Both the position numbers and the translations under genes were made by a program. 64,000 bases of DNA from Chelativorans xinjiangensis. Lineage in GTDB: Bacteria; Pseudomonadota; Alphaproteobacteria; Rhizobiales; Rhizobiaceae. Below are positions 1-64,000 of the stretch, one piece after another. Below the pieces are notes generated by a model. It saw only the letters and a program-made list of their open reading frames with translations. It had not been told where the DNA came from and made no database searches. The DNA lies in NCBI RefSeq assembly GCF_009812055.1, contig NZ_WQNH01000009.1, forward strand, positions 124,001 through 188,000, given 5' to 3'. Numbering within the stretch: the stretch's first letter is position 1; each line of letters opens with the position of its first letter.

Positions 1-328
1 GATTCTCGCCGGCCTGTCCGGGGGCCGCCGCCATCAGGTTTTCCCTGACCGAAAGATGCGAGAACTCCTTCGGCACCTGGAAGGTGCGGACCATACCCGC
101 GCGCGCCCTGGTCGAGGCGGACATGCCGTTCATGGAGACGCCGTCGAATGTCACATGGCCAGAACTGGGCGGCATGAACCCCGATATCACGGAAAACAGC
201 GTCGACTTCCCCGCGCCATTCGGCCCGATCAGCCCGATGAGCCCGTCGAGCGGCATGGACATGCTCACATTCCTGAGAACTTCAAAGCCATCGAAGGCCT
301 TGCAGATATCGACCGCTTCGAATGTCAT
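1..328 (-). CDS. Branched-chain amino acid-type ABC transporter ATP-binding protein (LivG-like), partial
   Basis: N-terminal part of an ABC ATPase that energises uptake through the adjacent LivH/LivM-type permeases at the inner membrane. The visible 109 residues carry a Walker A motif GPNGAGKST at about residues 35-43 and the Q-loop region (VRTFQVPKEF). The Walker B and signature motifs lie beyond the left edge. The ATG (326-328) overlaps the TGA of the upstream permease in an ATGA arrangement, so the two are translationally coupled. It is the last visible gene of a long minus-strand operon; a LivF partner for this second transporter would be expected outside the window. Confidence 0.93.
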   Translation of the reverse strand, partial: MTFEAVDICKAFDGFEVLRNVSMSMPLDGLIGLIGPNGAGKSTLFSVISGFMPPSSGHVTFDGVSMNGMSASTRARAGMVRTFQVPKEFSHLSVRENLMAAAPGQAGEN

Positions 329-1212
329 CGCTTCGTATAATCCCCCATGAGGCCCTGCGGGCGATAGAGCGTGAAGAGGACGAGCAGGAGACCGATCACG
401 CCGATGCGCAGCGATGCCATCTCGACCTCCGACACGCCGGGGATGAAATCGCGCATGAAGCGCGAGCCCTCGAGAAAGGTCATGAGCAGGACCGTGCCGA
501 CGATGGCGCCCGAGATGCGCCCCACACCGCCGATGATGATCGCCATCCAGACATAGAAGGTGACCAGCGGCACGAATTGCTCGGGGATGATGAAGGTGAT
601 GTAGTGCGCATAGAACGCACCGGCGATTCCGGCCAGCGCCGCCGACAGCATCAGCACCTGGATCTTGAAGCGGGCAGGATCCTTGCCGAGTGCCTTCAGC
701 GCATCCTCATTGTCGCGGATTGCCTGGATGACACGGCCGAAAGGGCTGTTGATGATGCGCCATATGGTGAACGCCGCCGCCGCGCAGACGAGAAGAAGCA
801 GTGCCGCCGTTGCAAGTTGCGCCTCGAACCCTACCGGCAGGCTGGAGAAGAGACGCGGAATGCCCGGAACTCCCTGTACGCCGTTGGTCAGCCATTTCTC
901 GCTGACGATGATAATGCGGACCGTTTCGGAAAACCCCAGTGTGACGATGGCGAAATAGTCGTCCCGTAATCTGAGCGATATGAGCCCGATCGGCCAGGCG
1001 GCGAGCCCCGCCGCGATTGCCGCCGCACAAAAGCTGGCAAGCAGCGGAACGCCGGAAAGCGCCAGCAATGCCGACGTATAAGCGCCGATGGCGAAGAACC
1101 CCACATGGCCGAAATTGATGAGGCCCACCGAACCGTATTGCAGCGACAGTCCGAAGGACAGGAGCAGGTAGATCAGCGTGATGATGACGATTGCCAGGAG
1201 ATAGCTCAGCAT
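325..1212 (-). CDS. HAAT-family ABC transporter permease, LivM type
   Basis: Inner-membrane permease of about 295 residues, almost entirely hydrophobic, with the LivM-family stretch GLINFGHVGFFAIGAYTSAL near residues 30-50 and the conserved RLRDDYFAIVTLGFSE loop in the middle. It pairs with the upstream LivH-like protein to form the channel. The start is the ATG at 1212, which overlaps the LivH stop codon (TGATG); the open frame extends further upstream but only inside livH. The stop overlaps the ATPase start. Family membership is clear; the substrate (amino acid, amide, urea or other) cannot be read from the sequence. Confidence 0.94.
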   Translation of the reverse strand: MLSYLLAIVIITLIYLLLSFGLSLQYGSVGLINFGHVGFFAIGAYTSALLALSGVPLLASFCAAAIAAGLAAWPIGLISLRLRDDYFAIVTLGFSETVRIIIVSEKWLTNGVQGVPGIPRLFSSLPVGFEAQLATAALLLLVCAAAAFTIWRIINSPFGRVIQAIRDNEDALKALGKDPARFKIQVLMLSAALAGIAGAFYAHYITFIIPEQFVPLVTFYVWMAIIIGGVGRISGAIVGTVLLMTFLEGSRFMRDFIPGVSEVEMASLRIGVIGLLLVLFTLYRPQGLMGDYTKR

Positions 1213-2075
1213 CAGCGAACCCCCTCGATACGGCCCAGAAGCCCTGACGGGCGTTTGAGCAGAACAATGAGCATGATCGCGAAGGACAGGGCGATCTTGT
1301 AGGTAAAGCCGACAAAAGGCGTCGACATTTCCTGCGCAACACCCAGGATGAAGCCTGCGAGCAGCGCGCCGGCCGGGCTGCCGATTCCGCCGAAAATGGC
1401 GGCCGCGAAAGCCGGCATCAGCATGTCCCAACCCATTTCGGGGCCAACCACGGTCTTTACACCGAGCATCACGCCGCCCGCGCCCACAATGGCGCCCGCA
1501 AGCACCCAAAGCGCGGCCATCACTCGACCGGAACGGATGCCCGAAACGCGGGCAAGCGCGGGATTGTCGGCGACCGCGCGCATCTGCCTGCCGATGGGCG
1601 TCAGGTGCAGGATGGCGAAGGCCAGCACGAGCATAACCAACGCGAGCAGCGCAAGCTGCAGGTCGAGTGGATTGATTGCCAGACCGCCGAGCCGGTAGGG
1701 CCGGCTGAGCGGCATGCTGAACACCATCGGCTGGTGGCCGAAGGCCAGGCCCATGATGGAGCGCAGCACGAAGCCGACGCCGATGGATGCGACGAGCAGC
1801 GCGACCACCGAGCGTCCGGCCAGCCTGCGAAAGACCAGCAAGTGGCTTGCAAGCGCCACCGCGGCGGCGACGGCCACGGCGAAGACGCCGCTCAACAGGA
1901 GCGACCCAGTCAGCGGATAGACGATCAGCCCCGAAAACGCGCCGACCGTCATGACGTCGCCGGTCGCGGCATTGGGAAAGCGCACGATGCCGAACACCAG
2001 CGTGATCGACATGGCGGCAAGGCTAATCACCAGGCCCTGGACGAGCCCGTTAACGGCAAGCTGGGCGAAATACAT
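1212..2075 (-). CDS. HAAT-family ABC transporter permease, LivH type
   Basis: Inner-membrane permease of 287 residues, the usual LivH length, with about eight membrane segments. The N-terminus (NGLVQGLVISLAAMSITLVFGIVRFPNAATGD) and the central LTPIGRQMRAVADNPALARVSGI loop, which contacts the ATPase, are typical of the family. It partners with the LivM-type gene that overlaps its 3' end. About 70 bases separate it from the upstream binding-protein gene. This is the second HAAT transporter in the operon. The substrate is unknown. Confidence 0.94.
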   Translation of the reverse strand: MYFAQLAVNGLVQGLVISLAAMSITLVFGIVRFPNAATGDVMTVGAFSGLIVYPLTGSLLLSGVFAVAVAAAVALASHLLVFRRLAGRSVVALLVASIGVGFVLRSIMGLAFGHQPMVFSMPLSRPYRLGGLAINPLDLQLALLALVMLVLAFAILHLTPIGRQMRAVADNPALARVSGIRSGRVMAALWVLAGAIVGAGGVMLGVKTVVGPEMGWDMLMPAFAAAIFGGIGSPAGALLAGFILGVAQEMSTPFVGFTYKIALSFAIMLIVLLKRPSGLLGRIEGVR

Positions 2076-2145
2076 GAACGGTTCCTCGTTCCACCGAAGT
2101 GGACGGGCGGGGCCCCCGGCGCGGCACCGGGTTCCCGCCTCTGTG

Positions 2146-3366
2146 TCAGATCTTGACGATGTAGCGACGGTTGATCTTCCCGTCCTCGACGAAGGAGGCG
2201 GCGAAGTCCGGCGTCACATCGCCATGCTCATCGAAATCGGGCACCGAGGACGCGCCTTCGTAGTTGATGGAGCCGGTTTTCAGCGCGTTCTTGCCTTCGG
2301 CGAAGGACGAGACCTTCGTGCCGTCCGGGTTGGCCACCTCGTGCATCTTCTCGTTCACCTTGGCCATGTCTGTCGTGCCGGCGGCTTCCACGGCCAGGGC
2401 GAGCACCGTCATCATGTCCCAGGTCATGGCGGCGTAGACATTGTCCGAGCCGGGTTTGCCCATCGCGGCCTGATAAGCCTTGTCGTATTCCGCGTAGGCC
2501 TCGGCCTCCTCGTTGGAAACGGAATCGACCGAAATGATGCCTTCCACAACGTCCGGTCCGAGGGCCGCCACGAGATCGCTGTTCGCCGCCCATCCAGGGA
2601 TGATCCACTTCGCCGGCTGGCCGGTTTGGTACCACTCGCGCAGGATGATGGTGGTGTCGCCGACATAGGACCCCATCACGATCACATCCGGCTGCGCGGC
2701 AAGGATCTGCATCAGCTCGGAGCGATAGCTCGTCTGCTTCGGTTCGTAGACGACGCTGGAGACGATCTCGCCGCCCTTGGCTTCCCACGCCTTCTTGAAA
2801 CCTTCGGTATTGCCGATGCCGGAAGCGTTGTTGAAGGCCATGGTCGCCGGACGCTTGAACCCTTCCTTTTCCGCGATCTCGGCGAACGCGCGCCCGAAGC
2901 GGTCGTTCGTCGCCTGGAAACGGTAGCTCAATCCCTTCTCGTTGGCCGGCGGCACCGAGAGAGCCGGAGCCCCCGACGTGTTCATCAGCATGATGCCGGC
3001 ATCGTTGGTCAGCGGCACGACGGCCAGCGAAATGCCCGAGGACCAGGTGCCGAGCAGAGCCCGCACCTCGTTCACCTCGATCAGCTTTTTGGCGGCAAGC
3101 ACGGCCGCCTGCGGGTCGGTCTGGGTGTCCTCGGCGAAGATCTCGATCTTCTGACCGGCAGCCCCTCCGGCCGCGTTCACGGCTTCGGCGGCGGCAAGGA
3201 TCATCTTCTGCATGCCTTCGCCATACGGTCCGCCGGCACCCGTCACCGGGTTGAGCGCGCCGATGCGCAGCGTGCCCTCCGATTGCGCGAAAACGGAGCC
3301 GCTCAGTAGTGGCAATGCCATTGCTCCTGCGGTTCCGGCGAGAAATTCACGACGTGTCCTGTTCAT
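2146..3366 (-). CDS. Periplasmic substrate-binding protein of HAAT transporter (LivK/Peripla_BP_6 type), Tat-exported
   Basis: Periplasmic binding protein of 406 residues delivering ligand to the LivH/LivM pair downstream. Residues 1-25 are a signal peptide with a twin-arginine motif (TRREFLAG) and an AxA-like cleavage site near SVFAQ. The mature part starts LRIGALNPVTGAGGPYGEGM, the typical Peripla_BP_6 opening with a ligand-contacting TGxGGPYG loop. The ATG at 3366 was chosen because it begins the signal peptide; the longer frame upstream is unlikely. Tat export is a reading of the RR motif. It is close in type to the second binding protein at 6922-8127, so the operon carries two paralogous systems. 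Confidence 0.93.
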   Translation of the reverse strand: MNRTRREFLAGTAGAMALPLLSGSVFAQSEGTLRIGALNPVTGAGGPYGEGMQKMILAAAEAVNAAGGAAGQKIEIFAEDTQTDPQAAVLAAKKLIEVNEVRALLGTWSSGISLAVVPLTNDAGIMLMNTSGAPALSVPPANEKGLSYRFQATNDRFGRAFAEIAEKEGFKRPATMAFNNASGIGNTEGFKKAWEAKGGEIVSSVVYEPKQTSYRSELMQILAAQPDVIVMGSYVGDTTIILREWYQTGQPAKWIIPGWAANSDLVAALGPDVVEGIISVDSVSNEEAEAYAEYDKAYQAAMGKPGSDNVYAAMTWDMMTVLALAVEAAGTTDMAKVNEKMHEVANPDGTKVSSFAEGKNALKTGSINYEGASSVPDFDEHGDVTPDFAASFVEDGKINRRYIVKI

Positions 3367-3404
3367 GGTGTTCCCCTTTTCATGTCGATTTTTGTTGTGT
3401 TCGA

Positions 3405-4640
3405 TCAGTTGAGCGCGGCCCTTTTCACGAACCGCCCCGCCTGCATGATGGCCGGCATGTGCTTGCCCTGGCCGGTGAGCAGGGAGATATCCTCGAGCGG
3501 ATTGCCATCGATCACGATGAGATCGGCGAAGGCGTCCGCGGCGATCGTTCCGAGTTTGCCTTCCATGCACAGAAGGCGCGCGGCTACTCCCGCGGCGGAG
3601 GCGATGACCTCATGAGCCGGCAGCACGCGGCCGCGGATGACGAATTCCTCCGACTGGTGCCGGTGCATGTCGCCGAGCAGGTCGGTGCCATAAGCCATGG
3701 CAAGACCCGCATCGCGCATGGTTTCGAGCGATTTCATGCCCCCCGAGCGCACATAGTCGGCCTTGGCGACCGAATCCGCCGGGAAGCCGAGCGAGCCGCC
3801 TTCGCTGACGAGTTTTTCGTAGGTAACCAGCGTCGGCACCGCGTAAGCGCCCCCATCGCGGGCAAGCTTCGCGGTTTCGGAGGAAATGAAGTTGCAGTGC
3901 TCCAGCGAATGGACGCCGCACTCCACGACGCGGCGGATGCCCTCGTCCGTATAGACGTGTGCCGAGACGTAAGTACCGGCGTTCTGTGCCTCCTCGACCA
4001 CGGCGAGGAGTTCGTCGCGGCTGAAGCCCAGGAAGTGGATCGGGTCCGTCGGCGAGGCGGCGCCGCCATTGGCCATGATCTTGATGAATTCGGCCCCGCC
4101 CTTGATCTCTTCGCGCGCTGCGCGGCGGATCCCGTCTACGCCGTCACAGACGCGGCCAAGCGCGCCGAGGCGGAAACGGTTGGTGGGCACGGGCGTATCG
4201 TCGAACGGGCCACGGAAGTCGGCGTGTCCGCCCGTCTGGCTCAGCGCCTTGCCGCAGATGAAGAGGCGCGGCGCCGGAAACAACCCTTCCTCGACAGCGC
4301 GCTTCAGGCCGATGTCGGCGCCGCCCACGTCGCGAACCGTGGTAAAGCCGCGGGCCAGCATGTCGCGCATGATGATCGCCGCGCGCGGCGCGGCCAGGCT
4401 GTCGGGAAGGCGCGCATTCTCGCCGAGATTGGCGAGCGAGGCGACCACATGCACATGGCAGTCGATCAGGCCCGGCATCAGCGTCCGACCCTTGAGGTCC
4501 ACCACTTCGGCGCTGCCGGCCTTCACCGAGGTGGAAACCTCGCGAATGACGCCGTCTTCGACAAGCACGGAGACGGGATCGCCGGGTTCCGGCTGGGTTC
4601 CGTCGACGATGCGGGCATTGGCGAAAAGATAGGACGACAC
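3405..4640 (-). CDS. Metal-dependent amidohydrolase family protein (imidazolonepropionase/prolidase-like)
   Basis: Predicted cytoplasmic hydrolase of 411 residues acting on C-N bonds of cyclic amides or dipeptide-like compounds. The amidohydrolase metal site is visible: HxH in LIDCHVHV (about residue 62), a lysine in EFIKIMANGG (about 187), histidines in SAHVYTD and SLEHCNF, and a final Asp in AYGTDLLGD. It starts with GTG immediately after the TAA of the GAF gene, so it is coupled to it. Lying between two HAAT transporters, it probably processes an imported amide or peptide-like substrate. That role is inferred from context, and the substrate cannot be read. Confidence 0.9.
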   Translation of the reverse strand: MSSYLFANARIVDGTQPEPGDPVSVLVEDGVIREVSTSVKAGSAEVVDLKGRTLMPGLIDCHVHVVASLANLGENARLPDSLAAPRAAIIMRDMLARGFTTVRDVGGADIGLKRAVEEGLFPAPRLFICGKALSQTGGHADFRGPFDDTPVPTNRFRLGALGRVCDGVDGIRRAAREEIKGGAEFIKIMANGGAASPTDPIHFLGFSRDELLAVVEEAQNAGTYVSAHVYTDEGIRRVVECGVHSLEHCNFISSETAKLARDGGAYAVPTLVTYEKLVSEGGSLGFPADSVAKADYVRSGGMKSLETMRDAGLAMAYGTDLLGDMHRHQSEEFVIRGRVLPAHEVIASAAGVAARLLCMEGKLGTIAADAFADLIVIDGNPLEDISLLTGQGKHMPAIMQAGRFVKRAALN

Positions 4641-5147
4641 TTATGCACTCCTGGTGGTTGCGGCACGGGCTTCGGCGCGTACATTCAAAAAAGCGGGAAC
4701 GAGAAAAGACGCGAGCGGCGCAACGAGGGCCACGTCGGCCTCCTTGTAGTGATGTTCGGGAGCGAGGATGTTGAACGTGCCGATCGCCTCGCCGTCATAA
4801 AGAACAGGGATGTTGATGACCGAGCCGAGCCCCATGCTTTCGATCAGCTCGTGATCGAAGAAGGCCCAGCGGACGCCCTCCCGGTCACGCCCGAGAAAGG
4901 GCTTCTTCTGCTTGAGAACCAGGTCGCCCCAGGGTGTCGGCCCCATCAGCTTGCGCCCCGAAACCGGGTATTGCGTGGGCCGGTTCGAATAGACCCGGGC
5001 CACGTCCTGCCCGTCCACATAGAGCAGGGTGAAGAGCTCGTGCCCCACCAGCGCATGGCTCGCCTTTTCGAGCGCCTTGTAGAGGGTCTCGGGCTGGCCG
5101 GGTTGGGCGAGGATCGGAAAAAGGTCGTGAAGCAAGGTGGATGTCAT
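4641..5147 (-). CDS. GAF domain-containing protein
   Basis: A 168-residue protein that is essentially one GAF domain, with the family's WAFFDHELIESMGLGSVINIPVLYDGEAIGTFNIL core at about residues 90-130. No kinase, cyclase or DNA-binding domain follows. Stand-alone GAF proteins of this type recur beside amidohydrolases and HAAT transporters in alphaproteobacteria and may bind the imported small molecule. Its ATG overlaps the stop of the upstream LivM-type permease (ATGA), and its TAA abuts the amidohydrolase start. It could be a ligand sensor or an accessory enzyme; the sequence does not decide. Confidence 0.85.
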   Translation of the reverse strand: MTSTLLHDLFPILAQPGQPETLYKALEKASHALVGHELFTLLYVDGQDVARVYSNRPTQYPVSGRKLMGPTPWGDLVLKQKKPFLGRDREGVRWAFFDHELIESMGLGSVINIPVLYDGEAIGTFNILAPEHHYKEADVALVAPLASFLVPAFLNVRAEARAATTRSA

Positions 5148-6043
5148 GATTTCGGCGCCGGTACGATTTGTTCGGGAAGCAGACCCTGCGGGCGGAACCG
5201 CAGGACGAGGATGAGGGCGACGCCGACCAGGATTTCCCGACAGGCGGCGAATTGCGCCGGCGCGAGCGAAGGCACGAGATCGGGCAGGAAGCGCGTGAGT
5301 TCGAGGAAGAAAACCACCACATAGGCGCCAAGTACGCCGCCGGCCGGCCGGCCCACACCGCCCGCCGCAACGGCGAGAAAAATGTAGATCGTGATCAGCG
5401 GCTGGAAATGGTCCGGCGAGACATAGGACTGAAAATGCGCGTAGAGAGCGCCGGCCAGCCCGGCGATTGCCGCCGACACGGCAAAGGCCTGCACCTTGAA
5501 GCCGAGCACGTTCTTGCCGGCGAAACCAACCAATTCCTGGTCCTCGCGAATGGCCTTCATCGCGCGGCCATAGGGCGAGCGATCGAGCCGGCGCAGCACC
5601 AGCCAGACGACCAGCACCACGGCGCTCACCATCGCCAGATAGAAAAGGTTGAAGCCCTGGTTGCCGAGCGCCGATTTCAGCGGCGCCTGAATGCCCGATA
5701 TGCCGTCGGAGCCGTTGGTGAGCCAGCGCTCGTTGAGCGCCACGAGACGGATCACCTCGGCAAGACCGAGCGTGACGATGGCGAGATAATCATCGCGCAG
5801 ACGGGCGGTCGCAAGCGTCACGACGAGGCCTGCCACGGCGCCGACGACGATGGCCCCACCCCAGCCGAAGAGCACCGGCAGGCCCGCCCCGGTCAGGAGC
5901 GCCGAGGCATAGGCGCCGAGCGCGAAGAAGCCGACCAGGCCGAGATTGACGAGGCCGATACCGCCCCAGATCAGGTTCAGGCTCAGCGCCAGAAGCGCAT
6001 AGACGCCGCCGATGGTGAGCGCGAATATCAGATAGGCAAGCAT
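5144..6043 (-). CDS. HAAT-family ABC transporter permease, LivM type (first transporter)
   Basis: Inner-membrane permease of 299 residues with the LivM hallmark GLVNLGLVGFFALGAYASALL at about residues 31-50 and the ATPase-contacting RLRDDYLAIVTLGLAEVIRL loop. It is the LivM partner of the adjacent LivH-type gene, whose stop it overlaps by one base, and it is coupled to the GAF gene downstream. It is a paralogue of the 325-1212 gene. With the ATPases at 8162-9630 and the binding protein at 6922-8127 it makes a complete transporter. Confidence 0.94.
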   Translation of the reverse strand: MLAYLIFALTIGGVYALLALSLNLIWGGIGLVNLGLVGFFALGAYASALLTGAGLPVLFGWGGAIVVGAVAGLVVTLATARLRDDYLAIVTLGLAEVIRLVALNERWLTNGSDGISGIQAPLKSALGNQGFNLFYLAMVSAVVLVVWLVLRRLDRSPYGRAMKAIREDQELVGFAGKNVLGFKVQAFAVSAAIAGLAGALYAHFQSYVSPDHFQPLITIYIFLAVAAGGVGRPAGGVLGAYVVVFFLELTRFLPDLVPSLAPAQFAACREILVGVALILVLRFRPQGLLPEQIVPAPKS

Positions 6044-6906
6044 CAGTTCGCCCTTTCACCGAAGAAGCCGCGTGGGCGCACCGTCAAAACGAGCAGGATC
6101 GCCGCGAAGCCGACGGCCGAGCGATAGCTTGCCGGCGCCACCAGAAGGGCGCATTCCTCCGCGATGCCGATGGCCAGCGCGCCGACGACCGCGCCGGGGA
6201 TGGAACCCAGCCCGCCGAGCACGGCGGCCGCGAAGACGGTCAGCAGCACCCGGAAGCCCAGAAGCGGGTCGATGGAAGCGTCGAGGCCGATCAGGACGCC
6301 GCCCACGCCGGCAAGCCCCGCCCCGAGGAAGATGGTCATCACCGCGACATGCGCCGGTTCGATGCCCTTGAGACGGGCAAGATCGGAATTGTCGGCCACG
6401 GCGCGCATCGCCTTGCCGAAGCGGGTGTAGCGCAGGAAGGCGAACACGGCGGCCATGATGACGACGGCGAAGGCCAGGCTCTGGAGCTGCTGTGGCCCCA
6501 CCCTCAACCCCATGAAGCGCCAGTCCGGCACGAGCGGCAGGTCGTAGCCACGCAGATCGTTGCCGAAGAAGAGGCGCACCACGTTTTCGAGAACCGTGTT
6601 GAGCGCGATGGAGCCGATGGCCACCGTCAGCGCCCCTGCCCCGCGCAACTGCTTGAGTGCGGTCTCTTCGGCACCGACGCCGATACAGCCAGCAATCGCG
6701 AAGGCGACCAGCAGCGCCGGCAGGATGCCGGCGCCGAAGTGAACATTCACCCACCAGGCCGCGAACGCGCCGATGGTGGCATAGGCCGCGATGGCGAAAT
6801 TCGGATAACGCAGCACCGCGAAGATTGCCGTGAAGCCGATGGCCGGCACTGCAATCAGCGCTCCGTTCATCACCCCGTTCAACAGGGCCTGGAGGAGAAT
6901 GGACAT
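6043..6906 (-). CDS. HAAT-family ABC transporter permease, LivH type (first transporter)
   Basis: Inner-membrane permease of about 287 residues. The N-terminus (LLQALLNGVMNGALIAVPAIGFTAIFAVLRYPNFAIAAY) and the RYTRFGKAMRAVADNSDLARLKGI loop identify the LivH family. Two starts are possible, GTG at 6912 and ATG at 6906; I take the ATG, which follows shortly after the binding-protein stop. It is the partner of the LivM-type gene immediately downstream. Confidence 0.93.
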   Translation of the reverse strand: MSILLQALLNGVMNGALIAVPAIGFTAIFAVLRYPNFAIAAYATIGAFAAWWVNVHFGAGILPALLVAFAIAGCIGVGAEETALKQLRGAGALTVAIGSIALNTVLENVVRLFFGNDLRGYDLPLVPDWRFMGLRVGPQQLQSLAFAVVIMAAVFAFLRYTRFGKAMRAVADNSDLARLKGIEPAHVAVMTIFLGAGLAGVGGVLIGLDASIDPLLGFRVLLTVFAAAVLGGLGSIPGAVVGALAIGIAEECALLVAPASYRSAVGFAAILLVLTVRPRGFFGERAN

Positions 6907-6921
6907 GTTCACCGGACTGGG

Positions 6922-8127
6922 TCAGGCGATCTTGACGAGGGTCAGCCTGCCGCCGCGCACCTGCTCGTAACGGAAGCTGCTGTCGGAGATGTCGCCCTTG
7001 TCGGTGAAGTCGCACGGGCCGCTGGCGCCGTCGTAATTCACCGCTTTGCCTTCGGCGATCAGCTTCAGCCCGTCGCGCGCATTGTCGACCTTGGCGCCGT
7101 CGGCGGCCTGGCTCACCTTGCGGATATTGTCCTTGATGGCCGTGCCCGTCGTCTCGCCGGCTGCCGCCATCGCCATGAGGATCAGGTTGATCTGGTCATA
7201 GACCTGAACCGTGTAGGGATCCGGCTTGTCGACGCCAATCAGTTCCACAAGCCGCTGGTAGGCGGTGGAGCTCTCATCGGACGAGGGAGCGATCGTATAG
7301 CAGCCTTCGACGATCTCAGCCGAGACGCTATCGACCAGCTTCTCGTTGACCGCGTAGGCGAAGGCGATCTTCTTGCCCTGGTATCCGGCGCGGTAGAGCT
7401 CCTTGAGCATCACCGTTGTGTCCGGCGCATATCCGCCGAAGATGACGGCGTCGGGATTAAAGCGCAATAACTCGTCCACCTCGGAGCGGTAGGAAGGCTT
7501 CTTGTCATCGTAGATCAGCGAAGCCGTCTCGCCGCCGCCGGCCTCGATGGCCTTGGTGATGTTCTGGAACTGGCTGTCGGCAAAAGGTGTCTGCGGGGAG
7601 ACAAAGAACACGCGCTTGGCGCTCTCCGCAACCGCGAACTCGCCGAACTTGCGGCCCTGAAGCGTGGTGTTGGGCTGGGTGCGCGCCAGATAGCCCTGAT
7701 GCGGCAGTTCGGTGATGCTGTCGGCGCCCGACACCGTCGCCAGGAAGGTCTTGGATTCCCAGCAGAGCGGCGCGACGGCGGTCGTCACCGAGGAGGCCCA
7801 GGTGCCGACGATCGCCGAGACTGCATCGACGTCGATCAGCTTGCGCGCAGCGCGCACGCCGGCTTCGGGGTTCGTCTGGTCGTCCTCCGAGACCACCTCG
7901 ATCTTGCGTCCGAGAATACCGCCGGCCGCGTTGATCTCATCGACCACCGCCTTGACCGTGTCGGCCATGACCGGGCCGTAGGGACCGCCCGAACCGGTGA
8001 GCGGGGTGAGCGTGCCGATCTTGATCGGCTCGCCTTCGCCCCAGGCGAAGGATGGCAGAGCGGCGCCGCCGAGAAGAAGGGAAGACGCCCCCAGGAAATG
8101 CCTGCGATTGATTGTGTATCTGCTCAT
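6922..8127 (-). CDS. Periplasmic substrate-binding protein of HAAT transporter, Tat-exported (first transporter)
   Basis: Binding protein of 401 residues. The signal peptide has an RR motif (INRRHFLGASSLLLGG, residues 6-21), suggesting Tat export like its paralogue at 2146. The mature start IKIGTLTPLTGSGGPYGPVM matches the Peripla_BP_6 family. The ATG at 8127 was chosen because the signal peptide begins there; the longer frame reaches back into the ATPase gene. It lies between the two ATPase genes and the LivH/LivM permeases, in normal HAAT order. Confidence 0.93.
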   Translation of the reverse strand: MSRYTINRRHFLGASSLLLGGAALPSFAWGEGEPIKIGTLTPLTGSGGPYGPVMADTVKAVVDEINAAGGILGRKIEVVSEDDQTNPEAGVRAARKLIDVDAVSAIVGTWASSVTTAVAPLCWESKTFLATVSGADSITELPHQGYLARTQPNTTLQGRKFGEFAVAESAKRVFFVSPQTPFADSQFQNITKAIEAGGGETASLIYDDKKPSYRSEVDELLRFNPDAVIFGGYAPDTTVMLKELYRAGYQGKKIAFAYAVNEKLVDSVSAEIVEGCYTIAPSSDESSTAYQRLVELIGVDKPDPYTVQVYDQINLILMAMAAAGETTGTAIKDNIRKVSQAADGAKVDNARDGLKLIAEGKAVNYDGASGPCDFTDKGDISDSSFRYEQVRGGRLTLVKIA

Positions 8128-8161
8128 TGTGTTGCCCTCTATGGCTCTTTCTTCCTGGTTG

Positions 8162-8869
8162 TCAGCCGCCCAGGAACAGGCGGCGTATTTCGGGATCGGC
8201 GGCAAGTTGCGGCCCCGGTCCCTCTGCTGACTCCTTGCCCGACACGAGCACATAGCCTCGTGCCGATATGGCCAGCGCCTCGACGGCGTGCTGCTCCACC
8301 ATGAGGATGGGCAGACCGCCGCGATTGAGCGCGACGATGGCGTCGAACAGTTCGTCGGCGGCGCGCGGGGAAAGACCGGCGGTCGGCTCGTCGAGCAGCA
8401 GAAGCTTCGGCGCCGTCATCAGCCCCATGGCCATGGCGAGGATCTGCCGCTGGCCGCCCGAGAGCGTGCGCGCCAGGTCGCGCCGCTTGCCGGCAAGCAT
8501 GGGATAACGCTCATAGAGCTCCTCGATCCGTCTCGAGGCCTCGCCGCCGTCGCGATAGGCGCTGATCTCCAGGTTTTCGGCGATGGTGAGGTTGCCGAAG
8601 ACGTTGCGTTCCTGCGGAACGAAGCTGATGCCGGTTCGCGTGCGGTCGACCGCGCCGAAGCGCGTCACGTCCTCGTCGTCGAGCAGGATCGATCCTTCCC
8701 GCGCCGGCACCAGCCCGGCAATCACCTTCAGCAGCGTCGACTTGCCGGCGCCGTTCGGGCCAATCACGGTAACGATCTCGCCCGCCTCGACGTGGATCGA
8801 AGCCCCCTTGAGGATCTGTTCCGCCGCGCCATATCCAGCAACGACGTCCTTTGCCAGAAGCAGGCTCAT
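8162..8869 (-). CDS. HAAT-family ABC transporter ATP-binding protein, LivF type
   Basis: Cytoplasmic ATPase of 235 residues, the normal LivF length. Visible motifs are Walker A GPNGAGKST at residues 37-45, signature LSGGQRQ near 135, and Walker B LLLLDEPTAGLSP shortly after. The ATG at 8869 overlaps the TGA of the LivG-type gene upstream (ATGA). It forms a heterodimeric ATPase with that protein and drives the first transporter in the operon. It may also serve the second transporter, whose only visible ATPase is the LivG fragment at the left edge. Confidence 0.94.
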   Translation of the reverse strand: MSLLLAKDVVAGYGAAEQILKGASIHVEAGEIVTVIGPNGAGKSTLLKVIAGLVPAREGSILLDDEDVTRFGAVDRTRTGISFVPQERNVFGNLTIAENLEISAYRDGGEASRRIEELYERYPMLAGKRRDLARTLSGGQRQILAMAMGLMTAPKLLLLDEPTAGLSPRAADELFDAIVALNRGGLPILMVEQHAVEALAISARGYVLVSGKESAEGPGPQLAADPEIRRLFLGG

Positions 8870-9630
8870 CGGCGCGTCCCCAGATAGGCTTCCTGGACTT
8901 CCGCGTCGGAAGCCACCTCGTCGAAGGTTCCCTCCATCAGCGTCTTGCCCTCGGCCAGCACGACCACCGGGTCGCAAAGGCGTTTTATGAGCGCCATGTC
9001 GTGTTCGATGAGGCAGATGGTGATGCCGTCGCCATTGAGCGCGACCAGATGTTCGGCGATTTCGTCGGCCAGGGATGGATTGACGCCCGCCATGGGTTCG
9101 TCGAGCAGGATGATCTTCGGATCGGCCATCAGAGCCCGGCCGATCTCCACCAGCTTCTTCTGTCCGCCCGAAAGCGCGGTCACCGGATTGTCGATGACAT
9201 GACCGAGGCGCAGCCGCCGGGCCGTCTCCAGCGCCTTTTCCGAAAGCTCCTGCTCCCGCTTGCGCGCCGCGGAACTCGAAAAGAGTGCGGCGGCGAGCAT
9301 CTCGCCCGGCTGGTCCAGCCCGTAGAGCATGAGATGCTGGAACACGCTGAGCTTGGGAAAGCCGCGCGCGAGCTGGAAGGTGCGCACGAGGCCGCGCCGC
9401 ACCAGAAGATGCGGCTTGAGACCGGTGACGTCGTCTCCGCCGAGCGTCACCTTGCCGCCGTTCGGCCCGTAGAGCCCGGAGATCGCGTTGAACAGAGTGG
9501 ATTTGCCCGCGCCGTTGGGGCCGATCAGGCCCGTGATCGTGCCTCCCCTGATATTGAAGTCCACCCCGCGCAGGATCTGCGCGCCGTAGAAGCCAAGCGT
9601 GAGATCCCGGACCGCAAGCAGAGTGTTCAT
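8866..9630 (-). CDS. HAAT-family ABC transporter ATP-binding protein, LivG type
   Basis: Cytoplasmic ATPase of 254 residues with Walker A GPNGAGKST at 37-45, the long LivG-type insertion after the Q-loop, signature LSGGQKK, and Walker B IILLDEPMAGVNP. It is longer than the LivF partner, as expected for LivG. Its ATG overlaps the TGA of the TetR regulator upstream, and its own stop overlaps the LivF start, so TetR, LivG and LivF form a tightly coupled front end of the operon. Confidence 0.94.
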   Translation of the reverse strand: MNTLLAVRDLTLGFYGAQILRGVDFNIRGGTITGLIGPNGAGKSTLFNAISGLYGPNGGKVTLGGDDVTGLKPHLLVRRGLVRTFQLARGFPKLSVFQHLMLYGLDQPGEMLAAALFSSSAARKREQELSEKALETARRLRLGHVIDNPVTALSGGQKKLVEIGRALMADPKIILLDEPMAGVNPSLADEIAEHLVALNGDGITICLIEHDMALIKRLCDPVVVLAEGKTLMEGTFDEVASDAEVQEAYLGTRR

Positions 9631-10280
9631 AACGCCGCTCTCTTACGGCTCTTCCCTTTTGCCTCTCCGGCCTTGCCGGGAAATTGCTGGCGCACCTGGT
9701 CTTTCCAGAACCGGAGCAAGCCGTCGTAATAGTCTTGATCCTGGCGCAGGACGGTCTGGGCGATCATGCCGCGAATGCAGCACATGGTGGCGTTCATCAC
9801 ATTGCGCGTGTGCTCGGGATCGGCACCGGTGCGCGCGGCAAGCTCGGTCCAGATCGCGTCGAGGCCCGCATGGAATTCGCGGACCACGGGGACCAGTTGC
9901 GCCTTGAATTCGTCGTTGTGCCGGGCTTCCGGCAGATACTCCATCGTCACATAGAACAGCCGGTCCGACATGACCTTCCACAGATAGTCGACGATCTCGT
10001 CGCTGGAACCGCCGCTCTCTGCGAACTCCCTGCCGAACCGGCGCATATCCTCGTTCACCAGATGCAGCATGTTGGCGATCGATGCGGTGATGATGGTTTC
10101 GCGGGTGGGGAAGTGATGGGTCAGCGCACCGCGCGAGACACCTGCCGCGCGGGCGATGTCCGGAGTGGTTGCACGTGTGATGCCGCGATCATGCAGAAGG
10201 TCGATCGTCGCAGCCATCAGGCGCGAGGACGTTTCGGCACTTCTTTCCTTTTGCGACCGCCTGCGCGGGGTTCGCCCCAT
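9627..10280 (-). CDS. TetR/AcrR-family transcriptional regulator
   Basis: Regulator of about 217 residues. The N-terminal helix-turn-helix is clear (ITRATTPDIARAAGVSRGALTHHFPTRETII, about residues 33-63). The C-terminal ligand domain is not family-specific. I take the ATG at 10280, preceded by GAGGGG at good spacing; another ATG lies seven codons upstream at 10301. As the first gene of the minus-strand transporter operon and overlapping the LivG-type gene, it very probably autoregulates and controls the whole operon. An imperfect inverted repeat 57 bases upstream is a candidate operator. The inducer is unknown, perhaps the transported compound. Confidence 0.9.
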   Translation of the reverse strand: MGRTPRRRSQKERSAETSSRLMAATIDLLHDRGITRATTPDIARAAGVSRGALTHHFPTRETIITASIANMLHLVNEDMRRFGREFAESGGSSDEIVDYLWKVMSDRLFYVTMEYLPEARHNDEFKAQLVPVVREFHAGLDAIWTELAARTGADPEHTRNVMNATMCCIRGMIAQTVLRQDQDYYDGLLRFWKDQVRQQFPGKAGEAKGKSRKRAAL

Positions 10281-10336
10281 GTTCTCAGCCCCTCGAAACA
10301 TCGGTTTTTTATTGTTATCCGAAAGGTGGAGCGCAA

Positions 10337-10366
10337 CTTACAAACAATCAAGCCTGTTTTTGCAAG
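10337..10366. promoter_or_regulatory. Candidate TetR operator (imperfect inverted repeat)
   Basis: CTTACAAACA is followed after eight bases by TGTTTTTGCAAG, an imperfect palindrome 57 bases upstream of the TetR start. ACAAACA/TGTTTGT-like half sites are common in TetR operators. Its role here is inferred from position and symmetry only. Confidence 0.4.
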
Positions 10367-10827
10367 TTCATGGCAGAGAGCGCGGGCAGCTGCGGCGACG
10401 GATGACAGTGTTGCATGCTATTGTGAAGGGTTGAGAGGCACTGCCCCCGAACTGCCCCCTGAACGCAAAATTGCCCCGGAAGTGATCCGGTGCGACTTTG
10501 TAATATACTGATTTTATTGGAAGATTTGGTTGCGGGGGCGCGCAACCACATACGCTCAAATGCGCCCGGTTACGACCAAATGCCCCCTGGTGAGCAGCCG
10601 GTACGAACTCTACTCGAGCTGCTCACATCCGCTTCCTGCGAAAACACTGCCTACAAACGACGCCGAGGCTGGCGCGGTGATGCACTCGGCCGGCCAGAAG
10701 AGACAAGGCCCACTCGTGAGGAGCCACCGGACGAACTCAAAAACTCCCTGACCTGACGCGACTGACCCTTTCCGGACTCGCGCGCCGGGAGGCCGACTCG
10801 TTTTTTGTCTCAAACGGCATGACAAGC
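10367..10827. other. Intergenic region with a short perfect hairpin
   Basis: No convincing gene is visible on either strand. The only structure I can support is at 10528-10547: a perfect 7-bp stem (GGTTGCG/CGCAACC) around a 6-base loop. The left part, TGGTTGCGGGGGC, reads like the 3' end of a tRNA on the minus strand (reverse complement ends in CAACCA), so it could be a decayed attachment site. It is equally compatible with a short stem-loop of no function. Confidence 0.35.
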
Positions 10828-11694
10828 TTAGGCCATCCCAAGAAACCGAAGAGGCTGTGCCCCGGCCAGAACGGCTGTGCCCCAGGCGAGCAGAGCGACG
10901 CCGGTTGCGTAGCCGAGCCAGTGCCCCGCGGGGACAGTCTTTTCGAACACTACGAACAGCGCGAGGCCAGCGACCCAGTAGAGGTTCATCACGCCGCCGA
11001 AAAACATCAGCCCCATCAGGAACCAGCAACAGCCGATGCAGAACGCGCCGTGCACAAGGCCCATGCGTAGTGCGCCACGGGCGCCCCACCGCCAATGGGT
11101 ACTAAGGAATGCAAGCGGCGATCGGCAGTGGCGAAGACAGGCATGCTTGATCGGGGTGAGTTGGTAGACGCCGGCGGCGATCAACAGGAAGCCGCCGAAG
11201 ATCGCGTTGGTCGCGACGAGCATCGGTGAAAGGTTACCGGCGCGCTCGAACCCCCACCGCAGGATTACCGCGACCAGGCTGAAGCCAGCCCAGGCGGCGA
11301 GATAGCCAAACGCGAAAATGCTCGTCGCGACATAGGGATGGCCGGTGTCGCGCTGCTTGCGATTGACCGTCGCAAACAAAAGGATCATCGGCGCCGCGCT
11401 GGGCAGCATCATCGCCACCATCATGACCCACCACATGAAGAACATCAGGACTGCATAGCCGGGCGTCCAGACTGCAGGCGTCATCATCGCCATGCCGGCC
11501 ATGCCCCCTTCGGGCACGCCCCCTGCCATCCCGAGCTGCGACATGCGGGTCGTCTCGAACGCCGACATGCTGATACCGGCGCCGGCCAGCAGATACGCCC
11601 AAGACAGAGCGATGACCGCAAAAAGCGCGGTAACGACGACCAGGCGATCGCGCCTGATCACTGCCTCAAGGGCGGCGTCGATGGGCACCGTCAT
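10828..11694 (-). CDS. DUF2182 family predicted metal-binding membrane protein
   Basis: Inner-membrane protein of 288 residues with about seven hydrophobic segments. The family's MFFMWWVMMVAMMLPSAAPMILLF stretch (about residues 82-105) and the cysteine-containing FCIGCCWFLMG segment (about 222-232) are conserved DUF2182 signatures that suggest metal or thiol chemistry in the membrane. It follows the DUF1326 gene by about 80 bases on the same strand and is probably the last gene of the unit headed by the SARP regulator and FAD oxidase. DUF1326 and DUF2182 genes are often found together; no biochemical function is established that I can state. Confidence 0.85.
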   Translation of the reverse strand: MTVPIDAALEAVIRRDRLVVVTALFAVIALSWAYLLAGAGISMSAFETTRMSQLGMAGGVPEGGMAGMAMMTPAVWTPGYAVLMFFMWWVMMVAMMLPSAAPMILLFATVNRKQRDTGHPYVATSIFAFGYLAAWAGFSLVAVILRWGFERAGNLSPMLVATNAIFGGFLLIAAGVYQLTPIKHACLRHCRSPLAFLSTHWRWGARGALRMGLVHGAFCIGCCWFLMGLMFFGGVMNLYWVAGLALFVVFEKTVPAGHWLGYATGVALLAWGTAVLAGAQPLRFLGMA

Positions 11695-11774
11695 CCCCGT
11701 TTCACCCGATCATGTTCCCCGAATTCGGGGAATGGCTTGTCTGCGCCGCGTCGAAACCGACACCGGTCCGGAGG

Positions 11775-12443
11775 TCACGCGTCAAGCCATGCCGTGAGCC
11801 TTGATCTTTCGCGGACCAGGCCATCCTGATTGAAGTGGTGAACGCAAAAATGCGCCCATGAATCTTCGAACGCCATTTCCATTTTGCCCGTCACCGCGGT
11901 CGTACCCAGTCCCAGTTCGGCATATGTGAACTCGAAGCTGCCCCTCGGTCGCGCCAGCGCGATGTGAAACGGTTCTCCAGTGAATTCATTGATCTTTGGA
12001 TTGGCGCTGCTCTTCAGTATTCCTGGTATCTCGACCCGTGCCGTTCTGCCTTCCAGCTCCGCATCGAGATCGATCGGCAGGAACAACGTCTCGCAAAATT
12101 CTGAGCATGTGGACGCGAATACGGCGAAAAGATTGCTCAATGGTTCGCATGCCCCGCCTGAGATGATCGTTTCAAGCGCGACCCTCTGAGCTTCATCTGC
12201 ACGCTCGTCGATGATGATCTGACGTCGGCCGTTTCCGTCCTTGATTTCGCCGGGCCACTTGTACAGCGCCGCCCAGTTCAAGCCTGCGAGCAGCGTATCG
12301 TTGAAGTGACCTTCAACGATGTTGCCGGCGAAGGCCGACTGACAATAGCCATGGGTACTCGGCAAGTTGAACTGGCAACCACAATTCATATCGCAATTGC
12401 AGTTATCGTAGGTTTCGCTCTTGAATAGCCATTGATCCGTCAT
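11775..12443 (-). CDS. DUF1326 domain-containing protein
   Basis: Soluble protein of about 222 residues with the DUF1326 cysteine cluster CNCDMNCGC at residues 15-23. This cluster looks like a metal- or cluster-binding site. The frame opens at GTG 12452, overlapping the FAD-oxidase stop, but the ATG at 12443 has a better ribosome site (AGAGGG at 8 bases) and is chosen here. It lies between the FAD oxidase and the DUF2182 membrane protein on the same strand. A joint role with DUF2182 in metal handling is inferred from co-occurrence and the cysteines. Confidence 0.85.
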   Translation of the reverse strand: MTDQWLFKSETYDNCNCDMNCGCQFNLPSTHGYCQSAFAGNIVEGHFNDTLLAGLNWAALYKWPGEIKDGNGRRQIIIDERADEAQRVALETIISGGACEPLSNLFAVFASTCSEFCETLFLPIDLDAELEGRTARVEIPGILKSSANPKINEFTGEPFHIALARPRGSFEFTYAELGLGTTAVTGKMEMAFEDSWAHFCVHHFNQDGLVRERSRLTAWLDA

Positions 12444-12448
12444 CGTCG

Positions 12449-13837
12449 TCACCCTCTTCTCCTGATTGCGGGAGCGATGTTCTGGTTGATGTGGAAGAGG
12501 TTGTCGGGGTCATAGGCCGCCTTCACGGCTGCGAGCCGCTCGTAGTTGGCGCCATAGTTTGCGGGCGCACGGTGGTCGTCGTCGCTGGACATGAAGTTGA
12601 CGTAGCCCCCATCGCTGCCCGAGTGGGGATGAATAGCTGCATAGTAGTCCTTCACCCATCTGATGTTGGCCTCGTTGTCGGCAGGGTCCGACCAGATTCC
12701 CGCAACGACCGGGGAAAAACTCTTGTCCCGGTGTCCGAAGGCGGTCTCATCGGCGCCGACCCGTTGCGCGGCACCATTTATCGGATGCAGATGCATGCTC
12801 GAGCTTATGTACGGTGTCTTCTTGCCATGCTCGACGTGAGCCGCGATTGCCTCGTCGGTGAGCTCGGTGATGAAGTCTGCCTTCCAATAATGCTGCATGC
12901 CCTTCGGGACCATGCCGTCGAAGGCGCTGTTGAGCGCCGGGAACGGCATAAGGCCGACCTGCTCCGCTTTCACCTCGGCAACGTCGCGCAGCGGCTGCAG
13001 TACCCGCTCAGCCTCCTCGTGTGGACCGTTCCAGCAAGTGACCAGTACACAGAACAGGTCCCCAACCCGGTTCCTGGGGATAAACGGCAGGTCGGGAGCT
13101 ATCTGCCAGCCGAAAAAGCATCCGAGCTGTTCGGGCGCACGCGCAATATATTCGCGGTAGCCCTGCAGGACCGCCGCGGCATCGTCGAACTCGTAGAATA
13201 TTGGGCCGCCCACGATGTCACCGACCTCGTGGAGCTGAAACTCGAAGCTGGTGACGACACCGAAGTTGCCGCCGCCGCCACGTAGGGCCCAGAACAAATC
13301 TTCGTTCTGGTAGTCGCTCGCGGTAACCTGCCGGCCATCAGCGAGGACGACATCGGCCGACAGCAGGCTGTCGATGGAGAGACCGACGCCGCGGGTCAGG
13401 TAGCCGATGCCGCCGCCCAGCGTCAGGCCACCCACTCCGGTCGTCGAGATGACCCCGCCGGGCGCGGCGAGGCCGAACGGGTAGGTGGCATGGTCGACAT
13501 CGCCCCATGTCGCGCCGCCCCCGACCCGGGCGACCTTCTTGATCGGATCGACCCTAACGTTGTTCATCCTCGACAGGTCGATGACCAGCCCGTCGTCCAC
13601 CGTGCCGAATCCGGGAACGCTGTGGCCCCCGCCACGAATTGCCACGTCGAGGCCAGCGTCGCGGCCAGCCGTGACCGCGGCCATCACGTCGGCCGAATCC
13701 ACGCACTGGACGACGGCGCGGGGTTTGCGGTCGTGCATGGCGTTGTGGACGGCGCGAGCCTCGTCATAGTCAGAATCCGAGCGGGTGATGACGCGACCCC
13801 GCACCGTTTCGGTCAACGCCTCGATCATGTTGCTCAT
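12449..13837 (-). CDS. FAD-binding oxidoreductase, berberine-bridge (BBE) type
   Basis: Flavoprotein of 462 residues in the VAO/PCMH family. The N-terminal FAD_binding_4 domain has RGGGHSVPG with the His (about residue 72) that covalently links FAD, then GGLTLGGGIGYLTR and the ALRGGGGNFGVVTSFEF loop. The C-terminus ends in the BBE segment YDPDNLFHINQNI. The second cysteinyl FAD link of bicovalent members is not obvious in the GGLTLGGG segment, so attachment may be mono-covalent. The start at 13837 has GAGGAG seven bases upstream. It oxidises an unknown substrate (sugar, alcohol or polyphenol type). The SARP regulator gene lies directly upstream on the same strand. Confidence 0.9.
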   Translation of the reverse strand: MSNMIEALTETVRGRVITRSDSDYDEARAVHNAMHDRKPRAVVQCVDSADVMAAVTAGRDAGLDVAIRGGGHSVPGFGTVDDGLVIDLSRMNNVRVDPIKKVARVGGGATWGDVDHATYPFGLAAPGGVISTTGVGGLTLGGGIGYLTRGVGLSIDSLLSADVVLADGRQVTASDYQNEDLFWALRGGGGNFGVVTSFEFQLHEVGDIVGGPIFYEFDDAAAVLQGYREYIARAPEQLGCFFGWQIAPDLPFIPRNRVGDLFCVLVTCWNGPHEEAERVLQPLRDVAEVKAEQVGLMPFPALNSAFDGMVPKGMQHYWKADFITELTDEAIAAHVEHGKKTPYISSSMHLHPINGAAQRVGADETAFGHRDKSFSPVVAGIWSDPADNEANIRWVKDYYAAIHPHSGSDGGYVNFMSSDDDHRAPANYGANYERLAAVKAAYDPDNLFHINQNIAPAIRRRG

Positions 13838-13901
13838 TGGGCGCTCCTCTGCTTCGTCTCGCACAAGGATGCGCCCTCGGGCGTTCCGAAAGCGTTCCCT
13901 C

Positions 13902-16900
13902 TCAGCCGGACTCGCTCAGAAGGCGGATTGCTGCCCGGAACGCCGGGAGATCATGGCCAGACGGCATGGTCCCGATGAGGTTCTCAAGTCGCTCACGCAG
14001 CGTCTGATCGGGAAATCGACTGGCAAGGGAGTGGAGCGCCCGAAGCTGCAGCCAGCCTGCCCCTTGAGCGCTGGCGATCTCGACGGCATTGCGCAGAGAA
14101 GCGGCAGCGGCTTCGGTTTCCCCGCTGCGATAAGCCAACTCGCCGTCGACTCGCCACAGCTCGGCCTCGAGATAGCGCTGGTTGGACCTGTGTGACCACG
14201 AGAGCCCCTCGCGTGCGGCGGCGCGTCCCTCGCGGTACTCGCCGATCATGCCGCGCGCCCGGGCGAGGAGAAGGAGCGTGTAGGTCAGGTGCAGGGTCTC
14301 CCCTTCGGTCCGCGAGCGCGCCACCGACCGCACGATCTTCTCGATACCTCCAGCCGATCCCTCACAGACGTCCATCCAGCCCCGAAGGGCCTCCAGGACG
14401 ACCATAAGGTAGCGTTCCGAAAGATGCTTCCATTGAAGGTCGGCGTCAGCGAGGAACTCGGCGAGGCGGGCGATATTTTCGGATTCGGCCGCGGTGATCG
14501 CCGCGTAGGTGATGACGTACCTCAACGTCATCAGATGATCGAGATCGACCGCCAACTCAAGCGCTGATCGGGCTGTCTCGTCGGCCCGGCCGGCATCTCC
14601 CACCCACAGTTCGACCCAGGCCAGCCGTACGAGGCAAATCGCCTTCGGGTCCTGGGCGTACAACGCCAGATGCTCGTTGCGATGGGCCACGTCATAGGCT
14701 TCGATTGCGCTATCGAGATAGTGGCGGGCTCTGGTCAGATCGCCCCGCCAGAACGCGCTCACGCCGAGGAGATATCGGCCCTCTGTCCTGGCGACCGCAT
14801 CATGACTCTTATCGTCGAGGAGGGCCCGGGCGAGTTCGTCGCAATCGTCGAAGTGGCAGCCCTGCAGCCGGGCGAGGCCGAGACCACGGAGGATCGGCGG
14901 GTCCACAGGTTTGTGAAGCTTGCGGCAAAGCGAAAGGGCGCGCTCGTAGAGTTGATGCGCGCCGCCGGACCCGTAGCCCTCCAGGGCGACAAGGGGGGAT
15001 CCGAGGGCGATCCAGATGTCGAGCTCGAGTGTATCGCGGTCGGGTGACGATGGCAGGTCGGCGAGCAGTGCTAGCGCTCGCCGAAACATGGTGACCGCTT
15101 CATCGAGGGCCGACACGGCCACCGCTCGGGCCCCCGCCACGCGGTAGGCATCGATCGCCGGTTCGACCATTCCGGCCTGGTCGTAGTGTGCGGCCAGCTG
15201 CGGGCTGGCCGCGTCGCGGTCCTTGCGGCGCTCGACCACGATCGCCTCGGCGACGGCGCGGTGGAGCTGACGTCGGCGAGCCGGCGTGACCATCTCCAGG
15301 GCAACCGCCCGAAGCTTGTCGTGACTGAAATCGTAGGTGAGTCCCTGATCGTGGATGATCCGACGGCGCCAGAGTTCGTCGACATGATCAACGACCTCGC
15401 CTTCATCGGTCCCAGTGGCCGAGACCAGCAGACCGACCGAGAAGGGCCGGCCGATGACGGCCGCCACCTCGGCGATTAGGCGGGCGCCGTCAGTCAGCTG
15501 GCCCAGTCGAGCCCGCAGCACCGCCCGCATCGTTGGCGTGAGCACCGCCTGGCTTCCGTCAGATGAGATCCCGGCGCGGAGCGTTTCGATGACAAAGAGT
15601 GGATTGCCTTCGGTCTCGCTCCAGAGCCGTGCCGCCAATCCCGGATCAATCGTGTCTTCAGCGCGCAGCCGAGCAGCGAGCGTCGCAGTGGTGGCTTCAT
15701 CGAGCCGGTCGAGCGGCACGGTGGTCACTGCCTGATCGTGGCCCAAGGCGTCCACGAGCCCAACGAAGGGATGATGCTCCGGGATCTCCTCCCAGCGGAT
15801 GGTACCGACGATGAGGACCGGTGCAGTACGCCCGGAACGGACGACGAAACCGATCAGCTCGATAGTCTCGGGGTCACACCATTGCAGGTCGTCGATGATG
15901 AGCAAACGCGGTCGGTCGCTGGCGACGAAGGCTCGGCTCACGGCATCGAACAACCGATGGCGCTGAGCCACGTCGCCCGACCGTTTCGGTTCAGAAGGCT
16001 GGGAAGCGTCGCGAAGTTCGGGCAGGAGACGCGCGAGCTCGGTCCTCCAGACCGTGTCGAGCGTGTCGATGTGGCTTCGGATAGCATCCGATCGCAGCAG
16101 GTCGACGACGGGACCCCAAGGCAGCCTGCCCGCAGCCTCGTATGCCCGAGCCGATGCCACCAGGTGTCCGTCTGCTCGAACACGACGGCCGAGTTCCAGT
16201 GCGAGACGGGACTTTCCGATCCCCGGTTCCCCGGTGACCAACAAGAGATGTGCCCGACCCTGCCGCGCGGTGTTCCATGCCTCGATGAGCTGGTTCCATT
16301 CGAGGTTGCGGCCGACGAAAGGCGATTCAGCGACGGGTAGGTCCCGCGCTTCGTCGCGGTTCGGTGCGCCAGCCCGGAGCTGCTGGTACATAGCCCCGAT
16401 CGCCTCGCCCGGTGTCACCGCGAGCTCGCGCTGAAGCACCTCCCCGTAGCGGTGGTAGCAGCGCAGCGCCGCGGCTCGATCGCCCAGCGCGAGATGTGCT
16501 TCCATCTGAATTCGAACGGCCGCTTCGTCGGTCGGCTCCAGGTCGGCGATGCGTTGGGCGTATCTGATCATCGCCTTGTGGTCGTCGCGCCCCGCAGCCT
16601 CCTCTGTCAGCCGCACGAGGGCTTGATACGCCTCGGCGCGAAGTTTGGTTCGCTCGTCCAGGACCCAGTCGTCATAACTAGCTGGAAGAAGATCGCCCGA
16701 ATAGAGGCGCGCGGCGAGCTCGAAATCACCGGCCGCCATGGCATCGCGGAACCTCAGGACGTCGACCTCGGTCGGCCCGGTCGGGATCCACCGCATAGTC
16801 TCGTTGTCGATCTCGATGAACTCACCGATGTCGGGAAGCGAATGACGGAACTCGTGGAGCAGCTTTCTGAGGTTGGTGCGCGCCTGATGCTCGTCGGAGT

Positions 16901-17102
16901 CGGGCCAGAGCTCGAACGCGAGTCGTGAACGGTGCTGCGGATCTCTCCGCAACGCGATCAACGCCAGAAACCGTTGCAAGCGAAGAGCATTGAAGGCGCG
17001 AAGACGCCGGCCGTCCAAGATGATCTCGACTGCACCAAGAAGTCGGACCTGTAGCCGCGCCGGCACTCGTCCGCGACCAACGCCGCTCTTATCGCTCGGC
17101 AT
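13902..17102 (-). CDS. Large SARP/BTAD-AAA transcriptional regulator
   Basis: Regulator of 1066 residues. Residues 17-108 form an OmpR-like winged helix (LQVRLLGAVEIILDGRRLRAF...). Residues 113-245 form a bacterial transcriptional activation domain (VLRFRDAMAAGDFELAARLYSGDLLP). An AAA/NACHT-like ATPase module begins with VGRNLEW near 263, with Walker A GEPGIGKS at 291-298 and Walker B LLIIDDLQWCD. The rest is helical and TPR-like. The ATG at 17102 is preceded by AAAGGAG five bases away, which settles the start inside a much longer open frame. Such AfsR/LuxR-sized regulators are typical of actinomycetes and unusual here. It probably activates the downstream FAD oxidase-DUF1326-DUF2182 genes. 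Confidence 0.9.
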   Translation of the reverse strand: MPSDKSGVGRGRVPARLQVRLLGAVEIILDGRRLRAFNALRLQRFLALIALRRDPQHRSRLAFELWPDSDEHQARTNLRKLLHEFRHSLPDIGEFIEIDNETMRWIPTGPTEVDVLRFRDAMAAGDFELAARLYSGDLLPASYDDWVLDERTKLRAEAYQALVRLTEEAAGRDDHKAMIRYAQRIADLEPTDEAAVRIQMEAHLALGDRAAALRCYHRYGEVLQRELAVTPGEAIGAMYQQLRAGAPNRDEARDLPVAESPFVGRNLEWNQLIEAWNTARQGRAHLLLVTGEPGIGKSRLALELGRRVRADGHLVASARAYEAAGRLPWGPVVDLLRSDAIRSHIDTLDTVWRTELARLLPELRDASQPSEPKRSGDVAQRHRLFDAVSRAFVASDRPRLLIIDDLQWCDPETIELIGFVVRSGRTAPVLIVGTIRWEEIPEHHPFVGLVDALGHDQAVTTVPLDRLDEATTATLAARLRAEDTIDPGLAARLWSETEGNPLFVIETLRAGISSDGSQAVLTPTMRAVLRARLGQLTDGARLIAEVAAVIGRPFSVGLLVSATGTDEGEVVDHVDELWRRRIIHDQGLTYDFSHDKLRAVALEMVTPARRRQLHRAVAEAIVVERRKDRDAASPQLAAHYDQAGMVEPAIDAYRVAGARAVAVSALDEAVTMFRRALALLADLPSSPDRDTLELDIWIALGSPLVALEGYGSGGAHQLYERALSLCRKLHKPVDPPILRGLGLARLQGCHFDDCDELARALLDDKSHDAVARTEGRYLLGVSAFWRGDLTRARHYLDSAIEAYDVAHRNEHLALYAQDPKAICLVRLAWVELWVGDAGRADETARSALELAVDLDHLMTLRYVITYAAITAAESENIARLAEFLADADLQWKHLSERYLMVVLEALRGWMDVCEGSAGGIEKIVRSVARSRTEGETLHLTYTLLLLARARGMIGEYREGRAAAREGLSWSHRSNQRYLEAELWRVDGELAYRSGETEAAAASLRNAVEIASAQGAGWLQLRALHSLASRFPDQTLRERLENLIGTMPSGHDLPAFRAAIRLLSESG

Positions 17103-17439
17103 ACGGCTCCTTTGGGTGCGCTCCATCTCTGGAAGTCCGCTGTCTCCCCACGCCAGCGACAACAAGCCAATCTGCAAGCCGATGAGTGTCGACTCCGAGT
17201 CTCCGGGCTGGAATCGCGGGATTGTGTTGTAGTGTTCACACTCGTTTGTCCCAGAAGTGTAGCGGAATTGACCTGCGACTTGAACCGGGATGCTTGGCTG
17301 TCCGGTTGTTCCAGTTTCTGCGCGTTCAGATCGACGGCGGCAACGTGAACTTTCCACGTGCGCCGTGCCAAGGCGGCGCTTCTCCAGCGGGTGGAATCCC
17401 CGCCCGGCAACCGCTCCAGCCGGAAGCAACCGGGGCAGG
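17103..17439. other. Intergenic region upstream of the SARP regulator
   Basis: About 340 bases with no gene I can support; open frames here are reverse-frame extensions of the SARP gene. It must contain the SARP promoter on the minus strand, but I see no clear hexamers. Confidence 0.3.
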
Positions 17440-18226
17440 CATGGAGGCAACGAGATGACCTGAAGCCCTCGGATAGTGGTCACACTTTTGGTGACCGCGC
17501 GAGCGTGCAGGCCGTAACGTGAGTAAACGCTGAGCAGGCCTCGAAAGTCGCGATGTGCGGGCCGACCCGGCAGTGGAACCGGGGAAGGCTGATATGGACG
17601 GGCGAGTCTGAGCAACGCCTGAGCCCGTCTGCCGCACCGGGGTAGTGGCGACAGCATGCACGCAAGGAAAGCGCACGCAACACGGGAAGCCCCAATGCGT
17701 GATCAGGGATAATCAGCCGGACGCCCGCGAGGGACAGGCCGGGCGCGCTGGGGTGGCGGAGAGGCTCTTAGTACGGGAAAGCCGGGTAATGCCGGTGGAG
17801 GGAAGGGGCCTCAGTTCAAGACGAACGCAACAAGTGGTGAGGGACCGGAGATTGGGAAATCTAGCAACTCCGAAACGTGTCCAGAAACTGCAGATGGCGT
17901 TACACGCGAAAGCGAAGGCAGAAGCCGGCTGTCGCTTCTACGTCTTATACGACAAGATCAGCCGTGAAGATATCCTGGCGCATGCCTATGCCCAGTGCCG
18001 CTCCAATAAGGGCGCACCGGGGGTGGACGGCCAGGACTTCGCGGACATCGAGGCGTACGGGCTGGAGCGGTGGCTCGGCGAACTGGCGCTTGCGCTCAGG
18101 AAGGAGACCTACCGACCGGAACCGATCAGACGCGTGTTCATACCGAAGGCCAACGGCAAACTCAGGCCGCTGGGCATCTCGACCGTGCGGGATCGGGTCT
18201 GCATGACGGCAGCGATGCTGGTGCTT
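17440..18226 (+). pseudogene. Group II intron 5' part with truncated reverse transcriptase/maturase
   Basis: The RT open frame is recognisable from LATPKRVQKLQMALHAKAKAE (about 17860) through YDKISREDILAHAYAQCRSNKGAPGVDG, GLERWLGELALALRKETYRPEPIRRVFIPKANGKLRPLGI and STVRDRVCMTAAMLVL, ending near 18226. This is RT domains 0 to about 1. The catalytic YADD domain, maturase domain and 3' ribozyme are absent. The GC-rich, stem-rich sequence from about 17440 to 17860 is consistent with the 5' ribozyme domains of such introns, but its exact start is not resolved. After LVL the sequence changes abruptly into a ParB-like frame, so the intron was cut by a deletion or recombination. Confidence 0.8.
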
Positions 18227-18856
18227 TCCTCGCCTTCGCCAAGCTCGTCGACAAGGGCATTGCGATCGATGAGATCGCCAAGCGCTTTGGCGTGACCGTC
18301 AACCTGGTCGAGCGGCGCTTGAAACTGGCGAAAGTGGCGCCGGAGATCCTCGATGCCTTCCGCGACAACAAGATGACTCTCGATTGCGTGGAAGCCTTCA
18401 CGTTGTCAGACGATCATGCGCGCCAGCTCGAGGTCTGGAAGACTGTTTCGCAGCAGTATCACTTCAGCAGCCATGGTATCCGCCGCATGCTCACCGAAAA
18501 GAGCTATTCGGCCAATTCTCGTCTCGGCCGCTTCGTCGGCATCGATGCCTATCGCGAAGCCGGCGGCGTCGTGATCGAGGATCTGTTTTCCGACCACAAC
18601 AACTCCCATCTCGAAGATACCGTCCTGGTCGAGCGGCTAGCCACGGAAAAGCTCGAGGCGACCGCGGAGGATCTGCGCAAAACGTGGAAATGGGCGGAGG
18701 CCAGGCACGAGGTCGCCTATGAAGAGTTTCGGCATTTCGGTCGCGTCTACCCTCGCCATCTCGACATGGATCCGGAGGTTGCCGAGGAACTCGAACTACT
18801 GCGCCAGAGAGCAGAAACGCTCGAGACGGACTACGACGAGGAGACGTGGACGGACG
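18227..18856 (+). pseudogene. ParB-like plasmid partition/nuclease protein fragment
   Basis: About 205 codons from the middle of a ParB/RepB/Spo0J-type protein. The sequence AFAKLVDKGIAIDEIAKRFGVTVNLVERRLKLAKVAPEIL is the ParB helix-turn-helix. It continues through DCVEAFTLSDDHARQLEVW and the helical EELELLRQRAETLETDYDEETW region. The N-terminal ParB nuclease-like domain is missing, replaced by the intron fragment, and the C-terminal third is missing after about 18856. Long ParB-like proteins of this type are common on rhizobial plasmids. The open frame joining intron and ParB is an accidental fusion, not a functional gene. Confidence 0.75.
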
Positions 18857-19127
18857 GCTGCAGGAAGAAGAAGATCGCGTGTTGCAGCGGATCTTCGGTC
18901 ACGACATTGGCCACGCCGAGGGTTTTGTCCATTAGAGCCTGCGCACTTCGGTCCTGCGAGATCAACAGATCGAGCTGGCGGGCCTTGTCTTCGTCACCTA
19001 GTGCGTCGGTAAGCCGTTTCACGGCCTCGACTATCCCTGGACGGATTGCCAGTACGTGTTCGCAACTCGCAAGCAGCATCCGTTTCGGAATGTTGAGATC
19101 ACCTGCCCCCATATCCACCTTCCCCAA
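18831..19127 (-). pseudogene. Unrecognised ORF fragment
   Basis: A 98-codon minus-strand frame (MGKVDMGAGDLNIPKRMLLASCEHVLAIRPGIVEAVKRL...) whose N-terminal 80 residues look protein-like but which I do not recognise. Its 3' end runs into the ParB fragment on the opposite strand, so if it is a gene it is truncated. It sits in the mobile-DNA debris zone. Low confidence. Confidence 0.25.
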
Positions 19128-19290
19128 TGAATATCCATCCCGCCCCAGGTCATATACCTCCTTCGGATGAAGGCAGGTTTGGCTAATCCGTGCGCACCGT
19201 TCAACGACGCGCTACAACCCATGCATCTATAGCGCGGCGGATCGTAAATTGCTTCGGTTCGAGCGGAGAATCTGCGGCTTTACCGAACCC

Positions 19291-19313
19291 ATGTCAGGGT
19301 TTTAATCCTCCAA
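19291..19313 (-). repeat. Recurrent polysaccharide-locus element, copy F
   Basis: On the minus strand it reads GGAGGATTAAAACCCTGACA then TG, a near-perfect match to the core seen upstream of other operons in the locus. It lies about 200 bases upstream of ugd but points the opposite way, toward the ParB/intron debris. It may be an orphan whose original gene was lost, or the element may work in both orientations. Confidence 0.6.
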
Positions 19314-19508
19314 TTCAAGAGAATTCACGCCTAAAATCAATCGGTTGCGTAGAATGCGAAGCGACCGGCGTGATGGAGGCATATCGGTTCTTCGATGGTC
19401 GTCTGAGGCGTTGGACGGCCACGAAAACATCGCCGTTAATGCCCTTATTCGCGGCGGTTCTTCCATTCGTGCGAGAGCTGAATGCTATTGCGGAAGTGGA
19501 GAAGCGTC

Positions 19509-20876
19509 TTGAGACTTGTCGTGATCGGTTCCGGCTATGTAGGGCTAGTAACGGGGGCGTGCCTGGCTGACTTCGGCCACACGGTCGTCTGTGTGGACAA
19601 GGACGCATCCAGGATCGACAGGCTGCGGCACGGAGAAATGCCGATCTACGAGCCCGGCCTTGAAGTGATCGTCGCCCAGAACGTGCGTGACGGGCGCCTG
19701 TCGTTCACCACGGACCTCGCTGGGTCGGTCACCGGCGCGGATGCCGTCTTTATCGCTGTCGGAACGCCATCCAGGCGCGGCGATGGCCATGCGGATCTCT
19801 CCTATGTCCACGACGCCGCGCGCGACATCGCCCGCGCCCTACAGGGCAATACCGTCGTTGTGACGAAATCGACCGTTCCCGTCGGCACGGGAGACGAGGT
19901 CAAGCGCATCATCCATGAACACAGGCAAAGCAGCGCCTTCAGCGTTGCCTCCAATCCCGAGTTTTTGCGCGAGGGCTCCGCCATACAGGATTTCAAGCAT
20001 CCCGATAGGATCGTTATCGGCGTGGAGGATGAGCATGCAAGCACGGTGATGGCGGAAATCTACAGGCCCCTGTTTCTCAACAAGTCGCCGATCCTGTTCA
20101 CCTCGCGCCGCTCGGCCGAACTGATCAAATACGCTTCCAACGCATTTCTTGCGATGAAAGTGACCTTCATCAACGAGATCGCGGATCTGTGTGAAAAGGT
20201 GGACGCAGACGTTCAGGAGGTGGCCCGAGGATTGGGCGCGGACAAGCGCATCGGGTCGAAGTTCCTCCATGCCGGTCCGGGGTTCGGAGGCTCTTGCTTC
20301 CCGAAGGATGCAATGGCTCTCGCCAAGACAGCCCAGGATCATGATAGCCCGCTGCGTCTGATCGAAACGACGATCGCGATCAATGACACCCGCAAGCGCG
20401 CCATGGCGCGCCGCATCATCCGTGCCGCCGGCGGCAACGTCCGTGGCAAGACGATCGCCATTTTCGGGCTGACGTTCAAACCGAACACCGATGATATGCG
20501 CGAAGCACCGTCGATCTCCATCATCCAGGCGCTTCAGGACGCCGGTGCCCATGTCAACGCCTACGATCCGAAAGGCATGGATCAGGCGCGTGCATTCTGG
20601 TCCGAGGTCACTTTCCATGCCAGCCCTTATGAGGCGGCCGAGAACGCCAGCGCCATCTGCATCCTCACCGAGTGGGAGCAGTTCCGCGCCCTGGATCTGC
20701 AGCGGCTGGAGAAGGTGGTCGCGCAACCGGTCCTGGTCGACCTGCGCAATGTATATTCGCACGAGGAAGCAAGGCGCTTTGGCTTCGCCTATTCAGGGAT
20801 CGGCTCGAGGTCCAGCACGCCAACGCATGTTATCGATCTGGCCGCTGCTCGCGATAGATTGGTGGAAGCCGTGTGA
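19509..20876 (+). CDS. ugd: UDP-glucose 6-dehydrogenase
   Basis: Cytoplasmic enzyme of 455 residues that oxidises UDP-glucose to UDP-glucuronate, a precursor of uronic-acid exopolysaccharide. The N-terminal Rossmann fold is IGSGYVGLVTGACLADFGH, with conserved KSTVPVGTG near 120 and NPEFLREGSAI near 150. The catalytic cysteine is in GPGFGGSCFPKD (about residue 263). The start is a TTG at 19509, preceded by GGAGAAG; the frame reaches back to 19482 but the Rossmann strand begins here. It is the first gene of the polysaccharide locus on the plus strand and ends in a strong stem-loop. The product feeds the uronate epimerase at the other end of the locus. Confidence 0.95.
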   Translation: MRLVVIGSGYVGLVTGACLADFGHTVVCVDKDASRIDRLRHGEMPIYEPGLEVIVAQNVRDGRLSFTTDLAGSVTGADAVFIAVGTPSRRGDGHADLSYVHDAARDIARALQGNTVVVTKSTVPVGTGDEVKRIIHEHRQSSAFSVASNPEFLREGSAIQDFKHPDRIVIGVEDEHASTVMAEIYRPLFLNKSPILFTSRRSAELIKYASNAFLAMKVTFINEIADLCEKVDADVQEVARGLGADKRIGSKFLHAGPGFGGSCFPKDAMALAKTAQDHDSPLRLIETTIAINDTRKRAMARRIIRAAGGNVRGKTIAIFGLTFKPNTDDMREAPSISIIQALQDAGAHVNAYDPKGMDQARAFWSEVTFHASPYEAAENASAICILTEWEQFRALDLQRLEKVVAQPVLVDLRNVYSHEEARRFGFAYSGIGSRSSTPTHVIDLAAARDRLVEAV

Positions 20877-20897
20877 CGAGCGGGTTGTGCGCCCGAT

Positions 20898-20928
20898 GGC
20901 CGACATCGCGTTTGCGGCGATGTCGGCC
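20898..20928. terminator. Stem-loop terminator between convergent genes
   Basis: A perfect 12-bp stem (GGCCGACATCGC/GCGATGTCGGCC) with a 7-base loop begins 22 bases after the ugd stop and lies before the 3' end of the convergent dehydratase gene. There is no clear T-run. Position and perfection of the stem support a bidirectional terminator. Confidence 0.7.
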
Positions 20929-21012
20929 TGATGTAGTCGTAGGCCTTCGGCAAAGTCCTTGCCACCTCCCAGCCAAGCGTTCCGAAAACCAAGACGTGTA
21001 TGAACGCCGCAC

Positions 21013-23184
21013 TCATGCGCTTCGGGCATGCGGGTCTGGCTTCAAGAACCAAGACGGAACCGGGCAACCCTCACATGTACACCGCGCGCGCTCGATTCCT
21101 ACATCTGAAGCATGGCTCACGGGGCGCGGGCGTTCGCTCTGGCTTGTCTGAAACCCCGGCAGAACGGTGCGGATCGAGGCGAAGAGACCTTCCGTGTCGC
21201 CTTCCAGAGCGCAGGTCTGCAGCCTTGCTAACACATCCTGCAGTACCGGGATGGGCACCGGCCTCGGCACCGCGCCGAGGACTCGTGGAACAGGTGGCGA
21301 AACTCTCGTTTCGGTCTCGTCGAAAAGCTCTTCGAACAGCTTTTCTCCCGGGCGACAGCCGATGATCTTGATGCGTACATCCTTATCCGGAGTGAAGCCC
21401 GCCAGACGGATCATGCGCCGGGCGATGTCAACGATTTTGATGGGTTCGCCCATGTCGAGCACGAAGATTTCGCCCTGCCCAAGCTCCTTCTCCAGACCAT
21501 ACGCGGAGGCCTGGAGGGTAAGTTCCACCGCCTCGCGAATGGTCATGAAAAAGCGCGTCATTTCGGGATGAGTCACCGTCAGCGGCCCGCCATGTGCCAG
21601 TTGGCGCTTGAACAAGGGAATGAGCGAGCCGCTTGAGCCGAGCACATTGCCGAAGCGCACCGTCATGAAACGGGGGGCGTCGGGCTGGTTCAAGCCTTCA
21701 AGATCGAGCGCCTGGCAATAAAGCTCGGCAAGCCGCTTCGTCGCACCCATGACGCTGCTCGAATTCACGACCTTGTCCGTAGAGATTTGCACCATACCGA
21801 GCGCGCGCCATCGCCGCACAGCATCGGCCACGTTACGCGTACCGCAGACATTGGTAAGCACCCCTTCACACGGGTTAAGCTCCACCATGGGCACGTGTTT
21901 CAGGGCGGCGGCATGGAAAACGAGCTCGGGCCTGTGCCGGAGAAAAACCTCGTTTACCCGGTGCGGGTCGCGCACATCGCAAAGATGCGGCGTTCTCGGC
22001 ACGTGGGCGAACTGTTCGGAGAGCTCAAGATCGATTGAATAGAGATTGAATTCGCAGTTGTCGATGACGGCGAGGTGCGAAGGCCCGAGCGCCGCCACCT
22101 GCTTCGTCAGCTCGCTACCGATCGATCCGCCGGCGCCGGTCACAAGCACGCGCCGGCCACGAATGAAGCGCTGGAGGGCGGCAACGTCGAGTGCTGCTTG
22201 CGGCCGTTCGAGCAAATCCGTGAGTTCGATAGGCCGCAGTTCGAACTCCTTCGTGACGCGGGTACTGCGCAGCTCTGTGACGGGATTGAGCCGGGAAATG
22301 GCCATACCCACGCGATCGGCCTGTTCGATCAGGCGTTCGGCCGCCTCTGCCTCGAAGGCGGAAGGCGCTGTGGTGAAGATGAGATGGCGCGGCCTTTGCC
22401 CGCGCGCCTCGCTATCCTCCATCACGGCCTCAAAATCCCCGGTTGTGCCGAGCACAGGGACGCCGCGAAGCGTCGTGCCGATCTCGGCCGGTGAATTATC
22501 AAGAAAGCCCACCGGCCAATAGGTGCAGTTGCGGTCGCGCTGAAGCGCGCGCAAATACAGATCGGCCTCGTGTCCTGCGCCGACGAGCAGGACGGGCAGC
22601 ATACAATCGGAATTCTCCGAAGCTGCGCGCACGGACGGCATCCGGATTTTGAGATCCTCCTGGCGGAAACTGAGCCGGACCGCCGCCAGCAGCGGGACGA
22701 GCGTCACGACCTCGATGGCGATCACGGAGCCCGGCACGAGGGCCAGCCCCGAGTAGAAGAACAAGCAGGCGGTGAGGATCGCCGAGGCAAAGAGAACGGC
22801 CAGCACAAGGACGATGTAGTCCAGGATCGAGGCGAATTCCCATTTCCGCTTGTAAAGACCGGCGGCCGGAAAGCTGACCGCACAAATCATCATGAACATT
22901 GCCGTTATCGAACCGACGGCGCTCGTGATCGCGGTATCGGCGAGAATCACTTGCGAACCGAGCCGAAGCCAGATCGCCACCACGAGTGCCACCGAGCTCA
23001 ATCCCAGGTCCACCGCATAAAGGTGGCGGTTGCGAATGGTCGACGTCACGACAGATTTGAGCTTGCAGCGGACCCAACGATAGAGGCGATGCTTGCCCGG
23101 GCCAACGATCAACGGCGGCAGCGGCGCCGGAATCTTCTGGAAACTCCGCGAATGCGCTCCTTTGGCAGCCAGGTTGTTGTCCAT
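21013..23184 (-). CDS. FlaA1/CapD/WbpM-like nucleoside-diphosphate-sugar epimerase/dehydratase, membrane-bound
   Basis: Protein of 723 residues. Four hydrophobic segments lie at about residues 55-165, followed by a CoA-binding-like Rossmann domain (VLLVGAGHEADLYLRAL). The C-terminal extended SDR begins VLVTGAGGSIGSELTKQV and contains QISTDKVVN and MGATKRLAE. The MxxxK form in place of YxxxK is normal for this family. It probably converts a UDP-N-acetylhexosamine to a 4-keto-6-deoxy sugar. The start at 23184 begins MDNNLAAKGAHSRSF, a peptide shared with the DegT gene at 30330. The promoter region overlaps the 3' end of the sulfotransferase gene and carries element copy A. Confidence 0.9.
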   Translation of the reverse strand: MDNNLAAKGAHSRSFQKIPAPLPPLIVGPGKHRLYRWVRCKLKSVVTSTIRNRHLYAVDLGLSSVALVVAIWLRLGSQVILADTAITSAVGSITAMFMMICAVSFPAAGLYKRKWEFASILDYIVLVLAVLFASAILTACLFFYSGLALVPGSVIAIEVVTLVPLLAAVRLSFRQEDLKIRMPSVRAASENSDCMLPVLLVGAGHEADLYLRALQRDRNCTYWPVGFLDNSPAEIGTTLRGVPVLGTTGDFEAVMEDSEARGQRPRHLIFTTAPSAFEAEAAERLIEQADRVGMAISRLNPVTELRSTRVTKEFELRPIELTDLLERPQAALDVAALQRFIRGRRVLVTGAGGSIGSELTKQVAALGPSHLAVIDNCEFNLYSIDLELSEQFAHVPRTPHLCDVRDPHRVNEVFLRHRPELVFHAAALKHVPMVELNPCEGVLTNVCGTRNVADAVRRWRALGMVQISTDKVVNSSSVMGATKRLAELYCQALDLEGLNQPDAPRFMTVRFGNVLGSSGSLIPLFKRQLAHGGPLTVTHPEMTRFFMTIREAVELTLQASAYGLEKELGQGEIFVLDMGEPIKIVDIARRMIRLAGFTPDKDVRIKIIGCRPGEKLFEELFDETETRVSPPVPRVLGAVPRPVPIPVLQDVLARLQTCALEGDTEGLFASIRTVLPGFQTSQSERPRPVSHASDVGIERARCTCEGCPVPSWFLKPDPHARSA

Positions 23185-23401
23185 CGTAGACAGACCTCTA
23201 AGCATGGAGCGAAAGAATGTCAGCGCCTGGTCAGCGACAGGCCCGTGGTGAAGATCTCGCCCTGCATCCATTTCGCCTTCGGAATGCCTTGAGGTCGCTG
23301 GATGAACCTCCCTATGGCGAGCGGCCCTTCCGAAGCTTTTGTAACTTCAGCCATTTTGCGGTAAGCGTGGAGGCCCGCACAGCAGCGGGAAACGCAAGGC
23401 G

Positions 23402-23440
23402 TGTCAGTTAAAGCCCTGCGATGGCTTCCGGTTTTGCGCA
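23402..23440 (-). repeat. Recurrent polysaccharide-locus element, copy A
   Basis: On the minus strand TGCGCAAAACCGGAAGC is followed by GCAGGGCTTTAACTGACA. Copies B and C share the whole 39-base block with few changes. It overlaps the last codons and stop of the sulfotransferase and lies 218 bases upstream of the FlaA1-like start, pointing at it. Confidence 0.75.
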
Positions 23441-24324
23441 ATTGCCGTTCCGGATGTCTCCGTTTGCCCCTCCCGACCGAGCCTCGACATTTCAACACCC
23501 GATCCACGCAGCCAGTGTGATAGGTCGTGGCCGAGCAGGCGGCCAAGCATCTCGACATCCGGCTCGTAGTGGTCTGTCAGCCGCTGACGCAGGGAGTCTG
23601 GAAATGGCGGGTAACGTATCTCCTTTGCAAGCGCGGCATGCACGCGGCGGAACGGAGTGGTCTCCCGCAAGGGTGCGACGACCGGCTTGAGCGGACGAAG
23701 CAGACGGCGCATGGCAGGGCTCAGCATCGGAGCGGACTTGTCCTTTAGCCTGCTGCGCAGCAGGTGGCCCGCCCCACCGCCGGCCAATCCCAGGAATGTG
23801 CGGACCCTGGCCAGTTGCCTTTCCGGGCAGGTCGTCACTGTTTCGTAAAAGGTCACCAGGATGCGCTCGGCCGGGAAGCGGTCGAAATAGACATGCAGCT
23901 GGCGATAGTAGAGGCCAGCACTGACCAGGCGGGTATCCTGCGATCTGGCGGGGTCGAGATAGCGCTCGATATCGCTGCCGACGTCGCCGCGCCGGTACAG
24001 CATGCAGTAGTCGGAATAGGCGCGTTCGACGGGGTTGCGCAGCTGTACCACGAGCTTGGCATTCGGCACTTTTCGGGCGATGCGATCGGCCGCTTCCGGT
24101 CTTTCCAGGTAGGAGTTCGACTTTTCGCCGACCACGAGCGCGCCTGCATTCGCCGGAAACTGCGCCAGATACCAGTCGTCGCCCCTGGCGAACTCGCGGC
24201 TGAAGTAATGCAGTTCGGGATCCGGCATCGAAACCATGGGGTCCGCCTGCAGAGACCTCTGCAGCCAGGTGGTGGCGCTCTTGGTGGCACCGATAATCAG
24301 GAAATCGATATCGTCGAACCTCAT
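23404..24324 (-). CDS. Sulfotransferase domain protein
   Basis: Cytosolic or membrane-associated enzyme of 306 residues that would transfer sulfate from PAPS to a glycan. The 5'-phosphosulfate loop is IIGATKSATTWLQRSL at about residues 10-25, and the 3'-phosphate loop is VQLRNPVERAYSDY at about 97-110. Both are typical of Sulfotransfer_1 proteins. The ATG at 24324 overlaps the stop of the upstream glycosyltransferase (ATGA) and is preferred to the ATG 12 bases earlier. It is the last gene of the DegT-to-sulfotransferase operon. Its final codons overlap element copy A. A sulfated polysaccharide is the inferred product. Confidence 0.88.
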   Translation of the reverse strand: MRFDDIDFLIIGATKSATTWLQRSLQADPMVSMPDPELHYFSREFARGDDWYLAQFPANAGALVVGEKSNSYLERPEAADRIARKVPNAKLVVQLRNPVERAYSDYCMLYRRGDVGSDIERYLDPARSQDTRLVSAGLYYRQLHVYFDRFPAERILVTFYETVTTCPERQLARVRTFLGLAGGGAGHLLRSRLKDKSAPMLSPAMRRLLRPLKPVVAPLRETTPFRRVHAALAKEIRYPPFPDSLRQRLTDHYEPDVEMLGRLLGHDLSHWLRGSGVEMSRLGREGQTETSGTAIAQNRKPSQGFN

Positions 24325-25532
24325 GGAACCGTCCATTGATCGGAACGACGCCGAATATTGTGCGGCTGCTTTTGATCGCTGAGGAGCGCGCGATAGATCG
24401 CCGTGAGCTTGCGCACATGTGTTTCAACTCCATAGCCAGCGAAGGCGCGTTCGCGTGCAGCCTCCGTGATCCGGGTTCGGTAGTCGCAATCGGTCAGGAG
24501 CAAATGCACCGGATCGACGAAAAGCTCCGGCACGTCGGGGGGCACGAGAAGGCCGGTGACACCGTGTTCGATGGCTTCGGGATTGCCGCCGTCATCGGTC
24601 GCCACGACCGGCGTGCCAAGGAACATAGCCTCGATCAGGGTGCGGCCGAAGGGCTCGCGGACGGCTGGGATCAGCAGGGCGTCGACCGCCTGCATCCACG
24701 GTTCCACTGGACTGCGGAAGCCCATAAGCCGAATTCGGTCACCGATGCCGAGCGCTTCGGCGCGCTGGGTCACTGCCTGCCCGAGTGCGGGGCTTTCGCT
24801 TCCCGCAACACCGAACAACAGCCCCATCACCGGCACATCGGGATGGCGGCGGACATAGGCGGCAACCGCTTCGACAAAGTCCAATGGCCGCTTGCGCTCG
24901 ATCAAGACGCCGAAATAGCCCAAAAATCGCGTTTCGGGAGAGCAGCCGAGCGTCTTGATCAGCATGTCTCGGGCAGCAGACCTGTCACCGTTTTCGCACG
25001 GTGGGTCGAACGGGCTATGGACGACGGAGAGTTTCCCGCTGACGTCAATGACCGGCCGTTGCGGCCTCGCGAACCGGGAAACCGTCACTATATGGCTTGC
25101 CACCAAAGGCGCCAGCCAATTCACCCCACGCGCATCCGGATCGCCACGATGGTGCCAGACCTGACCCGCCCCGGCCAGCCGTGCCGGCAGAGCCCACACC
25201 GCATGGATTCGACCATCGTTGGTATGGACGAGGTCGATCTTGTTGGCCCTCACAAAGCGAGTTAGCGGCGCCAGTGCGTGGATTGTGTAGCTCATGCCCC
25301 GTCGGATGGCCTGAGGAGCGCGGCCGGGAAGCGGCCCGGTGGGAGCGTCGACGAAGGAGATGCCTCGCTCAGTCAGGTAGTCCGCCAGCGGCCCGTCGAC
25401 GACATGCAGCACCACCAGCGGCCTTACAAAACGGTGATCCAAAGCCTGGATCAACCTGACCGCCGAGACGTGGCTGCCGCCAATCTCATCGCCGATAAAT
25501 GGAAAGCAAACAGAGATGGGCCGATCAAGCAT
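24321..25532 (-). CDS. Glycosyltransferase family 4-like protein
   Basis: GT-B glycosyltransferase of 403 residues. The N-terminal acceptor domain starts SVCFPFIGDEIGGSHVSAVRLIQAL with the GGSxxS-type loop of GT4. The C-terminal donor domain has FLGYFGVLIERKRPLDFVEAV and the EPFGRTLIEAMFLGTPVVATDDGGNPEAI motif (E-x7-E type) that binds a nucleotide-sugar. It probably adds one sugar of the repeat unit at the cytoplasmic face. It overlaps the sulfotransferase start and follows the flippase gene by about 120 bases. The ATG at 25532 is taken because the homology begins there; donor and acceptor are unknown. Confidence 0.9.
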   Translation of the reverse strand: MLDRPISVCFPFIGDEIGGSHVSAVRLIQALDHRFVRPLVVLHVVDGPLADYLTERGISFVDAPTGPLPGRAPQAIRRGMSYTIHALAPLTRFVRANKIDLVHTNDGRIHAVWALPARLAGAGQVWHHRGDPDARGVNWLAPLVASHIVTVSRFARPQRPVIDVSGKLSVVHSPFDPPCENGDRSAARDMLIKTLGCSPETRFLGYFGVLIERKRPLDFVEAVAAYVRRHPDVPVMGLLFGVAGSESPALGQAVTQRAEALGIGDRIRLMGFRSPVEPWMQAVDALLIPAVREPFGRTLIEAMFLGTPVVATDDGGNPEAIEHGVTGLLVPPDVPELFVDPVHLLLTDCDYRTRITEAARERAFAGYGVETHVRKLTAIYRALLSDQKQPHNIRRRSDQWTVP

Positions 25533-25650
25533 GAAGTCCTCGCAAGGAGCGGCGGATTGCGAAGGCCGTTTCTGGAGACAACCGCGCCGATGCCTGCGTC
25601 GAGGATACGCACAATGCATCCTGGCCGAAACCGTTGCTCCGTCAGGAAAA

Positions 25651-27123
25651 TCAGCAGCTCCCAGCGGTATTGCGCGACAGAGCTTTCTGCCGTGCCTCTC
25701 CGATGTGCGGAGGCTCCCCTATCGAAGGGCCGGGATCCGGCGAGGCTGGAGGCAGCGTGTTGGAATGGGATCTGATTTCTCCGTGAAAGGCGACGAGCAG
25801 TCCGGCAAGCCAGAGCCCGCCCATCACCGCATGGGCGATGTTCGCTCCCATCGCGCCTAACACAGGGATCGCCGCAAGGGCCGTTGCATGGAATACCAGT
25901 GACGAAACGACGACTATTTTCAGCACAACGGGCTGACGTCCCATGGCAAGGAGTGCCGAACGAACGGCGCTACCGCTCAACATCATCGTCACCGCAATCA
26001 ACTGCACCACGACCAGGGGACCTGCTGCCTCAAATTCGGGGCCGGCTGTCCAGTGGAGCACCGGCCCGACCCACAGCGCTGCGGCAGCGAAAACCGCCAG
26101 GCCGAAAGCCAGCAGAAGAATCTCGGTCTGCAGAATGATTCTGCGAAACTCTGATACGGCCTGCTGCGCCCACAGCCGGACGATATCGGGATAGACGACC
26201 GCCTGCACTTGAACGCCCATATGCAGCATGAGGCGGCCTAGACGTTTGGCGATGTGGTAAAGTCCTGCCGCAGGCGCTCCGGCGAGCGCTCCAACGAGCA
26301 GAGTGTCGAACTCCGTTGTGCTGGAGCGCACCGTCAGTTCGATCTTGCTGCCGAGCGTGAAAGCCCACAGGCCCTTGAAACGCCCGGTCACCCCGGCCAA
26401 CGGTGCCATCAGCAGGCGCCGAACTCCCTGGCGACGCAGTTCGACCAGGGCCAGGGTCAAAAAGATCAGCGATCCGGCAATCTGGCTCACCGCCCATGCG
26501 ATCACGAAATAGAAAAGACTGGCACCCGCCAGCAGACCCGCGGCACACAGGACGAGCCGAAGTATCGTACTGATCAGCGAGCTGTATGCCACAAGCCTGA
26601 ACCGGCCGGCCAGACGCAGGACAGCTGTCGGAAACCCTTCGATCTGAAACAGCAGGACGGTCGAGTAGATGAGCACCTGCTGAAGATTGCTGTGGCTGAT
26701 GCCGACGAGCGATCCAAAGATCAGCGCGACGCCGACAGCCACTCCATACGCAGTCAGTGCGGCCGAAAGATCGACCAGAAGGCCGAATTTCATCAAGGCC
26801 CGGTAGGCGCTTCCTTCTTCCTTGCCCTGCTCTTCAGCGCCATATTTGATGAGCGGCTGCCAAGTCTGGAACGCGATCAGGAGGTGAACGGATCGGGTAT
26901 AGCTGAGCGTGAGGGCGAGGATGCCGAAGTCAGTGGGACCGAGGGCACGGGCAGTCACCACGAAGGCCAGGAGGCCCACGATAGTGCCCATCATGTTGCC
27001 GGTAACCAAATGACCGATGCTGACAAGCCGCACGCGCAGCGACGTCTCGTCGTGCCAGAACCTGCGGGCACGCCGGCCAAGAGATTGAACGGTGGCCGGT
27101 AAAGACAAGCAATGCTCCCCCAC
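25651..27123 (-). CDS. Wzx-like oligosaccharide flippase (MATE/MOP superfamily)
   Basis: Integral membrane protein of about 490 residues with 12 or more hydrophobic segments, starting with the family's MGTIVGLLAFVVTARALGPTDFGILAL near residues 47-72. Proteins of this type flip undecaprenyl-linked repeat units to the periplasm. The start is uncertain: TTG at 27126 and GTG at 27123 both lie just before VGEHCLSL. It lies in the middle of the minus-strand operon between the HAD and glycosyltransferase genes. It is the only flippase in the window and so the expected Wzx of a Wzx/Wzy-dependent pathway. Confidence 0.88.
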   Translation of the reverse strand: MGEHCLSLPATVQSLGRRARRFWHDETSLRVRLVSIGHLVTGNMMGTIVGLLAFVVTARALGPTDFGILALTLSYTRSVHLLIAFQTWQPLIKYGAEEQGKEEGSAYRALMKFGLLVDLSAALTAYGVAVGVALIFGSLVGISHSNLQQVLIYSTVLLFQIEGFPTAVLRLAGRFRLVAYSSLISTILRLVLCAAGLLAGASLFYFVIAWAVSQIAGSLIFLTLALVELRRQGVRRLLMAPLAGVTGRFKGLWAFTLGSKIELTVRSSTTEFDTLLVGALAGAPAAGLYHIAKRLGRLMLHMGVQVQAVVYPDIVRLWAQQAVSEFRRIILQTEILLLAFGLAVFAAAALWVGPVLHWTAGPEFEAAGPLVVVQLIAVTMMLSGSAVRSALLAMGRQPVVLKIVVVSSLVFHATALAAIPVLGAMGANIAHAVMGGLWLAGLLVAFHGEIRSHSNTLPPASPDPGPSIGEPPHIGEARQKALSRNTAGSC

Positions 27124-27310
27124 CAAAGCGCCCAGCCCTATCGCGGCTCAGCGACGATACGAAATGGCGACGTGTCGACCGCATGACACAGGCAACACCC
27201 TTCAGTGCGCGGCCGGGACGTTGCCCCGCCTGTGAGATACTGTAGCAGCCATGCAGCGGGCTGCACCTGCGCGAAAGCCGGATAACGGCACTTCCCCGAC
27301 AGGAAAAACC

Positions 27311-28036
27311 TTACATTTGCGCCTCACCTTTGCCGGGCCGGCTGCCGCGGTTGCGCTGCAGCCAAGCCAGGCAGTCGCCGAGTGTGTCCAGACTGGTGAT
27401 GTGTGCATGAGGCTGGTGAGCGGCACTGGGAGCTGTGAGATGGTGGATCCGCTCGGGGCGCGCGATCTGCACGGTGTACCAGCCACGGGCGCGAGGTGTG
27501 ACGAAATCCTTGACCGGATTGTCGGCGACGTAAACGAGCGGGAGGTGCGTGGGCGCCGCCCACGTCTCGATCCGCGCAAAGGGGCGCGCGTGCGGCTTGC
27601 AGAAGCCCTGGCCAGGCGCCCCGGTGCAGATGATACAGCTGATGAATTCCTCGAGCCCCAATGCACGCGTTTTCGCCCGCTGCATGGCGCTCGGGCCATC
27701 GGTAATCATGGCGCAGGGGATTTCGCGGGAGCGCGAACCGAAATAGCGCGCCGCGTCGGCGGTCAGGTTGATGTTCGGTCGATGCGACCGGTAGACCTCA
27801 ACGAGTTGGGCAACCAGTTGGCGATCTTCTATGAGGCCTAGAATCCTCAGTGCTTGGTCGAAAATGCGGCGCCGTTCTCCAGCCGCAAACAGACTAAGGC
27901 AGGCTTGGCGAAGTCCCTCCACTCCGGCAGTCCGGAGGAGCCACGCATCAGCGGCGGCAAAGCCACTCAGCACGAAATCGCGTTCCAGATACAAGGTGTC
28001 GTCGAGGTCGAAAACGACCAGCACCGGCGCGACCAT
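27311..28036 (-). CDS. HAD-superfamily hydrolase
   Basis: Protein of 241 residues with the HAD nucleophile motif VFDLDDTLYLERDF at about residues 8-21. Motif II is AMITDGPSAMQ near 110 and the acidic motif IV is VYVADNPVKDF near 168. The catalytic Asp pair DLDDT is intact. It is probably a phosphatase acting on a sugar phosphate or another phosphorylated intermediate of the neighbouring ATP-grasp and DegT genes, which precede it in the same operon with short gaps. The substrate cannot be told from sequence. Confidence 0.85.
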   Translation of the reverse strand: MVAPVLVVFDLDDTLYLERDFVLSGFAAADAWLLRTAGVEGLRQACLSLFAAGERRRIFDQALRILGLIEDRQLVAQLVEVYRSHRPNINLTADAARYFGSRSREIPCAMITDGPSAMQRAKTRALGLEEFISCIICTGAPGQGFCKPHARPFARIETWAAPTHLPLVYVADNPVKDFVTPRARGWYTVQIARPERIHHLTAPSAAHQPHAHITSLDTLGDCLAWLQRNRGSRPGKGEAQM

Positions 28037-28047
28037 GGCACCTTCCC

Positions 28048-29010
28048 TTACCCGCGGAAAATCGCCGCGTCATAGCGCAGCATCAACGCATCGGCGCGCC
28101 AATCGTCATGCGCGGTCGACGGCAGGCCGGCCACCTCCTCCAACAGCCAGCGCGTGTATTCGGCACCCGCATAGTGAACGAGGGGATAACCGCCGCCAAA
28201 GCGCGCATTTATGTCGAAGACGCATGGCCCGCCCCTCTTGTCCACGATCACCTGGAAGCAAAGAACCCCGCGCGCCAGCGGCAGCGCCCGCGCGACACCT
28301 TCGGCCAATCGGCGAAACACCGGATCGCGCTCGGTCTGCCCCTTTTCGACCTCTCCGGCCCGAACGCGCAAACGCCGATGTGCCACGACGTTGCGCAACA
28401 CACCTTGCCGGTCGAGGAACATGTTGATCGTGTATTCGGGTCCGATGAGCAACTCCTGCAATATCATCGGTTCGTCGGGGGTTTCAGGCAGATCCGCAGA
28501 ACAGGTCGCCACCTTGATGTTGCGGCTTGCGCTGCCGCCCAAAGGCTTCAGAAACATTGGCCAGATGATTGGATAGGCGGAGGCGTGCGCCGCCTCGAGC
28601 GGCATGGTCCAAGGCACGGGGACGCCAGCTTCCTCCATCACCTGAGCCGTCTTGAGCTTGTCGCGGACGACCTCGATGACACAGGGCGGGCTAACATGGA
28701 CGCGTGCGCCGAGTGCCGTGAACCGTTCGGCTGCCGCGGCAAGCGGGGCCAGTTCCGGATCGATGGTCGGGACGACAAGCTGGACACCGCTTTCGCGCAC
28801 GATATCAAGCATCGCATCCACGAATCCAAGGTCGCCGCATTTCGGCACTGCGAAGGCCCGATCGGCCGCCTGGCAGGCAGCACTAAGCTGCGGCTCCCGA
28901 TCGCAGGCGAGCACGTCCAGCTCGATCCCGAGCGCCGCTGCGGACCGGCGGAAACACTCGATGAGCTCGACCCGCCGCCCTGCTGACGATACCAGGATGG
29001 AAATGCGCAT
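28048..29010 (-). CDS. ATP-grasp domain carboxylate-amine ligase-like protein
   Basis: Protein of 320 residues of the carbamoyl-phosphate-synthase-large-chain-like ATP-grasp family. The N-terminal pre-grasp fold starts ISILVSSAGRRVELIECF. Nucleotide-binding DKLKTAQVMEEAGVPVP is near residue 117 and WPMFLKPLGGSASRNI near 155. Metal-binding CVFDINARFGGGYPLVHYAG lies at about 270-290. It should join a carboxylate to an amine or similar nucleophile using ATP. Lying 30 bases after the aminotransferase and 11 before the HAD gene, it may acylate the amino sugar made by the DegT enzyme with an amino acid. That is inference from context. Confidence 0.85.
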   Translation of the reverse strand: MRISILVSSAGRRVELIECFRRSAAALGIELDVLACDREPQLSAACQAADRAFAVPKCGDLGFVDAMLDIVRESGVQLVVPTIDPELAPLAAAAERFTALGARVHVSPPCVIEVVRDKLKTAQVMEEAGVPVPWTMPLEAAHASAYPIIWPMFLKPLGGSASRNIKVATCSADLPETPDEPMILQELLIGPEYTINMFLDRQGVLRNVVAHRRLRVRAGEVEKGQTERDPVFRRLAEGVARALPLARGVLCFQVIVDKRGGPCVFDINARFGGGYPLVHYAGAEYTRWLLEEVAGLPSTAHDDWRADALMLRYDAAIFRG

Positions 29011-29040
29011 CTTCTTTGCGCCGCCCCGCTGTACGAACGG

Positions 29041-30330
29041 TCACGATGCAAGTGCCGTGCGCCGTCGCGCGAAAGCGGACACCAGCTCGACCGTAGCCTC
29101 CTGCATGACCTTGCGCATGATCCGGGCCGTTCTCTGCACGACAGCGCGGCTTTGGCAGGGGTCGACCAGAAATGCCAGGCTTGTCTCACCGAGTGCGGCA
29201 GCGATCGGAAGCCGCGTGGATGGCGCCATGCCGGCATCCATGAAGGCTTTTTCCCGGTAGATCTCGGGGCAACTCCCTGTGAAACAGGCAATACCGGAGG
29301 CATTGAGCGCCGACAGGATCCGATCCCGGCTCCAGCCATTCTTCAGCCTCTCGGGGCGCACGAATGTGTAAAAGCGGTACCACGCGTGTCGGATGTGTGG
29401 TGGCGGCTGCGGCGTCGTCAACCCGGGCAGGTCGTGCAGGGCATCGATCAGGATGGCCGCATTCGCCGCGCGCTGCGATTGCCACTCGGGCAGCCGCTCG
29501 ATCTGCCTCAGGCCGATCGCTGCCTGGATTTCTGTCATCCGATAGTTGGAGCCGAAGCTTTCATGAAGCCAGCGGAAGCCGGGCGCATGGCTTTTGTGAA
29601 ACACTGTCTCATAGGCCTTACCGTGGTCCTTTCGGCTCCAGGCCCGCCTCCAGATCGCCTCATCGTCCATGGTCAGCAGCCCGCCCTCGCCACCGGTACT
29701 CAGGATCTTGTCCTGACAGAAGGAGAAGGCAGATATATCGCCGAAGCTTCCGACCGGATGGCCGGCAAATGTTGCGCCATGCGCCTGGGCGCAATCCTCG
29801 ATAACGACGATGCCGTGCCGGCGCGCAAGGCGCATGATCGGCGGCATGTCGGCGGGCCATCCTGCCAGGTGGACGACGATGATGGCCCGGGTGCGCGGCG
29901 TCAGCACAGTTGCAATGGTGTCCGCGGTTATGGCTTGGCTTTCAGGGTCGACATCGGCAAAGACCGGCACGCCGCCGGCCATCGGCACGCAAGCGGCCGA
30001 GGCGACAAAACTGCGCGGCGTGACGATCACCTCGTCGCCCGGCTGAAGGCCGATCGCATGGAGTGCGACGTCGAGTGCCACTGTTCCATTCGCCAGCGCG
30101 ATCGCGCGGCGACGACCCAGCAGCGCCGCATAGGCAGCCTCAAACTCGGTTACCTTGCCACCCGTCCATGCATTGACCTTGCCGGATCGCAGCACGGCCA
30201 TGACGTCCTCGATCTGCTCCTCGTCGTAGTGGGGCCACTGTTTTCCGATCGCCATGTCGCGGACCGACCGCCTGGCGCCGGCGCCGAATTTGCGCGTCTG
30301 TGTTTCCTTGGTAGCCAGATTGTTGCCCAT
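29041..30330 (-). CDS. DegT/DnrJ/EryC1/StrS-family PLP-dependent sugar aminotransferase
   Basis: Protein of 429 residues transferring an amino group to a keto-sugar nucleotide. The fold-type I motifs are present: NGTVALDVAL near 81, VIEDCAQAHGA near 176, and the PLP lysine in SFCQDKILSTGGEGG (K208). The preferred ATG at 30330 begins MGNNLATKETQTRKF, almost the same peptide as the FlaA1-like protein; a later ATG (MAIGKQWPHYDEE) would give a more standard family start. It heads the operon DegT, ATP-grasp, HAD, Wzx, GT4, sulfotransferase. The element copy B lies 165 bases upstream. It probably uses the keto sugar made by the FlaA1-like enzyme. Confidence 0.9.
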   Translation of the reverse strand: MGNNLATKETQTRKFGAGARRSVRDMAIGKQWPHYDEEQIEDVMAVLRSGKVNAWTGGKVTEFEAAYAALLGRRRAIALANGTVALDVALHAIGLQPGDEVIVTPRSFVASAACVPMAGGVPVFADVDPESQAITADTIATVLTPRTRAIIVVHLAGWPADMPPIMRLARRHGIVVIEDCAQAHGATFAGHPVGSFGDISAFSFCQDKILSTGGEGGLLTMDDEAIWRRAWSRKDHGKAYETVFHKSHAPGFRWLHESFGSNYRMTEIQAAIGLRQIERLPEWQSQRAANAAILIDALHDLPGLTTPQPPPHIRHAWYRFYTFVRPERLKNGWSRDRILSALNASGIACFTGSCPEIYREKAFMDAGMAPSTRLPIAAALGETSLAFLVDPCQSRAVVQRTARIMRKVMQEATVELVSAFARRRTALAS

Positions 30331-30650
30331 CGTGACTAGCTCCTCCGTCGAGCAGCGGCAGGGACGCCGAGTGTGCCTTGACACACAGCCTGTTGCCGAG
30401 GACGCCACGCAGACGATTCAACCCCGACGCGTCCCGTCTTGCATATCCTTGAGAGAGCAGACTTGCCTTGCAAAGGGGCGCCAAACCCAAGGCTTGTCAG
30501 TTAAACCCTGCCAGTGCTTCCGGTTTTGCGCAGTTTCCGGTATCCCTGCTCGGGTGGAGTCCGGGTTGTGCTTTCCAAGACAGCCGGATTCGGTGATCCG
30601 GCGCCCCGTATGCACGTTGCCGCGTTCACGGTATCCGAGCCATCGCCGGT
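30331..30650. other. Leader/promoter region of the DegT operon
   Basis: About 320 bases with no gene. It holds element copy B and a leader resembling that of the FlaA1-like gene over the element and again over the first 16 codons. The rightmost 100 bases (30540-30650), next to the end of the hypothetical gene, show nothing I can name. Confidence 0.45.
30495..30532 (-). repeat. Recurrent polysaccharide-locus element, copy B
   Basis: Minus strand reads TGCGCAAAACCGGAAGC, four variable bases, then GCAGGGTTTAACTGACA. It is nearly identical to copy A but here is fully intergenic. It lies 165 bases upstream of the DegT start and points at it. Confidence 0.75.
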
Positions 30651-31148
30651 TCAAAATGCGTAGCGCCGCCCGCCGTCGGGATGAGCGGTCTGGGAATCCG
30701 CAGGGATACGGACGGCCTGTGTAGCGCAGGCGCCGCTTTGACCGCGGGAAAGGTCCGGAGGCTCCAGGGCACGGCTATCCCCTATGCGTCTGGCAACGCC
30801 GCGACCGCGCCGGTCGGCCTGGCTGACCGGCACGATCATCCGCGGCGCGACCCCCCATCCACGCAGCAGACCCCGGAAGCGCACGGTCGCCGCGAAGATC
30901 GTTTCTGCGGAAAGCACGGCTTCACGCACACGCATTTCCTCTCCGATGTCGATGTAAAAGACGCCCGGGATATTCAGTGGCAATGTCGGAACGATCGGAT
31001 CCAGCACGAGATTGACTGTTTGCGGCGAAATGCCGTGAAGGACGAGAGCGACGAGACCGTCCTGGCTGGCTCGGTAGCTCATCTCGATCAACCGCGCCGG
31101 TTCACCTCCGCCCGATCTGCTGATTTCTACGACGTCGCGAACGTGCAT
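30651..31148 (-). CDS. Hypothetical protein
   Basis: A 165-residue frame I do not recognise. The first 125 residues look like a folded protein, with alternating hydrophobic strands (GLVALVLHGISPQTVNLVLDPIVPTLPLNIPGVFYIDIG and AETIFAATVRFRGLLRGWGVAPRMIVPVS). The last 40 residues are polar and low in predicted structure. There is no signal peptide, membrane segment or known motif. The ATG at 31148 has only a weak GAGG upstream. Element copy D lies 155 bases upstream, pointing at it, which is the best evidence that it is expressed with the polysaccharide locus. It is divergent from the PL10-like gene. Confidence 0.5.
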   Translation of the reverse strand: MHVRDVVEISRSGGGEPARLIEMSYRASQDGLVALVLHGISPQTVNLVLDPIVPTLPLNIPGVFYIDIGEEMRVREAVLSAETIFAATVRFRGLLRGWGVAPRMIVPVSQADRRGRGVARRIGDSRALEPPDLSRGQSGACATQAVRIPADSQTAHPDGGRRYAF

Positions 31149-31302
31149 GATCGCCTCTGTACCGAGTTGCGCTGCATGCGACCCCCTGATGCTGTCTGCA
31201 CCCACACCTTCGCTGCCGCTGGAAAGATCGCCGCCAGATCGAGCGCGCCACGATGTTAAGGAAGAAAGGCAAACCTGCACCCATAGGATGAGCCGCGCGC
31301 CA

Positions 31303-31341
31303 TGTCAGGTTTTTCCTCCCTCCAAGCCTGCGGGCAGCTTC
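31303..31341 (-). repeat. Recurrent polysaccharide-locus element, copy D
   Basis: Minus strand reads GAAGCTGCC, a spacer, then GGAGGGAGGAAAAACCTGACA then TG. The GAAGCTGCC block is also in copy C. It lies between the divergent hypothetical gene (155 bases from its start, pointing at it) and the PL10-like gene (150 bases from its start). Confidence 0.7.
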
Positions 31342-31454
31342 ACTAGACTCCAGCCGATGAACAGGTTTTTCGCCACGGACCGCGGGGGTCGGCGGGGCGC
31401 GTCCGCGGGGCGTTCTGGCGAGCAGGCAAGGAAGAATCTCACCGGCAGTATCGC

Positions 31455-32909
31455 ATGCGATGGATCTATGTTCCGATTGTGTTGGCTGGTCTGACACAGC
31501 CTTCCTGGTCTCAATCGAGCACCACGGATGACCTTGTCGTGCGCGCGGAAAACCAGATGCGGAACGCGGCCATCTATTTTTCCGGCCGCGTGGCGCGCTA
31601 CGGCAGTTATGTCTGGGACGTCTCGAGCGATCTCGAGTGGCGGTCCGGTGAAGGCGTCACGACGCACACGCAGGGCTGGCTGCAACCCCCCGGTACGCCG
31701 GCCGTTGGCCGGGCATTTCTTGCCGCGTTCCACGCGACTGGGGACCGGCTTTATCTTGAGGCAGCAACAGAAACGGCCGAAGCGCTGCGCGCAACACAGC
31801 TCGAATCCGGTGGGTGGTGGGCGCTGCTCGAATTCGATCCGGCATCGCGCCTGTCCTGGTGCTACCGCGACAATCGTGCGGAGCGTCCCCCTTGCGATGA
31901 AATACAGGGCAACAAGGAACGCAACGCGACGATCCTCGACGACAACATGTCCCAGAGTGCACTGGCTTTCCTGATGCTTGTCGATGCGACGCTGGAAGGG
32001 ACACATGAGGGTGTACGGGAGGCTATCGTCTACGGCCTGCGGGCCTTCACCGAAATGCAGCATCCCAATGGTGCCTGGCCCGTGCGGTCCGATCGCAGGG
32101 TGCCCGACGCACTCACGATGTCGGCCTGGCGTGCACGCATGCCGCACACGTGGTCGCGGGAATATGTGGAGCCCGAGGGAGAGGTTTACATCCTCAACGA
32201 CAATCTGCAGCGGGACGTCATAAGACTGTTCGTCCTTGCCTACCGCCTGTATGGCGAGCCGGAGTACCTCGCGGCCGCGCGGCGCGGCGGCGAGTTTTTG
32301 TTGCGGGCCCAGATGCCGGGTGCACAGGCGGGTTGGGCTCAAACGTACAACGCCGATCTCGAGCCGGTCTGGGGACGCAAGTTCGAACCCCCCTCCATAG
32401 CGTCCGAGGAGACTGCCGGTGCCGTCGATGCGTTGCTCGATCTTTACGCGCTGACCGGTGAACGCCGCTATCTCGAGGGTACGCAGAGTGCGGCCGCGTG
32501 GCTGCGCAGTGCGCAACTCCCGAACGCAGACTGGGCACGGTTCTACGAGCTTGGCTCCGGCGCCCCTTTGTATTTCGACGCCGAATACAACCTTTCCTAT
32601 TCGGCGCAGGGGGCGCCGGATCACTATAGCTTCAAAGGCGAATTCGACATCGCGCGCGTCCTGGAGCGCCTGGAGGATATTGGCGATGACGACATGGACA
32701 CCAGGAAGACGCCTGATGTACGGAGCGGCACTCAGAAGGCGGAGATCGAAGCAATCCTGGCATCGGCGGACCGGGAAGGCCGCTGGGTCGAGGACGGGAA
32801 AATAAGCTCCGCGACGTTTGTCGACAATCTCGGCCGCCTTGCCCGGTTCGTTGCTCAAGCGAGGGGCCGCTCTATTCCGAACCAGACCAAGCTCCTACCG
32901 CTGCCGTAA
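31455..32909 (+). CDS. Secreted PL10-like pectate lyase family protein
   Basis: Protein of 484 residues. Residues 1-19 form a signal peptide (MRWIYVPIVLAGLTQPSWS). The rest is an alpha/alpha-toroid with PL10 (pectic acid lyase) features: LDDNMSQSALAFLM near 165, EMQHPNGAWPVR near 200, GWAQTYNADLEPVWGRKFEPPS near 295, and WARFYELGSGAPLYFDAEYNLSYS near 360. The enzyme is periplasmic or secreted and would cleave a galacturonan-like chain by beta-elimination. Here it probably trims or releases the uronate-containing polymer made by this locus. It starts divergently from the hypothetical gene and is followed by the SGNH gene. Enzyme class is judged by motif spacing, so the exact activity is open. 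Confidence 0.75.
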   Translation: MRWIYVPIVLAGLTQPSWSQSSTTDDLVVRAENQMRNAAIYFSGRVARYGSYVWDVSSDLEWRSGEGVTTHTQGWLQPPGTPAVGRAFLAAFHATGDRLYLEAATETAEALRATQLESGGWWALLEFDPASRLSWCYRDNRAERPPCDEIQGNKERNATILDDNMSQSALAFLMLVDATLEGTHEGVREAIVYGLRAFTEMQHPNGAWPVRSDRRVPDALTMSAWRARMPHTWSREYVEPEGEVYILNDNLQRDVIRLFVLAYRLYGEPEYLAAARRGGEFLLRAQMPGAQAGWAQTYNADLEPVWGRKFEPPSIASEETAGAVDALLDLYALTGERRYLEGTQSAAAWLRSAQLPNADWARFYELGSGAPLYFDAEYNLSYSAQGAPDHYSFKGEFDIARVLERLEDIGDDDMDTRKTPDVRSGTQKAEIEAILASADREGRWVEDGKISSATFVDNLGRLARFVAQARGRSIPNQTKLLPLP

Positions 32910-33009
32910 ACGCAGCCGTAGCCGTACCGAGCGCTGGCCTTGCCACTGGAGCCCGCAAGATTGGCCCGGGGACTTTTTGTTTCGGGGGCTGCATGCCCAG
33001 GGAGGAAGA

Positions 33010-34431
33010 ATGCCGGGAAATAAAAGTGAACGCGAAGAGGGGGGATGGCTTGCCATGACCGCCTGCACACTTGTTGCGCTCTATTTCCTGGCAAGCACGT
33101 TCTATGCGTTGGTGAATTTTGATGAATTCGCCTCCGCGATACCGCAGTTTCTGCGCTATGTGCTTACACCCGCCGCGCTGGGTGCGGGTTTCCTGGCGAT
33201 CGGTCTGTTGGCAAAGTCGCGGTGGTCGAGACCGATCGGCGTCTATGGGCTGAGCCTCCTGGCGGGCCTCTTTCTTTTCGAGGGGTTCCTGACGATCCGT
33301 CAGGTGTCGGTGCACTTCACCTCGCTCGGCCGGCTCGATGCAGATCAGCGCGCCATGTTGGCGCGTGAAACGGACTTCGTTCACGGTTTCACACTGCGAC
33401 GGCTCAATCTTCTCGTCGGCGTGGAAGGTCTGCCAGAAACGATGCTGGCCGGCTTTCCAGGTTCTACGACGCTGCTGTGTTCGCCGCCAGGGCAGGTCAT
33501 CACCTACGAGGCCGACCGCTACGGCTTCAATAATCCGGATCTGGTATACGAAGCTCCGGTCGATCTCATGCTTTTGGGCGATTCCTTCGTCGAAGGCTTC
33601 TGTCTCAGGCCAGGTGAGGACCTGGCATCACGGTTGCGGCAGCGCGGACCAAATACCGTGAGTACCGGAATACGCGGCAACGGTCCCCTCATTGAACTTG
33701 CCGCGCTCGGGCGATACGGACCGATCCTGAAGCCCGACCATGTCGTGATGGCGTTTTTCGAGGGGAACGACTGGGAAAATCTCCAGCAGTCGCTGAAAGA
33801 ACCTTGGCTTAGGGCCGCGCTGCAGCCGAACGCACGCTTCGGCTCGCCATCTGGCGCCATACAGACCGTTCGAAAAGCCCGCTCCGCCGTGGATGAGATC
33901 AATGAGAAAGAAGTGACAATGGCGGATATTGTTGCGCGCAAGTCCTTCTTGCGCAACTTCGCCGCTCTTCAGATGACGGGTACCTCCCTTGGCCTTCTTT
34001 ACCCAAAGATCTCGGATAAGATTCCCGAATTCCAGCAAACGTTACAACGCGCGAAGGAACTTGCCGAAAGCTGGGGCGGATGCTTTCATCTGCTATACAT
34101 ACCGCGGATCGATCGCTTCGTAGGCGTGTTCCCGTCCGACGCCGGCTTCGATCATCTCCAGGATTTGGTTCTTCGGGCGGCAGCGGCCGAGGATGTGCAT
34201 GTCATCGATCTGAAGGCCGCCTTTCACCGCCATCCGGAGCCGGCGCGACTGTATGCGCCGGACGCCCACTTCAGTCAGGAGGGCGCTGTTCTGGCCGCCG
34301 ACACGATCTTGGACGCACTGTCGGCGACACCAAGCTCTTCGGTTGGCCTGGGCTGCGCACCCATCCTCATGGATAAATCCCCTGGGTCGACCTTCGTTGG
34401 AGGACGTGAAGGGCGACAGTTCGGAGGATGA
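33010..34431 (+). CDS. Membrane-anchored SGNH/GDSL hydrolase-like protein (AlgX/AlgJ-type acetyltransferase candidate)
   Basis: Protein of 473 residues with hydrophobic segments at about residues 14-32, 45-68 and 77-98, followed by a periplasmic SGNH-like domain. The nucleophile block is LMLLGDSFVEGF (Ser about 192). The family's oxyanion region contains GIRGNGPLIEL near 215, and the final Asp-His pair is in YAPDAHFSQEG near 430. Such proteins add or remove O-acetyl or related ester groups on exopolysaccharides. The start is fixed by a perfect GGAGGAAGA just before the ATG. It follows the PL10-like gene by 100 bases on the same strand. The direction of the reaction, esterase or transferase, cannot be told. 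Confidence 0.8.
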   Translation: MPGNKSEREEGGWLAMTACTLVALYFLASTFYALVNFDEFASAIPQFLRYVLTPAALGAGFLAIGLLAKSRWSRPIGVYGLSLLAGLFLFEGFLTIRQVSVHFTSLGRLDADQRAMLARETDFVHGFTLRRLNLLVGVEGLPETMLAGFPGSTTLLCSPPGQVITYEADRYGFNNPDLVYEAPVDLMLLGDSFVEGFCLRPGEDLASRLRQRGPNTVSTGIRGNGPLIELAALGRYGPILKPDHVVMAFFEGNDWENLQQSLKEPWLRAALQPNARFGSPSGAIQTVRKARSAVDEINEKEVTMADIVARKSFLRNFAALQMTGTSLGLLYPKISDKIPEFQQTLQRAKELAESWGGCFHLLYIPRIDRFVGVFPSDAGFDHLQDLVLRAAAAEDVHVIDLKAAFHRHPEPARLYAPDAHFSQEGAVLAADTILDALSATPSSSVGLGCAPILMDKSPGSTFVGGREGRQFGG

Positions 34432-34752
34432 TCTTGCCAAGGAGCAACAGAAGGAGATTCCCCGCCATCCCGGCGTCGTTAGGTTTCGTCGTGCGGCCGG
34501 CATAACCGATCCGTGCATCGATTGCGGGTCCGGGTTCATGCACTGACGTTTCCGCGATGGCCAAATCAGTCGACGACTCGACGGCGTGGGTGCTTGCGGC
34601 AGGGTGCTTCCTTATCGTTCTGCGCGAACAGGCAGTACGCGCCGTCGGCTTGTCGAGAAATTTGCCCATCCTGCGCCTCGGCTTCGATAAGCGGCAAAAA
34701 ACATCCGTGTCCATGGCGGTTCGGCTCTGCCGCCAGTTGCGCTAGAAACGCG
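34432..34752. other. Intergenic region between convergent genes
   Basis: About 320 bases between the ends of the SGNH gene and the carbamoyltransferase gene. A 62-codon plus-strand frame (34557-34745) and a 115-codon minus-strand frame are present but have no ribosome site or recognisable sequence. I see no clear terminator. Confidence 0.35.
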
Positions 34753-36594
34753 TCAATCCAGTTCGAATTCTTCCTTGTAGTCTCGTTTCAGCACACAAGG
34801 CTGATCTTCCTTGCGGAGCACGGTATTGCCGATGACGAGCCGCTCGATTTCGGTGCCCATGAAGCAGCGATAGGCATCCTCCGGAGAGCACACGATCGGC
34901 TCGCCGCGGACATTGAAGCTCGTGTTCACCAGCACCGGGCAGCCTGTGCGCTCCTTGAAAGCCGTCAGCAGCTCCCAGTAGCGCTGATTGGTTTCGCGGT
35001 GAACGGTCTGGACCCGGGCCGAATAGTCCACATGGGTCACTGCCGGCACGTCGGAGCGGGGCACATTCAGCCGCTCGATGCCGAACAACGCATCTTCATC
35101 CAGATTGGGCCGCACGCGCTTGTCGTCACGAACGTCGGCGACAAGCAGCATGTAGGGGCTGTCGGTAGACAGGTCGAACCAGTCGGACAGATCCTCGCGC
35201 CGGACAGAGGGGGCGAAGGGACGGAAGCTTTCCCGGTACTTGACCTTGAGATTGAGCATCTTTTGCATTCTCGGCGAACGCGGGTCGCCCAGGATGGATC
35301 GGTTGCCCAGCGCACGTGGGCCGAATTCCATCCGCCCCTGCATCCAGCCGACGGCCTTTTCTTCCGTGAGTGCATCGACGGTCGTTGAGATCAACTCGGA
35401 TTCGGGCACGACGCGATAGACGGCACCGGCCGCGCTGAGGCGCTGTTCGATTTCCCTTTGTGAAAAGGCGGGGCCAAGATAGGCGCCGTTCATCAAATCG
35501 CCGCCATTGGGCGCTCGGCTTTCGCCGAGATACTGATGCCAGACGGCCAGTGCGGCACCCACCGCGCCGCCCGCATCGCCCGCCGCCGGTTGAATCCAGA
35601 TATCGTCGAAGATGCCTTCTCTCAACACCCTGCCATTGGCGACACAATTCAGTGCCACCCCGCCTGCAAGGCAAAGCTGGCGCTCGCCCGTTTCCCAGCG
35701 CGCGAATTTCGCCAGTCTCAGGACGGCTTCCTCGGTGACAGTCTGGATTGAAGCGGCCAAGTCCATTTCGCGTTGCGTCAAAGGCGATTCGGGCTTGCGC
35801 GGTTCGCCACCGAAGAGTTCATGAAAGGCAGGCGAGGTCATGGTCAGGCCTGTGCAATAGTCGAAATAGCGCTGATCGAGCCAGAAAGAGCCGTCCTCCT
35901 TGAGGTCGATCAGGTGGTCGAAAATCGTTTGGGCGTAACGGGGCCGGCCGTACGGCGCCAAGCCCATGATCTTGTACTCGCCCGAATTGACCTTGAACCC
36001 CGTGTAGTAGGTGAAGGCCGAGTAAAGTAGCCCCAAAGAATGCGGGAAATGGATCTCCTTGAACAGATCGAGGCGCTCCCCGCTGCCGTGGCCGAGCGAA
36101 GTGGTGCACCACTCCCCTACGCCGTCCATCGTGAGTACAGCCGCGCTGCGATAGGGCGAGGCGAAAAAAGCACTGGCAGCGTGGGCCACGTGGTGTTCGC
36201 TGAACAGCAGGGAACCATCCCATGATTTCGAGCCGGCGATCTCTCCGAGTTTCCGTCTCAGCCCCTTCTTCTGAAACAGCTTCTCCTTCACCCAGACCGG
36301 AATCGCGGCGCGGAAGGAGCGAAAGCCGCCAGGTACCGTCGCAAGATACGTTTCCAGCAGCCGTTCGAACTTGAGGAAGGGCTTATCGTAAAAGACCACG
36401 TGGTCGATGTCGGCCATCGTGCAACCGCCTTCTGCCAGGCAGTATCTCACCGCACCAGCGGGAAAGGCCGGGTCGTGCTTGCGCCGCGTGAAGCGTTCTT
36501 CCTGGGCGGCGGCAACGATTTGGCCGTCTTGTATCAGTGCCGCCGCGCTGTCGTGGTAGAATGCCGAGATCCCCAGGATGCGCACGGCTTTCAC
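34753..36594 (-). CDS. Carbamoyltransferase (NodU/CmcH/TobZ family)
   Basis: Enzyme of about 613 residues transferring a carbamoyl group from carbamoyl phosphate to a sugar hydroxyl. The N-terminal domain starts ILGISAFYHDSAAALIQDG and contains the metal site HHVAHAASAFFASPYRSAAVLTMDGVGEW (about 135-165). The C-terminal domain has WMQGRMEFGPRALGNRSILGDPR and RPFAPSVRRED. Starts are ambiguous: GTG at 36594 or 36585, or TTG at 36612 overlapping the upstream stop. It is the third gene of an SxtJ, DUF5989, carbamoyltransferase triad. It probably carbamoylates the exopolysaccharide or its lipid-linked repeat unit. Confidence 0.92.
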   Translation of the reverse strand: MKAVRILGISAFYHDSAAALIQDGQIVAAAQEERFTRRKHDPAFPAGAVRYCLAEGGCTMADIDHVVFYDKPFLKFERLLETYLATVPGGFRSFRAAIPVWVKEKLFQKKGLRRKLGEIAGSKSWDGSLLFSEHHVAHAASAFFASPYRSAAVLTMDGVGEWCTTSLGHGSGERLDLFKEIHFPHSLGLLYSAFTYYTGFKVNSGEYKIMGLAPYGRPRYAQTIFDHLIDLKEDGSFWLDQRYFDYCTGLTMTSPAFHELFGGEPRKPESPLTQREMDLAASIQTVTEEAVLRLAKFARWETGERQLCLAGGVALNCVANGRVLREGIFDDIWIQPAAGDAGGAVGAALAVWHQYLGESRAPNGGDLMNGAYLGPAFSQREIEQRLSAAGAVYRVVPESELISTTVDALTEEKAVGWMQGRMEFGPRALGNRSILGDPRSPRMQKMLNLKVKYRESFRPFAPSVRREDLSDWFDLSTDSPYMLLVADVRDDKRVRPNLDEDALFGIERLNVPRSDVPAVTHVDYSARVQTVHRETNQRYWELLTAFKERTGCPVLVNTSFNVRGEPIVCSPEDAYRCFMGTEIERLVIGNTVLRKEDQPCVLKRDYKEEFELD

Positions 36595-36608
36595 GCCCCG
36601 TCCGAACG

Positions 36609-36758
36609 TCAAAACAAGGTATAGATGAAGGGTGCCACGGCCGTGCCTTGCGTAAGCACGATAAGGCCTCCGAACACGCCGAGCATGATGAAGATCGGCA
36701 GCAACCAGAACTTCCTACGATCGGCCATATAGGACCACAATTCACGCACCAGTTCCAT
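36609..36758 (-). CDS. DUF5989 family small membrane protein
   Basis: A 49-residue protein, short enough to be missed by length filters. It starts MELVRELWSYMADRRKFWLLP, then a single membrane segment (IFIMLGVFGGLIVLTQG), and ends TAVAPFIYTLF. The RKFWLLP and QGTAVAPFIYTLF blocks are the family hallmarks. Genes of this family sit next to SxtJ-like and carbamoyltransferase genes in many polysaccharide and secondary-metabolite loci. It ends directly before the carbamoyltransferase and starts 60 bases after the SxtJ stop. It probably anchors or partners the carbamoyltransferase at the membrane; that role is inference. Confidence 0.88.
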   Translation of the reverse strand: MELVRELWSYMADRRKFWLLPIFIMLGVFGGLIVLTQGTAVAPFIYTLF

Positions 36759-36817
36759 TTTTCAGCCTCTCTCAGCGATCGGTCCATCGCGATCGGACCG
36801 GTCGGCCCGCATGATTT

Positions 36818-37249
36818 TCAGAATTGATGTCGCATCGTCTCAGCGTCGGCCTTCAGCCGTGTACGCGATATCCAGTAGCTTTCACGTGTCCTGCCGGCCC
36901 GGCGGGCGAGCGGGTCGTGCCCCCTCACCCGCAGCACGATGCCAATCGGGACAAAGGTCGTGGTGTAGATGACCAGCATGATGACGGGATTGGCAAACCG
37001 GAACAGCAGCACTCCGAGTGCGGTCCAAAGCCGGTTTGGGCGGTCCAGGACGGCCGGCGCCACAGCAGCCAGCAAAACCAGAACCGCGCCGATGGCCGCC
37101 AGGCTTGCCGTGGTGACGGTGAAATGGCCGACCAACCACAGTCTTGCAACCACGAACACAAGAAGAATGCCGCCCACCGTCAAGCCAAAGCTCCGATTGG
37201 ACGGTCCTTCCAGCTTTTTCTCGATAAGCGTTTCGTGGGGCGCCACCAT
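36818..37249 (-). CDS. SxtJ family membrane protein
   Basis: Protein of 143 residues with three to four hydrophobic segments and the SxtJ hallmarks NRSFGLTVGGILL near residue 18, LWTALGVLLFRFANPVIMLVIYTTTFVPIGIVLRVRGHDPL at about 75-115, and a basic tail with SYWISR. Its function is not established that I know of. It constantly occurs with DUF5989 and carbamoyltransferase genes, and here it is the first gene of that triad. A 155-base leader with element copy C and a tandem repeat precedes it. Confidence 0.88.
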   Translation of the reverse strand: MVAPHETLIEKKLEGPSNRSFGLTVGGILLVFVVARLWLVGHFTVTTASLAAIGAVLVLLAAVAPAVLDRPNRLWTALGVLLFRFANPVIMLVIYTTTFVPIGIVLRVRGHDPLARRAGRTRESYWISRTRLKADAETMRHQF

Positions 37250-37324
37250 CTGCTTCTCCCTGGTCGAAGCGTGCGGCCGCGACGACCCGCCTCACCTCCC
37301 GCGCGGCCTGGATTACAAGCCGGC

Positions 37325-37358
37325 GAAGATTGCCATCATCCGAAGATTGCCATCATCC
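37325..37358. repeat. Perfect 17-bp tandem duplication
   Basis: GAAGATTGCCATCATCC occurs twice head to tail in the leader between element copy C and the SxtJ start. It may be a slippage event that lengthens the leader by 17 bases. Confidence 0.9.
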
Positions 37359-37403
37359 TGAGCCAACGCGCAAGCCGTGCAAAGGCGCGTGAAGCCCGGA
37401 CCA

Positions 37404-37442
37404 TGTCAGTTAATTCCCTCCGGCAGCTTCTGTTCTTGCGCA
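37404..37442 (-). repeat. Recurrent polysaccharide-locus element, copy C
   Basis: Minus strand reads TGCGCAAGAACAGAAGC, then TGCC, then GGAGGGAATTAACTGACA. It overlaps the last ten codons and the stop of the PIG-L gene and lies 155 bases upstream of SxtJ, pointing at it. Confidence 0.75.
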
Positions 37443-38126
37443 TTGAACGACATGGCGGATCAGCACGAAGGCCTCGGCGGCGGCCATGTGTACGGTGGAG
37501 CCGCGCAGCAGGGCGAGCGCCCGCAGTGCTTCCCGGGACCGCTCATGCGGGAAAGCCTTCAACTGCGTGTCAAAGATGTCCATCGCCTGCAGCTTTGACG
37601 AGAGCGTTTCACCGATGTCGACAAACACGTTGGGGTGGAATCCAGGCGTCAGATAAGGAGCGTTCCAATTGGTTTCCGACAGCGTCTCATATGCGAGGAT
37701 CGTCGTTGGGTAGTCAGCCTGATGCGGCCGTGCCGCCACGAGCGCGGAGGCGAAGGTCGACTGGTGATCGAGGTGTATGTCGCCCGGGAACGGTAAGATT
37801 ATGGTTGTCGGGCGCACCTGTGCGAAAAGGTCTTGCAGTGCCGAATTAAGCTGTGAATGGGGCGTGTCCGAGAGTCCGGCGGCCGGAAAGTCAAGCCAGG
37901 ATGTCGCGCGCACGCCGAGCAGCGTATGGGCCCGCTCGGCTTCGCCCCGCACCGCCGCGATCTGGGCCGGCGAGAATGCGGGCGCACGGCCGCACGTTAC
38001 GATCGCCACGAATACCTCCTGTCCGGCCTGGGCAAGCCGTGCGATGGTACCGCCTGCTCCGAGGACTTCGTCATCAGGATGCGGCGCAACCACTAAGGTG
38101 CGCCCGAAAGCCAGCGGATCTGTCAT
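37410..38126 (-). CDS. PIG-L family deacetylase
   Basis: Zinc-dependent N-deacetylase of 238 residues. The metal and catalytic motif PHPDDEVLGAGG lies at residues 15-26 and the second metal ligand in GDIHLDHQ near 115. It removes acetyl from an N-acetyl amino sugar or sugar nucleotide. Its ATG overlaps the stop of the formyltransferase gene. The pair could swap N-acetyl for N-formyl on the same sugar. The C-terminal codons overlap element copy C, so its tail CARTEAAGGN is partly dictated by the regulatory repeat. It is the last gene of the ExoF, ExoY-like, formyltransferase, PIG-L operon. Confidence 0.9.
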   Translation of the reverse strand: MTDPLAFGRTLVVAPHPDDEVLGAGGTIARLAQAGQEVFVAIVTCGRAPAFSPAQIAAVRGEAERAHTLLGVRATSWLDFPAAGLSDTPHSQLNSALQDLFAQVRPTTIILPFPGDIHLDHQSTFASALVAARPHQADYPTTILAYETLSETNWNAPYLTPGFHPNVFVDIGETLSSKLQAMDIFDTQLKAFPHERSREALRALALLRGSTVHMAAAEAFVLIRHVVQCARTEAAGGN

Positions 38127-39040
38127 GGAGCATGGGCCCCCAGTTTGGAGTGCAGGCGGGGCTTGCGGGCCTCTCCGTCAAGCCTCCAGGAGGTGATGTG
38201 AAGGCAATCGCCATCGCCGCAGCGCACAACGAAGCCCTGCGGCGTATCGCTTACGACCTGGCCGGGCAGACCGATGAAGCGATGCGCTTCGGCGAATGGC
38301 TCGGCAGCATCGATGATAAGCTTGTGCACATTGTAGGCGGTGAAGGCTCCCGGATAGGGATCACCCACTGCGCGGATGAGGCGCAGAGCGGTCTGTGCGG
38401 GTTGGTGCCAGTCGATCAGCCCATCCTGCGGTGTCCGCTTTGCGCAATAGGTGGCGCGTGCGTGGTCCTGCTCGATCCGCGGTGCATTGCCGCAACGCAC
38501 CAGCTCCACCGCCTCGGGCAGCATGCGTGCGAGGGTGCCGGTCTGCTTGAGGTAGAGCGTGCGGGCCGTTTCGTCCTCCGCCACCTCGATCGTCTCCTGG
38601 CGGAGAAGCGGCCCGGAGTCGACACCTTCGTCCAGCCAGAACAGCGATGCTGCGGTCGTGGTCTCTCCGAGAAGAATGGTCCAGGGGATCACCGCCCGTC
38701 CGCGCATGCGTGGCAAGGGGGCGGGGTGAAAACCCACGGCACCAAGACGGGCGCTGGAACGGAAGGCCGGCCCACAGATCTGCGACCAGCCGATCACCAG
38801 CGCCAGATCCGTTTTCAACGCACTCAGCGCCTCGATCACCGGCGGTGCATTCACATCCGTGGCATAGAGGAGCTGGCTGCCGCACGTCCTGGCCAGGGGC
38901 GCAAGATCAGCATAGTCGGAATGCCGATGCGCCGCAGCCGGTGGCAGTGTTACGACGAGCCTCGGCGCCAGGCCCGTGCGAGCAAGCGCCTCCAGTGCAA
39001 TCGCCGACCCCTCGACCGTTCCGATGAACGCCGTTTTCAT
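38123..39040 (-). CDS. Formyltransferase family protein (sugar N-formyltransferase candidate)
   Basis: Protein of 305 residues with the Formyl_trans_N fold. The HPAPLPRMRGRAVIPWTILLGE block is near residue 104 and the catalytic Asp lies in WLDEGVDSGPLL near 137, followed by a C-terminal OB-like domain. The canonical N-x-H catalytic dyad reads G-F-H here, so the Asn equivalent is Gly. The His and Asp are intact. Given the operon it is much more likely to formylate an amino sugar using N10-formyl-THF than Met-tRNA. It is coupled by ATGA overlaps to both neighbours. Activity without the Asn is an open point. Confidence 0.8.
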   Translation of the reverse strand: MKTAFIGTVEGSAIALEALARTGLAPRLVVTLPPAAAHRHSDYADLAPLARTCGSQLLYATDVNAPPVIEALSALKTDLALVIGWSQICGPAFRSSARLGAVGFHPAPLPRMRGRAVIPWTILLGETTTAASLFWLDEGVDSGPLLRQETIEVAEDETARTLYLKQTGTLARMLPEAVELVRCGNAPRIEQDHARATYCAKRTPQDGLIDWHQPAQTALRLIRAVGDPYPGAFTAYNVHKLIIDAAEPFAEAHRFIGLPGQVVSDTPQGFVVRCGDGDCLHITSWRLDGEARKPRLHSKLGAHAP

Positions 39041-39729
39041 GCCCCCCCTCCCTCGGCCGCCGACCTGGCTTGAACGGCGATGGTCGATCGGGCGGCAAGC
39101 CGTTCTCGCGCCAGCGCGAGGGGCTTTTTGCGAATGCGTTCACCGCGGAACAGAGCCGCCACCGTGAGAAGAAAGATCCAGCAGTTAAGCGCCGCCGAAT
39201 GGTTGTCGATGTACCAGATGTCGAGCGCCAGCTTGTCGGCATCCGAAAGGCGCGTATTGCCGTTCACCTGGGCCCAGCCGGTAAGACCAGGGCGGACCTG
39301 ATTCCGCACCGCTCCCAGGGGACCGAATTCCGCGACCGTCCACGGCTGCAACGGACGCGGTCCGACGAAATTCATGTGGCCGTTGAGAATCGCCAGCAAT
39401 TGCGGAATTTCGTCAAGACGCAGACGGCGAATGAAACGTGTCACGACCGTTTCGCGCATGCGGTCGGGCAGAAGCTGCCCGTCGGGACCGCGCAGGTCGT
39501 GCATCGTGCGAAACTTGACGAGAGTGAAGGCGCGTCCCCCTTTACCGGTCCGCACCTGGCGAAACAGCAGCGGTCGTCCGACAGAAATCCAGATGAGAGC
39601 CGCCGTCATCATGGCTGGTATGGCGACGATCACCAGTGCCATCGATGCCGCGACACGCTGCATCCACACCGCGCTCGCTTCGGAGACGTTGGCGGCGGAC
39701 TGCTTGTCGATCCCGACCGTTTCCGTCAC
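39037..39729 (-). CDS. Undecaprenyl-phosphate sugar-1-phosphate transferase (bacterial sugar transferase, ExoY/PglC type)
   Basis: Monotopic membrane enzyme of 230 residues that starts the repeat unit by transferring a sugar phosphate to undecaprenyl phosphate. One N-terminal membrane segment (about 26-50) precedes PLLFRQVRTGKGGRAFTLVKFRTM and the catalytic RLRLDEIPQLLAILNGHMNFVGPRPL motif (Asp-Glu dyad). The NQVRPGLTGWAQVNG block follows. It starts with GTG after GGAGGAC. The length fits the short ExoY/PglC class, lacking the N-terminal multi-membrane domain of WbaP. It is the only initiating transferase in the window. Confidence 0.93.
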   Translation of the reverse strand: MTETVGIDKQSAANVSEASAVWMQRVAASMALVIVAIPAMMTAALIWISVGRPLLFRQVRTGKGGRAFTLVKFRTMHDLRGPDGQLLPDRMRETVVTRFIRRLRLDEIPQLLAILNGHMNFVGPRPLQPWTVAEFGPLGAVRNQVRPGLTGWAQVNGNTRLSDADKLALDIWYIDNHSAALNCWIFLLTVAALFRGERIRKKPLALARERLAARSTIAVQARSAAEGGGA

Positions 39730-39764
39730 GTCCTCCTCCCATCTGATCTACCTGTAGGGCGCGG

Positions 39765-41078
39765 TTAGCGGACTGCAGAAAAGCGCGCTCCCACGGCATC
39801 ACGCGAGGTACGGTCGCTCCGCGGCAGTGTTGCGGCCGCTGGTCCTGTGCTGCCCCCGATCATTCTCACGACGACCAGATCGCCCGGCGCGACAGGCGTG
39901 GTTGCAGTCGCCGGTCGTTCCACGAGGCCGTTGTCGGTCTGCCGACGGATCTTGAAGTCGAATACGATTTCCTTGTTGTTGGCCAACTCCTCCACCGACA
40001 TGCTGGAAAGAAGAGCGAACTGTTCCTCCGCCGCCCGGCGGGCGGCGATAGCGGTGGCGAGATTGGTGTTCTGGGTCTGCAGTTCGACCAAGGCGCCGAC
40101 GCGGCGCTGCTGCACCAGTTCCGCAAGCCTGCTCTTGAGCGTCCCGACATTTCTTCTGGCCGCGGCAAGATCCGACAGAACCTGAAGGTGCCGGACCTCT
40201 TCGGTGGACACCTGGCGCTCGATATTGGAGACCTCGGTCAGCGTCTGAACGCCGCGCCGCTGGAGTTCGCGCGCTCGTTCCAGATCGGCATGGGATAGCT
40301 CCACCGTTCTTTCCACCTTCCGCGCAAGTTCCCCGAGCAAGGTGATCTCGTCTTCCGCATCTTCCAGATTAGCCATCAGCACCTCTTTCTGTGCGGCAAA
40401 GCTTTCATTGCCGGCCGCAAGGATCCGCAGCTCGACCGCACGCAAGGAAGCCGCGATGGGCCCGGTGACGAAGGAGCGTGCTATCGCGGGGATGTCTTCG
40501 TCGAGAATCTCATCTCGACCGGCAAGCTGAGCCGTCAACCTGGCGAACGCCAAGGCCGCGCCGACAATGCTTGTCTCGATTGCCTCCAGCTCGCCGCGCA
40601 TGCGCGCGCGGGCCAGAATCGGATCGTCGGCAGTTGTGGCGGTCAGCTGGCCGCCGGCTAGCGCCACAGCCTTCTCCACGGTGATTTCCGGCTTAAAATC
40701 ATAAGCACCCGGTTGGCGCACATCGCCCGTCACATAGATCGGTCGATACGCCGCCACGGACAGCGCTAGTTTCGGCACGACGAAAATCTGCTGGTCGGAA
40801 TAGCGTTGGACCAGCTCTTTCAGCGCCCCGGAAACTGTGAGTCCAGCGATCGGTACCGCACCGATATAGGGCGCCTGGATCGATCCATCGGGCGCGATCG
40901 GCAGCTCGAGTGGATCCTTTTCATCGTCCAGGATGTCGAACTTCACTAAGTCGCCGGGAGCAAGACCGTAACCGACCATATCGAGCGACTCCGCCATCGT
41001 ACAGCTGGCCCAAACCATAAACACCTCGAAAATGAGAAGGCGCAGCGCAAGAAACGAGGGTTTTCTATAAATCATCAT
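39765..41078 (-). CDS. Polysaccharide export outer-membrane protein (Wza/ExoF family)
   Basis: Periplasmic or outer-membrane protein of 437 residues. A signal peptide (residues 1-30) precedes the Poly_export domain (YGLAPGDLVKFDILDDE) and a SLBB domain (PIYVTGDVRQPGAYDFKPEITVEKAVALAGG). A long coiled-coil region of about 200 residues (150-350) follows, then a short C-terminal beta section (APGDLVVVRM). The coiled coil marks it as the ExoF type rather than classical Wza. The ATG at 41078 follows GGAGGGC at good spacing. It heads the operon with the initiating transferase and is the expected outer-membrane partner of the ExoP/Wzc-like protein at 42462. Confidence 0.9.
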   Translation of the reverse strand: MMIYRKPSFLALRLLIFEVFMVWASCTMAESLDMVGYGLAPGDLVKFDILDDEKDPLELPIAPDGSIQAPYIGAVPIAGLTVSGALKELVQRYSDQQIFVVPKLALSVAAYRPIYVTGDVRQPGAYDFKPEITVEKAVALAGGQLTATTADDPILARARMRGELEAIETSIVGAALAFARLTAQLAGRDEILDEDIPAIARSFVTGPIAASLRAVELRILAAGNESFAAQKEVLMANLEDAEDEITLLGELARKVERTVELSHADLERARELQRRGVQTLTEVSNIERQVSTEEVRHLQVLSDLAAARRNVGTLKSRLAELVQQRRVGALVELQTQNTNLATAIAARRAAEEQFALLSSMSVEELANNKEIVFDFKIRRQTDNGLVERPATATTPVAPGDLVVVRMIGGSTGPAAATLPRSDRTSRDAVGARFSAVR

Positions 41079-41236
41079 AGCGCCCTCCACCCTTCTCTTT
41101 TGTGCATATCCAAGGTAATCCGAATAGAACTACTACGAAAATATAACTTTACATCTCCTTCTTCCTCACAAGACTGGCGATAGGGACGTTGCCGCGCAGG
41201 CTCTGCCCGGATCAATTCACCCCTGGAGGACATGTC

Positions 41237-42421
41237 GTGGATGAGTTGGTGGGATTTTCTTCTCCCCGAGTGGCCGCCGAACGGCGTAAGATCGCGGTCA
41301 TCTGCAGCTATACGGTCTCGCTCGCCAATTTCCGGCTCAAGCTCCTCCAGGCCATGGTCGACAACGGGCATGAGGTGGTGGCGCTCGGCCCTGAGCGCCA
41401 TGCGCCGACGATCAAGGCCCTGGCTGACATCGGCGTCGCTTTCATGCCGATTCCGATGGCTCGGGCTGGTCTCGACCCCGTGGCGGACGTGAAGACGCTG
41501 GCCATGCTGTGGGCGAGGCTTCGCAGGATCTCGCCCGACGTCGTTCTTTGCTACACGATGAAGCCGATCATTTACGGGCTCATTGCGGCGCGGCTGGCCG
41601 GCGTCAGGGAGCGTCACGCGCTGGTCACGGGGCTTGGCTATATTTTCAGCCGAGAGGCCAAGAACCTGCGCCTGTCGCTCATCCGCGCCATCGCAACCCG
41701 ACTCTACCGCGTCGCCTTGCACGGGCATGGCCGCGTGTTTGTCTATAACGAGGCCGACACGGAGGATATTCGTGTCGGCGGGATGGTGGATGACTTCACG
41801 CGCATCGTACCCGTACCCGGATCCGGCGTCGACTTCGACCGCTTCCGCCCGATGAAGGTGCCTGTCGGCGATCCCGTTTTCCTGATGGTGGCGCGACTTC
41901 TCCGCCACAAGGGAATTGTCGAATTCGTCGAGGCCGCACGGCAGCTGCGCGCACGGCATCAAAACGCACGCTTTCAAATCCTGGGGCGCTTCGACCCCGG
42001 TCCACTTGCCATCTCGCGACAGGAGATTGACGGCTGGGCGGAGGAGGGGGTGGTTGAATATCTTGGGGAAGCGGACGACGTCCGACCCTTTGTTGCCGCC
42101 TGCACCGTGTTTGTTCTGCCTTCCTACTATCGCGAGGGCATTCCGCGCAGCATTCTTGAGGCAATGGCGACGGGGCGCGCCATTATCACCGCCGACACGC
42201 CTGGCTGCCGGGCGACCGTCGTCCACGGCGAGAACGGTCTCATCGTGCCGCCGCGTGATCCGGCGGAACTTGCTGCAGCGATGAAGCGCTTCATCGATGA
42301 CCCTCTCCTGGCTTGGCAAATGGGTCGGCGCTCTCTCGACGTCGCGCGGGCGCAGTTCGACGTAAGAGCCGTAAACCATCTCCTGCTGGAAAAGATGGAT
42401 CTCCTCAATGCCGACGCTTAG
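41237..42421 (+). CDS. Glycosyltransferase family 4
   Basis: GT-B glycosyltransferase of about 394 residues. The acceptor domain has KIAVICSYTVSLANFRLKLLQAM and PDVVLCYTMKPIIYGLIAA, which resembles the PssF/CapM-type GT4 subfamily. The donor domain has FLMVARLLRHKGIVEFVEAA and VLPSYYREGIPRSILEAMATGRAIITADTPGC. A GTG at 41237 with GGAGGA six bases upstream sets the start; the frame extends to 41189. It is a single-gene unit divergent from the ExoF-like gene and convergent with the ExoP-like gene. Confidence 0.9.
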   Translation: MDELVGFSSPRVAAERRKIAVICSYTVSLANFRLKLLQAMVDNGHEVVALGPERHAPTIKALADIGVAFMPIPMARAGLDPVADVKTLAMLWARLRRISPDVVLCYTMKPIIYGLIAARLAGVRERHALVTGLGYIFSREAKNLRLSLIRAIATRLYRVALHGHGRVFVYNEADTEDIRVGGMVDDFTRIVPVPGSGVDFDRFRPMKVPVGDPVFLMVARLLRHKGIVEFVEAARQLRARHQNARFQILGRFDPGPLAISRQEIDGWAEEGVVEYLGEADDVRPFVAACTVFVLPSYYREGIPRSILEAMATGRAIITADTPGCRATVVHGENGLIVPPRDPAELAAAMKRFIDDPLLAWQMGRRSLDVARAQFDVRAVNHLLLEKMDLLNADA

Positions 42422-42461
42422 TCGCGCTGGCACCCTGTCTTCCATCGGGCATGTGACGAAA

Positions 42462-44714
42462 CTACGTGCCAAGATACGCCCTCGCCTGTCGTGGATAGCT
42501 CATTGCCCCCAGAAAATCGTCACCCGTTTGCAGCCGTGGATCCACACCGTTGAGCACGGTGCCGAGCAGCGGTACCCGGTTCAGGCGCAAGCGCGATACC
42601 GCGCTCGTCAGCTCCTGCTCGGTGGTCCGATCGAACCGCGTGACCAACAGCACAGCGTCGACCAGCGGCGACATCCAATTGGCGTCCTCGGTCACCAGAA
42701 CCGGCGCACAGTCAATCACGATCAGGTCGTACGATAGGCGCAGCCTCTCGATTAGGCGCCGCATCTCCTTCGACCGCGTCAGCGCCCCGACCATGCCGCA
42801 ATCCAGCCGCGCCGCATCCAGTCGGTCCAGCCCACCGACATCCGCGACCGGACGGATAGCATTTGTCAGGCTGTAACTTCCTTCCATTGTCGAAGGCACA
42901 TCAGCCCCACCACCGGGCAGATTCGCTACGCGCGGATCGAAATCGACGTAAATAGTCTTCAGACCGTCATGGGCTGCAGAACAGGCCATGCCCAACGCGA
43001 CCGAACTCACGCCATCACCGGGCAGCGGCGCCGTCAAAAGGACAACAGGCTTGGCAATGGCCAGTTGTGCGCGGCAGACCAGATAGAGAGATCGAAACGC
43101 CTCCGCTTGGATCGAGCGCGGGCGTTCAACTAGGCCGCGCGGCGCCCGCCTCCATCGACTGAGCCAGCCGCGCGACCGCCGCGGCACGTTCGCCAGATTG
43201 GGAAGCTGAACGACCTGGCGGATGCGCTGTCCCGATCGAATCCGCGTGTCTCCGGCTTCAAGCAGCATCGCCAGAATGAGCGACAGAACCGTCGCACCGC
43301 CGATCCCGCCCGCCAATATGCGGTCCTTTTGCGGGAAAGAAGGTTTCGTCGGCACCGCAGCGACGGAGACGACGCGTGCGCTTGCCTTGGTGATCTCAGA
43401 AAAAGGATCCAGATCACCAAGGCGTGCAACCACCAGATCATGCATCTTCTGGTCGGCAACCAGTTCCCGTTCAAGGACGCGCAGCCTGATTTCCGAAATA
43501 CTGCGCTTGCGGACCGTTTCCTGCATCCGGGCGATCTGCGCTTCAAGTTGCCGGACCTGATCGTTGGTGATCTTCTCTTCACCCGACAGATCGTCCAGTA
43601 TGCGCTGGTGTTCCTGGTCGATCATGGCGTCGACGCTGCCCAGTTCAGCGTCGGTATCGATGACCTGCGGATGGTGGGCACCGAGATTGGAGGCATATTG
43701 TGCGCGCTCTTGTACCAGGGTGGCCTTTTGGCCGCGCAGGGTGTTGAGCAGAGTCGAATCCAGGACGGTTCCCTCCGCCGTCCGGGTGCCGGCAAGCACG
43801 CGCCGTGCCTGCTCCTGGCGTGCGCGCACCGACGCCAGTTCGACGCGTGCGGCGGTAAGCTGCGTGTTCATTTCACCAATGCGCTTGCGCAGCAAATCGT
43901 CGCGTTCGTCGGAGGAAAGCGCGTTTTCGCGGCTGAACTCGGCGATCGCGCGCTCGCGCTCAGCGATCTGGGTTGCGATTTTCTCGGCGCGCTCGCGCAG
44001 GAACGTCACCGCGTCGGTCATGGCCTCCTTCTTGAGCTCGCGCGACCACTCGACATAGACGTTTGCAACAGTGTTGGCGAGCATCGCCGAGAGTTCGGGG
44101 TCAGGACTGCCCACGCGCACAGTCACGGCGAAACTCTCACCGCTTCTCGACACCGTCATCCGGGAAATCAGTGACGAAATCGCGCGATCGCGCTGCGCGG
44201 ATTCGCTGGGCAGCCCTTCTTTCTCTGCGAAAATGCCGAAAGGAAGCACTTCCATGGCCGCCTTCGCCGCGCCCGCGATGCGCCCCAAAATGCCGGTCGG
44301 CGCATCGCTGCTCTGCGCGCGCAGATAGGTGTTGAACCAGGGATGCTCGACGAGGTTGGCCGCAGCCACCACGCGACCGATAAAGACCCGGGAGGAGATG
44401 ATGTCCATTTCCGTCTCGATCGCTGCGCGATCGCGTTGCTCGCTTTCCAGCTGCGTGACAGCCTCCAGCATTCTGGTATCGTTGCGTTCCAGCACCAGAG
44501 TTGCAGCCGCGGTATACGTGTTGGTCATCGACATGACCGCAATGGCTAGCAGGGATGATGCCACCAAGACGAAGGTGAGTATGAAGTACTTCTTTCGCAC
44601 TATCAGACGAATGATATCATGAAAGCCAATTACACCATAAGTCCTACCCGGGTCATCTCGATCCAGGCGATCAACATTGAATCCTAACTCTTTCCTTACG
44701 GCTGATTCATTCAT
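42462..44714 (-). CDS. Polysaccharide co-polymerase, Wzc/ExoP-like, with degenerate tyrosine-kinase ATP site
   Basis: Inner-membrane protein of 750 residues controlling chain length and export. The Wzz domain has a first membrane segment at about residues 45-65 and a second near 470. Long periplasmic coiled coils lie between them (about 220-450). The cytoplasmic CpsD/CapB-like domain follows. Its Walker A equivalent reads APLPGDGVSSVA, with Val where the ATP-binding Lys should be. Walker A' (IYVDFDPRVANLPG) and Walker B (YDLIVIDCAPVL) are recognisable. There is no C-terminal tyrosine cluster, only two tyrosines in the last 12 residues. Kinase activity is therefore doubtful. The ATG at 44714 is preferred; the frame also has an ATG at 44744 with no ribosome site. 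Confidence 0.9.
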   Translation of the reverse strand: MNESAVRKELGFNVDRLDRDDPGRTYGVIGFHDIIRLIVRKKYFILTFVLVASSLLAIAVMSMTNTYTAAATLVLERNDTRMLEAVTQLESEQRDRAAIETEMDIISSRVFIGRVVAAANLVEHPWFNTYLRAQSSDAPTGILGRIAGAAKAAMEVLPFGIFAEKEGLPSESAQRDRAISSLISRMTVSRSGESFAVTVRVGSPDPELSAMLANTVANVYVEWSRELKKEAMTDAVTFLRERAEKIATQIAERERAIAEFSRENALSSDERDDLLRKRIGEMNTQLTAARVELASVRARQEQARRVLAGTRTAEGTVLDSTLLNTLRGQKATLVQERAQYASNLGAHHPQVIDTDAELGSVDAMIDQEHQRILDDLSGEEKITNDQVRQLEAQIARMQETVRKRSISEIRLRVLERELVADQKMHDLVVARLGDLDPFSEITKASARVVSVAAVPTKPSFPQKDRILAGGIGGATVLSLILAMLLEAGDTRIRSGQRIRQVVQLPNLANVPRRSRGWLSRWRRAPRGLVERPRSIQAEAFRSLYLVCRAQLAIAKPVVLLTAPLPGDGVSSVALGMACSAAHDGLKTIYVDFDPRVANLPGGGADVPSTMEGSYSLTNAIRPVADVGGLDRLDAARLDCGMVGALTRSKEMRRLIERLRLSYDLIVIDCAPVLVTEDANWMSPLVDAVLLVTRFDRTTEQELTSAVSRLRLNRVPLLGTVLNGVDPRLQTGDDFLGAMSYPRQARAYLGT

Positions 44715-44741
44715 TTTGTCCCTGCATCGAAGATATCTGCT

Positions 44742-44762
44742 CATGTAAGGGTTAAGTTAATC
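44742..44762 (-). repeat. Degenerate copy of the recurrent element (copy K)
   Basis: Minus strand reads GATTAACTTAACCCTTACATG, resembling GGATTAAAACCCTGACATG of copy F. It lies 28 bases upstream of the co-polymerase start, much closer than other copies, and has no GGAGG block. It may be a diverged copy or chance. Confidence 0.3.
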
Positions 44763-44852
44763 ACGGAATCAATGAAAGTAATTAATTTGACCTATTTATC
44801 GCTTACTGATATCCGGTAAGATCCTTCCTGAATACACTTCGAGCCGGCAATC

Positions 44853-46142
44853 ATGGAGCAGATCCGCCCTTGGCCGCAAACGCCGTTGCCGCAGGCGCTG
44901 CCTGCACCGGTGTCGGCCGCCCGCAAGCTGGAATTCGCACTCGCCTGCGCGGTGGTTTTTCTTGCACCCGTGAACGTGCTGAAATTGCCGGCCTTCTATT
45001 TTACGATCAGCGACGCCTTTGCTGTTCTGTGCCTGGCCACCATGGCGCTCAACGGAACGATCCGGTTGAAGCCGCTGGGCCCCGGAACTGCCTTTTGGGT
45101 CTTCGGTCTCGTGATGATGATCGGCGCGTTGCTGGTCAGCAGCTTGCTTGTGGGGGCGGTCGACCGTGGTCTGATCCTGTCGCTGCAGTACCTGTTCGCC
45201 TATTTCCTGCTGCCCATCGTATTCCTGGCGCGCCCGTGGGATCAGACCATCACTTTGATGAAGGTTTTCGTGGCGTCCATGGTGGTCATGGCCATACACG
45301 GCATCTATGTCGTCAACATTGTCGGGGAAACCAACACTATTTTCGTCAGCGGCAGCGGCCGTCTGCAGGGGTTCGTCGAGCGCGAAAACGAGTGTGGGGC
45401 TTTGCTCGCCCTGACCGTGCCGATGGTACTGTCGATGACAGCGATGCGCCTGATGAGGACAGTCATCGCCGTGCCCGTTCTGATCCTTCTGTGTTACGGC
45501 ATCATGTTGACGGGCTCGAATACGGCGCTCTACAGCATGCTGTTCGGGTTGGGCATCTTTCTTCTTTTCACGCTGACGCCAAAGGGTATTGTCGTTGGCG
45601 CCGTCAGCGTTGCCGCCATGTGGAGCTCGCTCAGCATACCGGCTGTTCGCGACACCTTGCCCGCCGCGTTCAAGAAGCGGGTTCTCAGTGGCCTGGAAAG
45701 TGGGGACCTCAGCGCGGCCGGCACGTTTGCCGACCGGATGTTGCTTAACGAGGAGGCATTCCGTCTCGGCGAAGGGGCTCTGCTGCTCGGTCACGGAGCC
45801 GACCAGTACCGGGAGATCAGCGACTATGGATCGCCGGTCCACAACGTCTACCTGCTCATCTGGAATGAGGGCGGTCTTCCGGCTTTGATCGGTTTCCTCA
45901 TCATGCTGTCGGGAGCGGCCATCACGGTGCGGATGGCATGGCGCCGGCGTGAAGGCCGACAAGCAGCCATATGCGGCTTTTCTGCCGTCGCTCTGTTTGC
46001 CATTCTCATCAACGCAGCCCCGCATGTTTACGGTCGCTTCTGGGCGGTTCCTGTGCTCCTGTCGCTCGCTCCGGCCGTCGCTCTTCTCAATCTGGGGCCA
46101 CCAAGGCAGCAGTATCCATTGACCGGAAGGCAACGACGCTGA
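44853..46142 (+). CDS. O-antigen ligase/polymerase family membrane protein (Wzy candidate)
   Basis: Integral membrane protein of 429 residues with about eleven hydrophobic segments. The large periplasmic loop lies between about residues 265 and 335 (FKKRVLSGLESG...GEGALLLGHGADQYREISDYGSPVHNVYLLIWNEGG). The HN in SPVHNVYL is the Wzy_C/WaaL signature. In an exopolysaccharide locus with a Wzx flippase and co-polymerase it is most likely the Wzy polymerase; a ligase role cannot be excluded. It is divergent from the co-polymerase gene and ends four bases before the convergent PL1-like gene. Confidence 0.88.
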   Translation: MEQIRPWPQTPLPQALPAPVSAARKLEFALACAVVFLAPVNVLKLPAFYFTISDAFAVLCLATMALNGTIRLKPLGPGTAFWVFGLVMMIGALLVSSLLVGAVDRGLILSLQYLFAYFLLPIVFLARPWDQTITLMKVFVASMVVMAIHGIYVVNIVGETNTIFVSGSGRLQGFVERENECGALLALTVPMVLSMTAMRLMRTVIAVPVLILLCYGIMLTGSNTALYSMLFGLGIFLLFTLTPKGIVVGAVSVAAMWSSLSIPAVRDTLPAAFKKRVLSGLESGDLSAAGTFADRMLLNEEAFRLGEGALLLGHGADQYREISDYGSPVHNVYLLIWNEGGLPALIGFLIMLSGAAITVRMAWRRREGRQAAICGFSAVALFAILINAAPHVYGRFWAVPVLLSLAPAVALLNLGPPRQQYPLTGRQRR

Positions 46143-46146
46143 AGGC

Positions 46147-47691
46147 CTATGTGGGGCCAGCGCGGACGCTGGATTGGTCACCGTGTCGGTGAGCGGTGAC
46201 CTTCGCCTTACGCATGCCGACGCTGTCGCCTGCGAGCTCATGGAGATACTCCTCTAGGTTGGTCCAGCCGTCGCCGTCGCGGTCAAGCTGGCCATCGCCG
46301 GGATCGCCAGGGTCCAAACCGACCGAGCGCTCCCACGCATCTGCCATCCCATCGCGGTCGGCATCTGCGGGCGGCGAAGCCGAAACGAGTTCGGGCCATC
46401 CGCCAACCTTTTCAGGGTTGGATTCAAGCAGGGCTCCGGTCCGGGTGCGGACGGCACCGACTATTCTCAAATCGACGGCATCACGGGCCGGTCGGGTTGC
46501 CCCGCCACCGACGAGGACGTCGTCATAGGCCGCGTGCGCCGGCCCGGCGCGCACGCCCAGTGTGGTGAACGGTCTGGAGACGATGTGACCACGCATAGCC
46601 TCATCAAGCACCAGGTGCTCGGCCATTCCCGCTTCGGGGCGATAGGTCTCGTCGATGTTTCCGGCGACATAGACCGCAAACTTGCCGTCCCCCTCCTCGA
46701 AAAGATGAAGCAGATGGTCATCGATCTTTCGAGTCCCGGCGATCTTGTAGTTGCCGATGACATTTGCCTGGACTGGAGCCAGACGATCACTCAACCCGAT
46801 CGCATATTGCCAGATAGGCGAATAAAGCACGTTGTTGACCACCTCTGCCACGGCGCCGGGCTCACTCATATAAATCTGCGGATTGCGAAACTGACCGAGC
46901 GCGAAAAGATTGTGGTGGATGGTAATGTTTCCCCCCTTCGTCAGCAGCATGCTGCGCGCGCGGTTGCGCTTGCCTGGCCCACCATCGAGCAGCGGCTCGG
47001 AAACGAAGCTCCACTGGATGGTGATATTGGTGGCATCTTCGGAATCGATGGTTTCGTCCGATCCCCAGCTTGCCGAAATATGGTCAACGACGATGTCCCT
47101 CGCGTCCTTGCCGTAAAAGCCGAGGGCGCCTGCGCAACAGGCTTTTTCCTTGTGTGGCCCTGGACGCAGACGCACATGCCGGACAATGACGTCGTGGGCC
47201 AGAATCTCCAGTGAGGGTCGCAGTTGCCTCGGTCCATTGCGGATGGCGATTCCGTCGCCGGGTGCGGTCTCGCCGGCGATCGTCAGATACGGGTTGCGAA
47301 CCACCAGCGACTGCTCCTCCAGCGTGATGGTACCGCTTACGCGAAACACGCAGGTGCGCGGACCCGCCGCATCGATACAGGCGCGCAGCGTGCCTTGACC
47401 CTTTTCCTTGAGACTGGTGATGAAGATCACTTTGCCGCCGCGCCCGCCCTTGGCGGCGGCACCGAAGCCTTCAGCGCTCGGAAAAGCCCGCTGCCTGCCA
47501 TCGCGTAATTTGGGAGCAAGTTGGACACCGCTGTTCGTCGAGCCTGTCAACGTGCCGAAAGCGGGACTTGCCAGCCGTGATAGCTCGACCGTCGTAAGGT
47601 CGAGCGAATAGGCGGCAAGGCCCGAAAGAAGGCCAAGTCCGGCAACCGCGGCCAGGATCTTGGCGTAGAAAGGACCGCCGCCTGCACTCAT
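46147..47691 (-). CDS. Pectate-lyase-like (PL1-type parallel beta-helix) protein with calcium-repeat tail
   Basis: Protein of 514 residues. An N-terminal hydrophobic segment (about residues 9-30) acts as signal or anchor. The beta-helix starts AFPSAEGFGAAAKGGRGGKVIFITSL, a pectate-lyase opening, and continues through TCVFRVSGTITL, LTIAGETAPGDGIAIR and DHISASWGSDETIDSEDATNITIQWSF. A C-terminal Asp-rich tail (DADRDGMADAWERSVGLDP and DRDGDGWTNLEEYL) looks like thrombospondin-3/EF-hand calcium repeats. It would act outside the cytoplasm on uronate-rich polymer. The ATG overlaps the methyltransferase stop. It is the third gene of the GT, methyltransferase, lyase operon. Confidence 0.85.
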   Translation of the reverse strand: MSAGGGPFYAKILAAVAGLGLLSGLAAYSLDLTTVELSRLASPAFGTLTGSTNSGVQLAPKLRDGRQRAFPSAEGFGAAAKGGRGGKVIFITSLKEKGQGTLRACIDAAGPRTCVFRVSGTITLEEQSLVVRNPYLTIAGETAPGDGIAIRNGPRQLRPSLEILAHDVIVRHVRLRPGPHKEKACCAGALGFYGKDARDIVVDHISASWGSDETIDSEDATNITIQWSFVSEPLLDGGPGKRNRARSMLLTKGGNITIHHNLFALGQFRNPQIYMSEPGAVAEVVNNVLYSPIWQYAIGLSDRLAPVQANVIGNYKIAGTRKIDDHLLHLFEEGDGKFAVYVAGNIDETYRPEAGMAEHLVLDEAMRGHIVSRPFTTLGVRAGPAHAAYDDVLVGGGATRPARDAVDLRIVGAVRTRTGALLESNPEKVGGWPELVSASPPADADRDGMADAWERSVGLDPGDPGDGQLDRDGDGWTNLEEYLHELAGDSVGMRKAKVTAHRHGDQSSVRAGPT

Positions 47692-48554
47692 GCCCGGCGT
47701 CCCCCGTCGGCGGAGGTGCGGCCGAGGATCAACGGCTCGATTTCGGACCCCTTGCCGATCCGCGCCCTCACTGCGACGTCCCCGCGCTCCAGAAGTTCGA
47801 ACAAGGAGCCGTGATGGTCCTGCCCATGCGACCTCACAACCAGCAGCAAGCTGCCGGGTCCACGGCAATAGGAAAAGATGTTCGCGATCGCGGTACGGAT
47901 ACGCTCGGCGCGGAAATAGCCCAGATTGAGAATGTTGGCCGCGCGGATCAGATCGAATTGTCGGACGAATTCCGGCGTCGCTACCAGTATATCGTTCTCG
48001 ACGAGCTTGATATTCCGGCCGGCCAGCGCCTGACATTCCATCCGCACAGGCATGCTCCGCCCTTCGGCGATCTCCCGCGCCAACCGGCCGCGCAGCACTG
48101 CGCGTCCGAGGAGGAGCGGCACGAAGGTCAAGGTGAAATAGTCCAACCGTCGCACCCATGCACGCAGGGGGCGGCCAGCGAGATCGTATTGCAGTGGCCA
48201 CCCCTCATCGTCCGCCAATACGTGCAGTCGCGGTGAGATTTCGACAAGATGCGCCTTGACGAAAAGATCGGTACCGATCACGCGCGGCGAAGCACCTTCA
48301 GCCTGCAGGAAGTCTACGAGCTCGATCGTCGTCAGCCCGCTCGAGGCCCCGACATCAAGCACCTGGCCGATGCTGCCTGCCCGCTCTCGAATGATCGGCC
48401 TTATCGCCTCTTCCACGGCAGCAAAACGCGACAGCCGCGTCAGTTTGAACGTCCCGTTTCGCATTTTCAGGCTGGAAAAGAACGCGCATTCCGCTTCCGG
48501 ATCGACGTCGATCCCCTCGGCGGAAAAGTAACGTCTGGCTGTCAACATCACCAT
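47688..48554 (-). CDS. SAM-dependent methyltransferase-like protein
   Basis: Protein of about 288 residues. A class I methyltransferase motif I is visible (GQVLDVGASSGLTTIELVDFL at about 62-82). An acidic/hydrophobic post-I strand follows (RVIGTDLF), and motif III-IV equivalents are FDLIRAANILNLGYF near 210. The middle section with WVRRLDYFTLTFVPLLLGRAVL is hydrophobic and may associate with the membrane. Two in-frame ATGs (48554, 48548) are possible. It is coupled to the PL1-like gene and 28 bases after the glycosyltransferase. O-methylation of the polymer or its precursor is a reasonable inference. Confidence 0.78.
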   Translation of the reverse strand: MVMLTARRYFSAEGIDVDPEAECAFFSSLKMRNGTFKLTRLSRFAAVEEAIRPIIRERAGSIGQVLDVGASSGLTTIELVDFLQAEGASPRVIGTDLFVKAHLVEISPRLHVLADDEGWPLQYDLAGRPLRAWVRRLDYFTLTFVPLLLGRAVLRGRLAREIAEGRSMPVRMECQALAGRNIKLVENDILVATPEFVRQFDLIRAANILNLGYFRAERIRTAIANIFSYCRGPGSLLLVVRSHGQDHHGSLFELLERGDVAVRARIGKGSEIEPLILGRTSADGGRRA

Positions 48555-48582
48555 GTGCGAACCTTCGGTCCCAGGCGTATGA

Positions 48583-49665
48583 CTAGGCGGCGCGGCAAAG
48601 GAATGTGTTGTAGCGGTGTGAAACCGCCGCCAGCGAGAAGTGCTCTGCCACCCGGTGGCGGGCTGCCGCCGATCGGGCGGCGTACGCCTCACGACTGAGC
48701 TGGAGCATGGCGTCCATTCCCTCCGCCAGCGCCTTCGGATGAGTGGGAGGAACCACTTCGCCCGTCTCGCCGACCACCATCGCGGCATCACCCACGTCGG
48801 TGGTAACCACCGGCTTGCCATAGCTCATCGCCTCGGCGATGACGTTTGGGAAGCCTTCCGTGCGGGACGACAGAACCAAAAGATCGATCGCCCGATAGAA
48901 GCTGTCCATGTCGTCGGTTTCGCCCAGGAGCGCGATGGAACTGGCTGGAAGTCCGGAGGCAGCCAACATTTTCTGCACCGCGATACAGTCTTCATGGAGC
49001 CCGGCACCGACGGCCATAAATCGGACGTCCGGCCGCCTTTGCGAAACAATGGCCGCGGCTCGAAAAAAGGTCTCATGGTCCTTCTGCGGGTGGAGGCGCG
49101 CGGCGATGCCGACGATCTTCGGCGCCCGCTCGATCGGTGGCGGCTGCGCGACGGCGTCGAAACCATTCGGGATGACGTCCACGTTGCGGTTGGCGAATCC
49201 GTATTGGCGATGCAGATCGAGCGCACGTGCGGAGTTGTAGATGATGCCGGCCGGCAGATGCGACAGGTGGCGTGCCACGGCCAGGGCGGCCCGTGTGCTG
49301 CGGGAAAGAGCATCGGGATCATCGAGCGACTGGCGGACGTTCCAAAAGACCGGCACCGGTCGACGCGACAGCTTCTGCGCCAGCACGCCGGCAATCATTG
49401 CGTGGTACATCCAGCACACGATCACGCGCGGCTGCTCGCGCGTGATGAGTTGCGCCAGGCGGCCCAGTCCCGTCACCGTCTTTGTGATCGAGCCGATCCT
49501 CAGCGCTTCGCAGCGTGTCGCCTCCCCGGCTAGAAGCCGATTGCGTTCCGACACCTCGAACAGCGACGCCACGAGCGCGCCTTCGGCCGAGACACGCAGC
49601 AGCCTCGACAGCATTGTCTCCGCGCCGGCGTTCGCCTGGTAATTCGTGATGATGTGCATATTCAT
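48583..49665 (-). CDS. Glycosyltransferase family 4
   Basis: GT-B glycosyltransferase of 360 residues. The N-terminal acceptor loop is ITNYQANAGAETMLSRLL. The donor domain has IVGIAARLHPQKDHETFFRAAAIV near 190 and LVLSSRTEGFPNVIAEAMSYGKPVVTTDVGDAAMVVG near 270-305, the EGFPNVIxEAM motif of GT4. The ATG at 49665 starts the first beta strand; upstream frame is spurious. It is the first gene of the minus-strand operon leading to the methyltransferase and PL1-like gene. Confidence 0.9.
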   Translation of the reverse strand: MNMHIITNYQANAGAETMLSRLLRVSAEGALVASLFEVSERNRLLAGEATRCEALRIGSITKTVTGLGRLAQLITREQPRVIVCWMYHAMIAGVLAQKLSRRPVPVFWNVRQSLDDPDALSRSTRAALAVARHLSHLPAGIIYNSARALDLHRQYGFANRNVDVIPNGFDAVAQPPPIERAPKIVGIAARLHPQKDHETFFRAAAIVSQRRPDVRFMAVGAGLHEDCIAVQKMLAASGLPASSIALLGETDDMDSFYRAIDLLVLSSRTEGFPNVIAEAMSYGKPVVTTDVGDAAMVVGETGEVVPPTHPKALAEGMDAMLQLSREAYAARSAAARHRVAEHFSLAAVSHRYNTFLCRAA

Positions 49666-49836
49666 CGGCGATGCGCCCCGGCTCCTCGTGATGCGCACGG
49701 GACAAGGGCGGCAGACTGGACAATCACTTCGCCTAAGGAGGTGCTCGTCTTGGTTCGCCCCGCCCAAGTGCCTCGCCTATCCCGTTCGCCCGAACGCAGC
49801 ATCGACTCCTAGGTTAACCCGCGCCAGCGGCGCTTT

Positions 49837-49859
49837 AGGAGGATTAAAAACCTGACGAG
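49837..49859 (+). repeat. Recurrent polysaccharide-locus element, copy E
   Basis: Plus strand reads GGAGGATTAAAAACCTGACG, the same core as copies D and F. It points toward the histidine-kinase operon, whose start is about 490 bases away, the longest distance of any copy. Confidence 0.7.
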
Positions 49860-49869
49860 ACCGCGGCAT

Positions 49870-50007
49870 ACCTGACAGGTGGTGTCGTCTCTGCGGTTGC
49901 GAGTCCGCTTATCACCAACTGATAAAGAGCCGCAGGCGGTTTTCGAACCCACGAAGGCCGAGCGCCAAACCGTCGCTATGGCATTGCAGTCAGGTGGGAT
50001 CACCTGA
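49870..50007. promoter_or_regulatory. Paired CCTGAC palindromes
   Basis: ACCTGACAGGT at 49870-49880 is a perfect 5-bp inverted repeat around one base. TCAGGTGGGATCACCTGA at 49990-50007 is a perfect 7-bp inverted repeat around four bases. Both reuse the CCTGAC hexamer of element E, 10-150 bases away. Dimeric NarL/LuxR-type regulators bind such symmetric sites, and the gene downstream encodes one. Confidence 0.45.
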
Positions 50008-50351
50008 CGTCCGCATAAATGCTAAAAACAGAGAGATAGAGCATCCTTTGTGCGTCCGAACGGACGCTCGGTGCTTCAGCCGGGAGATTGCGAAGGCACA
50101 CGCTGAAACCGCCGACGACTTCGGCGGAAAAAGAGAATTGCAACTACAGGTAAATCCTGACAAACGCAATCAAAGTATTAAAGAAATATGTACTTCCAAA
50201 TGACATGGGACCATCACATGCAGTACCCTTTTTGCATAATACCGTCGCCGATTAGGCAATAGAAACTGCTACGCATCAGGTGTAGATTTCCATACAGTTG
50301 GGGCACGTAGGTCTGGGAGGGGCGGAAGTCAGGACTGGAGGGGTAAAAGTC

Positions 50352-51149
50352 ATGCGTTATTCCCCTAGACAACGCGTCGACAAATCCCACCTGCACAACA
50401 CGGCTTCTGAGGAACTTGCCGGGCAATTCCAGCTGGCAGAAGGCAAAAGCCCGACCTGCTCAAGTCATTCCCGAATTCCCGCCGCTGTTCGGCGCGCCGT
50501 CAAGCGGGAACGCCTTCGCATAGCACGCGATATCCATGATCATGTGGGACAATACCTCGTGGGCATCATGCTTCGCTTGGCGGCCTTGGAGTATCGCTTC
50601 GCAGAGCCGACCTTGCGCTCTTCGCTTCGCGAACTACGCTCCATCATGGCGCGGTTCGGCGAAGAGCTCAAAGTCGTTTCGGCAGGTGAACGCTGCGGAG
50701 TGCCATGTGGCAATGAACTACTTCCTGCACTCAAGAAGCTCTTTGGGGACTGGGAGCGCGAGACAGGGATCCGCATCGATTTCGAGTGCCGGGCAGAAAG
50801 CGGTGTCGAAACGAGGGATGCCACAGCGGAGGTGGTATACCGGGTCGTTCAGGAGGCTCTGACCAATGTCGCCAAGCACGCTCGGGGCGCATCTTGGGTG
50901 AAGGTCCGGCTTTGCCTGGCCGCCCGCTCGCTTCACTTGTGTATTGAAGATGACGGCCCAAGCCCCTGTGTGGTGCCTGCAGTGGTCCGCCGCAGCCTGC
51001 GGGGAAACGGCATCGCAGGGATGTGCGAGCGCCTCGCCGAGGTCGGAGGCAAGCTGGAAATCCACCGCCTTCCGCAGAAGGGCATTGGCCTGCGCATCAA
51101 CATCCCCCTTATGGAAGGCGCAAACCGAGCGTTGGGGAGCACACAATGA
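50352..51149 (+). CDS. Soluble NarL-type sensor histidine kinase (HisKA_3)
   Basis: Kinase of 265 residues. The HisKA_3 dimerisation box is ERLRIARDIHDHVGQYLVG with the phospho-accepting His at about residue 62. The HATPase N-box is VVYRVVQEALTNVAKHARGA near 160, and the G-boxes are IEDDGP near 200 and LRGNGIAGMCERLAEVGGKLE near 220. No membrane segment or sensor domain is seen in the first 45 residues, so the input must come from a partner or a cytoplasmic signal. The ATG at 50352 follows GGAGGGG. It overlaps the response regulator gene (ATGA) and forms a pair with it. Confidence 0.9.
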   Translation: MRYSPRQRVDKSHLHNTASEELAGQFQLAEGKSPTCSSHSRIPAAVRRAVKRERLRIARDIHDHVGQYLVGIMLRLAALEYRFAEPTLRSSLRELRSIMARFGEELKVVSAGERCGVPCGNELLPALKKLFGDWERETGIRIDFECRAESGVETRDATAEVVYRVVQEALTNVAKHARGASWVKVRLCLAARSLHLCIEDDGPSPCVVPAVVRRSLRGNGIAGMCERLAEVGGKLEIHRLPQKGIGLRINIPLMEGANRALGSTQ

Positions 51150-51805
51150 CGACGGAACCGATACGCGCCTTCCTCGTCGATGACCACCCGGTGGTTCTTG
51201 CCGGCGCCCGCGCGCTGATCGAAGCATCAACAGACATCATCTTCGTCGGCGAAGCCCGCACCGGAAAAGAAGCCGTCACGCTGATCGAAGAAATCGAGCC
51301 GGATGTCGTTATCCTGGACGTGTCCCTTCCTGACATCAATGGCCTCGTTCTCGCCGAGCAGCTTCTGAACAATGGCTGCCGGTCGCACATTGTCATGATG
51401 ACCCTGTATGAAGAGCGCACCTATGTCCAGCAGGCGCTTCGTGTTGGCGTGAAGGGTTTTGTTCAGAAACGGTCGGCAGGACAGAACCTCCTCCTTGCAA
51501 TCCGCTCGGCCATGCTGGGCGGGCTGTTCCTCGATCCGCCGACCACATACGAGATGACATCGTCGACGGAGCAGAATTTGGCGCTGTCGAAATCCGGAAA
51601 CAATCTGGGACTTACCGCGCGCGAACAGGAAGTCCTGCGCATGGTGGCGCTAGGATATGCGAACAAGGAGATCGCTTGGCACACGAAGGTCAGCGTCAAG
51701 TCGATAGAGACCTACAAGGCGCGCGCTGCCGAAAAGCTGAAGCTGCACTCTCGGGCGCAGATCGTCCGCTTCGCGATAACGCATGGGTGGATGAACATTA
51801 CTTGA
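51146..51805 (+). CDS. NarL/FixJ-family response regulator
   Basis: Regulator of 219 residues. The receiver domain has the acidic pair VDDHP (12-13), the phospho-acceptor in VVILDVSLPDINGL (about D58), the switch Thr in VMMTLYEE and Lys in GFVQKRSAG. The LuxR-type helix-turn-helix (LTAREQEVLRMVALGYANKEIAWHTKVSVKSIETYKARAAEKL) fills about 160-205. It is translationally coupled to the kinase and followed 85 bases later by a glycosyltransferase. It is the only DNA-binding regulator inside the polysaccharide locus and so the first candidate to act on the recurrent element. Confidence 0.93.
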   Translation: MTTEPIRAFLVDDHPVVLAGARALIEASTDIIFVGEARTGKEAVTLIEEIEPDVVILDVSLPDINGLVLAEQLLNNGCRSHIVMMTLYEERTYVQQALRVGVKGFVQKRSAGQNLLLAIRSAMLGGLFLDPPTTYEMTSSTEQNLALSKSGNNLGLTAREQEVLRMVALGYANKEIAWHTKVSVKSIETYKARAAEKLKLHSRAQIVRFAITHGWMNIT

Positions 51806-51890
51806 GCCGACAGGGTCCAGCGCCGGCAACAGCGGCCTTCAGCTTCTGACTGGCAATCCCGAGGCCGAAGGCGAATAGAATGGGGGCTTC

Positions 51891-53024
51891 GTGAAGATCG
51901 CATTCGTCCTGTCGGGCCTCACCGCCGGCGGAGCAGAAAAGATCGTGAACCTCCTTGCGCACCACCGCAGCGACCAGGGTGATACGGTTTGTGTCCTCGC
52001 CATCAACGCCGCCGACACGCAGTCCTACTTTCCTTACGCACCTCAGATCGGGATCGAAACCTTGCGCGGGCGGCGGACGGGCTCTCTTTCGACGGCAGGG
52101 CTGCAGCTGCTTCGCCTTCGCCGGATGCTCCGGGCCCTCGAACCCGACCTCGTGGTCACGTTCCTGACGAAGGTCAATGCCCTGGTGGGATTGGCCGCTC
52201 TCGGGCTCAAGACACCCGTCATCATGTCTGAACGGAACAATTTCCTCTTTCAAAGGAAGAACCCCTACTGGCGCCTGCTAAGCCCGATCGCCGCACGCAA
52301 AGCCGCCTGCCTTGTCATGCAGACCGAACAGGCTCGCGCGGCCCTTCCCGCAGCACTGCGATCCCGGGCGGTGGTGATACCCAATCCGGTCACCCTCCCG
52401 CACGCAATCGCATCCGTTTCTAACGACAAGATCAGGATCGTGGCGGTGGGACGGCTGGACAAGCAAAAAGGATTTGACCTCCTGCTTCAAGCGTTCCGCC
52501 TGGTAGTGGACGACCTTGCAACCGCTACTTTAACCATCTTCGGCGAAGGACCGGAGCGCGGCGCGCTTAAGCGGCAGGCGCACGAGCTCGGGCTGTTCGA
52601 GCGCGTTAGCATGCCGGGCGTAACGTCCTCCCCGGCCGGGTGGATTTCCAAGGGCGACGTCTTCGTGCTGAGTTCGCGTTTCGAAGGTTTTCCCAACGTT
52701 CTGTTGGAAGCGCTGGCGGGCGGAATGCCCACGATCGCATTCGCCTGCCCGTGGGGGCCATCGGACATTTTGAAGAATGAGGTGGGGCTGCTCGTCCCGC
52801 CAGGCGACGTCGTCCAGCTCGGCGACGCAATACGCCGCCTCGTCGTCGACACAGCCCTCCGGCGCAAACTGGCGGCCGCTGGTCCCGCCATCGCCACGCG
52901 GTATTCCAAGAGCGCCGTGCTGGCACAGTGGGATGCGGTGATTTCTCGGGCAACGCAGCCGCGCCCGGCTACTCCCCTCGCGCCCGGCGCACATACAGCA
53001 CCCCGGTACCGTATCGGTCCGTGA
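51891..53024 (+). CDS. Glycosyltransferase family 4
   Basis: GT-B glycosyltransferase of 377 residues resembling GalNAc-alpha-1,4-transferase and amylovoran-type GT4 enzymes. It begins KIAFVLSGLTAGGAEKIVNLLA, with the GGAE acceptor loop. The middle has MSERNNF near 113. The donor site is IVAVGRLDKQKGFDLLLQAF near 183 and LSSRFEGFPNVLLEALAGGMPTIAF near 255-280. A GTG with GGGGG upstream is the start. Its last 56 bases overlap the convergent membrane glycosyltransferase gene. Confidence 0.9.
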   Translation: MKIAFVLSGLTAGGAEKIVNLLAHHRSDQGDTVCVLAINAADTQSYFPYAPQIGIETLRGRRTGSLSTAGLQLLRLRRMLRALEPDLVVTFLTKVNALVGLAALGLKTPVIMSERNNFLFQRKNPYWRLLSPIAARKAACLVMQTEQARAALPAALRSRAVVIPNPVTLPHAIASVSNDKIRIVAVGRLDKQKGFDLLLQAFRLVVDDLATATLTIFGEGPERGALKRQAHELGLFERVSMPGVTSSPAGWISKGDVFVLSSRFEGFPNVLLEALAGGMPTIAFACPWGPSDILKNEVGLLVPPGDVVQLGDAIRRLVVDTALRRKLAAAGPAIATRYSKSAVLAQWDAVISRATQPRPATPLAPGAHTAPRYRIGP

Positions 53025-54567
53025 TGCCGATATTCTCGACCGGGACATATCCATTGCGCTCGGCATAGGCCAGCAGCGGCGCCTCGAGACCGGCATCGAA
53101 GCCTAGAAGCAGAGCCGCCGGCGGGTCGGCATCGAGAAGCTGCCCGACCTTCGTGGGCGAGGTCATACGATAAAACCGGGCCAGTTGGGGCGGGGTGATG
53201 TCGGCAATGCGATAGGCGAACAGGCCGGTCGCCAGTTCAGGATAGACGTCAAGACCGCCTTCCAGCGGATAAACAGGCACCAAGGTGGCCACCTTCCCCT
53301 CGACGCCGGCTTCGGCAAGACGCTGCGCGATGGCCACACCGCCGTCATGCACCCGGCTTACGAGCCAGCGTTGCGGATGAATGGCCGTACCCATGTACTG
53401 GGAAAGCCGCGGAACCCCGAGCGCCAGCACGACGATCGTCGCGGCGAGGATTGTCGGCAACACCTGTTTGCGTGCATCAGGATCGAGCCCGGCAAACAGC
53501 ACCGCCAACGTCAACGGCAGGCATACGAGTGGCGGCGCGAAATATTGCGGAAACGCGGGCGTAGGCACGAAGCTCAGGAAACCGCTGAACGCAAGCGCGG
53601 CAAAAATGACAATGAGGGAGCCGAAAGGCAGCCGCCAGGCAGGCTGCCCAAGTGCTAGCCGCCATTGCACGCCGGCAATGGCCATGGTCATGGCAACCAC
53701 CAGTGAGACCGCAACCGCGCTGGTCAACCAGATATCGTAGGCAAGCAGGAATTTCTCCGCCAACGATACTGCAGCACCTTCTCCTCCACCCTGCCAATAG
53801 CGGACGTGCGGCCCCGTGTGATAGCCCACGACATGCGCAAGGAAGCGTGCCGGGTCGACGACAAGATAGAACAGAATGGGCAGACCGCCGACCAACCCAC
53901 CGACGGCCAAAGGCAGGACGACGCGCTTGACGCGTTCCCGGAAACGCAATGAGAACGGGAGGAAGAAGGCCGCGATGGCGATTGGGGGGACGAACGCCAC
54001 CGCGCTGATTTTCAACACCGCCGCAGCCGACAGGCAAAGTCCCGCCAAGCCGATCACAACAGGCTGTCCACGACCGCGATGCACCCCCAGTATGAAGAGG
54101 CCGATGCCCAGGAACGAGAATGGCAGTGGCAGCAGATTATTCGTTGCTGTCATTCCAGTCTCGGTAAGGAATAGTGAGTTGAGAAGCGAGAGAATGACGA
54201 TGCACCAGCTGACCAAGCGCGAGCGCGTCAAGGCAAAGCTGACGAATCCGATCGCCGCGGCAAAGATGAGCCACCCGACCAAAACACCGAGGCGGCCATT
54301 GAGCAGCAGGTAGTCGGATCCGGTGAGCTGTCGAACGGCATAGAACCACCAGGCAGACCCCGGGACGTGATTGTAGAAGAAATCCTCATAAAGCCTGTTC
54401 TCGTCCAGCAGACGCATGGGCGGAACGTAAAGCCCTTCATCGCGCCGCAACTCATAGTTCATGATCCGCACGGCAAGAGAGACGACCAGATAAGCCGAAA
54501 TGACAGCCATCGCGCCGGTGAGCAACGTGGATCTTGTCTCGTCTTTGTGTTCGACCAACTTGTGCAT
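52969..54567 (-). CDS. GT39/ArnT-like polytopic membrane glycosyltransferase
   Basis: Integral membrane protein of 532 residues with about eleven hydrophobic segments. The first periplasmic loop carries YELRRDEGLYVPPMRLL (about 38-54), the Asp-Glu motif of the GT-C superfamily (PMT/ArnT type). The C-terminal about 120 residues are soluble and periplasmic. Such enzymes transfer a sugar from a polyprenyl-phosphate carrier in the periplasm. It may use the lipid-linked sugar made by the GT2 at 60544 with GtrA. It converges on and overlaps the GT4 gene; a copy of the recurrent element lies 160 bases upstream. Confidence 0.82.
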   Translation of the reverse strand: MHKLVEHKDETRSTLLTGAMAVISAYLVVSLAVRIMNYELRRDEGLYVPPMRLLDENRLYEDFFYNHVPGSAWWFYAVRQLTGSDYLLLNGRLGVLVGWLIFAAAIGFVSFALTRSRLVSWCIVILSLLNSLFLTETGMTATNNLLPLPFSFLGIGLFILGVHRGRGQPVVIGLAGLCLSAAAVLKISAVAFVPPIAIAAFFLPFSLRFRERVKRVVLPLAVGGLVGGLPILFYLVVDPARFLAHVVGYHTGPHVRYWQGGGEGAAVSLAEKFLLAYDIWLTSAVAVSLVVAMTMAIAGVQWRLALGQPAWRLPFGSLIVIFAALAFSGFLSFVPTPAFPQYFAPPLVCLPLTLAVLFAGLDPDARKQVLPTILAATIVVLALGVPRLSQYMGTAIHPQRWLVSRVHDGGVAIAQRLAEAGVEGKVATLVPVYPLEGGLDVYPELATGLFAYRIADITPPQLARFYRMTSPTKVGQLLDADPPAALLLGFDAGLEAPLLAYAERNGYVPVENIGITDRYGTGVLYVRRARGE

Positions 54568-54726
54568 GGTGATTCCTCAAGACCCGCGCGTCCCGGCGGG
54601 GACGGCACCTGCACTAGGGGCGGTCCGGCCGGCCAGCATCACGAGCCCCCTTTTGGAGCCGGCGCAGCCGATGATCGAGGACCGGTCCCACCAACAAACA
54701 ATCCCGCCTCCCGAGTAGCCATAAGG

Positions 54727-54741
54727 TGTCAGAAAAACCAG
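54727..54741 (-). repeat. Partial copy of the recurrent element (copy I)
   Basis: Minus strand reads CTGGTTTTTCTGACA, keeping the T/A-rich run and CTGACA but not GGAGG. It lies 160 bases upstream of the GT39-like gene, pointing at it. Confidence 0.4.
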
Positions 54742-54765
54742 TCAGCGCTAACCCTGACAACTGAA

Positions 54766-54783
54766 GAGGGCTTTACCTGACAG
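54766..54783 (+). repeat. Recurrent polysaccharide-locus element, copy G
   Basis: Plus strand reads GAGGGCTTTACCTGACAG, closest to copy A (GCAGGGCTTTAACTGACA). It lies 265 bases upstream of rfbF and points at it. A second CCCTGACA lies at 54752-54759. Confidence 0.65.
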
Positions 54784-55047
54784 CCGCATTTCTTGCGGAC
54801 TTTCATGACATGCATTAGAGTTATGTTCCATAAGGAATGGAATAGACTTATTTTTTTCAAATCATTGTTGAGTATTGAAAGAAGAATAATATCACTTTTT
54901 ACTATGGAATTCTACAGAATTTGTGAAATGCGCTTGGGAAAATGGAAATACTGAAGCAATCACGCCTGTATTAGGCACGCTCTCCCGAGTAGGGCAACCC
55001 GAGTTGGTGCCTGAACTTCAGCTCAGGCAAACACGCGCGAGGCCGTT

Positions 55048-55890
55048 ATGAAAGTGGTACTTCTCGCAGGAGGTCTCGGCTCTCGACTAGCCGAGGAGAC
55101 GCAACGGATCCCGAAACCGATGGTGGAGGTCGGGGGCCGCCCGATCATTCTGCATGTCATGGACATATACAGCCAATGGGGCTTTCGCGACTTCATTGTC
55201 GCAGGCGGCTACAAATGCATGCTGATCAAGAGCTTCTTTCATAATTTCCACCTTTCCACCGCCGATTTCACGGTGGCGCTCGGAAACGGCTCGATGATCC
55301 TGCGGCCGAATCGGCCGCTGGATTGGAACGTCTCGGTTGTTGATACGGGCGTGCCGACGATGACCGGCGGCCGCTTGTTGAACCTGCGCAGCTGGCTCGA
55401 CCGCGACACCTTCATGGTCACCTATTCCGATGGCCTGGGCAACATTGACCTCGAAGCGCTTCTGAATTTCCACCGTTCGCACGGTCGACTGGCGACGGTG
55501 ACGGCTGTTCAACCACCCGCGCGCTTCGGAAATCTGGAAATCGAGGGCGAACAGGTCGTCCAATTCACTGAGAAAGTCCGCAAGCATGAGACCTGGATCA
55601 ATGGCGGCTTCTTCGTCTTCGAGCCCGGCGTTCTCGATTACATCCCGGGCCCGAGCGAACCGCTCGAGAAGTCACCGTTGACGAATCTGGCCTTGGACGG
55701 CGAGCTCTTTGCCTACAAGCACAGGGGCTTCTGGCATCCGATGGACACCGTTCGCGACCGCGACGTCCTCGATGGCCTGTGCGAAACCGGCGAGCCTCCA
55801 TGGCTGCAGTTCGAGCAAGACGATGTCTCGCATGTGAGCTCTTCCGCTCCGCAATTCGAGATTGCAGGCGATGAACGCACCTCTGGATGA
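55048..55890 (+). CDS. rfbF: Glucose-1-phosphate cytidylyltransferase
   Basis: Cytoplasmic enzyme of 280 residues making CDP-glucose from CTP and glucose-1-phosphate. The nucleotidyltransferase signature is KVVLLAGGLGSRLAEETQRIPKPMVEVGGRPI at residues 2-33. The RfbF-specific region IVAGGYKCMLIKSFFHNF is near 51, VTYSDGLGN near 130 and ETWINGGFFVFEP near 180. It is the first gene of a seven-gene plus-strand operon and sets the CDP-sugar branch. Its stop lies 20 bases inside the next gene. The upstream region has element copy G and an AT-rich stretch. Confidence 0.95.
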   Translation: MKVVLLAGGLGSRLAEETQRIPKPMVEVGGRPIILHVMDIYSQWGFRDFIVAGGYKCMLIKSFFHNFHLSTADFTVALGNGSMILRPNRPLDWNVSVVDTGVPTMTGGRLLNLRSWLDRDTFMVTYSDGLGNIDLEALLNFHRSHGRLATVTAVQPPARFGNLEIEGEQVVQFTEKVRKHETWINGGFFVFEPGVLDYIPGPSEPLEKSPLTNLALDGELFAYKHRGFWHPMDTVRDRDVLDGLCETGEPPWLQFEQDDVSHVSSSAPQFEIAGDERTSG

Positions 55891-57019
55891 AACCTGCCTT
55901 GCGCAGGCATTCCGTGGCCGCCGCGTCCTCGTCACCGGTCACACCGGCTTCAAGGGCGGATGGCTGTCCCTTTGGCTAAGCCGCCTCGGTGCCACTGTGG
56001 TGGGGGTCTCACTGCCGCCGGCGAGGCCATCCTTCTGCACGGCGGTCGCAATCGAGGACCTCGTTGACAGCCGCATCGGTGATATCCGTACAGAAAGCGG
56101 CTTACGCGAGGCGATCGGCGGGCTTGATTTCGACCTTGTCATTCACTTGGCGGCACAGGCGATCGTTCGTACGTCCTACGAGGCGCCCGTCGATACCTAT
56201 TTGACCAATGCCGTGGGAACGGCGGTGGTCCTGGAATCAGCGCGCCGGATGCCGTCGCTGCGAGGCGTAATCGTCGTCACGAGCGACAAGTGCTATGAAA
56301 ACCGGGAATGGACATGGCCTTACCGCGAGAACGATCCTATGGGCGGTCGGGACCCTTACAGCTCTTCGAAGGGCTGTGCAGAGCTTATTGCGGCGGCCTA
56401 CCGCGCCTCTTTCTTCAACAATATCGGCGGTCCACAGCTTGCGACAGCGCGCGCGGGCAATGTGATCGGCGGGGGGGATTGGGGGGCCGACCGGCTGGTT
56501 GCCGACCTCGCTCGCTCGGCAAGCACCGGCATACCCACGCGTATTCGCAATCCAGCCAATGTACGGCCCTGGCAACATGTGCTCGAGCCGATCCGCGGCT
56601 ATCTGATGCTCGGCGCCCGCCTCCTCTATGACGGTCACCGCGTCGCGGACGCGTGGAACTTCGGGCCCGGCGCAGATGCCGACGTCAATGTCGGTACGCT
56701 CGCCAGCCTGGTCGTCTCGAAATGGCGGGGAGAGTGCCCCGACTATGTGGTGGACCGTCAAGAAGACGAACCGCCGGAATCGGTCGTACTGCGGCTGGAC
56801 AGCACGAAAGCGCGCGTTGGTCTTGGCTGGAAGCCCTTGTTGCGCCTCGAAGACGCGGTCGCGATGACGGTCGAATGGTATCGCACATATAACCAGGAAC
56901 CGTCTCGGATACGAGCGTTCTCACATCAACAGATCAGCGACTATGCCGGGCGTTGGACCATGGCCGACGAAGGACAGCCCGCGCCTGGCGAGCGTAAGGA
57001 GGTCGCCACATGCGCGTGA
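55871..57019 (+). CDS. rfbG: CDP-glucose 4,6-dehydratase
   Basis: Extended SDR of 382 residues converting CDP-glucose to CDP-4-keto-6-deoxyglucose. The NAD site is VLVTGHTGFKGGWLSLWL at about 18-35. The catalytic region has VVTSDKCYEN and DPYSSSKGCAE (YxxxK intact, about 155). GDWGADRLV is also family-typical. The ATG at 55871 is used; a TTG nine bases earlier is possible. It overlaps rfbF by 20 bases and the next gene by 10, so translation is coupled throughout. Confidence 0.94.
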   Translation: MNAPLDETCLAQAFRGRRVLVTGHTGFKGGWLSLWLSRLGATVVGVSLPPARPSFCTAVAIEDLVDSRIGDIRTESGLREAIGGLDFDLVIHLAAQAIVRTSYEAPVDTYLTNAVGTAVVLESARRMPSLRGVIVVTSDKCYENREWTWPYRENDPMGGRDPYSSSKGCAELIAAAYRASFFNNIGGPQLATARAGNVIGGGDWGADRLVADLARSASTGIPTRIRNPANVRPWQHVLEPIRGYLMLGARLLYDGHRVADAWNFGPGADADVNVGTLASLVVSKWRGECPDYVVDRQEDEPPESVVLRLDSTKARVGLGWKPLLRLEDAVAMTVEWYRTYNQEPSRIRAFSHQQISDYAGRWTMADEGQPAPGERKEVATCA

Positions 57020-58254
57020 ATTACGGTCAATCCGTTTACGGTGAGGACGAAATCGCAGCCGTTTTGGGGGTCCTGCGTTCCTCCACACAGATGGGCGAGC
57101 GGGTGCGGCGGATGGAGCAGCGCGTCGCCGCGCTCTTCTCCAAGCGGCACGGCATCATGGTGAACTCGGGATCCTCCGCGAACTACCTGGCGGTCGAACT
57201 GCTCGACCTGCCGCGTGGTGCAGAAGTGATCACCCCTGCCCTCACTTTCGCGACAACCGCCGCTCCGATCGTGCGGAAGGGCCTGACCCCCGTCTTCGTC
57301 GATGCCGCGGAAGGCACTTACAACATCGATGTCACGGCGATCGAGCGTGCCATCTCGCCCAGAACGCGGGCCATGATGATCCCTTCCCTGATTGGAAACC
57401 TGCCGGATTGGGACCGCATCAGCTCCATCGCGAAAGCACATAAGCTCATCGTCATCGAGGACAGCGCAGACACGCTCGGCGCCACGCTCAACGGCATCAG
57501 CACTGGAACCCGCTCTGAGATCAGCACGACCAGTTTCTACGGCTCACACGTGATCACCGCCGCGGGCAACGGCGGAATGCTTTGCGTCAATGACGACGCG
57601 CTTGCCCGCCGCGCACTGCTCCTACGTTCGTGGGGGCGGACCTCCTCGCTCTTCGTTGAATCCGAGACGATCGAGAACCGCTTCAATGTCGTCCTGGATG
57701 ACTTCGAATACGATGCAAAATTCGTCTTCGAAGAAATGGGTTTCAATATCGAACCGTCGGAACTGGGCGCGGCATTCGGACTGGTTCAACTCGACCGGCT
57801 GGAGCAGAACATCGCCGCGCGCGAACGCAATTTCGCGACCCAATACGCCTTCTTCAAGGATTATGAGGACTGGTTCGTGCTTCCGCGGCAGCGATCCGGA
57901 TCGCGCACCGGCTGGCTCGCCTTTCCCCTGACAGTCAGGCGTGAGGCGCCCTTTAGCCGGCGCGAAATGCAGATCTTTCTCGAGCAGAGAAACATTCAGA
58001 CGCGCCCGGTCTTCACCGGAAACATCCTACGTCAACCCGCCATGGCCAATGTCGAACACCGGGCGGAGGCGAGCGGTTATCCGGTGGCCGACGATGTGAT
58101 GCGCGGGGGAATCCTGCTCGCCTGCCATCATGGCCTCACCGCCGATCAGTTGGACTATCTTCATGAATCCTTCCGCGAATTCGCAAAACGCATCTCAACC
58201 GCGCGTCCGGCAACAGGCGTGGACCCTGTTCGCTCGGCTCAAATGGGAGCTTGA
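57010..58254 (+). CDS. PLP-dependent sugar 3-dehydrase, RfbH/ColD-like, without iron-sulfur cysteines
   Basis: DegT-fold protein of 414 residues. The usual PLP lysine is replaced by His in SFYGSHVITAAGNGG (H180), as in RfbH (E1) and ColD, which remove the C3 hydroxyl rather than transaminate. NSGSSANYL near 52 and VIEDSADTLGA near 148 are normal PLP-pocket blocks. The [2Fe-2S] cysteine cluster of E1, expected just after the RxWGR motif, is absent: the segment reads SWGRTSSLFVESETIENRF. The whole protein has only two cysteines. It should therefore work in the ColD manner. The product would be a CDP-3,6-dideoxy-4-keto sugar. Confidence 0.88.
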   Translation: MRVNYGQSVYGEDEIAAVLGVLRSSTQMGERVRRMEQRVAALFSKRHGIMVNSGSSANYLAVELLDLPRGAEVITPALTFATTAAPIVRKGLTPVFVDAAEGTYNIDVTAIERAISPRTRAMMIPSLIGNLPDWDRISSIAKAHKLIVIEDSADTLGATLNGISTGTRSEISTTSFYGSHVITAAGNGGMLCVNDDALARRALLLRSWGRTSSLFVESETIENRFNVVLDDFEYDAKFVFEEMGFNIEPSELGAAFGLVQLDRLEQNIAARERNFATQYAFFKDYEDWFVLPRQRSGSRTGWLAFPLTVRREAPFSRREMQIFLEQRNIQTRPVFTGNILRQPAMANVEHRAEASGYPVADDVMRGGILLACHHGLTADQLDYLHESFREFAKRISTARPATGVDPVRSAQMGA

Positions 58255-58256
58255 CA

Positions 58257-59513
58257 ATGGCTTGCCTCACCCAGTGCCGTGCCTGCCTTGCATCGGAGCC
58301 ATATCTTTTCTTGCCAATGGGCGATCATCCACCGGCCAACGGCTTCGTACGCGCCGAAGACGTCGCGAGAGACTGTCCGGCTTATCCGCTGGATACCCAG
58401 GTGTGCCTGGAGTGCGGGCTGATTCAGGTGGCCGATCAAATCCCCGAAGGGTTTTTCGAGCACTACCTTTACGTACCCTCTAGCGCAACCAGCATGCACG
58501 GTCATTTCGCGGAGCTTGCCGAGATATTGAAGCGGCAAGCCGGCACCGGGTTGATCGTAGATATCGGCTGCAATGACGGTTTGTTGCTTTCCGCCTGCAA
58601 CATACTCGGCAGCACCACCCTTGGCGTGGACCCTGCCGCCAATCTGGCCGAAATCGCCCGGTCGCGCGGTGTCGACGTGGAGGTCGGTTATTTTTCGGCC
58701 GCCGCAGCACAAGGTCTGGCGGACAAGCACGGCCGCGCGAAAGCGATCGTCACGACAAACACCTTCAACCATATCGGCGACGTCCACGATTTCATGAGAG
58801 GGATCGTCCGCTGGCTCGCCGAAGACGGCGTCTTCGTCATCGAGGTTCCTTGGGCAAAGGACCTTCTGGAGAAGAATGAGTTCGACACGATCTATCACGA
58901 GCATGTCTCTGAATTCAGCCTGCTGTCGCTGGTTAAACTCGGCGCGTTCTTCGACCTGACGGTCGTGGACGTCCATCGCCTCGGTGTGCACGGCGGGTCG
59001 ATGCGGGTCTTCCTGAAGCGGAGTGCTGCCGCCACTGCTGTCGAGCCGGTCGTCGCAGAGATGCTGGCCGAGGAACGTGCGGCCGGAATGTGTTCCATGG
59101 CGGCCTATCAGGTTTTTTCCGACCGGATCGAGAGTATCCAGAGCGATCTGACTGCCATGCTGGCAGAGCTCAAGGCTCAGGGGCTACGGATTGCCGGCTA
59201 TGGCGCGCCCGCAAAGGGCAACACCCTTTTGAACTTCTTCAAGATCGGACCCGAGACGCTCGACTATCTCGTCGATCGCAACCCACTCAAGCAGGGGCTT
59301 TATTCTCCTGGAATGAAGATCCCAATCCGCCCGCCCGAGGCGCTGGAAGAGGACAGGCCTGATGTCCTCCTGGTCCTGGCCTGGAATTTCTTCGATGAAA
59401 TCCGTGAGCAGCAGAGCGCGTTCGCGGCAAGCGGCGGACAGTTTCTCGTGCCTTTGCCGAGCCCGGTCCTGATCCCGGACCGCACGAGCATTCGCTCGAT
59501 GCCGGCAGCGTAA
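58257..59513 (+). CDS. Sugar C-methyltransferase (zinc-binding N-terminal domain plus SAM and C-terminal domains)
   Basis: Protein of 418 residues of the TylCIII/TcaB9 class. The zinc domain has CxxC at C7/C10 and CLECG at C50/C53. The SAM domain starts GLIVDIGCNDGLLLSACNIL near 100, with TTNTFNHIGDVHDF near 160. The catalytic-loop-like EVPWAKDLLEKNEFDTIYHEHVSEFSLLSL lies at 195-225, where Tyr-His-Glu-His is the C-methyltransferase hallmark. A C-terminal Rossmann-like domain has AGYGAPAKGNTLLNF. It adds a methyl branch to a keto sugar nucleotide, probably the product of the preceding dehydrase. The ATG follows the dehydrase stop by two bases. Confidence 0.92.
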   Translation: MACLTQCRACLASEPYLFLPMGDHPPANGFVRAEDVARDCPAYPLDTQVCLECGLIQVADQIPEGFFEHYLYVPSSATSMHGHFAELAEILKRQAGTGLIVDIGCNDGLLLSACNILGSTTLGVDPAANLAEIARSRGVDVEVGYFSAAAAQGLADKHGRAKAIVTTNTFNHIGDVHDFMRGIVRWLAEDGVFVIEVPWAKDLLEKNEFDTIYHEHVSEFSLLSLVKLGAFFDLTVVDVHRLGVHGGSMRVFLKRSAAATAVEPVVAEMLAEERAAGMCSMAAYQVFSDRIESIQSDLTAMLAELKAQGLRIAGYGAPAKGNTLLNFFKIGPETLDYLVDRNPLKQGLYSPGMKIPIRPPEALEEDRPDVLLVLAWNFFDEIREQQSAFAASGGQFLVPLPSPVLIPDRTSIRSMPAA

Positions 59514-59536
59514 GCGACTTCGGATGAGGTGAAGGC

Positions 59537-60547
59537 GTGCACCGAAGATTGCGGATATTGATCACTGGCGGAGCCGGCTTTGTTGGCTCCCATCTGGCGT
59601 GCGCCTGTCTCAAGGAGGGGCACGAGGTCCATGCGGTGGTCCGCGAGCCTTCGCGCGGGGACCGGCTGCGGCGCTTCGAACGCGATATCGTTTTACATCG
59701 TTTCGATCTGCGGTCCGATCTGGAACTGAAGTGGTGCATTCGGGATGTCGCCCCCCAAGTAGTCTATCATCTGGCGGCATCTCTGCGACGTCCCGAAGAC
59801 ATGCAGTTTACGGACGTCACGGACTGTCTTAGCGAAGACGTTCAAATCCTGGTCAACCTCTTGAGTGCTGCAGCCAATAGCCGCGTCCCGCCGTCGGCCG
59901 TTGTCCGGACCGGATCGCTCGCGGAGTATGGGTTGGCGCCTCGCCCCTATCGTGAGGACATGCGCGAAGAGCCGATAACGGTCTATGGCGCCGGCCTCGT
60001 CGCCGCCACCCATCTTGTCGGCGCGTTGCAGCGACGGCTTCCTTTCCTTGTCGCCACCGCCCGTCTTGCCTTGGTATACGGTCCGGCACAGTCGACCGAG
60101 TATTTTGTGCCGTGGCTCATCCAACGCTGTCTGGCGGGTGCGCGTTCGATCGTTCGCCGCCCTGATGACCGTCGGGATCTGATCCATGTCGACGACGCTG
60201 TCTCGGCCCTGATCCAGATGGGAACCGTATCCCTGCCAAAGGCCGCTGTTATCAACATCGCAACTGGCGTTGCGCCAAGTATGCGCGAGGTGGCGCGCCA
60301 GATCATTGAGATAACGGGCGCCGATCCCGGCCTCGTCAAATATGGTGCCGGCAATCCGCTGCATGGCGCGCCCGACCTACGGGGCACACCCGATCTAGCC
60401 CGCCAATTCCTCGGATGGAGTGCCCGTGTCCCGTTGGCGGAAGGCATTTCGCGCCTGGTTGCGTGGCATCGCGACAGCACCGCTTGCGCTTCGTATTTGG
60501 AACGACCCTCGAGCGCTCGCGAGCACAACAGCATGGGAGCAGGATGA
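59537..60547 (+). CDS. NAD-dependent epimerase/dehydratase (extended SDR), atypical active site
   Basis: Protein of 336 residues. The NAD loop TGGAGFVGSHLACA is at about 10-23 and YHLAASLRRPED near 80. The catalytic region reads VVRTGSLAEYG then VYGAGLVAATHLV: the Tyr is there but the Lys of YxxxK is Leu. The proton relay is therefore altered. In the operon it should be the final C4-ketoreductase that gives the branched CDP-deoxysugar. With the Lys missing, another role, such as a binding or scaffold protein, is possible. It starts with GTG after GAGGTGAAGG and its stop overlaps the GT2 start. Confidence 0.82.
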   Translation: MHRRLRILITGGAGFVGSHLACACLKEGHEVHAVVREPSRGDRLRRFERDIVLHRFDLRSDLELKWCIRDVAPQVVYHLAASLRRPEDMQFTDVTDCLSEDVQILVNLLSAAANSRVPPSAVVRTGSLAEYGLAPRPYREDMREEPITVYGAGLVAATHLVGALQRRLPFLVATARLALVYGPAQSTEYFVPWLIQRCLAGARSIVRRPDDRRDLIHVDDAVSALIQMGTVSLPKAAVINIATGVAPSMREVARQIIEITGADPGLVKYGAGNPLHGAPDLRGTPDLARQFLGWSARVPLAEGISRLVAWHRDSTACASYLERPSSAREHNSMGAG

Positions 60548-61593
60548 TGGTCGCTACGTTGCCGTTGACGGTCTCCGTTCTGGTGCCCGTCTTCAACGAA
60601 GAAGCCAACGTCCGACGCGCCTATGCGGAGATCGTGAACACGTTCCGCGATCTTCCGGATTACGACTGCGAAATCATCTTCACCGACAATCATTCCACGG
60701 ACGGCACATTCGAAATCCTCAGGGAGATATGCAGCCTTGATCGGCGTGTGCGCGTCATCCGTTTCAGCCGCAATGTCGGATATCAGCGCTCGCTTTTGAC
60801 CGCTTACAAGGCGGCGCGCGGTGCCTGCTCGATCCAAATCGACTGCGACCTCCAAGATCCGCCACACCTGATCCCTCACATGCTCACCCGGTGGCGGCAG
60901 GGCCATCAGGTCGTCTACGGCATCCGGCGCTCGCTCACCGACAGTCGACTGACGGCGCTGATGCGTCGCATCTTCTACCGCTGCATCAATGCGCTCAGCG
61001 ACGACGACCTACCGCTTAACGCCGGCGAGTTCAGGCTTGTCGACCGGTGCATCCTGGACGAGCTACGCCATGTCGACGACACCTCGCCCTATCTGCGCGG
61101 TCTCATCAGTTCCATGGGCTTTTCGCAGGTTGGGTTCGACTATGACCGGCAAGCCCGCGTGGCCGGTGAGAGCAAGTTCCCATTCAAGGCCATGCTGTCG
61201 CTCGCCGTCGACGGTATTCTCAACCACTCGCTGATCCCGCTCAGGCTCGCCTCAATTGCAAGTCTCGTCGTCGGAACGGGAACCTTCCTGCTCCTCGTCG
61301 GCTATCTGATTGGAAAGCTGCTGTTTGGGCAGGACTGGCCGGCCGGTTTTGCCACCACAGCCGCGCTGCTACTGCTTTCCATCACGCTCAACGCGATGTT
61401 CCTGGGAATCGTCGGCGAGTATATCGGGCGCATTTTCATGCAGTCGAAACGGCGGCCTGTACCGATCGTGGAGGCAACGCTGAACGACAGGACCGGCCCC
61501 ATGGAAACGACCACCTTGCCCGCACGGGAGCCGATACAATGCCTGGACCGTATAGCGTCCTCCGGATCGAGGGCCTCGAGCGCAGTGTCTTGA
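60544..61593 (+). CDS. GT2 family glycosyltransferase, DPM1/GtrB-like
   Basis: Protein of 349 residues. The GT-A fold starts VSVLVPVFNEEANVRRAY; the substrate Asp motif is FTDNHSTDGT near 45 and the DxD-type IQIDCDLQDPP near 100. Two C-terminal membrane hairpins (about 230-255 and 270-300) end in GEYIGRIFMQSKRRP. This is the GtrB/ArnC/DPM1 architecture: it makes a polyprenyl-phosphate sugar at the inner membrane. The ATG overlaps the preceding stop (ATGATGG). The gene overlaps gtrA-like by 55 bases. The donor may be the CDP-sugar of this operon or UDP-glucose. Confidence 0.92.
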   Translation: MMVATLPLTVSVLVPVFNEEANVRRAYAEIVNTFRDLPDYDCEIIFTDNHSTDGTFEILREICSLDRRVRVIRFSRNVGYQRSLLTAYKAARGACSIQIDCDLQDPPHLIPHMLTRWRQGHQVVYGIRRSLTDSRLTALMRRIFYRCINALSDDDLPLNAGEFRLVDRCILDELRHVDDTSPYLRGLISSMGFSQVGFDYDRQARVAGESKFPFKAMLSLAVDGILNHSLIPLRLASIASLVVGTGTFLLLVGYLIGKLLFGQDWPAGFATTAALLLLSITLNAMFLGIVGEYIGRIFMQSKRRPVPIVEATLNDRTGPMETTTLPAREPIQCLDRIASSGSRASSAVS

Positions 61594-61946
61594 CGACAGC
61601 GCGCTTCGCTGTCGTGGGTGCGATCACCACCACGTTGGACGTGGTTCTCTTCACGGGTTTCGTGCTGATGTCGATCGCGCCGGCACTTGCAAACGTCCTT
61701 TCCTACTCCAGCGGGATCTTGGTGAGCTACCAGCTCAACCGCTCATGGACCTTTGGCGCCGGTAGGAGCTATGTGCAGGCGATCAAGTTCGTCGTGTCGA
61801 CTTTGGCCGGCCTTCTGCTCTCCACGGTTCTGGTTGCTTTTCTGGCGACTTTGATCCCCGCCCCGGCCGCAAAGATCGTGAGCGTGCCTATCGTCTTCGT
61901 CTGGAATTATGTTGTGGTTCGCCTGTGGGTTTTTCAGGCGCAGTGA
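61539..61946 (+). CDS. GtrA-like family flippase
   Basis: Membrane protein of 135 residues with four hydrophobic segments and the GtrA opening RFAVVGAITTTLDVVLFTGF. The NRSWTF block (about residue 68) and the VWNYVVVRLWVF end are family-typical. GtrA proteins translocate a polyprenyl-phosphate-linked single sugar across the inner membrane. It overlaps the GT2 gene and probably presents that product to a periplasmic GT-C enzyme, for which the GT39-like gene at 52969 is the candidate. It is the last gene of the CDP-sugar operon. Confidence 0.9.
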   Translation: MPGPYSVLRIEGLERSVLTTARFAVVGAITTTLDVVLFTGFVLMSIAPALANVLSYSSGILVSYQLNRSWTFGAGRSYVQAIKFVVSTLAGLLLSTVLVAFLATLIPAPAAKIVSVPIVFVWNYVVVRLWVFQAQ

Positions 61947-61956
61947 ACGAAAAGCT

Positions 61957-62961
61957 TCAAGCGACGGCTTCAGCTTTGCGGCGGGTATAGCCTGCGTAGC
62001 CCCGGTACCATGCGACGAACTCCCCCAGGCCATCCGACAGGCTTGTGGATGGCTGGAAGCCATAGTCGGCCTGCATGCTTTCGATGTCGGCATAGGTCGA
62101 AACGACGTCCCCTGGCTGCATCGGCTCATAACAGATCGTCGCGGAGTGTCCGGTGTGTTGCTCGATGAGCCTGACCAGATCGATAAGCTTCGACGGACGG
62201 TTATTCCCGATATTATAGACGCGATGCGGGTGCTTGCCAGGAAGGAAGACGGGGGATCTAACCGTCGAAACGACCCCCGACACGATGTCGTCCACATGCG
62301 TGAAGTCGCGCATCATGTTGCCGTTGTTGAACATCCGGATCGGACGTCCTTCGAGCACCGATTTGGTGAAGATCCAGTAGGCCATGTCCGGCCGCCCCCA
62401 AGCGCCGTACACGGTGAAGAAACGCAGCCCGATCTGCCTCAGGCCGAAGAGGCTGGCATAGGCTTCACTCGTCAGTTCGTTGCTTCGTTTGGTCGCTGCA
62501 TACAGGGATTTCGGATTGTCGACGCGATCTGCTTCGCTGAACGGCACCTTGTTGTTGTCACCGTAGACAGAACTCGAAGAGGCATAGACGAGATGTCCCA
62601 ATCCTTCCCAATGCCGGCAGGCTTCGAGGACGGACAGATGCCCGACCACATTAGACCGCGCATAAGCAAAAGGGTTTTCGAGCGAATAGCGAACCCCGGC
62701 CTGCGCGGCCAGATGAACGATGACGTCCGGACGTTCCGCCCTGACCAAGGCGCTCAATGCCTCGGTGTCGGCGATATCTATTTTCTTGAAGCGAGCGCGC
62801 TTGCCGAGCACGTCCAAACGGGCCCGCTTCAGTGAAACAGGATAGTAGTCGTTGAGATTGTCGATTCCGATGATCTCGTCACCACGCGCGGCCAGCCTCA
62901 ATGCGGTATGGAACCCGATAAAGCCAGCTACGCCTGTCACGAGCACTTTCACGACTTGCAT
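61957..62961 (-). CDS. UDP-glucuronate 4-epimerase-like NAD-dependent epimerase
   Basis: Extended SDR of 334 residues. The NAD loop is VLVTGVAGFIGFHTALRL, followed by GIDNLNDYYPVSLKRARL (about 33-50), the hallmark of UDP-glucuronate epimerases. HLAAQAGVRYSLENPFAY is near 84 and SLYAATKRSNELTSEAY has an intact YxxxK. The block FTVYGAWGRPDMAYWIFTKSVLEGRPI is also diagnostic. It interconverts UDP-glucuronate, made by Ugd at the far end of the locus, and UDP-galacturonate. That fits the two pectate-lyase-like enzymes. It converges on gtrA-like with an 11-base gap. Element copy H lies 280 bases upstream. Confidence 0.93.
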   Translation of the reverse strand: MQVVKVLVTGVAGFIGFHTALRLAARGDEIIGIDNLNDYYPVSLKRARLDVLGKRARFKKIDIADTEALSALVRAERPDVIVHLAAQAGVRYSLENPFAYARSNVVGHLSVLEACRHWEGLGHLVYASSSSVYGDNNKVPFSEADRVDNPKSLYAATKRSNELTSEAYASLFGLRQIGLRFFTVYGAWGRPDMAYWIFTKSVLEGRPIRMFNNGNMMRDFTHVDDIVSGVVSTVRSPVFLPGKHPHRVYNIGNNRPSKLIDLVRLIEQHTGHSATICYEPMQPGDVVSTYADIESMQADYGFQPSTSLSDGLGEFVAWYRGYAGYTRRKAEAVA

Positions 62962-63239
62962 CCTTCTTCGGCGCGTCGGTCAATATCGCCGTTTCGCGCC
63001 GTTTCCAGCACCTCGTAGAAAACTACCCTGCGTGCTCAAGCCGTGGCGAGACGTGGTTTGCCCACCTTGGACAGCGCGCTGCACTTCCATGAAGCGGAAG
63101 CTAGCCGTCGGCGGGAATATTACGCCCCAATACGATTTAAAAAGGATATTAATGAGTTACAGCGCTCCTTACATCCAAGGGATCAGAACCTCCTGACCAT
63201 ATTCCCGCCCGCGCGCCCACGAAACGTGGCGAGGGCTCC
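62962..63239. other. Leader of the uronate epimerase gene
   Basis: About 280 bases without a gene. The stretch 63115-63165 is AT-richer and may contain the promoter. No terminator or RNA gene is visible. Confidence 0.35.
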
Positions 63240-63257
63240 GGTCAGGTTTTCCCCGAC
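63240..63257 (-). repeat. Recurrent polysaccharide-locus element, copy H
   Basis: Minus strand reads CGTCGGGGAAAACCTGACC, keeping GGGGAAAACCTGAC of the core. It points at the uronate epimerase gene about 280 bases away and lies at the edge of the integrase remnant. Confidence 0.55.
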
Positions 63258-63259
63258 GC

Positions 63260-63562
63260 AAGCCGCCGGCATGGCGCGAGGGCTGCTGCTGGAAGACAAT
63301 GCACTCGCAAGGGCTCGGGCTGGGGAGATGTCGCCACATGCTCGGGCTGATTGAGCATATGCGGATCTCCGCCGGCGACAGCGCCGATCCTTTCGGCACG
63401 AAGGCCACACGCAATCGACGAGGGACCGACCTCGTCGGCGGGATTGGCGACCTTCTCGCCATGCAGGATGGCGAACCCGTAGACCTGCTTGACGATGTCG
63501 CGGACGTGCACCGCGGTCGCGGGATTCAGTCCTTCACCTTGGCGCACAGCGCCCGAAGGTTC
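63260..63562 (-). pseudogene. Tyrosine-recombinase (P4-type integrase) remnant
   Basis: On the minus strand EGLNPATAVHVRDIVKQVYGFAILHGEKVANPADEVGPSSIA (about 63410-63538) reads as the core-binding part of a P4-type integrase. After a frame change it continues as VAFVPKGSALSPAEIRI, and after another as LNQPEHVATS. The catalytic R...HxxR...Y domain is not present. At least two frameshifts and both truncations make it a pseudogene. The family call rests on recognition of the NPADEVGPSSIA-type block. Boundaries are approximate. Confidence 0.65.
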
Positions 63563-63649
63563 GCGTGGCGGCAATGAATGCGGCGTGAATGCCGCCTTCA
63601 GCAGCGTTTCAGCGGCGGTTCGGCAGTCTCTTTCCCTCAACAAACTGGC

Positions 63650-64000
63650 CTGCCCCCTGGAAAGTGGTCCTCCCTGAAGTAGGCTATTGAGCCGTAGAGA
63701 GGACGTTGGAATGCCCCAGAAGAAGCACAAGCCCGAAGAGATCGTCGCGAAGCTGCGCCAAGTCGATGTTCTGTTGTCGCAAGGGCGCTCGGTTGGCGAA
63801 GCTGTTCGTTCGATCGGCGTGACACAGTTCACGTATTACCGGTGGCGCAAGGAGTTCGGTGGCCTGAAGGGCGACCAGGTGAAGCGTCTCAAGGAGCTTG
63901 AGAAAGAGAACGATCGGCTACGCAAGGCGGTTTCGGACCTGACGCTCGAGAAGCTGATCCTGAAAGAGGCTGCTTCGGGAAACTACTGAGCCCCGCCCGC
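63650..64000 (+). mobile_element. IS3-family insertion sequence, left part
   Basis: Starts near the CCTGCCCCCTGGAAAGTGG sequence, which looks like an IS3/IS407-group terminal end, and contains the complete orfA. The orfB integrase with its DDE motif and the right end lie beyond the window. The left boundary is estimated to within about 10 bases; no target duplication can be checked. Confidence 0.75.
63711..63989 (+). CDS. IS3-family transposase OrfA
   Basis: Protein of 92 residues. A helix-turn-helix (KPEEIVAKLRQVDVLLSQGRSVGEAVRSIGVTQFTYYRWRKEFGG) is followed by a leucine-zipper-like helix (LKELEKENDRLRKAVSDLTLEKLILKEAASGN). This is the typical OrfA of the IS3 family (IS407-like group). In such elements OrfB is read by -1 frameshifting near the end of OrfA; that region is at the window edge. 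The start is the ATG at 63711. Confidence 0.93.
   Translation: MPQKKHKPEEIVAKLRQVDVLLSQGRSVGEAVRSIGVTQFTYYRWRKEFGGLKGDQVKRLKELEKENDRLRKAVSDLTLEKLILKEAASGNY

Follow-up and report, generated by a model that had tools for sequence, protein, structure and literature searches.

Introduction

Control of polysaccharide genes by a response regulator acting at a short DNA element has been described in several bacteria. In the parts of the cited papers that were available, RcsB, a response regulator of the FixJ/NarL family, works at a short operator close to promoters, that of the capsular cps operon among them (PMC5829831); SypG is a direct transcriptional regulator of the syp polysaccharide locus of Vibrio fischeri via a named element (PMC12369376); and VpsT, a regulator of biofilm genes in Vibrio cholerae, acts via a degenerate palindrome, the T-box (PMC8754643). 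Here we analyse a window of 64,000 nucleotides from Chelativorans xinjiangensis (contig NZ_WQNH01000009.1, positions 124,001 to 188,000; coordinates below count from its first letter), in which copies of a short element stand before most operons of a polysaccharide locus. SypG, for comparison, is encoded by the locus that it controls, where several syp operons have the SypG element in front of them; VpsT is of the LuxR type. Comparison of about 20 related genomes suggests that in our locus a response regulator encoded mid-locus binds the element, controlling the polysaccharide pathway as a unit.

Results

Eight strong copies (A to H) were recognisable at all eight places named as clear in a preliminary description of this DNA, either in intergenic sequence or over the 3' end of a gene, and CTGAC is the sole part invariant among 24 compared copies. 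As that description had it, A and C overlap the end of the preceding gene (A the stop codon of a sulfotransferase gene, C that of a deacetylase gene), and A, B and C have in common a longer, TGCGCAAAACCGGAAGC-like block, which is kept in G004 and G006, the two genomes of this genus that share the locus, in which the copies were footprinted. Its printed core consensus, GGAGGATTAAAACCTGACA, has zero matches in the window even at 3 mismatches, the G-run and CTGACA being variably spaced; for the same reason the exact consensus and two degenerate patterns yielded no useful matches as search tools. The two weaker copies it proposed, I (54727) and K (44742), had to be dropped: neither is conserved in G004 or G006, and K lacks CTGAC. 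Three sites were absent from its list, namely a second copy beside E, another beside G and a weak one before a kinase gene.

In copies A, B, C and G it is the CTGACA side that lies toward the promoter, at some 20 or 10 bases from the -35 box. Copy A (23402..23420, minus strand; CGCAGGGCTTTAACTGACA) serves a PseB-like gene (21013-23271, minus strand), with a -10 box CAAAAT at 23353-23358 and, at the -35 position (23376-23381), TGTGCG here and TTTGCA in G004. Copy B (30495..30513, minus strand; TGGCAGGGTTTAACTGACA) serves a PseC-like operon that runs on the minus strand from 30408 to about 23404 (-35 box TTTGCA, 30469-30474), and copy C (37404..37422, minus strand; CGGAGGGAATTAACTGACA) serves small ORFs and a carbamoyltransferase gene (34753-36612, minus strand), with TTTGCA at 37378-37383 and CAGGAT at 37355-37360 as -35 and -10 boxes. 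For this A/B/C type, agreement with the -35/-10 consensus over 14 promoters is greatest at offset 20, where 6.0 of 12 positions match. By eye, there is perhaps a degenerate second copy at A, B and C also. Copy G (54764..54782, plus strand; AAGAGGGCTTTACCTGACA) serves the CDP-sugar operon (55048-61593, plus strand; -35 box TTGCGG at 54793-54798, -10 box TAGAGT at 54816-54821); when its promoter is aligned across 17 genomes, the offset to the -35 box is 9-11. A distal tandem copy (GTCAGCGCTAACCCTGACA; 54741..54759, plus strand, CTGACA at 54754-54759) lies 23 bases upstream of G and is kept in G004 and G006.

Copies D, E and F have the reverse orientation, overlapping the -35 region. Copy D (31303..31321, minus strand; AGGGAGGAAAAACCTGACA) serves pectate-lyase-like and GDSL genes (31455-34431, plus strand; -10 box TAGACT, 31344-31349), F (19292..19311, minus strand; GGAGGATTAAAACCCTGACA) a UDP-glucose dehydrogenase gene (19482-20876, plus strand; -10 box TAAAAT, 19332-19337), and E (49837..49857, plus strand; AGGAGGATTAAAAACCTGACG) a 12 kb export and assembly operon on the minus strand from 49767 to 37410, its -10 box at 49811-49816 reading TAACCT here and TATCTT in G004 and G006. 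The -10 match of this type is best at offset 40-41 (4.0 of 6 over 9 sites, where the other direction reaches 2.67 at most), a count that excludes the E-type reversed sites of loci L063 and L066, where by eye the -10 box lies 11 bases further. The opposite arrangement, with the CTGACA side toward the promoter, was tried and set aside, the -10 peak being absent on that side. The earlier statement that all copies but F point to the nearest downstream start thus fails for D and E, whose conserved -10 boxes lie on the other side, as that of F does. By eye, -35 boxes are poor where a site overlaps them. Beside E, at a distance of 20 bases, lies the second copy (49859..49877, plus strand, CTGACA at 49872-49877), present in our genome and in G006 and diverged in G004. 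A constant helical distance to conserved -35/-10 boxes, as expected of an operator, is thereby found for the A to G types; at H (63240..63258, minus strand; CGTCGGGGAAAACCTGACC), upstream of an epimerase gene (61957-62961, minus strand), promoter boxes could not be made out, unlike at A to G.

The genome scan that the preliminary description had proposed, with a model built from the eight copies themselves and with 150 of 457 candidates scored, recovered exactly A to H at E<=10 in the 5.69 Mb genome, all within this 44 kb. When each copy was left out in turn, it was beaten by 0-3 of 377,970 positions. With a loose regular expression, one stray match each came up in the same contig, outside the locus, and in the G006 stretch. 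At orthologous places in G004 and G006 the element is kept while the flanks have diverged. Beyond the genus, a matrix trained on three species found 17 matches of at least 14 bits in 17 loci, where 58 control loci predict 2.66 and shuffled sequence 1.5. One of these 17, L066 14235, is probably chance, because its counterpart in L063 scores only 10.8.

Within the locus lie genes for a histidine kinase (50352..51149, plus strand; HisKA_3 and HATPase_c; start taken from alignment, ORF from 50298) and, overlapping its stop codon, a LuxR/NarL-type response regulator (51146..51805, plus strand; start predicted), our proposed binder. Pfam finds in the latter a receiver domain (Response_reg, 83.6 bits) and a GerE/sigma70-region-4-type helix-turn-helix domain (GerE, 57.5 bits), and nothing else. 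D23, D24, D69, T97 and K119, which we take to be the phosphoacceptor pocket (two Asp, Asp, Thr, Lys), are invariant in eight orthologs and the helix-turn-helix helix is nearly so; similarity to the solved members VraR, NarL, DesR and DevR ranges from 1e-33 to 8e-30. Domains, pocket and similarity to solved members place the protein in the NarL/FixJ (LuxR-type) family. In two Ensifer loci (L070, L076) no kinase ORF was seen directly before the regulator gene. A weak candidate site (CTACAGGTAAATCCTGACA; 50144..50162, plus strand), with a counterpart in G006 and diverged in G004, precedes the kinase gene, and autoregulation of the kinase-regulator unit through it is possible.

The regulator has matches in 11 of 201 genomes, our own included, and was found at 19 named loci with 58-91% identity. 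Where orthologs of the CDP-sugar operon occur with it, the element lies upstream in 17 of 17 cases (0 of 9 among paralogs); PseB-like genes linked to the regulator carry it in 8 of 8, and those of regulator-less genomes in 0 of 21, the scores of true and control upstream regions touching each other (10.2 in L166 and 10.1 in L191; 11.8 in L144 and 11.9 in L149). Of the 11 genomes in which the regulator has a match, a genome scan with the model R1 at E<=1 came up empty for 6; the other five gave 25 matches, 3 of them outside the locus, and 19 relatives without the regulator gave 3 in total. The Wza/Wzx divergent region held no recognisable element in the six Ensifer/Sinorhizobium loci examined, the best copies in loci L068 and L072 do not rise above 9.7 bits, and neither L080 and L082 nor G144 and G191, with their more distant relatives of the regulator, have clear sites. 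G096 possesses the regulator, and its PseB-like gene, 465 kb away, is without the element. The top match of R1 among 80 loci falls in the Caulobacterales locus L083, where the kinase and the regulator are the only window proteins matched. A relative of the regulator from Methylobacterium, encoded in a locus of 20.6 kb where again only kinase and regulator matched among the window proteins tried, is accompanied by two perfect palindromes TGTCRGG-N5-CCYGACA with the same half. The element may be a half-degenerate form of this palindrome, which was defined post hoc, after the Methylobacterium sites were known, and fits E and F poorly.

Discussion

Our preferred hypothesis, which we consider probable, is that a two-component system specific to the locus uses the element as its operator, with the regulator at 51146-51805 binding and activating at eight units. 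We infer that, upon a signal, the kinase (50352-51149) would phosphorylate the regulator, which would contact the element through its CCTGACA half and activate weak sigma70-type promoters. The predicted units are the UDP-glucose dehydrogenase gene (F), the PseB-like gene (A), the PseC, flippase, glycosyltransferase and sulfotransferase genes (B), the lyase and esterase genes (D), the carbamoyltransferase gene (C), and the export and assembly (E), CDP-sugar (G) and epimerase (H) units; the kinase-regulator unit would have its weak candidate site only, and the minus-strand gene 52969-54567 is assigned none. The second copies at G and E, at 23 and 20 bases, are in keeping with two or more dimers binding. 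The preliminary description had already suggested a shared operator co-ordinating the locus, and this part of its interpretation is well supported, since the element occurs only here in the genome, is conserved, keeps fixed distances to promoters and co-occurs with the regulator; it named no binding protein, the direction it gave to D and E does not stand, and the antitermination or JUMPstart-like option it entertained finds no support.

Lying beside a histidine kinase gene, the response regulator is the best candidate for the binder. That another locus protein or a chromosomal factor binds the element, the regulator merely travelling with the locus, is unlikely. The linkage is confounded by co-inheritance of regulator and operons; the ORFs at 41075, 44796 and 52969 had zero Pfam matches, so the binder might be another protein; some Ensifer loci with the regulator have an export region without the element, and the element-free PseB-like gene of G096 points the same way. 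However, the total of 3 matches in 19 regulator-less relatives argue against a general chromosomal factor, and element and regulator occur together in loci of differing gene content: G199, G160, G040 and G174 have no match to the CDP-glucose gene at E<=1e-80 genome-wide, while G096 has the CDP-sugar set and no PseB-like gene nearby. In Methylobacterium, moreover, a diverged regulator stands with the same half-site, as a perfect palindrome, where the polysaccharide genes are absent.

If the regulator is the binder, it might instead repress, its sites blocking the promoters until a signal releases them. The direction of control is not readable from sequence, and at D, E and F the sites overlap the -35 region, where repressors are often placed; the sites of A, B, C and G, however, precede the -35 box by 20 or about 10 bases, as is typical of activators, and the -35 boxes under the overlapping sites look poor by eye. 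We regard repression as improbable.

It is very improbable that the element acts as a transcribed signal, whether for antitermination of the JUMPstart/ops kind or as a riboregulator. Between copies of the A and G types and the gene starts there are indeed about 130-370 bases, a placing also seen for leader elements, but the predicted -35 box lies downstream of the element or is overlapped by it, and the element may face either way with respect to the promoter. It folds no better than shuffles (one strand per copy, z -1.68 to 0.81), no Rfam family matches at the sites, and the sole copy in the window of GGCGGTAG, which we take to be the ops core, lies inside a gene at 32240-32247, more than 900 bases from the nearest copy. 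With promoter boxes at fixed distances, and with D, E and F working opposite to the direction first given to them, the element looks like a DNA operator rather than an RNA signal. A functionless dispersed repeat or mobile sequence, as several similar copies in one region and the longer block of A, B and C might suggest, can be practically dismissed, there being no further copies in 5.69 Mb and the orthologous places being conserved between diverged flanks, with the element carried by several genera.

Taken jointly, these observations allow a broader but tentative reading, to which we give rather less than even credence: that an undescribed regulator-operator module is a portable control unit of Rhizobiales surface-polysaccharide loci, in which regulator and asymmetric operator stay paired while the surrounding sugar genes are swapped. 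The operator would derive from the symmetric TGTCRGG-N5-CCYGACA, which sister regulators paired with other kinases would still use, via loss of one half, and would be used either way round at different helical registers. The element provides a definite sequence to work with, linked to one regulator gene, in studying the possible unit-wise switching of a large multi-operon Rhizobiales polysaccharide locus. Regulon members become predictable from sequence in about 20 genomes, and the natural series of sites (symmetric to half-degenerate, forward or reversed, single or tandem) lends itself to testing how NarL-type regulators read DNA.

Comparison with known systems

Among the matches listed in a search of open-licence literature, no title or opening of an abstract describes the element or the regulator; CCTGACA in the available text of PMC4327974 is part of a primer. 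Like the element, the RcsAB box of enterobacterial capsule (colanic acid) loci combines a NarL-family regulator with a short operator near polysaccharide promoters; there, RcsB partners with RcsA. The box, with the consensus TAAGAATATTCCTA, has no match here at up to 3 mismatches, and our regulator scores 56 bits as RcsB against a cut-off of 235. SypG is sigma54-dependent, whereas the window regulator has, by Pfam, only a receiver and a GerE/sigma70-region-4-type helix-turn-helix domain; sigma54 -24/-12 elements match 28 times at up to 2 mismatches (30.9 expected), and the one match within 100 bases of a copy (63272-63287, plus strand) is 14 bases away from H and on the opposite strand to the epimerase gene. 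VpsT acts with c-di-GMP, and its palindrome, WR[CG]YWWR[GC]YW, is shorter than the element and different from it. The GacA/UvrY box, presumably TGTAAG-N6-CTTACA, shares with the element a TGTnAG half-site shape and a NarL-type regulator; at up to 3 mismatches it matches 4 times (6 by chance), at none of A to H, and as a GacA family member the regulator reaches 110 bits of a required 280. One of the GacA-box matches, at 44744, coincides with the rejected copy K. In JUMPstart/ops systems the core lies in transcribed leaders, in contrast to the single match inside a gene here. The best-scoring curated family for both kinase and regulator is MctSR (NCBIfam NF052443/NF052445), yet both fall far below its cut-offs (142 of 300 bits for the regulator, 80 of 700 for the kinase). 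The kind of system is already known; the operator and its regulon appear to be new.

Element copies in the polysaccharide locus

The element is a short recurrent site with a CTGACA side and a G-rich run. The eight strong copies reported in the preliminary description were all recovered (F 19292, A 23402, B 30495, D 31303, C 37404, E 49837, G 54764 and H 63240). The consensus printed there has no match in the window, even with up to three mismatches, because the spacing from the G-rich run to CTGACA varies by several bases; across 24 sequences (eight sites in three species) the sole invariant part is CTGAC. No conservation is seen for the two weaker copies, I and K, which have been dropped. When each site was scored with a matrix built from the other seven, against 377,970 positions of its own 189 kb contig with the other sites set aside, better-scoring positions numbered 0, 1, 0, 0, 1, 2, 0 and 3 for A to H. 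The genome scan suggested earlier (5.69 Mb, E≤10, 150 of 457 first-look candidates scored) used a model of these 24 copies based on sequence alone and gave eight matches, A to H, with none elsewhere; since a match to its own training sites is built into such a model, the informative part is the absence of other places.

The polysaccharide locus spans about 19.4 to 63 kb of the window. It encodes a UDP-glucose dehydrogenase, PseB-like and PseC-like enzymes, a sulfotransferase, glycosyltransferases, a flippase, a carbamoyltransferase, a formyltransferase, export proteins of Wza-like and Wzc-like type, lyases, and a set made up of CDP-glucose, CDP-glucose dehydratase, RfbH and C-methyltransferase genes; many of these names are best matches under curated cut-offs. 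Mid-locus lie a histidine kinase gene (50352-51149, plus strand; HisKA_3 and HATPase domains) and a LuxR/NarL-type response regulator gene (51146-51805, plus strand; receiver and GerE domains), which overlap by four bases at the starts that we infer. Of 15 genomes of the genus that were searched, two (G004 and G006) carry this locus with identical gene order, except that GT4b (48583-49767) is missing from this position in G006.

Three further features were seen along the window. Element C and the carbamoyltransferase gene are separated by a small ORF without a Pfam match (36882-37295, minus strand), in a region conserved in G004 and G006. E and the kinase gene flank a dyad, GTCAGGTGGGATCACCTGAC (49985-50010), which falls in sequence that both of these genomes lack. 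The Rfam family for group II intron domain D1-D4-4 matches strongly (91 bits) at 17385-17522 (plus strand), an odd location antisense inside a BTAD/AAA (SARP-like) ORF (13902-17657).

Footprints and promoter spacing

In the three-species alignment of intergenic regions, A to G are well kept and their flanks have diverged; H is retained in G006, and in G004 it has a different position within that upstream region. The A/B/C type is represented by 14 promoters, nine of them from the three species and five being A orthologs. Their combined match to TTGACA and TATAAT with a spacer of 17 peaks at 6.0 of 12, 20 bases after CTGACN, falling to 4.86 one base away and to at most 4.29 at all other positions. 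The G-type alignment of 17 genomes reads AGGGATTATCCTGACA, 9-11 bases, TTGCGG, 17 bases, and TAGCAT or a close variant, in most cases with another element copy 23 bases upstream; boxes and second copies are weaker in genome G017 and locus L067.

At the nine D/E/F sites, reading the element in reverse gives a -10 box of 4.0 of 6 at offset 40-41 with one base of play, versus 2.67 at best in the opposite direction (2.89 versus 2.0 without play). Adding four E-type sites of other genera gives a reversed score of 3.85; the E-type sites of L063 and L066, where by eye a -10 (TATCTT) lies 11 bases further, were left out of this count. It follows from the reversed reading that D serves the plus-strand lyase gene, F the UDP-glucose dehydrogenase gene and E the long operon that runs on the minus strand from 49767 to 37410. 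G006 lacks GT4b at that position, and its E copy is about 200 bases ahead of the conserved portion of the gene that comes next in the operon. Imperfect boxes are to be expected, as a study of Sinorhizobium meliloti promoters describes the sigma70 -10 region there as poorly conserved (PMC3616915).

Co-occurrence with the regulator

Of the 201 genomes, 11 (this one among them) have a regulator match at E≤1e-40, with identities of at least 56% in nine, 42% in G144 and 38% in G191. Thirty loci, out of 49 matches, were taken to compare regions upstream of the PseB-like gene. The element is present in all eight with a linked regulator, and in none of the 21 whose genomes lack a regulator match at that threshold. 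The score margin (10.2 in L166 versus 10.1 in L191) was settled by position, strand and sequence. Similarly, the element precedes the CDP-glucose gene in all 17 genomes with the ortholog in view and none of nine paralogs (48-51% identity); here the margin is 11.8 (L144) versus 11.9 (L149), and L149 lacks CTGAC followed by A.

A scan of named genomes yielded 80 loci, 19 of them with the regulator at 58-91% identity. Five loci of other genera (G199, G160, G040, G174 and G017) have the element where it stands in the window, between the sulfotransferase and PseB-like genes. With a matrix trained on the three starting species alone, 17 loci (L063-L079) gave 17 matches of at least 14 bits, against expectations of 2.66 (58 control loci) and 1.5 (ten shuffles). 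At least one such match was present in 13 of the 17 loci, and among the others L069 and L071 reach 12-13 bits; one of the 17 matches, L066 14235, is probably due to chance. At E≤1, the element model R1 gave 25 matches in five of the 11 regulator-match genomes (7, 6, 8, 2 and 2), 22 of them within the locus, and three in all in 19 regulator-less relatives. The other six regulator-match genomes had no R1 match at E≤1, and R1 is thus not sensitive beyond the genus. The three matches outside the locus (G006:C9:375411, E 0.365; G199:C2:411206, E 0.211; G160:C14:26078, E 0.182) may be either chance or further targets.

A candidate operator

The best account of the site, its exclusivity in its own genome, its conservation, its spacing and its co-occurrence with the regulator is that the element is the operator of the locus-encoded two-component regulator. 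Responding to a signal, the regulator would be phosphorylated, bind the element and activate eight transcription units of the locus together.

Several observations weigh against this account. The kinase gene is preceded by a weak candidate site only, and gene 52969-54567 has no assigned element. G096, the thirtieth locus, has a PseB-like gene without the element, its regulator being 465 kb away. L068 and L072 have no score above 9.7 bits with the three-species matrix, and no recognisable element was found in six Ensifer/Sinorhizobium Wza/Wzx regions inspected. The Ensifer loci L070 and L076 have no kinase ORF directly upstream of the regulator, which lies at about 10.0 kb, but retain the element ahead of their CDP-sugar operon.

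Possible ancestry of the site

A relative of the regulator in Methylobacterium variabile (46% identity) has two perfect palindromes, TGTCRGG-N5-CCYGACA, within 5 kb; kinase and regulator are the sole matches at that locus among the window proteins tried. The pattern is absent from 300 shuffles of the locus and from L061-L079, and control loci totalling 901 kb contain it once, counts that are post hoc because the palindrome was defined after these sites were seen. The window copies retain its right half with 0-1 mismatches, the left half having 1-4 mismatches in A, B, C, D, G and H and six in E and F.

In a Caulobacterales locus (L083 4075-10648), a regulator relative of 40% identity adjoins a multi-domain kinase, and an element-like site at 6775-6796 is the top R1 match among the 80 loci. 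By eye, the kinase resembles a bacteriophytochrome, one small gene a heme oxygenase, and another gene a transporter.

Relation to known systems

The regulator reaches the cut-off of none of the NCBIfam models listed for it, and no description of it or of the element was found among the literature matches listed. The part of a review on rhizobial exopolysaccharide control cited here names ExoS/ChvI and LuxR-type quorum regulators, not the present regulator (PMC8227245). As far as the cited portions of the two sources describe them, the RcsAB box (PMC5829831) and the syp enhancer (PMC12369376) resemble the system proposed here, with polysaccharide genes controlled by a response regulator via a short element. 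Membership of either was rejected: the regulator falls below the RcsB score, the element does not match the RcsAB box, and matches to sigma54 promoters, which the syp system uses, are no commoner than chance. The operator, with its putative binding, and the regulon are classed as new but of an already known kind, with a clear, testable candidate regulator.
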